From: Antedon mediterranea
Lineage: Eukaryota > Echinodermata > Crinoidea > Comatulida > Antedonidae
Assembly (NCBI RefSeq): GCF_964355755.1
Contig: NC_092672.1
Span: 18,782,501 to 18,846,500 of the forward strand
Reading direction: 5' to 3'
Length of the DNA: 64,000 nt
Under the pieces are notes generated by a model. That model made no database searches and was not told the origin of the DNA. It was given only the letters and a program-made list of their open reading frames with translations. Within the stretch, counting starts at the first letter, position 1; the number at the start of each line of letters is the position of its first letter. Below are positions 1 through 64,000 of this stretch, piece by piece. A program made the translations under genes and the position numbers.

Positions 1-249
1 CCTGTTTATTACTTCTGTATTTGCTCAAAGAAAGAGGAAACTGTTGTTATTGCTCAACCGGAAGTATACTTTGAACCTCAGGATCGTCTGACATTACCAT
101 TGCCAAATAAAAGAAACTCTGTGTTGTGGAGACGTTCATTTGGAGCTCAAGTTCCTACAGACAGAGATGTTGATGCCATGTATTTGGAGATACAGAGTGA
201 GCATTACATCTTCACACCAGATAGCAGAGGAAATACTCTGCCTTATTGA
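1..249 (+). CDS. 3' end of an Ig-superfamily receptor gene (partial, cut by window edge)
   Basis: Frame 1 is open from the first base to a TGA at 247-249. It encodes the end of a transmembrane helix (PVYYFCIC) and a cytoplasmic tail carrying QPEVYFEPQDR, WRRSFGAQVP and AMYLEI. It matches 1953-2201 with only four base differences, one of which changes the stop codon (TGA versus TAA) and one a residue (Glu versus Asp). Similarity ends abruptly at the stop. This is therefore the last 82 codons of a paralogue lying left of the window; its Ig domains cannot be seen. A tail-only fragment left by an incomplete duplication is possible, but the clean frame favours a gene cut by the window edge. Confidence 0.85.
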   Translation, partial: PVYYFCICSKKEETVVIAQPEVYFEPQDRLTLPLPNKRNSVLWRRSFGAQVPTDRDVDAMYLEIQSEHYIFTPDSRGNTLPY

Positions 250-848
250 CTGATAATTAAGTTTCATCAGGGAAGAGTGAAATTAATGTTACATTCATTC
301 TTTCATTGATCTTTTTATTTCTTATATACCATAACAAATCATCGTAAGAAATGCATAGCAAATAAAAAAAAAAAAAAAATTTAACCAAGAAAAAAATAGA
401 AATAGATGTACAATTATAAAGGAATAGTCAATGTAAGAAAGTATTCCATTGTTTATGCATTATTGAGACATTAAGAAGGTGATTTCTAATAGTCTTGATC
501 TTAGTGAATCGTCTTAGTAATAATAGTAATTGTAGAAGATTTAAGATTGTGAGATAGGTCTGGTATCGCCATACTTATTGCAATAGATAAGGGTTTATTA
601 AGTAACAATGCTTTTAATCCTAGTATCCGGAATTTAAGGAGTAACATTATATTTTATTTTAGTAGCCGTCGATCATGTGTATTGCAGAAAAGGCGGTGCT
701 TATAATTATGTAATTAATATGTAGTGAACCATGAAACGTGTAACTAAATATTTCTCGGCTTAGTACATTATAGTAACATACGTATTCAATTTGTTATCAC
801 TATAACCCTTCTGGGAAAGTAATACATGTATGTAAGTTACTGTACAAA
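250..848. other. Intergenic spacer between two Ig receptor genes
   Basis: About 600 bp, AT-rich, with an oligo-A run near 364-380 just after an AATAAA-like hexamer (359-364) that could be the polyadenylation signal of the upstream gene. No open frame or repeat stands out. It must contain the promoter of the gene at 849, but no core element can be assigned with confidence. Confidence 0.5.
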
Positions 849-2201
849 ATGAATATTTTAAGGTACGTTTTTATTCTTTTTCAATTTTATTTTGTTAATC
901 GAATTGTGGCAACATCCACAGAATTCATTTATCATCCTCGAGCTGAAACTGCAATTGAGGGAACTGTTGTGAAATTGACATGCGGTGTTGAAGGAGTTGA
1001 TTCTGAAAGTACGTTTTCTTGGATAAAAAATGGTGTTACATTGACCAATGGTAAAGACATTTTAGAATCTAGTCCATATTTGGATCGCAATTTATTCGTC
1101 GATTTTGGATGGTTAACTACAACTTCTATTTACTATACCCTTGAAATAAGTAATGTTTTGCACAGTGATTCCGGAGAATACGCATGCATTGTAAATCATA
1201 ATGGATTTGAGGTAAAATCTAATACAGCTTATATAACAGTTAATCAATTACCACATCGTACTTATCCGTTATGTGAACAAATAGGCAGCCCTGTTAAAGA
1301 AGGAAAGCAAGTGAATCTGAGATGTGAAGGTGAGGTTATAAACCCACCCATCGAATTAAAATTATCAAGATCAATGCCAGGTAACCAAGCAGTTACCATA
1401 TTGAATAAGCGGACAACGCCTATTATTAATTCATTTGTAGCAAATCGTGTTGATAATAATGCTATATTTAATTGTCAGCTAACAACACCAGCGAATACAA
1501 GTATCGTTAGAACATGTAGTATTGGACCACTAAATGTTTGGTATAAACCTAATGTTACAATACAACATGCAGGGATATCATTATCAGGAAGGGAAGCCAT
1601 TTTTATTTGTCAAGCAGATGCAAACCCACCAGTAGACTTTACGTGGCAATTTGATCCGATATTAAACATTGAGCGTTATGTTATTGATGATATTGGGCAA
1701 GTTATGCGCATTCTAAATGTTGACATTGATGACAATGGATTACTTGTTAAATGCATAGCCAAAAATACTGTTGGTCAGGTGACATCTCACGTGATCATGG
1801 AAGTGATCGGTAATAAAGAAGACGACAAACCAAAGACAAACGCTATTGAATCTGTGAATGAAAAACAAGCAGAAAAGAAAAGTATATCTTTATCAGTTTT
1901 ACTAGCTGTTGTATCTGTATTAGTTCTTGTTATTGTATTTGCTATTATTGTTCCTGTTTATTACTTTTGTATTTGCTCAAAGAAAGAGGAAACTGTTGTT
2001 ATTGCTCAACCGGAAGTATACTTTGAACCTCAAGATCGTCTGACATTACCATTGCCAAATAAAAGAAACTCTGTGTTGTGGAGACGTTCATTTGGAGCTC
2101 AAGTTCCTACAGACAGAGATGTTGATGCCATGTATTTGGAGATACAGAGTGATCATTACATCTTCACACCAGATAGCAGAGGAAATACTCTGCCTTATTA
2201 A
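849..2201 (+). CDS. Three-Ig-domain type I membrane receptor, intronless (450 aa)
   Basis: An uninterrupted 450-residue frame. Residues 1-22 form a hydrophobic signal peptide. Ig1 has Cys45, Trp58 and the DSGEYAC strand-F motif ending at Cys113. Ig2 has Cys159 and Cys209. Ig3 has Cys254, Trp266 and Cys302. An extra pair, Cys142 and Cys223, brackets Ig2 and recurs in every paralogue here. The transmembrane helix lies at about 346-372. The 75-residue tail contains QPEVYFEPQDR (387-397), LPLP, WRRSFGAQVP (411-420) and the tyrosine motifs YLEI and YIFT. The layout recalls nectin/CADM/Kirre-type adhesion receptors, but no orthologue is recognised. Function at the cell surface (recognition or adhesion, with tail signalling) is inferred from domains only. 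The lack of introns is unusual for a multi-Ig metazoan gene and suggests an old retrocopy followed by tandem duplication. Confidence 0.9.
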   Translation: MNILRYVFILFQFYFVNRIVATSTEFIYHPRAETAIEGTVVKLTCGVEGVDSESTFSWIKNGVTLTNGKDILESSPYLDRNLFVDFGWLTTTSIYYTLEISNVLHSDSGEYACIVNHNGFEVKSNTAYITVNQLPHRTYPLCEQIGSPVKEGKQVNLRCEGEVINPPIELKLSRSMPGNQAVTILNKRTTPIINSFVANRVDNNAIFNCQLTTPANTSIVRTCSIGPLNVWYKPNVTIQHAGISLSGREAIFICQADANPPVDFTWQFDPILNIERYVIDDIGQVMRILNVDIDDNGLLVKCIAKNTVGQVTSHVIMEVIGNKEDDKPKTNAIESVNEKQAEKKSISLSVLLAVVSVLVLVIVFAIIVPVYYFCICSKKEETVVIAQPEVYFEPQDRLTLPLPNKRNSVLWRRSFGAQVPTDRDVDAMYLEIQSDHYIFTPDSRGNTLPY

Positions 2202-4084
2202 CACATATTGAGATCTAGACATTTCTTACACACTTAAATCGCATTGAACCGAATGAAGAAGAATAACATTGTTAAAAGATATCAGTGTTAACATAAACAT
2301 TTAATTGAATTAGGCTAAATATTTTTTTATTATGTGAACATACTCTAATATCTGATGTCAAATATTTTTTTAGATTCTTAGTTACATAATTTTGTATGCC
2401 TAAATGTTATCTACAATAATTTCTAAAGAGAATATTAGAATAATAATTTGAAAGTCAGCATAAACATGTTTAGTTTATCTCATTCTGTGGATAAGTATTT
2501 GTAATAGTTCTTGTAAAATAATATTTATTAAGATGTATAGTACGACCTATACTTAGGCCTATAACTAAATCATATTTCATCATTATTTTATTGAAATGTA
2601 AATATTGCTATTATAAGTGCTACATATATCGTCAATATAGTACAGTACCTTTATATGACCATTATTATTATTATTATTATTATTGTTATTATTATTATTA
2701 TAGAAAGAACTTTTTTAAATAGTTAAAAACCATTTCTTATTCAATTTACTGTTGTCCAAAATGTATGTATGTCTCATTCGTTAACGTAAATCTATGAATA
2801 ATAAATATACGGTAATAGTAACCAAGAAATTGGTCATTATTACTGTATCCTTGTATTTAAGGTTGCGTTCTGTATAGAGAGAGTTGGTAAGATATTTTGT
2901 TTTGTGTAATGTTATGCTTTGTTTAACTATGGTTAATCGTCTATCAACTGACAGTTTCGGTCATATATCTTGTAAGGCAAATGCAAATAATTTAAAAATT
3001 ACAAGCGATGAATTATCTGCTATCGTTGGTCAACTCGCTTGCGTTGTGCTTACGTCACTGTGTTATGTCCTAGTTGTGCGTTTGTGATATAGTTCTGTTG
3101 AGTAACTTATAGTTACACTTACCAAAGTAAAAGAACAAAAACGTAGTCTACAATGGTTATATCAGTATAGTACAATTTTACCCTGTTCTGTTATATAAAC
3201 AATATTTCAAACTATGGTAAAGAAACGAAATGTTAATGTGTAATTATTGTCTTTCATAAAATGATTACATTACACCTAATAATATAACACTACTATTTAT
3301 GTATGCTTTATTATTTTGTCAACATACTGTTTATAGCTCGTTGTATTAGAATATTAATAATATAATTTTTTTAAATAAAGTAGATTATTAATATTAGGAA
3401 TATATTATATATTATATTTATTTATAATTGTACGGTAACCTACCAAAGCAAACTACATTTCGGCCTATTATAGCTAATATTCTTTTTAAATTATAAAAAA
3501 ATTATATAAATGTTTATACTTGTTAGTTGTATATTGAAGTTTAATAACGAAATGTTATGTACAGTAATATGAGTTTCTCTATTACATACACGTCAACTTA
3601 GTGATGTATGGAAGTGCCAGTAATCGTATGCTCATTTGTATCTATAGTAATGAAATTGATAATATATATTGTAACACAAATTCAAGAAATTTGATTTATA
3701 CAGAATCTCAATCCTGTTGTCGGTCAAGAGTTTGACAGACCAGAGGTTTTTGAGTTTATGAAAATCAACATTATGCTTTATGCGATTGCACTCATTTAAA
3801 TATGTGAATAAAGTTTGCTATTTGATCACTCTTTGTAATCATTATTTGTAATTATTATTAAAACATGTATCGAATAGTCATTGTTTCTGTTGTCATAATT
3901 TATTCTTTTCTTAAATGTCCATCTAGAAGCATGTGATTTTAAGAAGTAATCACAAGTTATTATTTTTCTTTTCTTTGCCAGTACTTTATATTGCATAATA
4001 ATGCAATATAGTATCTATTACAATAATTAGATCATTTGCAATCAAAGTGACCAACTGAATTAAAATGTTCGGCTACAGGTTGAT
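2202..4084. other. Non-coding AT-rich stretch with an (ATT)n microsatellite
   Basis: No supported gene. It contains an ATT trinucleotide run at about 2658-2701, interrupted once, and several AATAAA hexamers (for example near 2800 and 3809) that could end the upstream Ig transcript. Short open frames here lack codon bias and recognisable domains. Confidence 0.5.
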
Positions 4085-4192
4085 CAAACTTTATTGCTGA
4101 TCTGTGTTTTTAGTCGCGTGGACGCGACTGTATAGTCCACTATGTCGGTCGGTCGGTCTGTCGGTCTGTCTGTCGGTCCGGTATCACTATGC
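4085..4192. repeat. Possible small interspersed repeat with GC-rich palindrome and GGTC/TGTC-rich run
   Basis: A GTCGCGTGGACGCGAC imperfect palindrome near 4113-4128 is followed by a low-complexity GTCGGTCGGTC-type run (about 4143-4177). Composition is sharply unlike the AT-rich surroundings, as expected of a transposable-element end or simple-repeat expansion. A reading frame runs through it, but that is a by-product of the repeat. Confidence 0.4.
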
Positions 4193-4504
4193 GTTTTAGC
4201 ACGCGACTTATGGCTGTTGGCCTTGTTTAATCCTATCTATACTCCAGGCTACTCTGATGTATTGTTAGCACATATATTAAAGTATACCCACATTTGGGCG
4301 TGTAAGGCCCGCCGCGATGGTTGGATAGATGGAAGCATAGAGAATACTTTGTTGCTCGCCACAAATAATGTTATTGCTATATCCTTTCAATCATTTAAAC
4401 AAAATAAAAACCTGAAAGTACAATATACAGATATTAAATCATTTCAGAACATCAACATTACATAGCATGTTTCGATAATTATCACCACTTGTATTAAACA
4501 CTGT

Positions 4505-4925
4505 AAACCACAATCCCACCATTACATAGTATTATCAATGCCAAACCACAATCCAACCATTACATAGTATTATCAATGCCAAACCACAATCCCATCATTA
4601 CATAGTATTATCAATGCCAAACCACAATCCCATCATTACATAGTATTATCAATGCCAAACCACAATCCCATCATTACATAGTATTATCAATGCCAAACCA
4701 CAATCCCATCATTACATAGTATTATCAATGCCAAACCACAATCCCATCATTACATAGTATTATCAATGCCAAACCACAATCCCATCATTACATAGTATTA
4801 TCAATGCCAAACCACAATCCCATCATTACATAGTATTATCAATGCCAAACCACAATCCCATCATTACATAGTATTATCAATGCCAAACTACAATCCCATC
4901 ATTACATAGTATTATCAATGCCAAT
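4505..4925. repeat. Tandem array of a 38-bp unit, about 11 copies
   Basis: The unit (containing CATTACATAGTATTATCAAT and AAACCACAATCC) repeats every 38 bp with very few differences; the first two and the last copies are the most diverged. This is a minisatellite. Near identity among the inner copies implies recent expansion or slippage. Confidence 0.95.
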
Positions 4926-5299
4926 ATTGTAAACTATTTATAAATAATACTACAATATAGCTTAACAGCGTAAGATCATTAAATTGAAGATTATCGGCAC
5001 TATTTTAAATTCAACATCAAGGTTGAATAGTTTAAATATCTATTACAACATAAGCAATCTTAAAATAAAACAAAAACGTTTATATCTTCTCCCGACGCGC
5101 CCATACTACAACAATTATACGATACGATACGATAACTAGAGAGACTCATGGTATTCAAATTATATTTAGTCGAGTCAAACTGTTTCATTACCTCAACAAA
5201 ATGTTTTTTGTTGTATTACAGTAAAATATGGTCTCAAAAGGTTGAGAACAAAATCGCGAGCGGGATTGACATCCGCCGCCAATAGTTTGACTTTTCGAT

Positions 5300-5475
5300 T
5301 CAATTCAAACATTTCATTCAAAACATTTCATTCAAAACATTTAGTTCAAAACATTTCATTCAAAACATTTCATTCAAAACAATTTATTCAAAACATTCAA
5401 TTCAAAACATTTCATTCAAAACATTCAATTCAAAGCATTCAATTCAAAACATTTCATTCATATTATATCGCGCCA
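5300..5475. repeat. Tandem/low-complexity array of TTCAAAACATTTCA-like units
   Basis: About ten near-copies of a 14-15 bp TTCATTCAAAACA motif alternate with TTCAATTCAAAGCA variants. The frame running through it translates into a periodic, biologically empty peptide, so no gene is called. Confidence 0.85.
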
Positions 5476-5595
5476 TTCAATTCATATCGATGCATTTCAT
5501 TCACATATCGCGTCATAAAATCATCGAAATGTTGCGTAAACGGCGTTTCATACACTTAAATAGATAACTTAAACTAACATGAGTATACATATATC

Positions 5596-5617
5596 ATGGA
5601 GGTATAAATACCTCCAT
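5596..5617. repeat. 22-bp near-perfect palindrome
   Basis: ATGGAGGTAT and ATACCTCCAT are exact reverse complements separated by two bases. A further GGATGGAGGT occurs 40 bp downstream. It could form a hairpin or be a dimeric protein-binding site. No gene adjoins it, so a role cannot be assigned. Confidence 0.6.
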
Positions 5618-7727
5618 GCATATAATAGTAAATGTGGGTGGATGGAGGTCCCAGTAAATTCACTGAACTTTAAGTCGTGACCCCCGTATTTATTAAGATT
5701 ATCGTGGTCGTCAATGTAATGCTCAATTTCGTTTCTAGTTTGAATAGTGTTTATCAGTTTGTACAATTAAATAATATTAAAATGGTTTCACAATTCGTTA
5801 CATGATATAAAGAGTTATAATTGTTTTATTATCTTGAAATTTTGCCCAAATGATTTTCAATCTTTGTAACTTAGTGCACGTTTTTAAATGATTACTTATT
5901 ATGTATTATTTTATTCTTGGGAATTGATTGTTTTATTTAAGGACTATGTTTATTGCCAAATTTTAACCTTAATAATTGTTATCGTAAGTTTTTGATTATT
6001 GCAATTTTAGGATTTATCCTTTTAGGGTACGGCACTCTGGTTTTTCTTATTATTCATCTCTAATATTCATTCCATATCTGATAATCTAGAAATTAAATTG
6101 CAAATTTAAAAATGCAGTAGATGACTATTGAAAGTCTAACACCCATGCTACGTGTGCGTGGAAGTGGTGAGCCGGTTACATAATATGTCGCTAGCTTCTT
6201 TTATGTATAGCGCAAAGCGCATCATGAATCGCGGCTTATTTGATGTATTTCCTCCCTCCCCACCCCTAAATCAGAGTGGTGGAAGTCGCGCTTATCTGGG
6301 AGGGGTGACTACAAACTAGTTTATAAGGGGTAACACAGATTGTTATTTATTTATGTTTACACCCCATGTGCCATAACATATTTCAATATATTTATTAATG
6401 TAAATGCTCACAGTTTCTCCGAATAGTAATAAATCACCAGCATATAACAGATGATTTATAAAGCAGTTTCCAAATTGTATTTTTGTTGGTATCTTCATTT
6501 TGATTCAGCTCGTAGCTTAGATCATTCACAAATAAATTAGAGGCAATGGCAGAGGTGACCAGCACATATTAGTATTCATTAGAATAAAATACAGCACATA
6601 TATGAATTATTTATTATTATTATTATTATTATTAGTGTTAGTATGTCGCTAATAGTGGATTAAGGGGAAAATGCGTGGTAAAAAACATGGCCTTAAGGGG
6701 AAATTGTACTTAAGGGGAAATATAACTTTCCCCTTAACGTTTGCAGTGTCAATACTGGCCAAATTCGGACAGTTTGTTACTAGAAACTCAGAAATTTGGC
6801 AGATTTGATTAAAATCTCCTAAATAAATGATAATTCAGGTGTGTTTAATTCCTATATGAATTTTTATGTATAAAAGAAAATTTTTTTGTTATATGTTGTT
6901 TTCGAAAAAACACGACCTTAAGGAGAATACGCATTTCATCCAAATTCTAACAAAATTGGGATTATATCTTCATTATCTCCTTGCCAAAACAATTCACATA
7001 TTATATTCTACCGCTGTTATGAATTTCATATTAATTGGTGCATTTTTCTTGATTTTCCAAAAAAACCGACCTTGATTTTGCCCGTTTAAAGTCCAAAATT
7101 GCTTTTCGTGATTTTCACAAAAATTATTTTTGACGCAAGCGCACTTCTTCTCGAAACGAAGGAACGTCGCCCGCCATATTGAAATAGCGAGCGGTAGAAT
7201 TTGTGTGTATAATGCCTGGTATAGGCCTACTCATGACCTGATTGACAAGCGGCGACTAGAATTATTACATTAGGCCTACTCCATGATCAAAGTAAGTATG
7301 CCTAGCCCATTATGGGTTTTAGAGTTTGTATTGGTAAGTTTTTTTATCACAAGAAGAAAGTGTAAGGCGGCAAGGACTAGCTACTACTGACAACTGCTAC
7401 TACTAGCCTAGCCTAGCCTAGAAGTATTATTAGGCCTAGCCTAGCCTAGCCAAGGCTACTACCGAACCTTTTATAGACTAGGCCTAGGCGGCTACCTGGC
7501 CTAGGTTGGCCAGGCCTTGTCTTTTGAAAATTGTAGGTGTGCTACAAATTGCACTCCTGAATACATTTTTCAGGGGTGCTGCGTGTGTGACGTTTGTATT
7601 TTGGTGTGTACTGTGTGTAGGCCTAGGCCTAGAAGTTTACCAAATTTATTATTTAACTGTGTTGTAAATCATCGCCTCCCGGCAGTTTAGCCTAGCTAGG
7701 CTAAGGCTAGATAGTAGGGCCTAGATG
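5618..7727. other. Non-coding stretch with ATT microsatellite and TTAAGGGGAAA inverted repeat
   Basis: No supported gene. Present are an (ATT)n tract at about 6611-6635, repeated CTTAAGGGGAAA words (6657-6740) including an 11-bp inverted pair separated by six bases near 6712-6739, and a GC-rich patch around 7150-7200 containing CGCCCGCCATATTG, which resembles a YY1-type initiator. From about 7280 the TAGGCC dispersed motif becomes dense. Confidence 0.45.
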
Positions 7728-8647
7728 GGGTAGTAACAAAGTGCGAGGCACGCGAGGCAGGGAAGGCATGCGAGGCAAGTCAGAAATTTATGCGAGGCAT
7801 CGTTTTACCATCATCAAAAAATGCGAGGCATCATTTTATCATTTCTCAAAATTGCAAGGCAGGAAATCACCGAAATTGAAGTAGTTTCTAGGCCTAGGCC
7901 CGCTAAGCTAGTTTCCTTTTGCACCTGCCTTGTATTTTAACCAACTTTATCCTGAATACCACAGCTTAGAATTAGTAGGCCTACTTTATTGAAGAAAAAT
8001 CACATAAAAGTAACAATAAATCCATTAAATTGGTGATTTTACAGACGTTGTTTTTCTCGCATTTCGCACACTCAATGTTCAATATTTTGGTTTCTATGGA
8101 ACGCCAAAAGAGCAAAATTAATTAGAGGGCTAAAAACTCTGTGGAATCCATTTATATTTAACGCATTATTTGGTGAAAATCAAGTACAATTTCAATAGAT
8201 TTTGTCACTGTCAGTAAGGAAAAATGTTACTGTTGATAATGTACACGGTTTCGTTAACCTTTTAAAGAATAAAATAGAAAAATTCATCATAATATCCTTA
8301 GTAGGATGTCCTAGGTCTAGACTAGGTAGTGATGTTGATTTAGGATCGATTATTATTCTTTGAAAACAGAACAGTATCAGCAGTAACATATTACAACATT
8401 TTTATTGACAAATTAACAAATATATTGAAATAAAACGTGTTTTTCACCAATAAATGCATGAGAAATTGACGCATTCCACTGAGTTTTAGTCCTCTATTAT
8501 CGTTGCTCTTTTGGCGCTCCATAGAAACAAAAATATTGAACATTGAATAAGTGAAATTCGCGAACAGTGTGTGAGAAACACGCCTGTAAAATCATTAATT
8601 TAAGGATTTATTTGCTTGCCTCGCTGCCTCGCACTTTGTCAACACTC
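7728..8647 (+). mobile_element. Internally deleted long-TIR DNA transposon, copy A (920 bp)
   Basis: It begins GGGTAGTAACAAAGTGCGAG and ends with the reverse complement of GAGTGTTGACAAAGTGCGAG. Its first 887 bp match the left arm of copy C (22498-23392), then it jumps to the final 33 bp of that element, so about 1.1 kb of the middle is missing. Subterminal copies of GCGAGGCA are numerous. Flanking bases are gcctagatg on the left and gccta-ctgta-gatg on the right, compatible with a 9-bp target duplication disturbed by a small insertion. It has no transposase and must be mobilised in trans, if at all. Confidence 0.85.
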
Positions 8648-8836
8648 GCCTACTGTAGATGCCTAGCCTACCTAGGCCTAGGCCTATACGTACGGTAGGC
8701 TAGTAGGGAAGTGATTGCACTCGCTCGCCTCGTTCACGGACGAATTTCGATCGGGCCTAGTAGGCCTAGCCTAGGCCTAGTAGGCCTAGGCCTAGACCAT
8801 CAGCTCCACGGACGATCAGGTTTAACCGTTCTAACT
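8648..8836. other. TAGGCC-rich spacer between inverted transposon copies A and B
   Basis: 189 bp dominated by GCCTAGGCCTAG-type words, the dispersed motif of this genome. The last nine bases (8828-8836, gttctaact) are the left target-site duplication of copy B. Confidence 0.7.
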
Positions 8837-10908
8837 GAGTGTTGACAAAGTGCGAGGCAGCGAGGCAAGCGAGGCATGCGCGGCATGCCAAATATTTGTG
8901 CGAGGCATCATTTTATCATTTCCAAAAGTGCGAGGCATGCGAGACATATAGTTTACAATTTCAAAAAGGTGCGAGGCATATCTTAACGTGCTATTATGCT
9001 ATATTATAGGCCTAATAATCAATCGATACAAGCGTATCTAAATAGATTCGTGTATACACTCATCATGTTGTTTATATTTATGTAACGATTGTTTTTTCAT
9101 TCACGTCATAGGCCTATCGTGTCAAATTTTACTTTTACAAAAGTGCCCAAACTACGGTTCAAAAATCTGAACGACAGTCTTCAACTTTCGACAAACAATA
9201 ATTGTTATAGCGACACACTCATCAAATGACTGCAATGTTTGTTGGCATTTCGAGCGTGTTCACTCGACCTCACATGTCTCTCGAACATAGCAGAGTGAAA
9301 ATAATATTTTGTCACACTCCTGCGCCTAGATCCGGTAGACCCGAGAGATGGAAAATCCCTCTTTACTATTTAGCAGGTAGCGGAATGATTCAGCCCTCAG
9401 CTCAGAGGATTGTGGTGCATTCCCCTCCTATAGCACGTGGTTTCAGCAGCAACGCACAGACTTCTCTCTGAGCGGCGTGCCAAAGACATTTTTGACATTC
9501 CATTCTCTAGGAACAACACGTGTACCTCTCTCGCAAATAAGGTGAACAGCGATTGCCAGGACAAGTTCAATAACTGGCGGTGAATAAAAGGTAACTGATA
9601 TGCCGATCCAATAACATGCCGCAAAGAAAAAAATTGCGACAGAATTCTGGAGCGCGTGTGAAAAAAGACTTACGTCCGACAATTGTAATACTAGGCCTAA
9701 AATTAAACTTTAGCTAATATGCTTAGCCCTAACCTAGATAAGAGGCCTATGTAGAAAATAATTTAATCAATTTTGATAAAATAATAATTGGTGTAATATT
9801 TAATAATGATACACTATTCCTGTTTTAGTAAGCTAGGTATATTACGAACGATTTTTATTTATTGTTGTCCATGTACGTACTAATAAACCTGGCGCTAGTT
9901 TCCGATCGTTTGTATTTTTACTCCAAATTTGATAACTAACTTTATCGTGTGAATACCACACCTTAGAAGTATACCTCATGAGTACTTTAATGAAAGAATC
10001 ACATAAAAAGTAACAAATAAATCCTTAAATTAATGATTTTACAGGCGTGTTTCTCGCACACTGTTCGCGAATTTCACTTATTCAATGTTCAATATTTTTG
10101 TTTCTATGGAGCGCCAAAAGAGCAACGATAATAGAGGACTAAAACTCAGTGGAATGCGTCAATTTCTCATGCATTTATTGGTGAAAAACACGTTTTATTT
10201 CAATATATTTGTTAATTTGTCAATAAAAATGTTGTAATATGTTACTGCTGATACTGTTCTGTTTTCAAAGAATAATAATCGATCCTAAATCAACATCACT
10301 ACCTAGTCTAGACCTAGGACATCCTACTAAGGATATTATGATGAATTTTTCTATTTTATTCTTTAAAAGGTTAACGAAACCGTGTACATTATCAACAGTA
10401 ACATTTTTCCTTACTGACAGTGACAAAATCTATTGAAATTGTACTTGATTTTCACCAAATAATGCGTTAAATATAAATGGATTCCACAGAGTTTTTAGCC
10501 CTCTAATTAATTTTGCTCTTTTGGCGTTCCATAGAAACCAAAATATTGAACATTGAGTGTGCGAAATGCGAGAAAAACAACGTCTGTAAAATCACCAATT
10601 TAATGGATTTATTGTTACTTTTATGTGATTTTTCTTCAATAAAGTAGGCCTACTAATTCTAAGCTGTGGTATTCAGGATAAAGTTGGTTAAAATACAAGG
10701 CAGGTGCAAAAGGAAACTAGCTTAGCGGGCCTAGGCCTAGAAACTACTTCAATTTCGGTGATTTCCTGCCTTGCAATTTTGAGAAATGATAAAATGATGC
10801 CTCGCATTTTTTGATGATGGTAAAACGATGCCTCGCATAAATTTCTGACTTGCCTCGCATGCCTTCCCTGCCTCGCGTGCCTCGCTGCCTCGCACTTTGT
10901 TACTACCC
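8837..10908 (-). mobile_element. Long-TIR DNA transposon, copy B (2072 bp, inverted relative to A and C)
   Basis: Bounded by perfect 9-bp duplications gttctaact at 8828-8836 and 10909-10917. The ends are GAGTGTTGACAAAG and (reverse complement) GGGTAGTAACAAAG. Within about 150 bp of each end lie several GCGAGGCA words that may bind transposase. Length equals copy C exactly and the two are almost identical. No transposase domain is visible in any frame; the 65-81 codon frames inside are shared by all copies and look like chance. A 9-bp duplication, a G at both tips and long TIRs fit Mutator-like (MULE) elements best; Merlin or an unnamed group is possible. Confidence 0.9.
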
Positions 10909-13629
10909 GTTCTAACTAGGCCTAGGCATTTTATGTTATTTATTTTCTCTATAATATGGTTAAATTATTATCCAACTATGATTGTGAATCTTTGTATATT
11001 TTTTTAATAATTATGGTGACACACAATCGGACAATAGATTAATACTAGGCCTAGGCTAGGCCTATACTATAATAGTGAATAGGCTAGGCTACAGTAGTAG
11101 GACTAGCCTACCCAGGGAGTTGTTAATTAGACAACTCCCTGGCCTACCTAGGCCTATATGACATGAAGTTCATAATGTAGTGAGTACTGAATTTGATTGA
11201 TTTATACTGTATGTGATGAACTGTATCTACTGTATGTGCCTACTGTATCTAGTAGGCTTAGGCCTACAGTATACTCTTTCCAAATATAAAATAAAAGTTG
11301 GGTGTTTACTTCGGTCATCTTTTGAGAGGCTTGGAATACCCACAAAGACACCCTTTAACAACATAGCCTCATAGGCCTATTATTAATTGTTATTAAAAAG
11401 ATGCTTAGTATTTATAAAATAATATATTATTATATATTTCACCAGGTAGGCCTAGGTGCATAATTCCATACGGTACATTTTAAACAAATGAAATTGATAG
11501 ATACTGTGGTATTCAAATAATAAGCTAGGCGCTACTACTTATTTATGTTACATACTGGAAAAGACATACAGTATGTAAAATGAATTCATACAAAAATCCA
11601 TAGCTCAATTAATTCAGTGTTTTAAATGGTATAAAATGTGCCAAATTATATGCTATGTGTGTAATCTCACTTCATCAGGTGCATGAATTAATGGCCTAGT
11701 ACATAATCATTATTTATTAAAGTTAAAAAAAGACCTATTTTAATTTGAAAAAAAATTATTTTATCCAAAACCCTAAAATAATTAAAATGTCACTGCCTCA
11801 ATGACCATATACAGCCTAGGCCTACTGTTTAAACAAAGTATTTATAGATGCAGGGCTATCCTAGGCCTAGTTACAAGCAAGTAAAAATATATTTAATACA
11901 AAAAATATCTGTAACATGAATTCACACACAAAGTGATATGGTCTAGATACTGTATCAGTTAATTAAACCTTTCAGTGTTTTCTTTTTGAACAAGTATACT
12001 GTATATCTAACTTAGAGTGGACCTGATCGTCTTTTTCCCTATTTTTAAGTGGGCTAATGAAGGTGGTACCGAACGTCGACACAAATCTGGAACCTAGCGA
12101 AACAACTCTAACTAAGAAAGCCTACTATATGCAGTAGGCTTTGTTTTTGTTTGGAATGGGATTACTAGCCTAGAAAAAAAAGGCACAACCTTTATCGAGT
12201 TAAAAATAAAGCAGTAGTGTTCTTTCATTAATATAATAATATAATATATTCATAACATTTCTTTAAAAAAAGACAATTTTATGAATACTCTTCAGAGATC
12301 CAGATGAATATTTACACTAATAATACTAATAATAATATATAACTTGGAAATTAGTAACTCTAAGTCTAGTATTAAGCCTAAGTCTGCTAGATAGCATTTA
12401 CTTTAATAACATCCAATAATTACTGTTTATGTAGAAAAAGTGTGTATGGCTTTATTTTAAGCCTAGCACTATTATAGTACAGTAACTAGCAGTAACCTGT
12501 GCTCCATCTGCCTTAATATTTGGTTATACTAATTCGCATGGGATGAGTAAGTACTGTATAATATCCCTGATAAAAGTACGCTGACAAACTATTGTATCAA
12601 GAATAAATTCGGAACTATTTACAATACAGTCATTGATTTTTTGTTCCTTCACCTTGAAATGTCTGTAAATTTAAAAATGAAAGCAATACTGGATGTGGAA
12701 CTTCATTGTCTTACAGTAAGAATTTACAAAAATAAAAGAAAATAAAGAAAAATTGTGCTGTGTGAACATTAATCTAGGGTGCGCATTAGAAAGTGACAAC
12801 ATGCATGTCGAATAGAAGGGTAAGAAGCAAATTATACAAATGACCTCATATTGCTCACAATTGATAATTTTAAATAATCTGTTTTCCATAATTGTGGTGT
12901 TTTTTTTGTGTAATGATTATTTTTATTCATTTACATTTTTTTAAATTTTGATGGTTTTTGACATTTTGCATTTATTTTATTATTTACAAATTTCGCAAAT
13001 TCGAACTCGACTGTACTAACTGAGTGAGTATTGATATCAAAAGTCTTTACTCACTGAGCTAACCATGATTTACAAAATATTATAATTAAATGAAATGTTC
13101 CATAAATTGTTAATTATAATTGTTGATAATTTCAAGTTGTCAGTTCAGCAACTAGTTCTAAGAAATAGATACATTTGTTATTACAGTAATTTGCCAGCAT
13201 TTAATTTTTTTTTTTGCTGGACTTTTTTATTTCAATGCTAAATTGAATTACAATTAAAGCCTAAGATAATTTGCCACAATAACCTTTCAATAACATTTTT
13301 CTTTATTTTTACCAGATTCCTAAAATAATCCATTGGTCAAGTGTGGCTCACAATCAGCGATACATGTGAACAAGACTGTTGTTTTCTCTCATTTTGTTTA
13401 TTGCCAACATAATACATGCCATTGTTTTAGGATTATTTAACCCTACCCATCCAATTACAAACCTTTCCATTATAATAAGTGCTTCTTTTTTTTAAATGAA
13501 AGTACTGTACATTACCAAAGACTTCCAACTAGCTACTAAGCTAGTACTACAAATAAACAGTGTGTTTTTAGATGAAAGAGTATGCCTCAACCAAAAACAT
13601 TACTAACACCCCTTAGTAAATGAAATGGA
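10909..13629. other. Non-coding TAGGCC-rich and AT-rich stretch with two small hairpins
   Basis: No supported gene. It starts with the 9-bp target duplication of copy B, then dispersed TAGGCC words. A 12-bp perfect inverted repeat lies at 11112-11142, and a second hairpin (AAAGCCTACT / AGTAGGCTTT) near 12117-12142. The rest is AT-rich with short frames lacking coding character. Confidence 0.45.
11112..11142. repeat. Perfect 12-bp inverted repeat with 7-bp loop
   Basis: CCAGGGAGTTGT and ACAACTCCCTGG flank TAATTAG, and GCCTA occurs immediately outside both arms (11106-11110 and 11142-11146, the right one overlapping the arm by one base). It could be a miniature inverted-repeat relic with a 5-bp target duplication, or a cruciform site. 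GC content is well above the surroundings. Confidence 0.6.
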
Positions 13630-13901
13630 ATGAAGAGTCCCAACAAACATTTCTTGGATTCATCAAGTGAAGATGAGAATGAGATAAGCAACAACACTGT
13701 CTTGTTTTCAAACTCTTCCTACGGTATAAATTCATTGACAGTATAAATTTTGGCCATGTATTCCTAATTTACTTGACTGATTGTTTTTTATAGGAACCAA
13801 TGAGGAGAAAAAAAAGAAATATTCGTCATCCCATGAGGAATTTCAGAAAGCAGTTCTCAGGCACAGTGGTTTTTTCTATGTTAAAGGGGAAATTGACTGA
13901 G
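13630..13901 (+). other. Possible two-exon coding fragment (tentative)
   Basis: An ATG at 13630 opens 31 codons rich in Ser, Asp, Glu and Asn (contains SSSEDENEISNN), ending at a GT donor (13724). A T-rich tract and AG precede 13794, where the phase-1 frame continues as TNEEKKKKYSSSHEEFQKAV and beyond, to a TGA directly in front of a GTAAGT donor-like word. Together they give about 66 residues without a known domain. It may be the start of an unrecognised gene or an old transposon ORF; base composition alone could mislead. Transcript evidence would decide. Confidence 0.25.
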
Positions 13902-14420
13902 TAAGTTTATTGTAAAAATGTAATGTAAATACATTGTTCAAAAGTGTTCACAATTTTTTATTTTGCACAAACTTTTATTACAGTACAACCTCAATTGTAA
14001 ATCGATGATGATGTAGAGGGGGCATTTGTAATCTCCTTACTGTTGTAAAGATAGGCTAAAACAGACATACAGGTAGGTCATTTCAATTGCTAATTTGATC
14101 AACTAAGACAATTAATGTTGATGTTGTAATTAGTAAACATATTCACAATGAATCAGCAGAAAGAAAATATGATGTTAACAAGATTTGTATTTTTTTTAGA
14201 TTTATTTTTAAAATGTATTTCATTATTCATATAATATATAATTCATTTTTTTTTTTTATTAAAAGAAAATTTTTTAATTTAAAAATTTGTTAATATTGAT
14301 AATTAAATTTTCTTTTTCCAGCATTTGTTAAATTGTAAACATATATTTTATTGTATATTATATTTGTTAAAAGTAAGGAAAACATAAAGCAGTGGGTGTA
14401 CCTCAAAAGCCATTGACAGT

Positions 14421-15020
14421 ATTGGCTAGTGATATTGTTGTACCTAATTGGTAATGGTAAATGTCTATTCCACCTTTTTTTGTTTTACCATCTGCAAGCA
14501 AGCATTCTTGTGACAAAGAGATATCATGTAATGTAATACTACAATTTTTGTTGCAGTCTTTCACTAGAATAATTAATTGTAGTCTTTTTTCATTTTGATT
14601 TAGAAAATATGTTATCTTATCTTCTTTCTCAGACATTTCTATTTCCTTCCCAAGTAACAGGGGTGGATCTTGGATTTTGATAAATAGGGAGCCGATGGGA
14701 AAATAATCATCTAGGGGGGTTTTTCTAGATGCCCGGAGATAGCATCTGAGACGTTTTTGCCAGTCGATTCTTGTCATATAATTATCTGAATATAGTGGGT
14801 TTTATAGACCATAGCCTATTATATATACGAAACTGTTTTTTTTTTCTCTTTTGTGCCAATAGCATAAAGCCTGTTCTCCTGTTAACGAAACGTTTCGACT
14901 AGTTGCGTTAAGTTGTGTCGAATTTTCAAATCATTAAAGTTGGAAAGAGCCGGACCAAGATCGTTAATGTTTCTTGGTTCTTTCGAGCGTTGCTGGGACA
15001 GATGGATATGAAGTTGAACA
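14421..15020. repeat. Interspersed repeat, copy 1 (partner at 17113)
   Basis: Strong similarity to 17113-17575 from GGCTAGTGATATTGTTGTAC-like sequence through the GGGGTGGATCTTGGATTTTG region to the GTTTCTTGGTTCTTTCGAGC end, with about 130 bp extra in this copy. A 124-codon minus-strand frame (14403-14777) is open here but broken in copy 2 and has no recognisable domain, so it is treated as repeat sequence. GGGCGGATC(T/C)AGGATTTTG-like words are common in invertebrate interspersed repeats. Confidence 0.7.
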
Positions 15021-15657
15021 TCTCAAGGTAGTTTTCATTTGATATACATTTCTCTGTTTAAATGTCACATTATAATGAGCATGAATTCATTTTGTTTTGT
15101 TTTTTGGTTTTCTCTACAACATTACAATATTCAGGAGCATGAATTGATTGTAAATCATATTAGCTGATCATAGTCAATATCAAATACAAATGCTATATTA
15201 AAATGCTGCTATGTAACTTGGGTGTAGGTGTAGTAATGTGTCATTGTATCTTGACACAGGAAACCTATTAATTGCCAAACTATGATTTGATATATTTTTG
15301 TTCTTTATTGATTGATGATATGGATATGAATCAGAAAATGTGGAGCTGAGCAGAGTTGATGAATGAAAAGCTTCTCAAACAAATTGACAAACTGAATGAA
15401 GTGGTTGCTGTATGGAGTGTAATTGTAAGTTTCATGTTTAATATTTATATTTAACATTGAAACTAATAAATTCCACCCATATTCATGTGATGTATGTTTT
15501 GATATACAGTACTCCTATTTCATATTTTTTTTAATTGGATATTACTGTCAGCAAATTACCTAATTCTGGGATTTGTCTGTTATTATAAATGTTGACTATT
15601 GTTGTGTACATATTCACATACATGTGTTTTTCTGTTTATTATTTTCTTGGACTGTAG

Positions 15658-15769
15658 ATCTGCCAGATGTTTTACGTAAACATGGCGATTGTTTAGCAGA
15701 TGTGTCCACCAAACGATCGTCTGTGTTTTCCAGATCAATTGCGACAATCTCTGGCAAAAAGAATCCTAG
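15658..15769 (+). other. Exon-like segment (tentative)
   Basis: Preceded by a pyrimidine-rich tract and AG (TTTTCTTGGACTGTAG) and followed by a GTAATT donor-like word. It is open as LPDVLRKHGDCLADVSTKRS and onward to SGKKNP, without stops. A second exon-like segment lies upstream (about 15352-15423, ending at GTAAGT, open as LMNEKLLKQIDKLNEVVAVW), but the splice phases of the two do not agree. No domain is recognised. It could be a decayed host gene or the exon of a spliced transposon. Confidence 0.25.
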
Positions 15770-15944
15770 GTAATTCATCAAGTTCATTTTACAATTTATC
15801 TTCTGTTACAATAGGTGTTCAAAATTAATCATTTTTACGCCTTGTATATTTGTCCGGAATTACATAGTGCAGTAAAATAGTGAAACTGAGTTTAAGGTTA
15901 GTTGCTCTATGTAATGCTGAACGAATGATCACAGCCTTCTTTTG

Positions 15945-16070
15945 GAGTGGAGTTGTGGCTGGGTGGTTATGATGATTTTGTACCAATTCAAGGGTCCTGG
16001 GTTTTCAGTCCTGTCAGATGTCAAGATTTTTTCTAATGACTAATTTGTTTATGTAGAGCATCTTCTGTAT
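15945..16070 (+). repeat. Possible tRNA-derived SINE remnant
   Basis: GTGGCTGGGTGGTTATGATG resembles an A box (TRGYNNARNGG, degenerate), and GGGTTTTCAGTCC 43 bp later resembles a B box. It is followed by GTCAGATGTCAAGATTTTTTC, ending in a T run. No cloverleaf is preserved. This could be a chance match. Confidence 0.3.
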
Positions 16071-16289
16071 GTTTGTCTTTTGAATAGGATTGCCACCTTT
16101 TAGAAGGATAGTGAATGAATTCGCTTATGGTTATCCTTGGCAATTTCCCTAAATACAGAAAGAATTTTATTAATTCATTCTTTTCTCAGTATAGAAGTAA
16201 TTTAGAAGTTATAGTCACAACTTTAAATTGACTTTTATTAATACAACAAACTAAATATTATTGTGCTGTCAGTATTTCTTTAATTTATA

Positions 16290-16960
16290 GTGTGTTGCAA
16301 TTTCCACTATCAAAGAGTTTCTTTAGCAATATCTTAATCATCATAATCTCGTTTGTCCACTTATGGTGCCAGACCTTCTTGTCCTCCACCCTTTTTTCGA
16401 TCCCCATCTACAGTACTATACCTTGGTCCACTTCTCTTCCATTATGCTTAATACAGTGTATCCATCTCTTTCTCGCCACCCCCTGTTGGTCTTCTACCCA
16501 CTCCTACTCTTTCTGCAATCCATCCGATTATAGCATTTTTCTCCCTCATTTTCATATATCCATAATATCAGAGCCTGCATTCTTGAATTTTATCCCTCAT
16601 TTTTCTAACTTATAGTTTCACTCTTTTGATAGCTCTCATGCGTCTCATCTCAACAGCCTCCAGTTTCTTTATCTGCCATCGAGTTTCCGCCCCATGCATG
16701 CCTACTGGTCTAGTCATGTAGTCTTATACCTGGCTCTAGCTTCCTTGGCATCTCGTCATATATCATTCACTCACCTTTTCCTTGCAGTCTTCTTCAGTTC
16801 TCTGTCCTTATGTAACCAGCTGCCTAGATACGTAACCTACTTTAGTTGATATCTATATCTATGCCTGAAGACTCACAGATTGCTGGCATATTACACCTTT
16901 TTCTTAGCCTTGCTCATCCTTCCTATCAGTTATTGGGTTTCTAACTACCGTTTTTGTTTA
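16290..16960 (-). pseudogene. Decayed LINE reverse-transcriptase C-terminal region
   Basis: The minus strand, read with frame changes and stops, gives HGAETRWQIKKLEAVEMRRM followed by RAIKRV, the familiar post-RT motif of RTE/jockey-type LINEs (YGAETW...LEAFEMR..R.I). Downstream are pieces like GRRPTGGGEKEMD that parallel the basic GRP..RW tail. No intact frame remains. It is an old, 5'-truncated copy. Confidence 0.55.
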
Positions 16961-17112
16961 TTCAGATTAAATTGGCAGGAAGGCCCCAAAATATGTTGTG
17001 AAAATGTGAACAAGGGTAACTTAAAAAATTAAATACAGTAGATGCCTATTTCTTTTCAAGGGAACATATGGTATTCCTTGTTAATCTGTGTCCGATGTGC
17101 ACTAAACCAGTA

Positions 17113-17575
17113 TTAGCTAGTGATATTGTTGTACCTGATTGGTAATGGTAAATGATTCCACCTTTTTTGTTTTACCATCTGCAAGCAAGCATTCTTGTGA
17201 CAAAGGGATATCATGTAATACTACAATATTTGTGGCAGTCTTTCACTAGTATAATTGTAGTCTTTTTTCATTTTTTTATAGCCATCTAATGGAGATCTTC
17301 TTTCCCAGGCATTTCTATTTCCTTCCCAAGTAACAGGGGCGGATCTAGGATTTTGATAAATAGGGTGGGGGGGCCGATATGGGAAAATAATCGTTTTTCT
17401 AGATGCCCGGAGATACAGTAGCATCTGAGGTGTTTTTGCCAGTCGATTCTTGTCATATAATTATCTGAATGTAGTGGGTTTTATAGACCATAGCCTATTT
17501 ACACATTTTTTACGCGATCGTTAATGGTTTCTTGGTTCTTTCGAGCGTTGCTGAGACAGATAGATGTGAAGTTTT
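17113..17575. repeat. Interspersed repeat, copy 2 (partner at 14421)
   Basis: Direct-orientation copy of the 14421-15020 repeat lacking about 130 bp near its right end, with a diverged middle around 17270-17310. It shares AGATGCCCGGAGATA and the GTCGATTCTTGTCATATAAT stretch. Coding potential is not conserved between copies. Confidence 0.7.
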
Positions 17576-17839
17576 TGCGAAGCCAAGGGCGGTCATGTGC
17601 GGCGGGGCCCGCGTAAAAATTGGAAAAGTTATGGGTTTTGATGCTTCAACTTCAATTTATGAAGCATTTGATCCGTCAGTCTTTTAACGATCGTAATGTT
17701 GAAGTTGAACTCAGATTTAAACGATTTTTAATGTTGATTTGTACACCCTTTTCCTGTAAAAGCGTTGACAAAATCGTATGTAAATGGATACATAATATAT
17801 ATGTATATATATAAATCCGCCCCCCCTGAGTAATGATAT

Positions 17840-18060
17840 TGCTTATCAATTCCTTTCCATCTTTCCTTCAATGGAATTCAACACCTTATGCCCTCCTCTT
17901 CTCTTCCAATTCTGTATTTCTAGCCTTCATTCTTTGTACCTCCTGTAGGAAACCTTGGTTCTCCGACATAAATCTGTCCCCTCACCCATTCATTAGTTTT
18001 TCCCTCTGTCCATCTAACTCTTAGAATCGTCCAACACAGTCTCATCTCAAATAAGACATA
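17840..18060 (-). pseudogene. Decayed LINE fragment (post-RT region)
   Basis: The minus strand reads FEMRLCWTILRVRWTEGKTN followed by EWV, matching the R.ML.I.WT....TN.EV signature found after the RT domain of RTE/jockey-type LINEs. Stops follow. It may be a second piece of the same decayed element family as 16290-16960. Confidence 0.5.
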
Positions 18061-18119
18061 TTAATTTGGCAGCTGTAACTGGAGGTTTTATGACATATCC
18101 GATACAGCTACTGTATAAA

Positions 18120-19750
18120 AACCCATCACATGTTTGAGAGGATGGTGGGGATATTTCTGCTTGGGCTAGTGGTTGTAAGCTATCAAATTGACCAGAATTG
18201 TAAACGACATTATTAAAGTATTTTAGTTATCTCTGGGAAGGGGATGGGAGGTTGGGGTGGGGCTGTAGGTTTAGGCAATATGACACCTATTCATTTGCAT
18301 AGTTTGCAAAGTACTTAAACTATGCCTTAAACAGCTATGCATCACCCTCTTATTAAGACGAAGAAGAATTAAAATGTTTGGTATCAAATGACCACAATTG
18401 TACCTGGAAAGTTCTAAACTATATTTCAACATCATCCGCCATCTTGGATTCAAGTGGGAGAGGGGGTGGGGAAATAGGGTCAGGTGTGGGGTAGAGGGGA
18501 TAGTGAGGATTTTGCTTAGGTTAGGGATAGTAGGCTATCAAACAAATTGACCAGAATTGTGGTTGAATAATGTTAAAGTATTTTAATTATCGCTGGGAAG
18601 GGGCTGGGAGTTTGGGGTGGAGATGTAGCCTATTTCCGATGACCGAAACTGTACTGGAAATGTTTTAAACTACATTTGAAAACTGCCACTGAGGGATTAT
18701 GGGTTGGGAGTGATGGCTAACATAATTTGTACTGGAACCATTTTAAACACATCACCCAGTATCTGGGGTGTGTTGTGATGGAGGAGGAAATTAAGTAGTA
18801 TGATTGGAATTGTACTAGGAAAATTTACTACATTTGGACTGTCCAGCAGAGGAGTTAAGGTTTGTTGATTCTGGCTGGGATGGTAAGAGGAGAAAGACTG
18901 GGGGACCGCAGTATAAAAATTAGATATCAGCCAATATGGCACCTATTCATTTACACAGTTAACAACGTACTATATGCCTATCATAGCTATGTATACCCCT
19001 CTCATTTTGAAGCTAAAGTTGAATTGAATTTGTCCTGCACTGGGAAGAATTTGTTTTTAAAAAAGAGAGTGTGTGGTTTTATTGAAGAGGGGTGGAGTTT
19101 GGTGAGTATAGGGAGATTTCTGCTTGGGCTTGGGGTAGTAGGCTATCAAACTGACCAGAATTGTTTTAGGAAATTTTAAAAGAATTTAATTATCTCTGGG
19201 AAGGGACTTGGTGTGAGGTCGTAGGCCTTTCAACACGACCGAAACTGTACTGGGAATGTACTGTAAAAGCTACATTCGAAAACTGCCACTGAGGGCTTAT
19301 GGGTTGGGAGTAATAACCTAACACAATTTGTACTGGAAAAGTCTTAAACACATCACCCAGTATGGGGTGTGTTGGGAGGGGGAAAGGTGGAGATACTGGC
19401 ATTTAGGGGTAATGTAGTACGACATAATTGGAATTGTACTTGGAAAAGTTACTACATTTGAACTGTCCTACGGAGGAGTTAAGGTTTGTTGATTGAGGTG
19501 GGATGGAGAGTGGAAAAAGAAGGCTATTGAAGAGGTAATTCAGCGGTATCAAAATTAGATATTTTAATCATTACCCAATATGACACCTATTCATTTATAC
19601 AGTTTGCAAAGTATTTAAACCATGCCTACCAGCTATGTATCGCCCTCCTATTAGGAAGCTAAAGTTCTTGAAGTAATATTTGTACTGATCACCCGAGTGT
19701 TGGGTGTGATTGAGTTGGTGAGTATAGGGAGATACTTGCATCCAGGGGGT
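18120..19750. repeat. Degenerate tandem repeat, unit about 0.6 kb, 2.5-3 copies
   Basis: Landmark words recur in order: TATGACACCTATTCATTT-like at about 18279, 18932 and 19576; GACCGAAACTGTACTGG at 18641 and 19237; CTATCAAA..TGACCAGAATTG at about 18179, 18536 and 19142; CTGGGAAGGG at about 18232, 18593 and 19196. Spacing is mostly 600-650 bp, with one partial unit of about 357 bp. Copies are diverged by point changes and indels. Frames inside are broken between units, so it is non-coding. Confidence 0.8.
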
Positions 19751-19769
19751 TATGAGGTGCATCTAATTA

Positions 19770-20700
19770 ATTGGAATTTCATTGAGATGGTTTTATACTA
19801 AATTGGAATCCCGCCCTGGGGCGGGTATAATTGCTAGTAGTTAATATATGCAAGCGATCGTGGTATTTCAATAAGAATGTTCTTCTATGCCTGCATGTGC
19901 TCAATAATTTGTTTAAGAGAGCAAATATCAGGCTTATATATAATGAAATATTTTTTTTTGAATAAGGCTTACATTTGGCTAATACCCGCCATATACTATT
20001 TGTTATACTTTTCATTACGGAATGAGCTTATATGCCCCTTGTATCTACACTTAAAAGTATTTTCTGTCAGTCCAACATATGTTTCAACTTTGTTAAGTGT
20101 CGTTTCTTCTGACAGTGGCCTGGTATACTACACCACTTTTTAAGCATTTCCCATCTATATGCCTCTACAGTTCATGGCCGATTCTAGTTTTAAACCATAT
20201 AATGTTCCGGTGTCTGTTTCTCTTCTTGTTTTCTCGCGTGTTGTTAGTGTTTGGGCTAGATGTTAGTTTGTAGTCGAATCAGCTTTTATTTAAGGCTTCC
20301 TGGTAAGGTTTCTTTGTGATGTTAAAGACCTCTTCGTTAGATGTTTTTTAATATGGAAGGCAGATGGTTACTCTTACAGTGGGCATAACAGGGTTTGTTA
20401 TTTTCTTTCAGGAAAGGTCTGTAGGTTCCGTCATTCAAGTTGAGTGTAACATCTAGATAGTTACTTATCTTCTTGTTTGCCTCGATGGTGATTTTCAAAT
20501 TGTATTCTTTGAATGTGTTACAAGTCCATCATCTCTGTAGAGTCCTATGTTATTACCATATTTCGTCTCAAGTTTGGCTAGTATGAATAAACCAATTAAT
20601 TTGCATGTTTCTGCTCCATCAAAGTAACCCATAGTAACATCAAACACGGTCTGGGTGTTTCTTTTGCACCAAACTGACTCATCGTTAATTAATAGCATTT
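19770..20700 (-). pseudogene. Decayed Penelope-type retroelement: RT (YRDD) plus GIY-YIG-like C-terminus
   Basis: The minus strand encodes FDVTMGYFDGAETCKLIGLF and then YRDDGL (20495-20698). With a frameshift it continues as [20 protein letters not shown] and [20 protein letters not shown], typical of an RT-coding family abundant in aquatic invertebrates. Further on, pieces resembling YVGLTDRK...NEKY and CKPYSKKNISLYI recall a GIY-YIG-like C-terminal region. YRDD is the RT catalytic box. Stops and frameshifts make it inactive. Clade assignment within Penelope-like elements is uncertain. Confidence 0.55.
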
Positions 20701-21300
20701 CTCTGCTTTAAAGGAGAACCAATAAATAAATAAAATATACAATAAAATAACTTATAAATTATTGTTTTCTCATTTAGATCTTTCAAAAAGCTGAGCGTTT
20801 GGTGTGGACAAAAATATGTATACAGATGGCTATCCAGCAGTAACCTGTAGCAACGTCAACATAGCAAGCCCGTAGACTAATTCCTCGCGTATTTAGGCGA
20901 GATTTAGAGAAAATAGAAAAGATATATATATTTATATACATAAAACAGCAATGTGAAAAATAATATTAATTACATTTATGGCGATATAAATGGCGAATGT
21001 AAAAAAAACAGTATGTTAAGGCAAAATAAAAAACATATATGTTGACAAAACAAATTTTAATTCACGACTAATATATGACCTTAATGTTTTATTTGATTGG
21101 TGCTTAATCCTAAAAAGCCATGCATTGCAGGTCTGCTTTGCAAAAAAACACACCATAAATACAATTTTGCTTTGATGATAAACCAATTACTATTGTTTAG
21201 ACTGTATTTTTTGGTGTTACCCTTCAGAATAATCTCAGTCATAACATTGTAGAAAACTGTTTATATTGCGAACCCTTAAACAATCTGGGCTTCACAAAAC
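20701..21300. other. Non-coding AT-rich stretch
   Basis: No gene seen. Around 20960-21080 there is a diverged partial copy of the ATGGCGAATGTAAAAAAACAG tandem unit found at 21950-22440 and 26690-27110. Confidence 0.4.
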
Positions 21301-21329
21301 AACCGTCCACAAAGGATATATAAGAAGAT

Positions 21330-21870
21330 GCAGATGTTGTGTGGCACCCAGGTCTAAGTAATACTATTGAAACTATACAGAAATGGGTATGTTGTATTAT
21401 CCTTGGAATTTAAACTAGTCCTAGAAATTCATTCTGCTCTTAAAGGGTTTGATAACTAAGCCTCATTCTTCTGACCTCGTACCTCCCGCTCGTTACCAAA
21501 CACATAATAGACAAAACCTAATTGTAATAAAATCACTCAATTTATACAAAACCTGATTCTTTAATAGCCCAATTCCATATTATATTCAATTACTTAATGA
21601 CTCATGAATTATATATTGTATACCTGTAGTGACTACACAGAGCAGCCACTCTTCTGATTGGTGTTGTTGTTGGCCATCTTCCAAGGATGATGCCATACGC
21701 CTCTAAGTTTACTGTTTTATGTATTTCTCCTTGATTCATTGATATTTAAATTGTAATTTTTATATTGTAATTTTTTTAATAGTAAATATTCTTATTACAT
21801 TACAAGCAATTTGGCCCTTTGAGCCACCATGTGTTGTATTGTTTTATGAAATAAAGTAACAGATACATAT
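21330..21870 (+). mobile_element. Decayed LINE 3' end (post-RT region and 3' UTR)
   Basis: With frame changes the plus strand reads VWHPGLSNTIETIQKWVCCI followed by ILG, then NSPIPYYIQLLND. These parallel the conserved tail VWHPGLT...IQ.R...IILG and NSFIPYxIRLLN of several LINE groups. Downstream GCAATTTGGCCCTTTGAGCC and AATAAAG resemble a LINE 3' terminus. It is 5'-truncated and inactive. Confidence 0.55.
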
Positions 21871-21949
21871 GTATAACAACATTGTCATTTTTATATTATT
21901 TTGAAAAATGTGTTTTGTTTAGAAAATGTAATGATATAATGCGGTATAT

Positions 21950-22440
21950 AGCTTGCTGTTGTTTTAGCTATTCCAAATCCACTGTAAAAATAATTACATT
22001 TAATGCAAAGACGAATGTGAAAAACAGTGCATTATGGCGAAATAATGAAATTATATTTGAAAATTATTTGCTAACAAATTTTATAAAAATATTAATTCAC
22101 GACTGCTTTAATCTCATTCTTCCCTGATAGTGTAGTTAAAATTACTATCACACATGTTCTAGCTATTCCAAATCCACTATAAAAATAATACCATTTATAA
22201 TGCTATGTAAATGGCGAATGTAAAAAAACAGACGTAGGCGAAATAGAAAAATTATAATTATTTGCTAACAAATCTTAAAAATATTAATTCACGACTGCTT
22301 TAATCTCATTCTTCCCTGATAGTGATAGTGTAGTTAAAACTACTATGACACATGTTCTAGCTAATCCAATTCTACTTTAGCCTAAAAATAATAGTACCAT
22401 TTATCATATCAATTTTATCGTTTTACATTTATTTTAGTGC
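21950..22440. repeat. Tandem repeat, unit about 190 bp (two and a half copies)
   Basis: The words TTCTAGCTATTCCAAATCCA, AAATGGCGAATGTAAAAAAA and TTCACGACTGCTTTAATCTC recur in order at about 190-bp spacing. Related units lie at 20960-21080 and 26690-27110, so the TIR elements at 22498 and 24814 sit between blocks of this repeat. Confidence 0.7.
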
Positions 22441-22497
22441 AATTAAATTTTAATTCAGTGCAAACTGCAGTGCGCAATTTCACTGCAGACTTCGTAC

Positions 22498-24569
22498 GGG
22501 TAGTAACAAAGTGCGAGGCAGCGAGGCACGCGAGGCAGGGAAGGCATGTGAGGCAAGTCAGAAATTTATGCGAGGCATCGTTTTACCATCATCAAAAAAT
22601 GCGAGGCATCATTTTATCATTTCTCAAAATTGCAAGGCAGGAAATCACCGAAATTGAAGTAGTTTCTAGGCCTAGGCCCGCTAAGCTAGTTTCCTTTTGC
22701 ACCTGCCTTGTATTTTAACCAACTTTATCCTGAATACCACAGCTTAGAATTAGTAGGCCTACTTTATTGAAGAAAAATCACATAAAAGTAACAATAAATC
22801 CATTAAATTGGTGATTTTACAGACGTTGTTTTTCTCGCATTTCGCACACTCAATGTTCAATATTTTGGTTTCTATGGAACGCCAAAAGAGCAAAATTAAT
22901 TAGAGGGCTAAAAACTCTGTGGAATCCATTTATATTTAACGCATTATTTGGTGAAAATCAAGTACAATTTCAATAGATTTTGTCACTGTCAGTAAGGAAA
23001 AATGTTACTGTTGATAATGTACACGGTTTCGTTAACCTTTTAAAGAATAAAATAGAAAAATTCATCATAATATCCTTAGTAGGATGTCCTAGGTCTAGAC
23101 TAGGTAGTGATGTTGATTTAGGATCGATTATTATTCTTTGAAAACAGAACAGTATCAGCAGTAACATATTACAACATTTTTATTGACAAATTAACAAATA
23201 TATTGAAATAAAACGTGTTTTTCACCAATAAATGCATGAGAAATTGACGCATTCCACTGAGTTTTAGTCCTCTATTATCGTTGCTCTTTTGGCGCTCCAT
23301 AGAAACAAAAATATTGAACATTGAATAAGTGAAATTCGCGAACAGTGTGCGAGAAACACGCCTGTAAAATCATTAATTTAAGGATTTATTTGTTACTTTT
23401 TATGTGATTCTTTCATTAAAGTACCCATGAGGTATACTTCTAAGGTGTGGTATTCACACGATAAAGTTAGTTATCAAATTTGGAGTAAAAATACAAACGA
23501 TCGGAAACTAGCGCCAGGTTTATTAGTACGTACATGGACAACAATAAATAAAAATCGTTCGTAATATACCTAGCTTACTAAAACAGGAATAGTGTATCAT
23601 TATTAAATATTACACCAATTATTATTTTATCAAAATTGATTAAATTATTTTCTACATAGGCCTCTTATCTAGGTTAGGGCTAAGCATATTAGCTAAAGTT
23701 TAATTTTAGGCCTAGTATTACAATTGTCGGACGTAAGTCTTTTTTCACACGCGCTCCAGAATTCTGTCGCAATTTTTTTCTTTGCGGCATGTTATTGGAT
23801 CGGCATATCAGTTACCTTTTATTCACCGCCAGTTATTGAACTTGTCCTGGCAATCGCTGTTCACCTTATTTGCGAGAGAGGTACACGTGTTGTTCCTAGA
23901 GAATGGAATGTCAAAAATGTCTTTGGCACGCCGCTCAGAGAGAAGTCTGTGCGTTGCTGCTGAAACCACGTGCTATAGGAGGGGAATGCACCACAATCCT
24001 CTGAGCTGAGGGCTGAATCATTCCGCTACCTGCTAAATAGTAAAGAGGGATTTTCCATCTCTCGGGTCTACCGGATCTAGGCGCAGGAGTGTGACAAAAT
24101 ATTATTTTCACTCTGCTATGTTCGAGAGACATGTGAGGTCGAGTGAACACGCTCGAAATGCCAACAAACATTGCAGTCATTTGATGAGTGTGTCGCTATA
24201 ACAATTATTGTTTGTCGAAAGTTGAAGACTGTCGTTCAGATGTTTGAACCGTAGTTTGGGCACTTTTGTAAAAGTAAAATTTGACACGATAGGCCTATGA
24301 CTTGAATGAAAAAACAATCGTTACATAAATATAAACAACATGATGAGTGTATACACGAATCTATTTAGATACGCTTGTATCGATTGATTATTAGGCCTAT
24401 AATATAGCATAATAGCACGTTAAGATATGCCTCGCACCTTTTTGAAATTGTAAACTATATGCCTCGCATGCCTCGCACTTTTGGAAATGATAAAATGATG
24501 CCTCGCACAAATATTTGGCATGCCGCGCATGCCTCGCTTGCCTCGCTGCCTCGCACTTTGTCAACACTC
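22498..24569 (+). mobile_element. Long-TIR DNA transposon, copy C (2072 bp)
   Basis: Flanked by perfect 9-bp duplications acttcgtac (22489-22497 and 24570-24578). The left tip is GGGTAGTAACAAAG and the right tip (reverse complement) GAGTGTTGACAAAG. It is almost identical to copy B at 8837-10908 and has the same length, which points to recent activity. About 0.9 kb of the left side is also present in copy A. The inner part (about 23393-24400) occurs only in B and C and shows no transposase. Subterminal GCGAGGCA words occur on both sides. Mutator-like placement is inferred from the duplication size and tip bases, not from a protein. Confidence 0.92.
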
Positions 24570-24813
24570 ACTTCGTACGCGAGCTGCAGCTGTTTACCAC
24601 TTGATTTGGACGCTTCTATTATTGATAAGGTAGTCACATTATAGCGGTGTCATGAAAACGGTATCAGATAATTAAAACACAAGTTTAATAGTACAGTAAA
24701 GCAATTTTATTAATCCATATACTGTGCAGATGGTACATGTGTGATAACCGTTGTTACATAGTAACCCTATGTCCACTAATTGTGTTACGATTACAATCTG
24801 ACATAATGTATAA

Positions 24814-25941
24814 TACCCCTTTTACACTATCACTGTAACAGCGGTGTAACCCCGCAGTTGTTAGTACACCGGGTCGTTAAACGCCGGTGTTGTGGTTTTT
24901 ATTGACGACTGGTGTAAATGGGAAAATCCAACCACCCCGGTGTGGTCTCCCCGGGGTGAAACGAAGCTGAATGTTTTCCGGTGTACCCTCTCCGGTGTAG
25001 TCGAATCTACACCGGGGACAAGAAGTGTAAACGGTTTTTGTGGTTCAACACCGAGCTGTTAAAGGTCATTGACGTGAAAATGTAACATTTTGTCACAGAC
25101 AATATATTATGCGAACAAAATAGGTTTTTTGCTTAAAATACACCCTTTTTGCTTAAAATAATAATTGTACGATATATTGTGCTGTTCGTTATTTTATTAT
25201 TTATTTATTTATATTTAAAGGCAAAAACAAATTTGTGATTTTTTTTTTCTGCTGAAAATATTGAAATGTTTCGTGTGCATTCTACCTTACCAGAAAGCCT
25301 AAAATAATGTAATATTGGTGTAACTCCACCCTGGCCGATTCTATATGTAGGCCTAATTATTGAAAAAGGGAAAAATATATATAATACTGACGTCTTTAGG
25401 AACTGAAAAAGTAGGCCTACCATATAATAATTTTCCTTCATAGATACATTGTTATGCTAATTAACAAATATATTTTTTATTTTAAATACTTACCATACCT
25501 ACCCTATTTTTACGACGCCAACCTAACAATTTAAGGCCTATTTGTACGTAGAGTCTACAAGGCGGAAATGCAGTCATTTTAAAAATAAAAATAATTGTTA
25601 GGCCCTAATTTTTAAATAACAAATGATAATCTTAATAGCCACAAAGAAAATATAACACTGGACTACATTCAAAATTAAATAAATTGTGTGTAAATTCGGA
25701 TTATTATGTTTTTATATGAGATTTATCGATATGTTCCAGTATTTTAACATTTAAACCATTAGTCAGTTAAGTTCCACGTGTGCGCTTGCAATAGTGATTT
25801 GATTGACAGCACCGGGGTGATCGATGTAGTGTAAATGGGCGCAACTCGAGTTCATCTCGCAGTTTTTTTGGCTAGTGTAAATGGAAATTGCCTCCGAGTT
25901 TAACTCGTGTTCCTCTCTCAGTCGATAGTGTAAAAAGGGTA
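24814..25941. mobile_element. Probable non-autonomous TIR element (about 1.1 kb)
   Basis: The left tip TACCCCTTTTACACTATC is mirrored by GATAGTGTAAAAAGGGTA on the right (one mismatch over 18 bp). TAA stands directly outside both ends (24811-24813 and 25942-25944), as a TWA target duplication of PIF/Harbinger-like elements would. Inside, GTGTAAATGG words and CpG-rich blocks lie near both ends while the middle is AT-rich. No transposase is seen. The target duplication is short enough to be accidental, so the superfamily is open. Confidence 0.65.
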
Positions 25942-27444
25942 TAAGTAGTTACCAGGCGCGGTGCGCGTACACCTAATCACGCAGCGAAACCGTGCGGATC
26001 TGTCACGCTATTCAAATTTACATGGACACCCATTTGTTTTTGCATTGAAATATCATGTTTTGTTTAATAAAATAAAACAAAATTAGACTTTTCAGTTTCC
26101 TCAATATTTTGACTTTAAAATGATATGTGATTTTAATTGTATCTTAAGATGTGATATTTGTATAGCCAATTTACAATCTGGTTGAAGACCTGCTAGTCCC
26201 TCGATGGATACGCAATTATAATTTCCCTATCCTTTCTCTACAGGCTTCTAAAATCCTGTTCATTAAATCATGTATACAAAAAAAAGGCTTTTCCGACGTC
26301 ATTTCTCAACCAATAGAAATAAGTTTTATATCATTTTCATGAATATTTATTTAAAAATCTAATTCCGCTTGAACAAGTGAAATCCTAACAGTAGTTTTCA
26401 AACTACAATGGTTGGAAGTACATGGACCCTATACGAAGTATGGGTGGCTACACTGTAAAAGGTAGCAAAATTGTGATTAAAAACTAGATTTTCCGACGAG
26501 ATAACACATATTTAAGGGATTTGATTTATGAAATAGGCCTAATATGAAGCTTTTATTTCTACACATTTTACCGTTTGAACCAGATAATTCCGACGATTAA
26601 TAATGGAGAAAATTTTAATAAAATAATGATGATTTTTGCACAATTTGGCCACGTTTCAAGGTGTACGACAGCGCGCGAGTGTCGCTTTTATTTACGGAAT
26701 ATAAATGCGATGTAAATGGCGATTGTAAACAAAACAGACGAAAGGCTTTACGAAAACGAAAACTGCTTTAATCTCACTCTTCTCTGATATTTTAGTATAC
26801 TATCACACATGTTCTAGCTAATCCACTATAAAAAGAATAATACTAGAATAGAATAATAGACCCTATAGTTTATTTTATTTTATTTATATAGTGTGTAGTC
26901 AAAACTACTACCCCACATTTTGTATCTATTCCAAATCTACTATAAAAATAATAATAATACCATTTATAATGCGATGTAAATGGCGAATGTAAAAAAACAG
27001 ACGTTAAGGCGAAATTCCAAAATGACAAATTTGTTTGATGGAATTTCATTAATGCTTAAATCTCACTGTCCCCTGATATATTGTAGTTAGTTTACAGTAG
27101 CATCTTATTGTTTTTTAGAATACCACTTTTTCTATTCTTAATTTCTCACATTTTTAAATACCATTAATTTTAATTAATTGAATTTTATTTAGCCCAATTC
27201 ATATATAATCTAATTAAAGTTACAAAAATCACCCTCACCGTGGCATAACCTCGTAGGTTCAGAATATATTGTAAAGCTCATTTATTGATGTTTATTCGTT
27301 TAAAATCTGGGATTTACCGAGAAAATTAGACATAAATTCCTTACCGGGAATGCGACGAATAGTTAATGATTAAAAGATGGCATAAAATAGTGTCCCGTGT
27401 TCAATTTGTGATGAAAGCTGGCAACTTGTCTAAATTTCTTTAGT
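25942..27444. other. Non-coding stretch with diverged 190-bp repeat units
   Basis: No supported gene. At 26690-27110 two diverged units of the tandem repeat seen at 21950-22440 recur (ATGTAAATGGCGAATGTAAA and neighbours). Otherwise AT-rich. Confidence 0.45.
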
Positions 27445-28288
27445 TTAATTTCCTACCCTTGGTTGCCATTCTGTTAATCTGTATGTCCATCTTGAAATCT
27501 TGCCACATGCCCAGCCCATCTCCATTTTGACTGTCTTACTTTCTCCATTATATCTGTAACACCTGTCTTTTTTTCTGATGATTGTATGATTTACCCTGTC
27601 TCGAAGCGAAAAGTTCATCATCTTTCTTTCCATTGCTCTTTGAGTAGTTGTAAGTTTCTGTTCATGTCTCTGAACCATAAGTCATAGTTGATAGCACACA
27701 TTGGTTAAATAATTTCTTTCTCAGTGACATTGGTATACTTGTCAGTCAGCATGTGTTTTTGTCTGCCAAAATTCATCCACCCTGCTTTTATTCTTAACAG
27801 AACTTCATCCCTCGTGGTGTCTTTCATTTTCAGTGTTTGTCCTAGATATTTATATTCTTTCACTTTTTATAGTTTCCGGCCCTCTATTTCAATGTCTTCC
27901 TGTGTGTCAAAGTTAGTCATGTATTTTGTTTTGTCTTTGTGCATAGTTAGTCCGACTGATTTACTCTCCTTATTCAGACTTGAGAGCTAGTTTTTCATAT
28001 CTGTAACTGATGTTGAAATCAATGCCACGTCATCAGCAAAACGGAGGCCTGTAAGCATTTCTCCATCAATAGTTATTCCTCCATTAAGCTGAGCCTTTTT
28101 GAATACTTCTTCGATGGTTTCTGTGAATATCTTTGGGGACAGAGTATCACCTTGTCGTACCCCTCTCTGTATATGAACCTCTCTTGATATATCATTATCA
28201 ATATGGATTCTGGCTATTGCATCAATGTATATATTTTTCGGAGCGCCTCAAACATATTCAAGTGTTCAATAGAATCAAATGCCTTTTG

Positions 28289-28798
28289 TTAATCCACAAA
28301 GCCAAGACAGAGTTTGAGTTGGTATACACTTGCCTTTTCAATTAGCTGGTTTATTGCTTGTAGATGATCTATTGTCGAGTACCCTGCTCTGAAACCTGCT
28401 TGATCTCTAGATTGGTTGTTGTTATGGATTATTTTAGTGAAGATTTTGTACAGATGAGACAAGAGGCTAATGGGACGGTAGTTTTTAACATCTGCTTTGT
28501 CCCCTTTCTTGAACAAAAAAATGATCTTGGCTTCTTTCCATGCTCTTGGTATCTTCTGTAGCACTAAGATTTGGTTGCAAAGTGTTATTAGCTGTTGGAT
28601 TATCTCCTCCCCTCCTTGCTTGATGATGTCGCTTGTACGTTCATAGTTTCCCGGTGCTTTATTAACCTTCATGCCCTTTAATGCTTCCTCCACTTCTTTT
28701 TCCAGTATCGGTGGTATATCTGTATTTCTTGATGGAATGTTTATATGTTCAGACTGTTGGTTGATGATTTTTAGAGATCTTGGTAGAAATCTGCACAA
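28289..28798 (-). pseudogene. RTE reverse transcriptase, N-terminal and palm part
   Basis: The 169-codon frame holds VEEALKGMKVNKAPGN, IPRAWKEAKIIFLFKKGDKA, the NYRPISLLSHLYK block and AGFRAGYSTIDHLQAINQLI, ending at CLGFVD, where a frameshift or stop cuts it. The RT palm continues in broken frames to FADD near 28030. In an intact RTE this domain primes and copies the element RNA at the nicked target. Here it cannot make a functional protein. Confidence 0.85.
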
Positions 28799-30202
28799 AT
28801 ATCTAGCAGTTCAGATCTCTTTGAAGTTGCAGTTCCATCTTTTTTCTTTAGTTTACTCATTCTGGATTTTTTGCATTGCTTTTTTTGTATTGTCTTTGGC
28901 CCCCTTCATCTTTCCAGTGATACTAAGATGAGTTTAGCAGTTCTCCGCCTCTTTCTCTGTCTGCGCTTCTTCTTCACTGTTTTCACTACTTCAGCATATT
29001 CCACCTTTTCATATACAGACATTGTTTCTTTTAATCTAAGTTCTTTCCTTCTTTGATCTAATTCCTCTATTTCTTTATCCTCCTCCGATCTTTGGATCTT
29101 TATTTTTTCTGCTGGAGCTACAGCTCTGGCTTCTTCTAACATAATGGTTGTCACCATATTACATTGCTCATCAATATCCAACTCTTCCAACTCCAAACCG
29201 GCAAAGCGGTTGTTTATTTTCAGTTGAAATTCCTCTCTATAAACTTCATGATGTTAATTCTTCTCTTCTTTTTATTTACTACTATAGTCTTTCGTTGATT
29301 TTGATTTTGAGAGTTGCCCTGACCATTCTATGGTCATTTTCAATATCTACACAGGTTATTACTTCACAATTCTGAATTATTCCCCGCTGGTTGCTTAGTA
29401 TGTAGTCAATCTGGTTTTTGTGTTTTCTGTTGGGACTCTCCCAAGTCCAGTACCTAGTCTTGTGTTTTTCGAAATAAGTATTTGCCACATTTAGGTTGTT
29501 TTCCATTGCAAATTCTACCATTCTAACTCTTCTCTTGTTCCTTTCTCCTAATCCAATGTTCCCATTATGTTTTCTTCCCCTTCTTCTCTTTGTCCAATTT
29601 TAGCGTTGAAGTCACCCATTAGTATTGTATATGTACTTGGAAAATCATTCATTTCATTCATTCAGGCTTATCGCCTGACTTTATTTACTTTAGGCCTCTG
29701 GCCCCTAGTAATTAACAAAATAATAATTTCATTGAAAAATAAAGCAATTTATGGTCACAAGATAAATGAATTAATTAATTTCGTTCTCTAAGCAAAACAT
29801 ATATCTTAACTTATAAGCATGATAAATATATTTAGATAGATTGTCAATAATTATTGGATCCTGTGATGACATTAAACGGCAGAATTTAAAAGTATTTGGA
29901 TTTTCAAAAAATAAAGAAGGTATAAATTTTTTTCTGATTTCCTTGTAACGAGAGCAAATTGGGTTTATTTTAACATCAAATAAGTAGTTCCAAATATTCA
30001 CTGGTAGATGTCCATATTTCTGATATATTATATTTTTGAGTGAGAAAAGTGCTTTATTAGCCTGTGTATTATTTTGTTCTCTAGCCTTTTCCCAATTTCC
30101 TGAACAATCGAAAGTGACTCCAAGATATTTAAGAGATTTTACTATTTCAATTTCTTTACCAAGATAATTCCACTTTTCGTAGTTCTTAAGTTTTCCATTT
30201 TT

Positions 30203-31217
30203 TTAATATACTATTATTCTACTTGTGTCAATGTTAACTACCAATCCCCACCTATTACAATAATATGCTAGTTTATTTAAAAGATCTTGTAATGAGTACA
30301 CTGTATCACTGATTAAAACTAGATCATCTGCATACAGTAGGTGATTAATATTTATGTTATCAATTTTTATTTTGTTTCGATTTTCAGCAGTATGTAATAA
30401 CTCAGTTATATCATTAATAAAAATATTAAATAATAATGAAGATAAAGGTGACCCTTGTTGTATTCCTACTTCACATTTTAAAGGATTCTCCAATTTTGTT
30501 GCCAACCTTTACATGCCCTTTTAATTTACTATACATTGTTTTTATAACTTTGATTATTTTACCTTTTATACCAGATTTTCTTAGTTTACTTATAAGGAAA
30601 TCGTGTCTAATAGAATCGAAAGCGCGTTTTAAATCTATAAACGCCATGTACACAGTTCCTCGTTTTTTTTAGAGATATTTGTTAACAATTGTGTCTAAAA
30701 TAAATATGTTATCAATAGTACGACAATCTTTTCTAAACCCTCCCTGTTCTTGATGTAATATTTCATTTTCTTCTGTCCATTTGCTTAATCTATTGCTTAT
30801 AATGTATAAAAACACCTTGCCTAAAGTGGATATTAAGGATACGCCTCTATAATTTGCTGGTTGATCTCTTTTGCCCTTTTTAAATATAGGAATAATAATG
30901 CTTGTTGCCCATTGTTGTGGAAAATTTCCAGAGGTAAAAATACTATTAAACATTTTCGTAATTGCGCTAATAGCAGCATTTGGCATACAAGTAAAAAATT
31001 CAATTGGGAATCCATCAATACCTGGAGCTTTACCCCTTTTCTGTGCTTTAATTGCATAAATTACCTCTTCCCGGCTGATTTCTTCATTGTAACAATCATT
31101 ATGTTCGCAATTGTTATCGTTATCGTCTTCTATATTGATTTCTTGTATATTATTTGTTTGATTTTGGAACATAGTTTTGAAGTAATCATGCCATTTGTTA
31201 AGTGTAATGTTTGTCAC
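30203..31217 (-). pseudogene. LINE reverse transcriptase domain (ORF2), frame-broken
   Basis: Pieces in order: KAQKRGKAPGIDGFPIEFFT, FKKGKRDQPANYRGVSLIST and EQGGFRKDCRTIDNIF (31217-30669); AFIDLKRAFDSI (30653-30471); then VGIQQGSPLSSLLFNIFIND and LLYADDLVLIS (30505-30203). These are RT blocks 0-6 with the catalytic YADD. At least two frameshifts separate them. The C-terminal region to 29771 is also present but looks internally deleted. Confidence 0.85.
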
Positions 31218-31676
31218 GTTTTGTTGTCGTTTGGTTTTAAGGTTTTTCCAAAATTTTGTACTGTTATGTTCCTTTATTAACCTGATTAATTTTTGTTGGG
31301 ATGAATTTTTATGTTTATTTTTTTAAAATTTTATTAATTTTGTATAACTCCTTTTCTTTAACAGATATTCCTTTAATAGGGTGTTAGTTTTGTATTTTCT
31401 ATATTTATTAAGAATGCTACGAATAATAATTTTTTTTTTATGCATTGACGATCAAACCATGTATTCTTGGGCAATTTTGTGCATTTTTTTGGTATTTGTG
31501 TTTGTTTTTTTGTATTTATGTAAACATATTCTAAAGTTCTATAAAGGTTAATTAGGGCTTCATCAATATCCCTTTTTTCAACATTTGCATTAATATCATC
31601 AAGAAATTTGAAAATTTGTTCATCATTCCATTTGTCCTTGGCTTTATTCACCTTTGTTTCGGACCATTGAAATGTT

Positions 31677-32525
31677 TCATGTGTTTTCCATATTTCTTTT
31701 TTTTAAATCGTTCGTAATTTCTTTTTTGTTTTGTTCAGTCTCTAATAAAATTTCAAAATGTAAAGGCATATGGTCGGATTCTATCCTAATATCCACTTTT
31801 GGTCTTATTATTTTATCAAAATTAACTGGAAAAGTAATAATATAATCAACAACACTTTTGCCAAAATTTCCTAAAAAAGTAAAGCACCTACTAAATTCCC
31901 TATTTATCCTACCATTTACTATTCTCATCCCTGTTTCTTTACAATGACTTAATAAATTAGTTCCATATTCATTGACTATTTGATCTTCATTACTTCTAAC
32001 ACCTATATTACTATCTATTTCATTTTCTTCTTTATATATATCATTATCCCAATTGGGTGGACATTCATCTTCTGTAATAAAATCATTCATTATACCTGTT
32101 CTTCCATTAAAATCTCCCATTACATATATATTATTTCCAAACTTTTTTTTGTAATTCGTTAGGTCATTTGAAATAGTTCCAACAAAATCTTGATTATTCA
32201 TAGCATGTGTTGAATTAACTGGTGGTCTATAAACCACTGCTAAGGCGATGTTTTCAGAATTATGCTTGATAGATAACCAACATATATAATTTGATGTACT
32301 GGGAAGTTCTTTAACGTATAAATTTGTTTTATAATAAATAATAATACCGCCACTCATTCTACCTCCTGCTTTATGTCTTATGGGCAATTTACTAATACAG
32401 TCATATCCTTCTATATAACAATTTTCTACAGGTCCCGTCCATGTTTCTACTAAACATACAATATCATATTTTTTAATATAGTTCACAAAATCAGAGTCGT
32501 TTATTTTATTCTGTAAACCGTTCAC
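31677..32525 (-). pseudogene. LINE AP-like endonuclease domain (ORF2 N-terminus)
   Basis: 282 open codons starting at MNGLQNKINDSDF; the frame extends upstream as LQIITWNVNGLQNK. Conserved points are DIVCLVETW (catalytic Glu), VVYRPP, VMGDFNGR (metal-binding Asp/Asn) and IESDHMPLHFE (catalytic Asp-His). The domain nicks target DNA for target-primed reverse transcription. The frame breaks just after the domain, where the RT should follow. Confidence 0.88.
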
Positions 32526-32569
32526 ATTCCAAGTTATGATCTGTAATGAAGTGCGTTTATTTGTTCTCC

Positions 32570-33322
32570 TATCGCTAGGGCCTTGGCCATACCCCTATAG
32601 TTTAACCAATTCCTCCTTTTCAATATTGTAGGTAAAAGCCTCTCCTTTGATGATCAGTTTATCATATCTTAAACGAAATCTTTTCTTGTTTTCTATAGCT
32701 TCTTTGATTTTTGGTTGTAGTTTATTTCTGATGGTTCTCACTCTTCTGGTATTTTGTTGTAATAATCTACTCTCTTTTTCCTTGTAGTTTTTAAATTTTG
32801 CTATAATGGGTCTGGGGTTTGTTTTCGTATTGATTCTATGGGCCCTTTCTATTGCGATGCTTTCTCCATTAAGTCCAAGCTTGTCTGTTATAAAGTTTCT
32901 TACCTTCTGTTCGCTTATTTCCCACGTTTCCTTTTCCTCCTCTGTAAAGCCGTAGAAAACTAAGTTGTTGCTTCAATGATGTCCATTTGCTTTTGTAAAT
33001 ATATGTTGTCGGCTCTGATTTGTTTATTTTCTTCTTCAATATCTTTCAATCGTTGATTTACAGAGTCTATTTTCCTGTTCAAATTGTCAATTTTGTTTGA
33101 GACTTCAATTGTATTTTTAGCTATACTTTGTTGTGTTTCTTCGTTCATATCGTGCATTTGTTTAAGAATGTCTTTTAATGTAGGCTCTCTGGCTATCTCG
33201 TCTAAAGTTGACTGCCGAGTTTGAGTACCACCGGTAGGCCTAGGCCCTGGGTTAGACTCTATGTCTCCTGCTAAAATAAGTAATGTTATTGCACAAGAGA
33301 TGGCTACCCTTAGCGCGCAGCT
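32570..33322 (-). pseudogene. LINE ORF1p: 2A-like leader, coiled coil, RRM-like domain (one frameshift)
   Basis: It starts with a hydrophobic leader and GDIESNPGP, followed by a linker and heptad-rich sequence (about 33180-32970, including NKIDNLNRKIDSVNQRLKDI). A single-base shift then leads to NLVFYGFTEEEKETWEISEQ, GESIAIERAHRI and RPIIAKFKNYKEKE, the RRM and C-terminal signature of L1-type ORF1 proteins. Such proteins trimerise and chaperone LINE RNA. In the present genome the frame is joined upstream to RTE sequence with an ATG at 33370, creating a chance fusion. Confidence 0.75.
33242..33316 (-). other. 2A-like ribosome-skipping peptide
   Basis: The coding strand reads a hydrophobic stretch followed by GDIESNPGP, matching the canonical D(V/I)ExNPGP motif in which the final Gly-Pro bond is not formed during translation. 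DIESNPGP occupies 33242-33265. 2A sequences at the N-terminus of LINE ORF1 are established for trypanosome L1Tc and for sea urchin non-LTR elements, where the leader can double as a signal sequence. Activity here is inferred from the motif only. Confidence 0.85.
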
Positions 33323-34656
33323 AAAATCTATCATGATCTTGTTGATGTCTTCATACAATTCCTCTACCACTGCATCATCATAATCACTTGTGGGAGCATA
33401 AACTTGTATGATGTCAGTTGTACTATCATGTAAGCTAACTTCTTTGACATAGTCCTCATATTTCGTATGAATCAGGAATCCAATTCCTTTTGCATTTTTG
33501 TCCTGTTCTGTTTTGCTCCTGTTGTAAAGCCATACACCTCCCTCAAGTTCAGTTAATCCTTCACCATGTATCTTGGTTTCTGCTAGCCCAATGACATCCC
33601 ATTTGAATCCATCTAGTTCTTCTTATAGGCTTTCGATATTTTTCTCGTTTCTCAAAGTTCTGACATTATAAGTGTATATATTGATTTCAGTTTTCCCGTT
33701 GTGACCAGATTTATTACATTCATCCATTGCACAGCTTCCCGAAGGCTTTGACTGCAAAACATCATACGAAGAAGAAGCTCCTTCAATGCTTTTACTGGTC
33801 GAATTGCAACTAATGTTGCGCCCGTTATGAAAACCCTCAACTGTGTGTGGACTATGAATAATTGAAACGTATTGGCTTGCCCCCATCTGAGAGTATTAAT
33901 TTAGACACAATGAATTCGTCAAAATCTCAATGCTTGCCTCCTTCTACTGATACTGTTGGACTTTCAATTATCGAAGCGGCAGACTCTGTATTCTCTTCAA
34001 ACATGCATCTGCTGAAACAGTTAAGGCTCTCTGAGCTTAATTATACAAACATAATTGATATCTACTATCTTGCCTTACCCGTCTTATTTCGATAAAACAG
34101 AAATCACGAATCATGCTTTAGCTGTCCATAACAAATTAAACAAGTTCAAGCAATCTCGTATTAGTGATCTAGAGGAGGTTCAATCTATATCAATTTCGCA
34201 AAGTATTCTTGATTCGGTACAAAGAATAAGACACGAGGGTAGGCCTATCCCTACGAATCTTACTAAACCGTCTACGCCAAAATCGTCACCTAGCACTAAG
34301 TCTCATCAAACGAAATTTGACACTCTAGTTATTGGCGATTCAATGATACGGGACCTGAATGAGAATGGCCTCTCACGCACTAAAGTACAATGTTTACGGG
34401 GTGCAGAAATACATAAAGTCTATGAAACCATTGTCAACCTTGACGTACGTGAATACAATACCATCATAACTCATGTTGGAACTAACAGTTGCACCACAGA
34501 CCTTAAACAGCAAGCAGCAGAGAAGGATCTATGGGATTTAATAGAAAGCATCCATAAAGGATGGAGAGACACACCTTACCGGTGACAGCGTTTTGTTTAA
34601 TGCTTTTGTCTTTCCTCGGCCTCGTGTCTTGTATTTCATATATATATATATATGCA

Positions 34657-34700
34657 CTGATGAAGGGCTAGTGTTGCCCGAAAGCTCTGCTAACTTTTCT
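34657..34700 (+). ncRNA. Hammerhead-like core 1 (no helix I)
   Basis: CTGATGA at 34657-34663, a GGGC/GCCC helix II with a 7-nt loop, GAAA at 34680-34683, and a 3-bp helix III (AGC/GCT) closing with a UA at the expected cleavage point. The bases before CTGATGA are the TA repeat and do not pair with the sequence after the cleavage point, so helix I is lost. Such motifs are known in the terminal regions of Penelope-like elements. Confidence 0.5.
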
Positions 34701-34836
34701 GGCTGTTTACTTTATCGTTTTGATTTAGCTTTTCGCTTTTTATTTTTGTATCTCCATTGAGATCCAGCCACTGATACCCACAGCATTGTCATTTTTTTCA
34801 GTAATTTGCCTTTGGATTTATATATATATATAAATA

Positions 34837-35098
<262 letters not shown>

Positions 35099-35109
35099 CA
35101 ATTTTATTA

Positions 35110-35163
35110 CAATTCTTTTCACCTGATGATGGGCTATGCCCGAAACATGTCGTTAAAATAAAT
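35110..35163 (+). ncRNA. Hammerhead ribozyme motif 2 (minimal type I)
   Basis: The core CTGATGA is at 35123-35129 and GAAA at 35142-35145. Helix II is GGGC/GCCC with loop TAT. Helix III is AC/GT with a 2-nt loop, and GTC ends at 35151, the predicted cleavage point. Helix I can be drawn between 35111-35122 and 35152-35163, with nine pairs among twelve positions (mismatches at the third, eighth and eleventh). All invariant core bases are present. A very short helix III is characteristic of Penelope-like element hammerheads, which tend to work as dimers. Confidence 0.7.
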
Positions 35164-35231
35164 CTATATTGAGGCAGTTTTAACTTATTTGATCTTGATT
35201 TTTTTCTATATCCTGCCTATGCAGCTCTTTG

Positions 35232-35345
<114 letters not shown>

Positions 35346-35497
35346 CAATGATGTTGCGTAGCACTGTGTAAATTATATATAAATCATACTGTAAATTATA
35401 GAAACAGTGCTCATATTCGGAACATGATCTCATAATCGCGTCGAGCATAGCTCATTAGCGAAAGTTCCGTATTTTTTAGTTGTATGAAAAAATGTGT

Positions 35498-35569
35498 GGC
35501 TCTGTGGTCTAGTGGTATGATACTCGCCCTGTAAGCGAGAGGTTGCAGGTTCGAATTCCGCCAGAGACA
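35498..35569 (+). tRNA. tRNA-Pro-like gene or SINE head with anticodon TGT
   Basis: 72 nt fold into a cloverleaf. The acceptor arm has one mismatch at 2:71. The A box TGGTCTAGTGG and B box GGTTCGAATTCC are intact. The anticodon stem CTCGC/GCGAG carries loop CCTGTAA. The T stem has one mismatch and one G:T pair. The body (GGCTC..TGGTCTAGTGGTATGAT) is typical of eukaryotic tRNA-Pro, but the anticodon would be TGT (Thr) and position 33 is C instead of the near-universal T. A TTTTTT terminator follows at once. Most likely a tRNA-derived SINE head or tRNA pseudogene. Confidence 0.55.
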
Positions 35570-36439
35570 TTTTTTCTAATTCTAATTTTTTGTAATTATT
35601 ATTTTATGTTTATTGCCGAAATGAATAAAATAAAAATAAATAAATAAACGTTCTCCTGATACCAAAATCGTTTTGTCAAGTGTATTTCCAAGGAGTGATA
35701 ACATTTGCAACCAAGAACGAATTGCGAGAATGAACTCTTTCATACGTGATATAGCCGTTCTCAAAGGGTGTGCTCTGGTTGATCACGATAAGAACTTCAT
35801 GAATAATGGCATTGCAGAGACCTCCCTGCTGAACTCTGAAGGACTTCATCTTAATAAACTCGGCACACGACAACTTTTAAGGAATATCAACGCCGTGCAC
35901 ACAATTGTCAAACAGAACGAACGTATACAGAGGAGGAACAGTAGCAACCACAAGAGACATCCAGCACCACACGCTCCATCGCCAATGAAACGACATTCAC
36001 TAGGACGCACCTCTAGTAGATGGCAGTATCAACCTCCGCTTATCACTCGGCACTCTAGATGCCAAAAATGCGGCCTACAAAACCACGAAACTAATGACTG
36101 CCACCATCATAATCCAGTGAGATGTAATGATTGTCATGAATTCGGAAATAAAGCCTTCAATGGTTCGCGACCTTTTTTTGTGCCAAATGACATTAGATAA
36201 TTCGCTTAGTAGCCAACGAAATCTGAGTCAGATTACATTTGACAATTCGCATAGCCAACAAGGATGGAGGCGATACCAACTATTTAAGCCCTACATTTTC
36301 AAAAGATCTTAATTTTGTCAAAGATACTAATTATACTACTAGGTCTACAAGTTTAGATAACGAATATGAAACTATTACTACTGATTTACCAACTCAACAC
36401 ATTTCTGTTGCAAACACAACATTTAAACGTCACAGACGC

Positions 36440-37560
36440 GGACATGGCAATTAGGCCAAGGCGCAAAGTATCATGCGACCAAAATGTAAGCATAAATATT
36501 GCGTTTAATAATGTTAATAGACTGCGTCCTAAATTGCATGACATTTCAAAGTTTTTACACGATTGTAATATACATGTTTTTAGCGTGGCAGAAACATTTC
36601 TAAAGGGAAATGTAAATAATTGATTATGTCAACGGATTTCGTTGAATTGGTAAAAGTAGGAAAATTAAAGGAGGTGGTGGTATTGGTGCATTCATCTCTG
36701 ATTGTATAACTGTTCTTGATGATGATGTTTTTAATTCAATGTCTGATGATTGAAAATGTTCATCTGGTTTGTAGGTATGAATATATTGAAATTATTCTTT
36801 TTTCCAAACCAATAATTAGTAAAAACTAACCTTGACAGTTTCGCTGTCCGGACAGCTTCTTCAGAAATAATGACGATCTATCATCAAACAGACTGACCTC
36901 TAGAGGGCCTATTCTGTTTAATGACAGGGTCATACACGTGACTGAGTTGGTGGGTGCCCTCGTCTCTGTTGATGATTTGGTTTCCTCGTCTGCGGATCCA
37001 GATGGCTTCTCTGATGCGTCGGTTGTTTGTATCTGGTTCCCTGTCGATGATTTTAGGTTGTGTCCAGTCTATTATGTGATTTAACTGTCTGATGTTTATG
37101 AAAGGTTTTGGTTAAAATTATGCTACAAGGGTAACCAAAACGAAACGTTATTCGTTGCTGTTGCATATTTCCCTGTTGAAGGTTCTGACAGTAATCTGAC
37201 GAATTATACAACCAGCTTCTTTTACGTATTGAAGATGATAATACTGATCCCAAAATTATTGTGATGTCGGATATGAATGCCAGAATCGGTAGGGAAATAT
37301 CCAACGGTGATCCTGTTTTAAACTCTAATGGTGTACGGCTATTGAATTTTCGTGATAATTCAAACTTAGCTATTTTAAATTGTAGTGATCATTGGGGAAA
37401 TTTACATGGTTCAGGAATAACTTGCAAAGTACAATTGATTACATGTTATGCTCTAATAGTGTATTCAATTGTGTAAATGAATTTATTATTGATGACGACA
37501 GGGTGATGGGTCTTGGAGGAGTGACCACAATGTCCTTCTCCTTAAATTATATATTAATAA
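36440..37560 (+). pseudogene. LINE endonuclease domain, interrupted
   Basis: Pieces: FNNVNRLRPKLHDISKFLHD and HVFSVAETFLKGN (catalytic Glu); after the Penelope insert, LFVAVAYFPVEGSDS, then IVMSDMNARIGREIS (the GDFN block, Asp-Met-Asn) and STIDYMLCSN. The expected DH near the end is obscured by a frame change. It is the N-terminal half of the LINE ORF2. Confidence 0.7.
36796..37114 (-). mobile_element. 5'-truncated Penelope-like fragment with hammerhead-like end
   Basis: The minus strand reads NNRRIREAIWIRRRGNQIIN then RDEGTHQLSHVYD, the C-terminal region of Penelope-type GIY-YIG endonucleases. It is followed by CTGAAGA, a CTGTCC/GGACAG helix and GAAAC..GTC, a degenerate hammerhead, and about 30 bp of tail. 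aaattat flanks the piece (36789-36795 and 37115-37121), and its removal rejoins the LINE endonuclease. Only the last 0.3 kb of the element was inserted. Confidence 0.8.
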
Positions 37561-37639
37561 TAACTATCATAAAAATATTAATTATCAAAATAGCAAAATA
37601 TGTTGGAATATCCAAAGGAATCAAGACTTTTCTTTGTTT

Positions 37640-39180
37640 AAGCAACAAAATCGGATATTATTTCGCGAATGGGATGCAGATTCCTTTAATGATGTTAATT
37701 GTCTATGGGATTCATGGAAAAATAACCTTATATTGGCCGCGACAAAGGGTATAGGAATTAGGAATAAGAAAAATAATGTTAACATTAAATGCAACTCTTG
37801 GTTTGATAAAAATGTCGATGCGGCTATTAAAGATAGAAGGGAAGCATCGCATCTTCATCGTAGATGGGCCAAGGGTCTCGACCCCAATAACAATGGTGAT
37901 GATTTATGGAAATCTTACCAAGAGAAACGGTCTTATGCTAAAGAACTGATTAAAACTAAAATAACTGAAATGCGTGTGAATAAGTCTATTGAATTGGCAA
38001 ACAAAGGTGGACGTAACTGTAGCGATTTTTGGAAACTGTTAAAAGGCAGTAATCGCAACCAGCGTGTTAGTTGTATCAAAAGACCAGATTCTAGTGAAAT
38101 AGTCTCCGACGAAAAGGAAATGAACCAAATAGCCCTTGATTACTGGAAAACATTAGGTAAAACTAATTTGGCCGAAATTGATGAACGAACTAAACAAATT
38201 AATACCTTTATTAATAACATTAGAACCACAAAAAAATGCCCACGACGACAATGATGAATTTCTCTCAGATGTTGAATTGAATTTAGATATTGTTGAAACC
38301 GCAATTTTAAGGTCAAAGAACAATAAATCACCTGGAATAGACACGATCACTAATGAAATGTTAAAAAATGGTGGTAAATGTTTGAATATGTCAATTCTTT
38401 CTTTTTTAAATAGAATAATTGCTTTAGAAAAAGTTCCAAATGACTGGAATAAAAGTATTATTGTACACGTTCATAAAAAAGGGGACCGCAGGGATCTTAA
38501 TAACTTACTCCATGTATCTCGAAAATATTTAACCGAATCATTTCAAACAATATTTCTGACTTTCTGGAAGATAAAAATGTGTTGTCAGAAGTACAGGGAG
38601 GGTTTAGACCTTCGCGACGATGTGAGAATAACATATTTACCCTCAAAAGCATAGCTTCCTGTCGTCTGCTTGAAGGGAAAAAAACCTTCATGGCCTTCTT
38701 AGATTTAAAAAAAGCATTCGATACAGTTTGGAGGGAAGGAATGCTAATGGCAGCATGGAATATTGGGATTAGAGGTAGGCTATGGAAATTAATCGATAGT
38801 TTATATCACGATGTGCAAGGTAAAGTAAGATTTGGTAAAATAGACACTAAATTCTTTACTATCGATGGAGGAGTTAAACAGGGATGTGTCTTATCACCGA
38901 CTTTGTTTTGTATTCTTATGCACGAGTTTACCAAATTACTCAAAAAACATGATCTAGGTGTTCGTATTTATAATGTATGTATGGGTAGCATTTTTTGGGC
39001 AGACGACGTTGTACTTATGGCAAACAATGAAAATGATCTGAGTGAGATGCTCAATCTAGCATCTGAATTTGCAAAGTCATGGAAATTAAATTTTAATCAT
39101 GAAAAGTCGAAGGTCCTTATTATTGGACAGCGCATAAACAATAAGATGTGGAAATTGGGCGATACAATATATTTCTGAGG
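37640..39180 (+). pseudogene. LINE reverse transcriptase domain, several frameshifts
   Basis: Pieces: a basic leader (WKSYQEKRSYAKELIKTKI), KNNKSPGIDTITNEMLKNGG, VHKKGDRRDLNN, VQGGFRPSRRCENNIFTLKS, FMAFLDLKKAFDTVW, GGVKQGCVLSPTLFCILMHE and FWADDVVLMAN (catalytic ADD near 39000). The order is that of LINE RT blocks 0-7. The post-RT frame resumes at about 39179 with YKYLGTYISRN and YACSVWVSQSRKDIYKIESL. At least three frame changes are needed. Confidence 0.82.
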
Positions 39181-40165
39181 TTGAAACCTATAAATATCTT
39201 GGTACTTACATATCAAGAAATATTTCAGATCATTTTCACATCGACCAAATCATCAATAAAGGCAATAGAGTCATTGCTTATATTAAGTCAATTATAGACC
39301 GATTTGATAATTTTAGTAGAATTTTCTATGGTGACATTCTATGGAAAACAATTGCTCTGCCTACAATAAATTATGCTTGTTCAGTGTGGGTCAGCCAAAG
39401 CAGGAAAGATATTTATAAAATTGAGTCACTTCATTTACAAATGGCGCGGTACATCTTAAAAGCTAGTAGAAATACACCTAAAGAGGCCTTGTATGGGGAT
39501 TTAGGGTGGGTTCCAATTAAAGTTATTCAAGATATATCTAGAGCCAAATTTATTAATCATGTAATGAACATGGATAAACACCGTTGGCCTAACTTTATGC
39601 TTAATACGTGTCTAAGTTCAACTACAAATGTAGAACCACGCTATAAACTGATTCCCAGTTTTGCTAAGACGTGTGCGTCTATTAATATGGACATCGACTC
39701 AATTTTCGAAACTTCCTACCTTGGCAATGACTCTGATAGTCATTGGGTTAAGAGATTTAAAGAGTTGATGCATGACACAAACATTGCATTTTTGGAAAAA
39801 TGAAATGCTAAGAAAATCGTCACTCCAGACATACTCTCTTATTAAGTCTAATCCGTGCCTTGAAAAATATTTATTGGATTGTACAGACTTTCTATGATCT
39901 AGCTTCAAATTCAAACTACGTTCTAACACCTTTCCTTTAGGTCACAGGAGTTGTAAGTGGCTTCCTGAATATGATGGTATCTGTAAAATGTGTAAGAATG
40001 GTTTAGAAGACATTCAATATTTTCTATTCACATGTAACCAACTCAATGGCATAAGGATTGAAGAATATACCAAATTAGAATATATGTTAATCGATATCAA
40101 TCATTTAGATGTATGGGAAAATTTTATCTCTGGTGACCTGAACACCAAAGATTACAAATTATAGA

Positions 40166-40777
40166 ACAATGATCGGAAATGGCAGGTGTGACACTAATCA
40201 CACTGATACATTTCTAGAAATAATAAGGTCAATACAATTACCAAAAACATGTGTAGGTTCATTAACCAGGGTGGTTTCTCTACTCTGTGATGTTGTATTT
40301 TAATATCACTGATTCATGGTGTTTATCGACAGCTACGGCTGCCTCTTCTGCATTTGCATGCTTTTGCAATGCATTTGCAATTTCACAAAGAGAGATATTT
40401 CTATCTTTCTCTCTCACTTATCTTCTTGTTCTCGCCACCGCTTCATATATGCAGATCTCAATTTTTGCGTTTCTCCGTTATTGTCAAATGTTTGCATTGA
40501 TAGCAGCCAATTTATTTTTAATTTAAATGATTACACATACATTGGGATGAAAACTTAACCTTTTAAGCAGATTTAGCAAAAACGATGAAGTACAGCATAC
40601 AAATAACTGAAAACTATATTCATACAAAGCAATCACGCATAACGTTTATATCCTAATAAATATAGTATCGATCGTCCACACAGATCGATAATTGTTGGTG
40701 TTATCAGTAAATAAATTCGCATTATGCAGTCATTCATTATTTTCCGTTCCCAATGTTTGTTTTAGATAAAAACTAAA
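40166..40777. other. Short spacer upstream of the Ig receptor at 40778
   Basis: About 600 bp between the LINE 3' end and the start codon. It should contain the promoter and 5' UTR of the Ig gene. No TATA-type element can be chosen with confidence. Two overlapping short frames here have no domain. Confidence 0.4.
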
Positions 40778-42199
40778 ATGTTTACAAGACACAAACGTTA
40801 TTTTATACACGTGGAGATCGCTGTATTTGTTTGTTTTGTTATTAATTCCTTAGCAACTCGCATTTCTCAACATCCTGTCGATGTGACGGTCAGAGAGGGT
40901 GACAAAGTGGAGCTATCATGTAAGATTCGACGATTAAGAGAGAACCAGGAAGTCTGGTGGTACAAGAATACTTCGGAACTGAGTCATGGAAGAGTTATTT
41001 TGCAAGACCCGGTAGATTCTCGTTATACTGTTACTTCTTTTCCAGATGGCCTTACTTCTATCTATGTTTTACAAATCTATCCAACTACTCGATCCGATAA
41101 TGGAGTTTATACTTGCAAAATAGTTTCTGATGCAGATATTGTTCTGGAGTCTGAAAACGCTTCTGTTATAATTTTGGAAGTTCCACGGCAACGTTACCCC
41201 GAATGCAGAGCAGAACAAGACACATTCATAGTCAATGACTTGGTTTCGCTAAATTGTAGCACAGAAATAATTCAACCGACTGTAAGTCTGTCCTGGAGCC
41301 TAGACAATACTATTGTTGATAGTGAAATATATATTACTGATAAAATAAAAACAATTCAGTACAAATTTCGTGCTATGAAAACCGACAACCGTAAATCTTT
41401 TCTGTGTGTATTGAAATCGGATATGTTAATGTATTCCAGGAATTGCTCTATTGGTCCCGTTAACATGCTATACAAACCAACTGTAAAAATACACAGTACG
41501 TCTAATACAGTTATCGCGGGACGTGAGGTTTTTATAGCATGTAATAGTGACGCCAATCCGCTTGTTAGAGAATATAAATGGAAAATATCACCAGATATGC
41601 CGCATAAGTATGTTCATATTGATAAGGAGTCTACACAGGTTCTAAGAATTGTAAATATATCAACTGATCAAAACAATACAATTGTTTCTTGTACAGCAGA
41701 AAATGAAGTTGGAAGTGGATTTGATCAGGTTAAGCTTTTTGTCGAAGGCAAAGAACAAGTGAAAGAATCACACCCTGAAAATTTACCAGAAAATGTATCA
41801 TCTGTTGGAATAAGCCTACCATTACCGATACTTATTGCATGTGCTATCACAAGCATTGTTCTTATCCTTATAACTGTTATTGTACCATTATATTTTCTGT
41901 GTATATGTAAAAAAGGGAGGAAAACAGAAGCTGAATTAAATGTTCCTATCAATATAACTGAAATGCAAGAAATATTACAACCTGATTATTATTTCGAACC
42001 ACGTGATCGAGTTCTTCCTAGAGTACCAGATAATGACAGACAGTTCACTTGGAAAAAACATATTGGTGTTCAAGTTCCTGATGATAATTATGATATAGCT
42101 TCTACTTTCTATATGTATTTGACGCTGAATGAACCTAAGCGTTCAAGGCATATTGAACATTATCGGCACTATCATACATTAAATCCTATGCGCTTTTAA
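40778..42199 (+). CDS. Three-Ig-domain type I membrane receptor, intronless (473 aa)
   Basis: An intact single frame. Signal peptide at about 1-27. Ig1 has Cys48, Trp60 and SDNGVYTC ending at Cys113. Ig2 has Cys160 and Cys210, with the family-specific outer pair Cys143 and Cys223 (RNCSIGPVNMLYKP). Ig3 has Cys255 and Cys305, with a CTAENEVG strand-F motif. The transmembrane helix lies at about 346-376. The roughly 100-residue tail holds QPDYYFEPRDR (401-411), LPRVP (413-417), WKKHIGVQVPDD (425-436) and TFYMYLTL. The sequence is clearly diverged from the 849 and 48531 genes, but all tail landmarks are kept. Probably a surface recognition or adhesion receptor; the ligand is unknown. Confidence 0.92.
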   Translation: MFTRHKRYFIHVEIAVFVCFVINSLATRISQHPVDVTVREGDKVELSCKIRRLRENQEVWWYKNTSELSHGRVILQDPVDSRYTVTSFPDGLTSIYVLQIYPTTRSDNGVYTCKIVSDADIVLESENASVIILEVPRQRYPECRAEQDTFIVNDLVSLNCSTEIIQPTVSLSWSLDNTIVDSEIYITDKIKTIQYKFRAMKTDNRKSFLCVLKSDMLMYSRNCSIGPVNMLYKPTVKIHSTSNTVIAGREVFIACNSDANPLVREYKWKISPDMPHKYVHIDKESTQVLRIVNISTDQNNTIVSCTAENEVGSGFDQVKLFVEGKEQVKESHPENLPENVSSVGISLPLPILIACAITSIVLILITVIVPLYFLCICKKGRKTEAELNVPINITEMQEILQPDYYFEPRDRVLPRVPDNDRQFTWKKHIGVQVPDDNYDIASTFYMYLTLNEPKRSRHIEHYRHYHTLNPMRF

Positions 42200-44714
42200 A
42201 TGAGTTTGTGAGTGAATTACTCACAATCATCATAATCATCACCTCATTAAAATCAGAATCAATTTCTATCGTCTAATCTTTATCACCATCACAATTGTTA
42301 TCGTCTCCAATCTTATTCTGACTAACAATGTAAATCATCTTTATACTAATCTGAACTGTATATCTATTAAACAGCTATCGTTGGTGTTTGGACCATTGCT
42401 ATAGCTAGTTCTGTGATCTATAAACTATAATGCTTTTAAAACAAATTCTAGTTATATTTTAGATTCATATCACCCGGATTCTTTATTTGACTTGGTATAT
42501 ATTAATTATAACTGTAAGCACATAATATGGGCTTCCAATTACATATTACATATTTTGCGTATGTAAATAGGCCTAGGTTTTTTCTCTAAGATATGATGTA
42601 GTATTTTTGTAGTTTATGCCTTTTCCACTGTTTTATTATATTATTATTATTTTATTATTTTGTAAAGTAAAAGTACAAAACTGCCAATACGCGGCGAAGG
42701 CGACAAATGCGACTGATTGTTGTTATTGTTGAGGTGTATTGTATTTTTCCGGTTATTGTTTATTAGAGCGAGATAAATGTTGGCATAATTCGATTGCAGT
42801 CTGTGATTTAAACAATTGAGTGTTACTGCATAGTGTTATTACCCATGAGAACTTTATTGATTTATATTAAATATTTTACAGTAATGTTATGCCTACGGTA
42901 TTTTAAATTATTTAGTTGTACTGTCACAAACAGAGTAACCTATGTTAAACAAAGATTTCCATTGGTAGATATCAATATTGTATGCTGTTTATTGTCGATC
43001 TTTTTATTCTAGCCTTATTTTCCTTCTTATAACACATCAAAAACCTTTCCCTGAAGATGGTCAAAGGATGTGCCAAAAAAAAAAACACAAAAATAAAACG
43101 CAATCTGCAAGTAAGAACCAAATGTAAAAAGTCATGCCATACATTTTATACACATCGTAGCATGATATATTTTGAGTACGTTTTTTCTCTAATAAGTTTT
43201 AAATCATTTATTCAGAATACTTCAGGTAGCTAAATCGTCATCATTAGGAGAATATGCAAAATTTTTTCTTGTTTTTGTGATTTTTTATCATAACATTTAG
43301 AATCATTCCTATTATTAGGGCTATATATATATCAATGTTGACATTTAATGCATTAAATCAGATGATGTTTATACTCACTTGGTTGTTATGTTTCCAGTTT
43401 CCAGTGTACACATCTGGCTCATTTGCACTTTAAAGAACCTAGTACTGTACACCTTTCGAGACACACAGCCACTGTCACACACAGACACATGTAACTCATC
43501 ATTAATAGACCAGGTGCCCAGAAAGTGTATTCATATGAAAAGCCACAAAATGTTTGATGGGCTTACAATGTAGATATTTGGCAAAGATTCAATAATCAAT
43601 ATTGTTGCCGGGTCGCATTATTTTTTTTCTATTAGGTTAAGGCAGAAACTATAAAGAGCCCTGAATCCATACATAAATATTCATGCTGTGACGGAAAACT
43701 CTGGAAATAGTTTTCACGACGTAATAAAAAATGATCTCTCGTCGCGCTGCTAGTGCTAGGGTAGCTGCTACAAAAATACTCGCCAACAGTAGCCGTGTCC
43801 TACGTACTATAGTATTAGAAATTGAGTGTAAATGAAATTAATTATGAATTTGACACTAGTGTTCTAACCCTTCTGAAATGTTAGTCTAACATTGTACTTT
43901 CTGACAAATTATTATTAAATTATTCCTTATATACATAGGCAAAATCTTTGGAACTGCTAATGCAAAAAAATAAATAAATAAAATAAAAATATATAATATA
44001 TATGTTTGTGAAATATTTATTTTTGTTGTTAACCAAAAATGTACATATTACATGAATTAAATTAATTAAAACTAAAACATAACATTTAAAATCATCAAGA
44101 ACGGTTCCTGACTGACACAAATAAAGATTCATAATTGGTATATTAAAGGGCGATCTTGAGACATAAGGGATCACTACAATCAGGTGCGAGGGTTATTATG
44201 ATGTATTGACCATTCAGACAGGCATAAAAAGTCCCCAAAATGGTTTTTTGGAGTTGACATCAACATGTTTCATGTCTGTACTGGGACATTCGAGAAGTTA
44301 CTTCTTTTGTGGAGTCATTACAATTGAGGAATATGCCAAATGAACCTTTTCAGCAAAATGATAATGCGATGGGGCCTTTTTTCCGAGATTACTTTTGCAG
44401 CCCTAAGAAGGAGGCCTTCTTTTCGAGGGATGCGTTCTTTTTTGAGATGGGCTTCTTTTCGAGGTTTTACTGTATGTATAGTTAATTTACTATTATATGT
44501 TATTTTAGCAAATCATCGCCGCTAACACTGTATCTCTAACTTATTCATATACATTTTGTTGTACGTGATCAGGACAACATATACTTTCATTTAAAACTGA
44601 ACAAACTACAATTTTGTCCCGCTCATAATATGCTACATTTGTTAGCCTATATAACCAGAGTTTCAAAGGTTGTAGTTTGATTTTTTGCCACATGTCAGAA
44701 ACCCAATTTATTTA
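42200..44714. other. Non-coding AT-rich stretch downstream of the 40778 gene
   Basis: No supported gene. Short simple repeats are present, along with repeated CTTCTTTTCGAGG-like words at 44408-44465 that recall transposon ends. Frames are short and without domains. Confidence 0.4.
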
Positions 44715-45455
44715 TTAAAATAATAATATAATAATAACAACTTTATTAAAAACAGATGCAACACTTGAATCACCATATTGGTGTTTTTCACAAGGCCGTT
44801 ACTTACTACAAAACTATTTATACTATTACACAAGTTATAATTTACAGTACAAAAACAACAACAACAAAAAAAGAATATTTTATCTTTGGTCATTTATAAT
44901 TTTTTTTAAATATATGTATATTAGGAGCTGTAATTGCATTTGAGTTTATAGCATTTAAACTAATCCATAGCTTTGCGCCAGAATACGAGACACTTTTCTT
45001 TTTATACTCAGTGTTTGCCTTATGTAAACTTAGAATATCTTTTGATCTAGTATAATTATGTTTGTTTGCATTCATAGAATCTGTTTCTTAAGTAGGATGG
45101 GGTCAAGTTATTCATTATTTTATACATTGTGACTGCTTCGTTGTAATATTGTTTTTCTTCTAAATTAGGCCAATTTAAATCTTTGAGCGCCTGTGAGCTA
45201 GAGTCATACCTAGATGTATTTGTAATTATTTTAGCCGCTCTATTTTGGAGTACTTTGAGTTTATATTTGAGGGTTTGGTTACAACGACCCCATGCTACAT
45301 TGCAGTAGTCAAAATGGTGGGCTATGATAGATTTGTACATTAATGATTGAATATTTTGAGGGAAAATATTGCTGCATTTAGATAGTACAGACCTGATATT
45401 ACTTTATTTTTCACCTGATCTATTTGTTTATGCCATTTTAAATTTTCATCGATCG
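44715..45455 (-). mobile_element. 5'-truncated LINE 3' end (post-RT region)
   Basis: The minus strand carries DENLKWHKQIDQVKNKVI, then HHFDYCNVAWGRCNQTLKYK and LKVLQNRAAKIITNTSRYD (94-codon frame), then YTRSKDILSLHKANTEYKKK and SYSGAKLWISL, the standard C-terminal blocks of CR1/jockey-type ORF2 after the RT domain. An AT-rich 3' tail with AATAATAAT repeats ends near 44715. The RT itself is absent. Confidence 0.82.
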
Positions 45456-48400
45456 TGAATGCTCAAACAAATGGAAGATTTTGCGAAAATACAAGGTTTT
45501 TGCTCATTTGTAACTGATTCTTGCAAAAAAACTGAAAGGCAATACTTAATGTAGCAACTAGACATCGTCAGGCTGGGCTAGCGTACGATGTTCGTACGTT
45601 ACTGCTGTTTACCAGCAGCTAAGCATATACAAAACTAATAAGCCTAGCTGGGCTAGGCCTAAACCTTCCACGCATTGTTTCTCTCTTTTTTTCATAATTT
45701 ATGTATCATAAAAGGTACATTTAAGAAGAGATGACCATGTTTTTAAAGTACTATATTATATACTTTATTTTTTTTAAAGCGTCAACAATTGTAGATAAGG
45801 GCTTATGGCAAGATAGACCTAATTATACAAAAATAGTATTTTTGAATGAAGAGAAATATTTGAATATGAAAAACTTAAAAATCACGTCTGTTTGCTATCC
45901 CTTCCGTAACGCATACAGTTTTTACAATAATTATTTGTTATCATTGTTTTGGATTTTCATAATTGATACTGCGCAATACATTTCAATCTTCTATTATTTT
46001 AAATTCGTAAGATATGGCTAGTTTATCATGAGACCGTCTATGTAACAAAAACAAATATACTGTCGAATTCTCCCGTAAATAAATAAACGCAAATCGTTAA
46101 AAAATAAAGATTGTCCTGACAACCTTGGCGCACAGGCCAATTTTTCAAAAGACTTGGTCTTGGAAGAAAGAGCCAGAAAAGAAGCTATTTTAGGATGGTT
46201 TTCAATGCAACTCTGTTATTATTTAACCGATTTTATGGCTGTTTCGGCATTGTGTTATGCTTAACTAATTACCTAAAATGACATGTTATTTTTAATTCTT
46301 TAAGAAACATCTCAAACTCATCCAATGTTAAATGTATAGGCATTCGTAACATTTGCAGATCATCTGTTCTATTGTTGGAAGTCAACTGAAACTATTGTTA
46401 GTTGATAAAATTAATGTCATTCATATTATTTATATTAAAAATACATCTCAGTAAAGTCTAAGGCCCTAGCCCTCCATGGTTAATTAAGCACCAGATGACC
46501 AGATCTGATAAGAACACAAAACCCTAAACGAATTGTAATATTGGTTAATTAAAACATGTTTGAAGTTTGGAAACATAGGCCTAAATGGAAAATATATTCA
46601 TTGTAAATACTGTAGTAGGCTGGTACAGGTAGTTTTTTTATTGTCACAAAAACGTACAACGCAAAAGAGGAAATGGTATTTAGCTAATTGTTGGTGATGT
46701 CGTCCACCACAGTGTAAATTGATCAGTTTCAGCACAGTTAGGTGCTAGGCCTAATATTCTTTACGGAGCTGAGGCAAATATTATACGGATATTGTATTTA
46801 AAAAATGCATAGTTAAACATTACTTTAAATTATGTCACATTTTATTTGGATCATTGCATTCTAAAAGAAAAGCTTACATTTGTGAATATGTGATTAGCAG
46901 CCTAGGTCGCCCCACCTTCTAAACACTGGTACACTTTAACCTTCTTCTTTCGATCCATAAAACCAATGCATAACAAACACCTAATGTCATATGGTTTCTG
47001 AGCAGAAAAAATGTATGTATTACTTATTATTAACGGGAGCTCTATAGCCTTTTAACGCGTTAATTTTCAATATTGCGGGCCTTCATGTAATCATTGTGAC
47101 CGAAACCGGTCTAAGGCAGAAATCATGACTAATTAATTAGAATAATTATGACATAATATTGGACATTATAGAGGACGCTATATAAGCATGGAAATAGATT
47201 AAATACCTTATGTAAACAGCGTTTGCCAACCGAAATGTTTGGTCTAGTGGTAAATGGAATCAGAGCTGCGACATTGAATGAATTAGAAGACATTTTTGTG
47301 TCCAAAATATTGCGCGCTCCATACATACTTTCTACTTAAGGCATCATTTTTACATTTTGTTAAAATGAAGTTCAGTAACTTTATAACAAAATTGATTGGT
47401 CTTAAAAATAAATTAAAGCCTTGTGAACGGATTCAACACCATGTACTACATAGGAATAGTTGGACACAATATGGCTGCAGTGTACCACGTGACTTTCTAA
47501 AATTCATGAGCGGAATGTCGTAACTCTTTTCTGTAGCAAAAGTGAATATGACGCCACCACTCGATGTATCAACCTCGAATGTGATCATTCCGTGGATAAT
47601 TTATACGTTTTTTGGGCTACACATGTCATTATATTGTTGACGTTTACTTTTTGTCAATTTTTTTCAACATTTGTCTTTGTATTTATATTGCTTTTTGCAA
47701 AGTATTTTTTAATCTAATTTCTATTTTTTAAGTGGACCAATAACATTTCTTGAATCTTAAATCTTAAATTTTGTTTAATAATAGAACACCTCATTCTACT
47801 GAATGATTGTGTTTAATATATCTTATACAAATTTAGGACTACGTATATCACTTAAAGTAGAACTAAAACTTAAAGATGCATTGTCCCCCCTGAAAAAATA
47901 ATTTGTACAATTGGGTTGATAATGCCATTTTAATGTCACATAATAGTTTTCCAATTTGAACAAAAATTTAATCGATAAAATGTTTTTACCTGAAAAAATG
48001 TAATTTAAAGCAAAATATAGTCAAATTGGCTGCCAGCCAATGGGTTTTTGGTTGAATTTGACCATTTATTTTGTCATTTTATATGAGAAAACATTGGGTT
48101 TTTTTTCGGTTTTTTTTCACGGAAAGGATTAACATTATTTAAACTACAAAATAACCTATTCAAAATCTGATTTTAATCTTCATTTTTCATGTTTTTGGGG
48201 GACAATACATCTTTAAAAGACATCTTATCACATTTGTAATTTTTTATTATTTGTAGCATCTCCAGTACAAAGAATAGTCCCCAGAGCACACAGTACGTAA
48301 CTCACAAACATTTATAAAACAGATACAATTGACAATAAAGAAATGACTTATACGTATTGTGAGTGAAACGAGAAACAAGAGTTAAAATGGTATGGCCTAA

Positions 48401-48530
48401 ACAAATTATAACGTTTAGACCACATATTCAGTACTATACTGGCTATAATCATTCGCGCAACATCATCCATGACCAAAATATGTTAGGAATCTTCAATTCA
48501 TTTCTACAAAGCACTAATAAAGAGCTTGAT
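45456..48530. other. Non-coding stretch upstream of the 48531 gene
   Basis: About 3 kb, AT-rich, with scattered TAGGCC words. A 96-codon plus-strand frame at 45731-46021 has two hydrophobic patches but no start context or similarity that would support a gene. The 5' UTR of the Ig gene probably lies within the last few hundred bases. Confidence 0.4.
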
Positions 48531-49886
48531 ATGAAATATACTATTGGATCAATGTTTTTAAAGTTTCTGTTATTGAATATTTATTGTGTATGCGTTTGTT
48601 CAATAGTTTTTCTTGAAGAACCTAGTGATGCTGAAGTAGTGTTTGATTCAGAACACGAACTCAAGTGCATTGTTGCTTCTAATTCTTCAAATATATTACA
48701 TTCATTTACATGGCATAAGGACGTAGCACTAATAACCGATGTTTTTCCTTCAGAAAGATATTATATTGTTACAAGCAACATTATTGGTAATGATGTTTCA
48801 ATTTTAACAATTAAAAAGGTTAATGTAGAGGATACAGGATATTATCACTGTTCTGTTGTACAACTAAAAACAGTAAAAACATTTTATTCTCGACGTGCTA
48901 TGTTAACAGTTAAATCGTTACCTCGGCCCATGTTTCCAGTATGCTTGCCTGCCAATAGCGTTGATGTTCTTGTTGGTACATCAATAAAACTGTCATGTAA
49001 AAGTGAAAACGTTTTTCCTGAAGTAAACTTAAAGTGGTACCAAAATAGTAATGCAATAAATGATGGAGTTCATACATTTAAAGACGATGAATATGTCATA
49101 TTAGAACTGATATTATCTGTGAAAAAAGAAGAAAATAATGATGTTTTTACTTGTCAGCAAATTTCTGAATTAGTACCTAGAAACATTTCTACCTGTTCCG
49201 TGGGACCAATCAACGTTCGTTATAAACCTACTGTCATTATTCAACATACTGACCAGATTCTACCAGGTAGAGATTCTATACTATTCTGCCAAACCTTTGC
49301 AAATCCACCGGTTACTAATTATAGATGGAGATTTAGTCCTAAATTAAGCAGAGATCAATATTTTGTAGGTGAAACAGGTCAGCTTTTAACTCTAACAAAT
49401 CCAACATTTCAACAGAATGGAACTACTGTAACTTGCATGGCGGAAAATGAAGTTGGTGACAATTCATCAACAATTCGGTTACACGTTGGAAAGTCGAATA
49501 GTAATGAGAAAGCAAGTAATGCAGATTCATCTGGAATTCAAAAGTCAAGTGAGACCATAGATTTATCATTGGATGTAATCATAATCATTGCTGCTGGTGT
49601 TGTTATCATTATTGTACTTGTTGTTCTGGTTCCCGTATATCATTATTGTTTGTGTCGTAATGATAACACTACAATAGTTGATTCTTTAGGAAAAGAAGTA
49701 ACTCAACCTGAAGTGTATTATGAGACAAGAGAGGGAGTTATTTTAAGACATACATTACAAGATCGTTCTTTACCTCGAGTACCTACTACAGAAGTATATG
49801 GTCATTGGAGACACTCAACAGCTTCACAGGTTCCTAATGATCTTGAATCACATAGTTATACTTATATCGACACAGAAAATGATTGA
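48531..49886 (+). CDS. Three-Ig-domain type I membrane receptor, intronless (451 aa)
   Basis: The frame is open from 48363, but the start at 48531 is preferred: it places a signal peptide (FLKFLLLNIYCVCVC) at residues 9-23 and gives the same 451-residue length as the paralogue at 52433. Ig1 has Cys46, Trp61 and DTGYYHC ending at Cys107. Ig2 has Cys156 and Cys208, with outer Cys138 and Cys222. Ig3 has Cys253, Trp266 and Cys302. N-glycosylation sites occur in all three domains. Transmembrane at about 348-371. The tail has QPEVYYETREG (392-402), LPRVP (414-418), WRHSTASQVPND and SYTYIDTEND at the end. From residue 126 on it is about 95 percent identical to the next gene. Confidence 0.93.
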   Translation: MKYTIGSMFLKFLLLNIYCVCVCSIVFLEEPSDAEVVFDSEHELKCIVASNSSNILHSFTWHKDVALITDVFPSERYYIVTSNIIGNDVSILTIKKVNVEDTGYYHCSVVQLKTVKTFYSRRAMLTVKSLPRPMFPVCLPANSVDVLVGTSIKLSCKSENVFPEVNLKWYQNSNAINDGVHTFKDDEYVILELILSVKKEENNDVFTCQQISELVPRNISTCSVGPINVRYKPTVIIQHTDQILPGRDSILFCQTFANPPVTNYRWRFSPKLSRDQYFVGETGQLLTLTNPTFQQNGTTVTCMAENEVGDNSSTIRLHVGKSNSNEKASNADSSGIQKSSETIDLSLDVIIIIAAGVVIIIVLVVLVPVYHYCLCRNDNTTIVDSLGKEVTQPEVYYETREGVILRHTLQDRSLPRVPTTEVYGHWRHSTASQVPNDLESHSYTYIDTEND

Positions 49887-50791
49887 TAGCAACTTTCCAT
49901 TTGAAGAACGTAATAATGGGAATATGATTAACGTATATGCCTACCATTGTGAGAAACAATATAATTGTATTTATTCTAATTTATGATTGATGTCAAAGAT
50001 AGCACCCGTCAGTTTAAAGTCATTGGACACAATTAATAGTTTCCTAATTCAAAATCAAAGAAATTAAACTACTGAGTATAGGCCTAATTCTACCACACAT
50101 CTGTAAATGGGAAATAGTAATAATATATACCATTTACTAGAGGGTGTGTCACGTCACTTCTATCGCTCACCTAGTTCTTTTCTTTGATTCCATCTAGTAG
50201 TCAATTTTAAAACATGTGTATAAGTATTTACATGATGTAGAGAGATTGTTTCTTTTTGTGATAACTTTTACAGTAGTGGCAGATACAGAGAGAGAGAGAG
50301 GCGTAACTTTACATATAGTTTATTCAAATTTAGATTAACAATCTTAGATAGTACAGATTTATAGCGTTCTAATTGACCAAACGCTAATGATCTAGGGTAC
50401 AATTTCAGGTCTACAGCCAATTGCTACTAATTTAGAAACTTTAATTTAAAAGCCATTAATGCAATTATTCTAATTGTAAAATCATTTATTTATAAATGTA
50501 AACTAGTTAAATGTAAGCCAACTATCAAAATGGTTATGAACGAGTTAAAAAGGTTTTATGAAACAGAAAAATTTATTTATCATCAGAATTTTGAGGACAG
50601 TATTTTTAATAGAAAATGGATAAAATTAGAAGAATTTATAAATCAAATATGAAATGGTTAGAGAGTAGAATAATTTTTATGAACCTTTATTTAATTTGTT
50701 AGATGGATATCTTTGTTGTTTTTGTTTGTTGCTTTTTATTTTAATTTTTTATTTGATTATGTTTTTCCTTTGTAATGTATTATATGATGAA

Positions 50792-50825
<34 letters not shown>

Positions 50826-52432
50826 AGAAACTGCTATTATGTGTTCTACACTGTTGAAGACCAAGATTTGAATAATCAATTTATAAGAATGTAAAAATGT
50901 TTAATATTCAAGTAAAAGCTGATAAAATATGCACAGGACATGCAGTGTTTATTAAAATTTAATTAACGTTTTTGTATGAAATTCGATTTGGATTCTTTTT
51001 AAATTTGGCTGAATTTAAAAGAATTGAGGGCGCTTTAAAAATACAAACTAAACAAAAAGCATCAAATACATTGTGGCGTTTCATACTTTACTAAAAGGAA
51101 TCTTTGGTGTTTATGCATGCAATAATAATATTTTGGAGATGAAAGGGCATGTATTGTATCTCCAAAATAAGCAATATAGATAGTAGCCTACTGCGGGCTT
51201 TGAACAATAAACATTATTTTTAATAGATAATTTACCTGACACATACTAGTAATTATCAAGAAGAAACATTTTAATTTATTTAAGTTTTTCTATATTTGCT
51301 TTTATATATAAAATATGCTATACAATTGAATTATTGCTTTTAAAAATGTTATTAAGTAACATAGTGCCAAAAAAGAAACAATAAACAATACAAAAGCTAT
51401 AAACAAATATTTTAGAAATTCAACTTTTACATTACAACGTTTTTAAAACAAAATGGTGGTTTTGATGCTTTATATTTTTATATCTTGTTTTGCTTCCTGT
51501 TTAATTTAAAAGAATTGAAGGTGCTTTGAATTAAAAAATAAATAAAAATATATTTATGGTCTTCCATACTATGAAACTGTCCATAATATCGAATTTGAGA
51601 AGTTTCATACATGAAAATCAATCTTTTATTTTCAATGTGAAACGTGTCTAATCGTCGGGTGACAAAATCAAAATATCCCAACACTCAACCCACCCCGCTT
51701 CCCGACAATCAGAATGAGAAATGGACGAATAACTGTATTGTAGTTCCTAGGAATATTCAAGGTTTGGGAAGTTTTTTTAGAGAGGTAGAGTACATTTCCG
51801 AAAATTAATAGTTTGCATTGTGTAGTTATTTCCAAAAACAAGCCTAATAATTATATGTAGATAATCTACTTAAAACTTTAACATAATTTTTCATAGGAAA
51901 TTTATATGACGCAGATGTCGTTATCGAGGAATATTTATTGCAGTGACTTATTATATTTGTTTTTAACACCTAAAATATTATATTAAAACATCACTTTAGG
52001 TAAAATAGTAAAAAGAAAGAATAAACCACTTTAAAAATCATATCAAATATACAATATTCTCGTTATTTTGCTAGATACAGCACTTTTTCAATTTAGAACC
52101 CTGAATTCGCAATTTTAATTTAATTTTTTAAAAATTAATATTTAAAAAAAAAATTAAAATACATTGTTATTAGTATACCTACTGCATTTCATAGAACAAC
52201 TCATCTTGACTACGACCAACCTTATTGGCGTTTACTTATTATAACTAAAATATGCCATGAAAGTTACAAAATTATAAATACAGGAAACACAAATTCTTAA
52301 CTGTATGGCCACACAAGAAGACCAGATAATATTATAATGATTGGTATACTTAATTTCCGACCACTGCTACTACAACACTGCAACTGACATCGTTAGTAGA
52401 AGTTTGGTAGTATTTTTGTTCACAATATCGAT
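49887..52432. repeat. 3' flank of the 48531 gene, part of a segmental duplication
   Basis: Recurs after the other array members: 49887-50230 matches 53789-54116 and 62570-62820; 50850-51960 matches 56975-58000; parts match 63100-63720. 51605-51870 also matches 59685-59955. From about 52040 to 52430 the sequence precedes the 52433 gene and resembles 63690-64000. No gene is seen in it apart from the LINE end at 50441-50820. Confidence 0.85.
50441..50820 (+). mobile_element. 5'-truncated LINE 3' end with poly-A and 12-bp target duplication
   Basis: aatttagaaact stands at 50429-50440 and 50821-50832. Between them are 380 bp ending in about 27 A residues. The plus strand reads MVMNELKRFYETEKFIYHQN followed by FEDSIFNRKWIKLEEFINQI, then a stop, consistent with an ORF2 C-terminus. 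The paralogous flank at about 63017-63028 has one uninterrupted aatttagaaact, giving the empty site. Confidence 0.85.
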
Positions 52433-53788
52433 ATGAACCTTTTACGTGTCTCAATGTTTTGTACGATAATATTATTGAATATAGGCCTTACGTGCTTGGC
52501 TTCAGCAAAGGATTTTCTTGAGGAACCTGAGGATGTTAAAGTATTGTTTGCTACAGAACATAGATTCAAGTGTACAGTTTCTACTAATAGTACTATACTA
52601 AGACATTCATTTTCCTGGCATAAAGACGGAATACCAATAGCAGACCAAGATAAAGGAAGATATTTCATTGTTACAAGCAACATTGTTAATAATGATGTTT
52701 CAATTCTTAAAATTAAAAATGTTAAAATAGAAGATGAAGGATATTATTATTGTTCTGTTTTACAACTAAAAACAATGAAAACATTTAATTCTCGACGTGC
52801 GAGGTTGACTGTTAAATCGTTACCTAGGCCCATGTTTCCCGTATGCTTGCCTGCCGACAGCGTTGATGTTCTTGTCGGTACATCAATAAAACTATCATGT
52901 AAAAGTGAAAACGTTTTTCCTGAAGTAAACTTAAAGTGGTACCAAAATAGTAATGTAATAAATGATGGTGTTCATACATTTAAAGACGATGAATTTGTCA
53001 TATTAGAACTGATATTATCTGTGAAAAAAGAAGAAAATAATGATATTTTTACTTGTCAACAAACTTCTGAATTAGTACCTAGAAACATTTCTAGCTGTTC
53101 CGTGGGACCAATCAACGTTCGTTATAAACCTACTGTCATTATTCAACATACTGACCAGATATTACCAGGTAGGGATTCTATACTATTTTGTCAAACCTTT
53201 GCAAATCCACCGGTTACTAATTATATATGGAGATTTAATCCTAAATTAAGCAGAGATCAATATTTTGTAGATGAAACAGGTCAGCTTTTAACTCTAACAA
53301 ATCCAACATTTCAACAGAATGGAACTACTGTAAGTTGCCTGGCGGAAAATGAAGTTGGTGAAAATTCATCAACAATTCATTTACACGTTGGAAAGTCGAA
53401 TATTAATGAGAAAGCAAGTAATGCAGATTCATCTGGAATTCAAAAGTCAAGTGAAACAATAGATTTATCATTGGATGTAATCATAATCATTGCTGCTGGT
53501 GTTGTTATCATTATTGTACTAGTTGTTCTGGTTCCCGTATATCATTATTGTTTGTGTCATAATGATAACACTACAATAGTTGATTCTTTAGGAAAAGAAG
53601 TAACTCAACCTGAAGTGTATTATGAGACAAGAGAGGGAGTTATTTTAAGACATACATTACAAGATCGTTCTTTACCTCGAGTACCTACTACAGAAGTATA
53701 TGGTCATTGGAGACACTCAACAGCTTCACAGGTTCCTAATGATCTTGAATCACATAGTTATACTTATATTGACACAGAAAATGATTGA
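52433..53788 (+). CDS. Three-Ig-domain type I membrane receptor, intronless (451 aa)
   Basis: Closest paralogue of the 48531 gene. Signal peptide at about 1-25 (FCTIILLNIGLTCLAS). Ig1 has Cys47, Trp62 and DEGYYYC ending at Cys107. Ig2 has Cys156 and Cys208, with outer Cys138 and Cys222. Ig3 has Cys253 and Cys302. Transmembrane at about 348-371. The tail differs from that of the 48531 gene by one residue (His for Arg next to the membrane). Ig1 is only about 70 percent identical, whereas the remaining 325 residues differ at about 15 positions. 3' UTR and flank are also shared until the Penelope insertion at 54117. Likely a surface receptor with diversified first domain. Confidence 0.93.
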   Translation: MNLLRVSMFCTIILLNIGLTCLASAKDFLEEPEDVKVLFATEHRFKCTVSTNSTILRHSFSWHKDGIPIADQDKGRYFIVTSNIVNNDVSILKIKNVKIEDEGYYYCSVLQLKTMKTFNSRRARLTVKSLPRPMFPVCLPADSVDVLVGTSIKLSCKSENVFPEVNLKWYQNSNVINDGVHTFKDDEFVILELILSVKKEENNDIFTCQQTSELVPRNISSCSVGPINVRYKPTVIIQHTDQILPGRDSILFCQTFANPPVTNYIWRFNPKLSRDQYFVDETGQLLTLTNPTFQQNGTTVSCLAENEVGENSSTIHLHVGKSNINEKASNADSSGIQKSSETIDLSLDVIIIIAAGVVIIIVLVVLVPVYHYCLCHNDNTTIVDSLGKEVTQPEVYYETREGVILRHTLQDRSLPRVPTTEVYGHWRHSTASQVPNDLESHSYTYIDTEND

Positions 53789-54208
53789 TAGCAACTTTCC
53801 ATTTGAAGAACGTAATAATGGGAATATGATTAACGTATATGCCTACCATTGTGAGAAACAATATAATTGTATTTATTCTAATTTATGATTGATATCAAAG
53901 ATACCACCCGTCAGTTTAAAGCCATTGGACACAATTAATAGTTTCTTAATTCAAAATCAAATACTGAGTATAGGCCTAATTCTACCACACATCTATAAAT
54001 GGGAAATAGTAATAATATATATCATTTACTAGAGGGTGTGTCACATCACTTCTATCGCTCACCTAGTTCTGTACTTTGTTTCCATCTAGTAGTCAATTTT
54101 AAAACATGTGTATAAGTATTTTTGTGGATTTTTACTTTATGTTGAACCAAAGAAACGAAAAGGAATAAATTACCTTCGTGACGTTTCGTCGACAATCTGT
54201 CGACTGCT

Positions 54209-54694
54209 TCAGAGTAAAGCCTGGGTTGGAATGGTCTGGATTTTTGTAAGTGACGCTGAACAGCGCCACCAGCCGTCTGGTTGGTATTGACGGTAGAGCG
54301 TCTGCGTTGGCCCCCCTCCTGCTTCAACTTTTTCCAGCAAACTATCATATGTATGTGGGAGGTCATACCCACCAATGTCTGTGTTGATGTTATGTGGTCT
54401 TTTTATTATGCAGATAGATTCTTTTATCTTTCTTTTGTCTGTCTGTGCTTCCTTTTCAATCACTCTCGCATTCCAATTTGGAATATGGTCATTCCCTATA
54501 GCCTGGTCCGTTATGGTTGACTTATGTAAAACCCGGGACGAAGAATTTCTATTTGCACGTGTTCTAACAACTTGGTTGTCTGTTGATACGTCTTTCTTAT
54601 GTTCCCCAATTCTTGTATTTAGTGCCCTTCCGATCTCTCCTATATATACTTTCTCACAGTTTAGACAGTTCACTTCGTATATAACCCCGCACAT
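54209..54694 (-). pseudogene. GIY-YIG endonuclease domain of the Penelope-like element
   Basis: 161 codons. GVIYEVNC supplies the GIY part, KVYIGEIGR the YIG part, and LNTRIGEHKKD the conserved Arg and His-Lys-Lys. A downstream KESICIIKRPHNINTDIGGY block matches the helical tail of Penelope endonucleases (nick for priming). The domain looks intact but is separated from the RT by a short frame break. Its 3' end overlaps the hammerhead-like terminal repeat. Confidence 0.85.
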
Positions 54695-54843
54695 GTCTTC
54701 CGTTTTTATTCTATCTTTTGGGTGAACCAGTCCATTCTTTAATTTATTACTTGGAATGAAGAAAGTGTTTACTTTGTGCTTAGCAAATGTGCGTCGAATC
54801 TTTTAAAAAATTTCGTGTATGTATGGGATACCTATGTGAGCTT

Positions 54844-56922
54844 TCATCTTCTCCATTTCCTTTCTTTGACGTTCTTCTGGCTTGTTTTTGAATTTTGTTC
54901 TTTTCTCTTGCTCACGACTCTGTCCACTGACCATTTTGGATAGTTACAAATTTTCAATGCTTTTCTAATGTGTTTCAACTCCTGTTTTTTATCTTCCTCT
55001 TCACTAACAATTGTGTTTGCTCTATCCACCAACGTGTTAACCACGCTTAGTTTGTGTTCTAAGGGATGATTAGAGTGGAAGTCCAAGTATTGGTCGGTGT
55101 GAGTTGGTTTTCGGTATACCTTTGTAGCGAGTGTTCCATCTTGTTTAATCCTGATAATCATGTCCAAGAATGTTATTTGTTTCTCTGACATTATTTCTGT
55201 GGTAAACTTGATCTTGCCCGACGGGTCAATGCTATCAAGATGGCGATTGAGGGGGAGAGGTGCATCTTTATGGACGATGGCAAAAACATCATCAACATAC
55301 CGTCTCCAAAAATGTCGTTTGATGGTTCCATCTGCGCTCTTAATGGCTTCTTCTTCAAACGATTCTAAATAGATATTCGCTATCAGATGGCTTACCGGAG
55401 AACCCATTGCAATACCTTCGTGCTGTTCATATATCTGTTGTTAAAATGTGAAATATGTTGCATCAATCAACTGGTAGATGAGTTCCATGATGTCTTCCAC
55501 TGTTAATTTCGTTCTCTTATGTATTGTTGTATCTTTTTCCCAAGTATGATCTTACAACCTCCAAGGCTTGACCTGTGGGTGTTTTTGTAAACAAGGAGAT
55601 GACGTCAAAAGACACCATCACCACATTTTCGAAGAGGTTCAGCTGTTTTAGGTCTTCCGCCAGTTCTTTCGAATTGGTCACATGATATTTACTTAGACCA
55701 ACCAAGGGGATTAACACCTCCTTTGCGATAAACTTAGACACGTGATAATAAACAGAGTTGATGTTGTCAACTATAGGTGTGAGAGGCCAATCCGGTTTAT
55801 GGATTTTAGGCAGACAGTAAATTCTAGGTACTACTTCTGCGGTGGGGTACAAACTACATTTTTATGCTTTTCTTCTTTTAGAAGTCTACCCAGTGTCTTT
55901 ATTAGTTTATCCTTGTATTTCTTGGTCGGATTGGTAGTCAACTTTCCATATACCTTTTAATCACTCAGCATTCGATTGACTTTATTTACATAATCCTCTG
56001 TGTTTATCACCACCGTTGCACGGCCTTTGTCAGCTGGCAATATCATAACTTCTTTATCTTTCTTTAATCCTTCAAAAGCATTTCTTTCTGTTCTACTTAA
56101 ATTGGGGAGTGGGGGTTTAGATGATTTAAGAATGCTAGTTACCTTTCCTCTGATGGTATCCTTCTCATCCAACGGTATGCTATCCAATTTACATATCATT
56201 TCCGTTGAAACAATTATTTCTTCAATGGACCTGCTCTTGTTTCGATCGCCGCTAACCGCGTAGTTCAATCCCTTACTGAGCACGTTTTGTTCGTCTGACG
56301 ATAGTGGCCTAGACGATAAATTTACCACCCATTTTCTTTCAACAATTTTCCACTTAAATCGATTTCCGTTTGTAAACTTGTATTTATTTTCTTTGCTTTG
56401 TCTCCACCATTTTAGCTTCTTTATCTGTCTGGCTTTAACACGTGCAAATTCCGATTCTCTGACATTGTTTAAATGCTTCCGGGTGTTGCCGCGAACGACA
56501 TGGCTACTTGGATTGACGCCAATCGGCTTAGGCCTGTTATTATTATTATTACGCACGTCGTTGAAACTCTCGTCTAACCTTTGTTCAATTTCTTTTTCCT
56601 GCCTTTTTAATACTTTTATTGATTTTGTCGATTTTCGAATACTTTCTCTTACTAACCTATTTTCCGCATCTTTTATTATCTTTTCTGCGTTGCTGGGATT
56701 TATAGGGCATTTTAATTGTAGGCCCTTCGGTGTGATGTTTAGCCGCTTACAATGTAAAGCAAACACTCGGTGGTGTCGTGTTCGGGCTGCCTTCCTCACG
56801 ATCTTTTCTTGAGCGCGCACTAATTTTACCGTATCTTGACCGTATTTCGATCTGATGATATTGAATAAATTCATCTGGTTCCAAATAATATTTTTGTGGA
56901 TTTTTACTTTATGTTGAACCAA
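54844..56922 (-). pseudogene. Penelope-type reverse transcriptase, two stops and a frameshift
   Basis: Three open stretches: 56922-55957 (basic N-terminal region, ending with MILPADKGRATVVINTEDYV), 55852-55517 (PRIYCLPKIHK, VSFDVISLFT) and 55407-54844 (GIAMGSPVSHLIANIYLE, RRYVDDVFAI with the catalytic YVDD, then KVYRKPTHTDQYL). These are the conserved RT blocks of Penelope-like elements, relatives of telomerase RT. The premature stops preclude a full protein. Confidence 0.88.
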
Positions 56923-56966
56923 AGAAACGAAAAGGAATAAATTACCTTCGTGACGTTTCGTCGACA

Positions 56967-58010
56967 GTTAAAACCAAGATTTGAATAATCAATTTATAAG
57001 AATGTAAAAATGTTTAATATTCAAGTAAAAGCTGATAAAATATGCACAGTACATGCAGTGTTTATTAACGTTTTTGTATGAAATTCGATTTGGATTCTTT
57101 TAAAATTTGGCTGAATTTAAAAGAATTGAGGGCGCTTTAAAAATACAAACTAAACAAAAAGCATCAAATACATTGTGGCGTTTCATACTTTACTAAAAGG
57201 AATCTTTGGTGTTTATGCATGCAATAATAATATTTTGGAGATGAAAGGGCATGTATTGTATCTCCAAAATAAGCAATATAGATAGTAGCCTACTGCGGGC
57301 TTTGAACAATAAACATTATTTTTAACTAGAGAATTTACCTGACACATACTAGTAATTATCAAGAAGAAACATTTTAATTTATTTAAGTTTTTCTATATTT
57401 GCTTTTATATCTAAAATATGCTATAAAATTGAATTATTGCTTTTTAAGCAAAAAAGAAACAATAAACAATCTAAAAACTATAAACAAATATTTTAGCAAT
57501 TCAACTTTTACATTACAACGTTTTTAGAACAAAATGGTGGTTTTGATGCTTTATATTTTTATATCTTGTTTTGCTTTCTGTTTAATTTAAAAGAATTGAA
57601 GGCGCTTTGAATTAAAAAATAAATAAAAATATATTTATGGCCTTCCATAATATGAAACTGTCCATAATATCGAATTTGAGAAGTTTCATACATGAAAATC
57701 AATCAATTTTCAATGTGAAACGTGTCTAATCGTCGGGTGACAAAATCAAAATATCCCAACACTCAACCCACCCCGCTTCCCGACAATCAGAATGAGAAAT
57801 GGACGAAAAACTGTATTGTAGTTCGTAGGAATATTTGTGGTCATCTACGTTTGGGCAGTTTTTTGGAGAGGTAGAGTACATTTCGAAAAATTAATAGTTT
57901 GCATTGTGTAGTTATCTCCAAAACAAATGTAATAATTATATGTAGATAATCTACTTAAAACTTGAACATAATTTGTCATAGGATATTTATCTGACGCAGA
58001 TGTCATTATC
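56967..58010. repeat. 3' flank of the 52433 gene (segmental duplicate), resuming after the Penelope element
   Basis: Closely matches 50860-51960 (shared TTTGAATAATCAATTTATAA, TGAAAGGGCATGTATTGTAT, GTGTCTAATCGTCGGGTGAC). Similarity to the gene-48531 flank stops at about 58010, where unrelated sequence with the tyrosine recombinase begins. Confidence 0.85.
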
Positions 58011-58516
58011 AAGGCACAGTATTTGTGTTAGTCTAGCGACCGGACAGGACAACAAATAAAAAACACAGATAAACCATCATTGGGTGGAAATGTCATGTAT
58101 TATAATGACGAATACTTAAATGTGTATAATTGGTATAACATAGATGACATATTTAACACAAATCACCTATAGTATAAAACTGAATTATATTACATAATAT
58201 AAAATGGCTTACGCCCTATACGTTATGTCATCTGAAACAATAAATAAAATAGTGTATAACTGATATCAGTAGTAGTAGACTATTATAAAACAAAGTATAA
58301 ATCAAAGTATTAAACTCTACTTACTAAACAATACTTATTAAGTTAACAAATTTGACTTAAGCATCAAATCTGTATATCTGTAAATCTACTTGAGTTCTGA
58401 TTAAAATACAATAACATATAAAATTGACTGTAAGACAAGAGTCTGGGTGTCAGCGCCAAAAACCCAGCCTTGAATGGGTTCCCACCTAGAGCAAACAAAA
58501 ACCACTGGCCTGACCC
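58011..58516. other. Non-coding segment left of the tyrosine recombinase piece
   Basis: AT-rich, with no domain or repeat recognised. It probably belongs to the same inserted element as 58517-59633. Confidence 0.35.
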
Positions 58517-58687
58517 TTATGAACCGGACGATGAAATACGAATGTATTTCATGAAAATGGAAGATTTCCATCTACCAAATTGTTGAATGAGGCTATCTGA
58601 CATGCCTAATGACGCAGCATGTGTTGCTGCCCCAATGCGAAAACTGTGTAATGGATCGGATTCAACCCAATTGTCACGGCAACATTG
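58517..58687 (-). pseudogene. Tyrosine recombinase, C-terminal catalytic part
   Basis: The minus strand reads DPLHSFRIGAATHAASLGMS, then LIQQFGRWKSS and IFMKYIRI before a TAA at 58517-58519. These are the H-x-x-R, the W/H-position GRWKSS and the nucleophile Tyr of the tyrosine recombinase fold as found in DIRS/Ngaro retroelements, Cryptons and related eukaryotic elements. The frame is closed on its 5' side by a TAG just before CAATGTTG, and the N-terminal part lies 550 bp away. Confidence 0.85.
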
Positions 58688-59234
58688 CTAGTGGGTTTGG
58701 TGTGTTGTGGACTCAAGACAAGAATAATATACTTATAAAACACTAATATATATATATCCAGATTATCTTTTTATTACAAGGGTGCACCCAATCTGAGGTA
58801 TATAAATATCTCTATAATACAAATTACAGGTGAATTATCTTCATGAGTCCATTTCCAATTTTACGTTGAAATACAGTACTCTTTGTTCATGTCACTCCCA
58901 TATTTCCATTCCATCTTATCCATAATTTCTTCGGTGATTTCTCTGATGTTTTCTAAGCTTAATCTTCTTAATTTGGCACTTCTCTATTCTCAAGTGGCAC
59001 TGTAACACAGACAAATATTACCGTAGTATACAGTTCATTTACGGTACCCTATAACATTCATTAGATCAACAATCTATTTTATAAATATAACTATTCTACT
59101 TACAATGCAGCCTAATTCATTACTCGTACGCAAATCCCAATTTCATTGTCTTATGGTGACAATGCTCATTCGCTCCCCGTTGTCTAAAAAAACACTGTAT
59201 GCGCTACACCGCAGTCTACACAAAATATCGTTAT

Positions 59235-59633
59235 TCAAATAATTTGCTCATTACCATAATTATAGTGATCACCTGCTCTTAGTCGGCACGCCACAAACTG
59301 TTGTGTAACTGCCTTGCTATCAAGGTGCTGAAACAGGGGACATGTGAACTGTTGGCAGTGTGCACGGCAGTTGGTTAGTGCGGCCACTGGGCAGTCCTTT
59401 TTCCAGTTTTGTGGTGCCGTATTATGATTAAAGCCCCTGTTTCGTTCAGAGTTAAATCGTTGCGCTGCCAACTCTCCGAGCCGAAAAAAACCCTGAAACG
59501 ATGTAAGAAATAATGCTTCAAGCAACAGACGATGGGATAGTAATGGTTCTATAAATTGCAATGCATCGAGTAGCCTAAGAGTCCACTCTTGGCGCCCCAG
59601 AATGAATCCCGCGGATAATAATTTTTTGAACAA
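59235..59633 (-). pseudogene. Tyrosine recombinase, N-terminal/central part
   Basis: 132 codons. LLSAGFILGRQEWTLRLLDA leads to LTSFQGFFRLGELAAQ, holding the first catalytic Arg in the FRLGEL context, then CPVAALTNCRAHCQQFTCPL and FQHLDSKAVTQQFVACRLRA, typical of the region before H-x-x-R. After RLRA the match stops at an AG|GTGATC donor-like word, so this piece and the one at 58517-58687 may be two exons or one gene split by an insertion. The parent element type is unresolved. Confidence 0.82.
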
Positions 59634-59684
59634 GGAAAAACCCGATAGGATCCGGTAGGCCCACTAACATGTGTACGAACGAGA

Positions 59685-59955
59685 TTCAAACATGGAAATA
59701 AATCTTTTATTTTCAATGTGAAACGTGTCTAATCGTCGGGTGACAAAATCAAAATATCCCAACACTCAACCCACCCCGATTCCCGACAATCAGAATGAGA
59801 AATGGACGAATAACTGTATTGTAGTTCGTAGGAATATTTGTGGTCATCTACGTTTGGGCAGTTTTTTTGAGAGGTAGAGTACATTTCCAAAAATGAATAG
59901 TTTGCATTGTGTAGTTATTTCCAAAAACAAGCATAATAATTATATGTAGATAATC
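59685..59955. repeat. Extra copy of the array 3'-flank segment
   Basis: Matches 51605-51870 and 57690-57945 (GTGTCTAATCGTCGGGTGAC and following). Together with 57690-57945 it brackets the recombinase-bearing insert as a 250-bp direct repeat about 2 kb apart. Confidence 0.85.
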
Positions 59956-61377
59956 ACCCGATTCTGCTATTGTCCATAGGTGCTATCTGTAAAACTATAG
60001 CAAGTTAAACACGTTGCTGTCTGCTGTAAATGCTGTACTTTTAACACACGGTACACTGTCTGTAGCACAGTGTCTGTTGACAATTTACAATGATGTACAA
60101 CCATAGGCAGGTTTTCGTACTGCCATGCAAGAATGGATAGGTGTTTCCCGTCGCTTTTAGGCCTTCTTGTCAATTATTGTTATTATTATACGAATTACGT
60201 AATTAGTTTAGTAGCTCATCTACCTTTTTAGCAGCCCATCATGAATATTTCATGATCTTAGGTCTTAGGGGGTCTTAGCTTTCGTGGTCTTAGGTTTCGT
60301 GACACCCGGTTGACCTGTATTCTTCTAGCTAATCTTACTAGGCCTCGAGTAGGTCTACCCTAAATTCCGGCTACAATAATGGTCTATTCTGTTTATAGCT
60401 TTATTGATACTGGGTTCAAATCTGGGTTGGGACGGCTTTTTCTGATTCAAAAACAGATTTCCTTATAATAATAAAATAATATCGGCCTATGAATTTAACT
60501 TAATATTGTATTGTTTACATAATATTAGTAATTCCCATTGCATTTATTATTATATATTTTACGGTTACCCCTTAATTATACTATAGTATAACTTCCTTGT
60601 TATATTTTACAATATTTTCTTCATAATTCAGAAATTTTTTTTTTCACAGCACAAATTATCATACTGAATCATCACACACCAAGTCTCATGAAATCTCTAC
60701 TGTATTTCTGCAAGCTAATGCAGCTACATGGTATTGCCTTGAGGCTAAAATTACACTGTATACTGGCACTACCATCATTCCTGGCCCACACATAAGTACA
60801 GTCGTGTACTACTGATTCCATCCTGTGGTCAAGGCTTTATTTGCTCTTATGCTTATTTCCTCTAACATACAGAGTACGTAGGGCTTCTAATTTGCTTTTA
60901 TACCTGTTAATTTAAAAATCATTTATGCCTATTGGTGCATAAAGATCAAATTTAGACTGTAAATACTGGAATAATCACCCAAAATTTATTTCACAGCTAG
61001 TCAAAAGCATACAGAGTTTTTGTTTTGTTTTATTCATAACTGTTGAATTGCATCCCAATACATGGTACCTATTAGTATTATATCTATAAATATAAAGTAC
61101 TCTCTTATAAATAGATGTATCTCTCCAAACTACTCCAACTACCTAATCTAATAATAGTACTATTAGCATACTACTGTACACTTTGTAGACAAGAAATAAG
61201 TTGTATCCACCTAGAGGACTTATGGTAGTACTGTACAGTCGATCGTCCTCTCACTGGCCTGGTCAACATAATCTACGCCTAGATTATTACAGTAATTAAA
61301 AAGTACATTATTACAGAGATTTTTTTTTTTGCAGAAATGAAAGTTATGTGTATATAACTGATAGTTTTCAAATATTG
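59956..61377. other. Non-coding stretch with a GGTCTTAGG-rich transposon-like end
   Basis: No supported gene. At 60258-60306 the words GGTCTTAGG, GGTCTTAGCTTTCGTGG and GGTTTCGTGACACCC recur, a pattern seen at ends of invertebrate DNA transposons. The remainder is AT-rich. Confidence 0.4.
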
Positions 61378-62559
61378 AAAGACGATGAATATGTCATATT
61401 AGAACTGATATTATTTGTGAAAAAAGAAGAAAATAATGATGTTTTTACTTTTATTTTTTTAATTTTTTTTTTATTTTATTCAATTTCCAGGTAACATACA
61501 AAAATCATAAACAAGGTACGGCATCATTCAATAAAACAGAACAAAAGTACTATCAGCACCTGCGGGTAACCAAAAGTGGATCAGTTCAAAAGAACTACAC
61601 TGTCGAGTGGCTTTCCCAACTAATAGTACGAAAAACGTCAACAAACTTCTGAATTAGTACCTAAAAACATTTCTAGCTGCTCTGTCGGACCAATCACCGT
61701 TCGTTATAAACCTACTGTCATTATTCAACATACTGACCAGATATTACCAGGTAGGGATTCTATACTATTCTGTCAAACCTTTGCAAATCCACCGGTTACT
61801 AATTATAGATGCAAATCCAACATTTCAACAGAATGGAACTACTGTAACTTGGCTGGCGGAAAATGAAGTTGGTGACAATTCGTCAACAATTCGGTTACAC
61901 GTTGGAAAGTCGAATATTAATGAGAAAGACCAGATTCTACCAGGTAGGGATTCTATACTATTCTGCCAAACTTTTGCAAATCCACCGGTTACTAATTATA
62001 GATGGAGATTTAGTCCTACATTAAGCAGAGATCAGTATTTTGTAGATGAAACAGGTCAGCTTTTAACTCTAACAAATCCAACATTTCAACAGAATGGAAC
62101 TACTGTAACTTGCCTGGCGGAAAATGAAGTTGGTGAAAATTCGTCAACAATTCGGTTACACGTTGGAAAGTCGAATAGTAATGAGAAAGCAAGTAATGCA
62201 GATTCATCTAGAATTCAAAAGTCAAGTGAAACAATAGATTTATCATTGGATGTAATCATAATCATTGCTTCTGGTGTTGTTATCATTATTGTACTTGTTG
62301 TTCCCGTATATCATTATTGTTTGTGTGGTAATGATAACACTACAATATTTGATTCTTTAGGAAAAGAAGTAATTCAACCGGAAGTATATTATGAGACAAG
62401 AGAGGGAGTTATTTTAAGACATACAGTACAAGATCGTTCATTACCTCGTGTACCCCTACTACAGAAGTATATGGTCATTGGAGACACTCAACAGCTTCAC
62501 AGGTTCCTAATCATCTTGAATCGCATAGTTATACTTATATTGACACAGAAAATGATTGA
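61378..62559 (+). pseudogene. Broken Ig receptor copy: no Ig1, Ig3 partly duplicated, tail frameshifted
   Basis: Homology to the 48531/52433 genes begins inside Ig2 (KDDEYVILELIL), is interrupted by a retroposed insert at 61451-61636, and resumes at the Ig2 end. The first Ig3 copy has lost about 130 bp (NPPVTNYRC... jumps to NPTFQQNGT) and is followed, after NEK, by a second, complete Ig3 starting at DQILPGRDS. The transmembrane segment remains with two residues lost. An extra C in the LPRVP codons (about 62452) shifts the tail out of frame. The 266-codon frame at 61781-62581 is open but has no signal peptide. A silenced pseudogene is the best reading. Confidence 0.88.
61451..61636 (-). mobile_element. 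Retroposed fragment inside the Ig pseudogene
   Basis: About 186 bp absent from both intact paralogues. On the minus strand it ends in an A-rich tail (AATAAAATAAAAAAAAAATT). It contains TTGAATGATGCCGTACCTTG and TGTATGTTACCTGGAAATTG and no coding domain. SINE or LINE 3' end; a clear target duplication is not seen. Confidence 0.65.
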
Positions 62560-64000
62560 TGTCAAAGTAAGGCCCCCGTAAGTTTAAAGTCATTAGACAC
62601 AATTAATAGTTTCTTAATTCAAAATCAAAGAACTTAAACTACTGAGTATAGGCCTAAATCTACCACACATCTATAAATGGGAAATATTAATAATATATAT
62701 CACTTACTAGAGGGTGTGTCACGTCACTTCTATCGCTCATCTATTTATAGTATACAGTACGGTTCTGTACTTTGTTTCCATCTAGTAGTCAATTTTAAAA
62801 CATGTGTGTAAGTATTTACATGATTTAGAGAGGTTGTTTTTTTTGTGATAACTCATACAGTAGTAGCAGAAACAGAGAGAGAGAGAGCCGTAACTTTACA
62901 CATATTTTAGATTAACGATCTTAGATTGTACAGATTAGCGTACTTGTTGGGTTCTAATTGACCAAAAGCTAATTTTCTAGGGTACAATTTCAGGTCAACA
63001 GCCAAGTGCTACTAATTTAGAAACTGCTATTATGTGTTCTTCGCTGTGGAAGGCCTCACTGAAGTCAGTTAAAACCAACTGTCTAAGAGGTTTGAATAAT
63101 CAATTTATAAGACTGTAAAAATGTTTAAGATTCAAGTAAAAGCTGATAAAATATTTACTGAGTACACTGTACATACAGTCTTTATTTTTTCGAAACTATT
63201 ACATTTAATTAACGTTTTTGTATGAAATTCGATTTGGATTCTTTTTCACTTTTGGCTGAATTGAATGGAATTGAGGGCTCTTTAAAATACAAACTAAATA
63301 AAAAGCAACAAATACATTGTGGCATTTCATACTTTATTAAAAATTAAGGGACTCTTTTGTGTTTGTGTATGCAATAACCACACTTACGTCTTTCCATTGT
63401 TTTATTTTGGAGATAAGGGTTTTTATTAGGTCTTCAAAATAAGCAATATATATATATATATATATATAGTAGCCTACTGCGGGCTTAGAACAATAAACAT
63501 CATTTTTAATAAGGAATTTACCTGACACAGACTGGTAGTTATCAAGGAGAAACATTTTAAATTTATTTAGGTTTCTTTTTATATTTGCCTTTTTGATATT
63601 TAAAACATGCTATACAATTAAATTATTGCTTTTAAAAATGTTATTAAGTAAAATAGTGCCACAAAAGAAACCATAAACAATACAAAAATCATATTTTAGC
63701 AATATTTTCATTATTTTAATGCTACAGCACTCAACTTAGAACCCTATACCGAGAATTAACACTTTGAAATTGGTATACCTACTTTACCATACACAGTACG
63801 GCTCAATTTGAACCAAACATGCTTTATTGACGCTGACTTAATTTAAATAATACAAATATGTAACAAGAAAAGTCACACATGTAGAGTACAGAAAACATAA
63901 ATTAGTAATTGTTTGGCCAGAAAAGAAAATCAGATACTGTATATTGAATAGTACCCGCATACTCTCATTGTGTGACAACCAGAAACGCAACAGCCAATTA
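62560..64000. repeat. 3' flank of the pseudogene and 5' flank of a further array member
   Basis: 62570-63720 follows the 49887 flank with moderate divergence. From about 63690 to the end it resembles 52040-52385, the region upstream of the 52433 start (shared order of TACAG.AAACA.AAATT, TGT.TGGCCA and CAGATA). A short (TA)n lies at 63451-63468. No gene is inside the window here. Confidence 0.7.

Follow-up and report, generated by a model that had tools for sequence, protein, structure and literature searches.

A clustered family of three-Ig receptor genes with a homogenised transmembrane and tail block in Antedon mediterranea

Described receptor clusters and the Antedon family

The Alr genes of Hydractinia are clustered immunoglobulin (Ig) superfamily genes of low overall identity, and Alr1 and Alr2 encode single-pass proteins. 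The same description, clustered and diverse single-pass Ig receptors, applies to the Antedon family analysed here. The latter belongs to another phylum, has more than twice as many loci, consists of single-frame genes with three broken copies noticed (44 Alr models of the Hydractinia assembly were suggested to be pseudogenes) and carries a tail block homogenised within arrays. The vertebrate paired receptors (KIR, LILR, SIRP, Siglec and CEACAM) share with it the combination of an Ig ectodomain with tyrosine motifs and the arrangement in tandem clusters, and the SIRP and CD22 ectodomains occur among the Foldseek matches of the Antedon protein. According to PMC3533184, paired receptors tend to have common ectodomains and varied tails. 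The Antedon family, in contrast, has varied ectodomains and common tails, in which the strict ITIM is not enriched. Nectins and nectin-like proteins may resemble it in the three-Ig ectodomain and occupy the first Foldseek rows, but nectin genes are few and contain introns, whereas the Antedon genes are many, are single-frame and have no common C-terminus. The Sp185/333 (SpTransformer) proteins of sea urchins differ in being secreted and non-Ig. Their genes, as described in PMC5103432, are clustered immune genes with almost no pseudogenes for which gene conversion was suggested, which makes them similar as clustered echinoderm genes, although they have two exons. Under the terms searched, no titles or abstract openings of the open-licence literature matched a receptor family of the Antedon type.

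Family members in the window and in the genome

The window is a stretch of 64,000 nucleotides of A. mediterranea DNA, which had been described in a preliminary manner as containing six full, intronless, same-strand members. That observation was confirmed in part. Four members are intact, all on the forward strand and each in one uninterrupted frame: m1 (positions 849..2201, 450 aa, array C), m2 (40778..42199, 473 aa, a singleton forming group D inside a large cluster), m3 (48552..49886, array E) and m4 (52433..53788, 451 aa, array E), which serves as the reference for residue numbering. The assignments of m1 and m4 are based on the open reading frame, Pfam and alignment, and that of m4 also on a structure model. 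The frame of m3 is open already from 48363; its start is approximate (~48552), the ATG having been picked by the hydrophobicity of the downstream residues. The other two supposed members are not full genes in the window. Positions 1..249 (forward strand) cover only the transmembrane (TM) end and tail of an array C member, 98.8% identical to the m1 tail, whose complete intact gene (locus L011, C3:18781391-18782746) begins upstream. The gene m5 (61354..62559, forward strand, array E) is broken: what remains of Ig2 and Ig3 is split between two frames, with one Ig3 piece repeated, there is a frame change within the tail, and no Ig1 was found at E up to 0.01. The intronless structure agrees with the single open frame of the four intact genes and is predicted from these frames.

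The Ig_3 and I-set matches exceed the Pfam curated cut-offs in all four intact genes. The layout of m1 is a leader, three Ig domains, a TM segment (~aa 346-374) and the tail. In m4, the corresponding limits are ~27-128 for Ig1, ~135-219 for the Ig2 region with four invariant cysteines (138, 156, 208 and 222), ~220-320 for Ig3, 347-376 for TM and 377-451 for the tail; cysteines 138 and 222 may form an additional disulfide around Ig2. In the intact genes, the N-terminus and one further helix were recognized by eye as hydrophobic, and the structure model contains helices at 2-23 and 347-377; the leader is a putative signal peptide. All four genes carry the described tail landmarks: QP(E/D)xY(F/Y)E, a proline element (LPRVP or LPLP), W(R/K)...QVPxD and a tyrosine late in the tail. 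The m1 tail contains YFEP, LPLP, WRRSFGAQVPTD and YLEI, and the tyrosine of its YFEP (2019..2021, forward strand) aligns to Y396 of m4 and is present in 52/52 aligned members. The m2 tail contains YFEP, LPRVP and WKKHIGVQVPDD, and the m3 tail is of a second type with YYET, LPRVP, WRHSTASQVPND and YTYIDT. The whole proteins are only 28-33% identical among the m1, m2 and m3/m4 types, and the reported persistence of landmarks alongside diverged ectodomains holds. Since m3 and m4 are 85% identical and their tails practically identical, the window alone provides only three independent tail types. Consistent with the earlier statement that no named family has this tail, searches with one tail each gave no match in the PDB (E up to 10) or Pfam (E up to 0.05). 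With one exon each, three of four tektin genes have the sea urchin structure 8snb as their best PDB match, ahead by 44 to 77 bits, in keeping with an echinoderm; a search for COX1 found none.

Family loci in the genome number at least 97, with C3 carrying 95 and C10 two. Fifty-three of them are packed in about 213 kb of C3 (18.701-18.914 Mb), and another 18, spaced 1.57-1.81 kb apart, lie within about 30 kb at 11.874-11.904 Mb. Of 92 candidates scored with a 60-residue tail query, 90 matched, all in family loci (89 on C3 and one in the C10 gene at 24561414). The six neighbours noticed originally belong to a family of roughly 100 genes, far beyond chance. Array sizes and the numbers of full members aligned were: A, 10 of 10 loci; B, 10 of 15; C, 9 of 9; D, 1 of 1; E, 3 of 7; F, 4 of 11; G, 4 of 18; others, 11 of 26. 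The alignment of 52 members excluded frames cut at locus ends, the broken m5 and L037, which is below the 420-aa threshold; of the 45/97 loci outside it, 43 (all except m5 and L037) are known only as search rows or end pieces. All 52 aligned members have uninterrupted frames of 443-563 aa, a result that is partly selected because the 420-aa threshold was used in picking them. L037 is truly interrupted, with a frame of 319 aa. Readthrough of a stop codon at loci scored as '1 TGA' was rejected: the four of several such loci that were read through (L035, L036, L038 and L055) have intact frames, the TGA appearing because the alignment extends beyond the terminal stop. No promoter, TATA or AATAAA poly-A signal common to the members was found above shuffles.

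Outer domains, tyrosine motifs and a possible recognition role

The canonical cysteines of all three Ig domains are present in 52/52 members, which places the family in the Ig superfamily; the canonical tryptophan occurs in 51/52 (Ig1), 40/52 (Ig2) and 52/52 (Ig3). With a query model of modest confidence, confident mainly in Ig1-Ig2, the leading Foldseek matches were ectodomains of nectin-like, nectin and SIRP proteins. Rows 1-3 were nectin-like 4, nectin-3 and a 'cell adhesion protein' (TM scores 0.25-0.39, rmsd 12-16), and SYG-1 was also among the matches. In the VIA-align ranking, other Ig proteins led, with Rst among the leading matches. Pooled pairwise dN/dS of Ig1 was 0.30-0.55 across six arrays, and thus gave no sign of pervasive positive selection; among 22 pairs with Ig1 dS below 0.35, a single one reached 1 (1.07, with 2 synonymous and 8 non-synonymous changes). 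Such ratios below 1 and the adhesion proteins among the leading fold matches of both rankings would also fit a combinatorial adhesion or wiring code between tissues or neurons, as in Dpr/DIP, nectins or Kirrel, with the tail anchoring the cytoskeleton or a PDZ scaffold. A PDZ-ligand-like terminal V, I or L in 11/17 representatives, a count without a chance control, points in the same direction, but the final residues vary from array to array, and 97 tandem copies whose ectodomains have diverged to saturation exceed what is usual in adhesion families. We consider an adhesion code rather unlikely.

The tails of the 11 isolated members contain YxxP in 9/11 cases (200 shuffles: mean 3.8, maximum 8) and Yx(E/D)(I/V/L) in 11/11 (mean 1.6, maximum 4), though the shuffles overstate independence since the counted sequences are those in which the motifs had been noticed and the isolated members share ancestry. 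Overall, Yx(E/D)(I/V/L) occurs in 30/52 members, namely the isolated ones and 19/19 of arrays A and C, whereas neither motif occurs in the 17/52 members of arrays B, E and F. The strict ITIM (S/I/V/L)xYxx(I/V/L) was not enriched in the isolated members (5/11; shuffles: mean 2.5, maximum 6) and was found in only 1/41 of the others, 6/52 in total, so the family as a whole is not one of ITIM-bearing paired receptors. The two tyrosine motifs suggest phosphotyrosine signalling. Clustered, fast-evolving single-exon genes fit reproductive as well as immune families, and a set of receptors for gamete recognition or another reproductive function that conflict has expanded could have the same genomic appearance; phosphotyrosine-like tails are, however, more typical of somatic signalling, and a reproductive role appears improbable.

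On balance, we judge it probable that this is a lineage-specific family of three-Ig receptors, tandem-duplicated and tail-converted, with diverging ectodomains, a phosphotyrosine output and a use in recognition. Its members are single-frame, single-pass receptors, nearly all on one chromosome; new ones would arise by tandem duplication, and their ectodomains, Ig1 above all, would be left free to diverge while gene conversion within arrays repeatedly homogenises the TM-plus-tail block. We propose that varied outer domains feed one intracellular output in this way, most likely phosphotyrosine signalling through the first YxxP site, the W...QVPxD element and the late Yx(E/D)(I/V/L) site. As the second tail type of arrays B, E and F lacks the two tyrosine motifs, some members are probably signalling-competent and others altered. 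The receptors would most likely serve non-self or self recognition as surface proteins of immune or contact-forming cells; clustering together with a varied outside and a constant tail recalls self-recognition and immune receptor clusters. The preliminary description had drawn a like comparison from the tandem array and the varied ectodomains; its interpretation is supported in part, the immune or allorecognition role being conjectural. The best reading is a recognition-receptor complex with Alr-like or paired-receptor-like working, likened to these systems by analogy and without a claim of kinship to either. Sea star coelomocytes discriminate allogeneic cells, and no receptor for this recognition is named in the portion of the article concerned (PMC9763293). 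The approximately 100 single-frame receptors described here, nearly all on one chromosome, would be a concrete candidate.

The homogenised block and constraint on the tail

Measured in 75-base steps, identity within arrays A, B, C, F and G is 0.86-0.99 across TM and tail and falls to 0.24-0.43 in the first step lying wholly or almost wholly beyond the stop codon. The end of the block at the stop codon is sharp in these five of the six arrays sampled; in array E, likeness continues beyond it. At unchanged residues of the TM-tail region, codons are identical at a rate of 0.85-0.96 within arrays, compared with 0.42 between isolated members and 0.45 expected at random. Between arrays E and F, the values are 0.46-0.51 in the Ig domains and 0.90 in TM-tail, and the two arrays are separated by about 1.2 changes per site in the ectodomain tree while their tails nearly coincide. 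Homogenised synonymous codons are a mark of gene conversion, which we infer to be the cause and which best explains the near-identity of the array tails. Selection at the nucleotide level, on an overlapping RNA or DNA element, could also lower synonymous change there, and the sharp end at the stop codon and the tails of arrays A-B (0.57), B-C (0.56) and A-C (0.53), slightly over random, would be in line with it; the isolated members and the comparisons A-G (0.41), A-X (0.41), C-X (0.37) and G-X (0.38) nevertheless all lie under random, which makes this explanation quite improbable. That the tail likeness reflects recent duplication only, of a tail under no functional constraint, would account for the nearly identical TM-tail DNA inside arrays but is contradicted by the ectodomains of those genes, which are almost saturated with synonymous change (in array B, dS is 1.22 for Ig1 vs. 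0.11 for the tail), and by the residues kept by isolated members.

A conserved cytoplasmic partner had been deduced from the persistent tail landmarks. Near-identical tails within an array lend no support to it, since gene conversion explains them best. The 11 isolated members do support such a partner: their synonymous codons are at the random level and yet the landmark residues are kept, so the constraint on the tail is real. Among 17 representatives, Y396 is conserved in 17/17, W426 and Q433 each in 16/17 and Y445 in 16 or 17/17. The likeness of the tails has two causes, homogenisation within arrays and real constraint. The family offers a clean natural case of homogenisation confined largely to the intracellular half. 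A further possibility, which we regard as tentative and somewhat doubtful, is that the cluster is an echinoderm histocompatibility or non-self complex of about 100 germline receptors, in which gene conversion re-supplies a single tested signalling tail and thereby frees the outer domains. If so, the conversion island from TM to the stop codon would be a mechanism that decouples recognition from signalling. A single pooled dN/dS ratio was well above 1: array C reached 2.18 in its short stalk, at a dS of 0.028.

Extent and arrangement of the receptor family

The proposal of a receptor family with a shared tail holds, and the family is larger than first noted. Searches of the genome (354.4 Mb in 18 contigs) with three family proteins revealed at least 97 distinct loci, 95 on contig C3, where the window occupies 18782501-18846500, and 2 on C10. 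This is a lower bound because each search scored only 77 to 94 of its 325 to 398 first-look candidates; neither a fourth query, with the C10 gene at 1.68 Mb, nor a recount gave loci beyond the 97. The C3 region 18.701-18.914 Mb contains 53 loci, distributed among arrays A (10 loci) and B (15) on the minus strand, arrays C (9), E (7) and F (11) on the plus strand, and the single gene D. Another 22 loci lie at C3 11.73-11.90 Mb, 18 of which form array G, arranged head-to-tail with a spacing of 1.57-1.81 kb.

The preliminary description counted six same-strand members in the window. Six traces are indeed present, but only four are complete plus-strand genes (849-2201, 40778-42199, about 48552-49886 and 52433-53788), whose uninterrupted frames encode a hydrophobic leader, Ig domains, a transmembrane (TM) helix and a tail; the leader and helix were assigned by eye and from a structure model. 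One of the other two is the tail end of a neighbouring gene that is itself intact (L011; 1-249, +); the second is a broken member with pieces spread over two frames (61354-62559, +). Broken members were also noticed at L037 and, from search matches only, at C3:15220344.

Querying the genome with the tail gave 90 matches among 92 scored candidates: 89 on C3, every one in family loci, and one on C10, in the family gene at 24561414. No tail match was obtained at seven of the 97 loci (C3 12630530, 12635057, 18567249, 18844428, 18850138 and 18913159; C10:1677755). Since L035 (C3 18913159) bears a standard tail, a missing match can reflect a scoring limit. Besides L035, four more of the seven were read (C3 12635057, 18567249 and 18844428, and the C10 locus): L051 (C3 12635057), L045 (C3 18567249) and L042 (C10) have altered tails, and the fourth is the broken window member. 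L042 (also L066; C10:1677221-1678909) is a divergent member whose product measures 563 aa; its far longer tail has a PIYEEL site and a late block resembling that of the family and terminating in YEEL. L042 possibly stands close to the ancestral form.

Homogenisation and constraint of the tail

Pooled dS decreased from Ig1 to the tail in arrays A (0.91 to 0.15), B (1.22 to 0.11), C (0.82 to 0.11), E (0.37 to 0.07), F (1.19 to 0.12) and G (1.21 to 0.19). The stretch of low divergence begins at the TM helix in arrays B, F and G, within Ig3 in C and close to the Ig1-Ig2 border in A and E. Its end coincides with the stop codon in all six arrays except E (three members compared), where it runs beyond. 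In the TM-tail part, the proportion of identical codons at unchanged residues was 0.93-0.96 in A, B, C, E and F, 0.85 in G, and 0.42 among the isolated members outside arrays, versus 0.45 expected at random. Between the compared array pairs it was 0.37-0.57, with the exception of E and F, which shared 0.50, 0.51 and 0.46 of these codons in Ig1, Ig2 and Ig3, respectively, but 0.90 in the TM-tail part. This pair is the clearest case of apparent tail homogenisation. Ectodomains swapped in from outside are not needed to account for the contrast, since E and F form one group in both the ectodomain tree (100/99) and the tail tree (98/95); homogenised tails explain it.

We read the likeness of tails within arrays as the outcome of gene conversion and hence of concerted evolution; this alone is no proof of tail constraint. 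Tail likeness has two causes, homogenisation within arrays and constraint, the latter shown by the isolated members. Among 17 representatives (one each of A, B, C, D, E and G, and 11 isolated members), Y396 (numbering of the 52433-53788 gene) was kept in all, W426, Q433 and Y445 in 16 and P393 in 15.

Tail motifs, ectodomain and possible role

YxxP, favoured by Crk/Nck-type SH2 domains, occurred in 9 of the 11 isolated members (shuffled maximum 8) and Yx(E/D)(I/V/L) in all 11 (maximum 4), both above all 200 shuffles; Src- or SHP-type SH2 domains favour YxE(I/V/L). These counts are only descriptive because the motifs were first spotted in the same sequences and the members share ancestry. A strict ITIM (5/11) was not above chance in the 200 shuffles. 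YxxP and Yx(E/D)(I/V/L) are both present in arrays A and C (19 members), YxxP without the other in G (4 members) and D (1), and neither in B, E and F (17 members). The last residue is V, I or L in 11 of the 17 representatives, counted without a chance control, a weak hint at PDZ binding.

In the alignment of 52 full members, four cysteines near Ig2 (138, 156, 208 and 222, again in the numbering of the 52433-53788 gene) are invariant, which suggests a possible extra disulfide around this domain. Pooled dN/dS of Ig1 was 0.30-0.55 in the arrays and reached 1 or more in only one of 22 young pairs. On these values, the wide ectodomain divergence is, at the resolution used, mostly ordinary divergence under constraint.

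A recognition role of the receptors is plausible. For comparison, the sea urchin Sp185/333 genes are described as clustered, with gene conversion suggested and pseudogenes almost absent (PMC5103432), and sea star coelomocytes as aggregating against allogeneic cells (PMC9763293). The sections consulted of a review from 2025 on the Ig proteins of invertebrates name no echinoderm family (PMC11999971).

Other genes and elements

The tektin genes are split into exons, and ordinary split genes therefore coexist in this genome with the single-frame receptor family. With one exon used per gene, PDB entry 8snb, which we take to be from sea urchin, was the best match for three of four, with bit scores of 212, 182 and 199 versus 135, 139 and 137 for the next protein from another entry, presumably vertebrate in each case; for the third exon, identity was 80% versus 59%. 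This shows a closer match to sea urchin than to vertebrates and does not settle a class.

Between array members, a minus-strand frame at 31677-32525 with an endonuclease/exonuclease/phosphatase domain (PF03372) is probably a piece of a non-LTR retrotransposon. Another minus-strand frame (55957-56922, 321 aa) matched no Pfam family with an E-value of 0.05 or lower; its end resembles a Penelope-type reverse transcriptase. The tRNA-Thr (TGT) called by ARAGORN at 35497-35570 (+) may be a repeat-derived copy.

A dispersed family with very large open frames, up to at least 1,377 aa (L002 on C9, L006 on C10, L007 on C5, L008 on C6 and others), is apparently likewise single-frame; in about 830 aa of each of two such loci, Pfam gave two Ig domains and Ig families only. 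Two clusters of short open frames on both strands of C8, at 4.70-5.78 Mb (L003) and 0.49-1.92 Mb (L004), contain 35 and 18, respectively, of the 150 Ig_3 matches listed, and apparently represent a second expansion of Ig genes, these split into exons and lying on a different chromosome.
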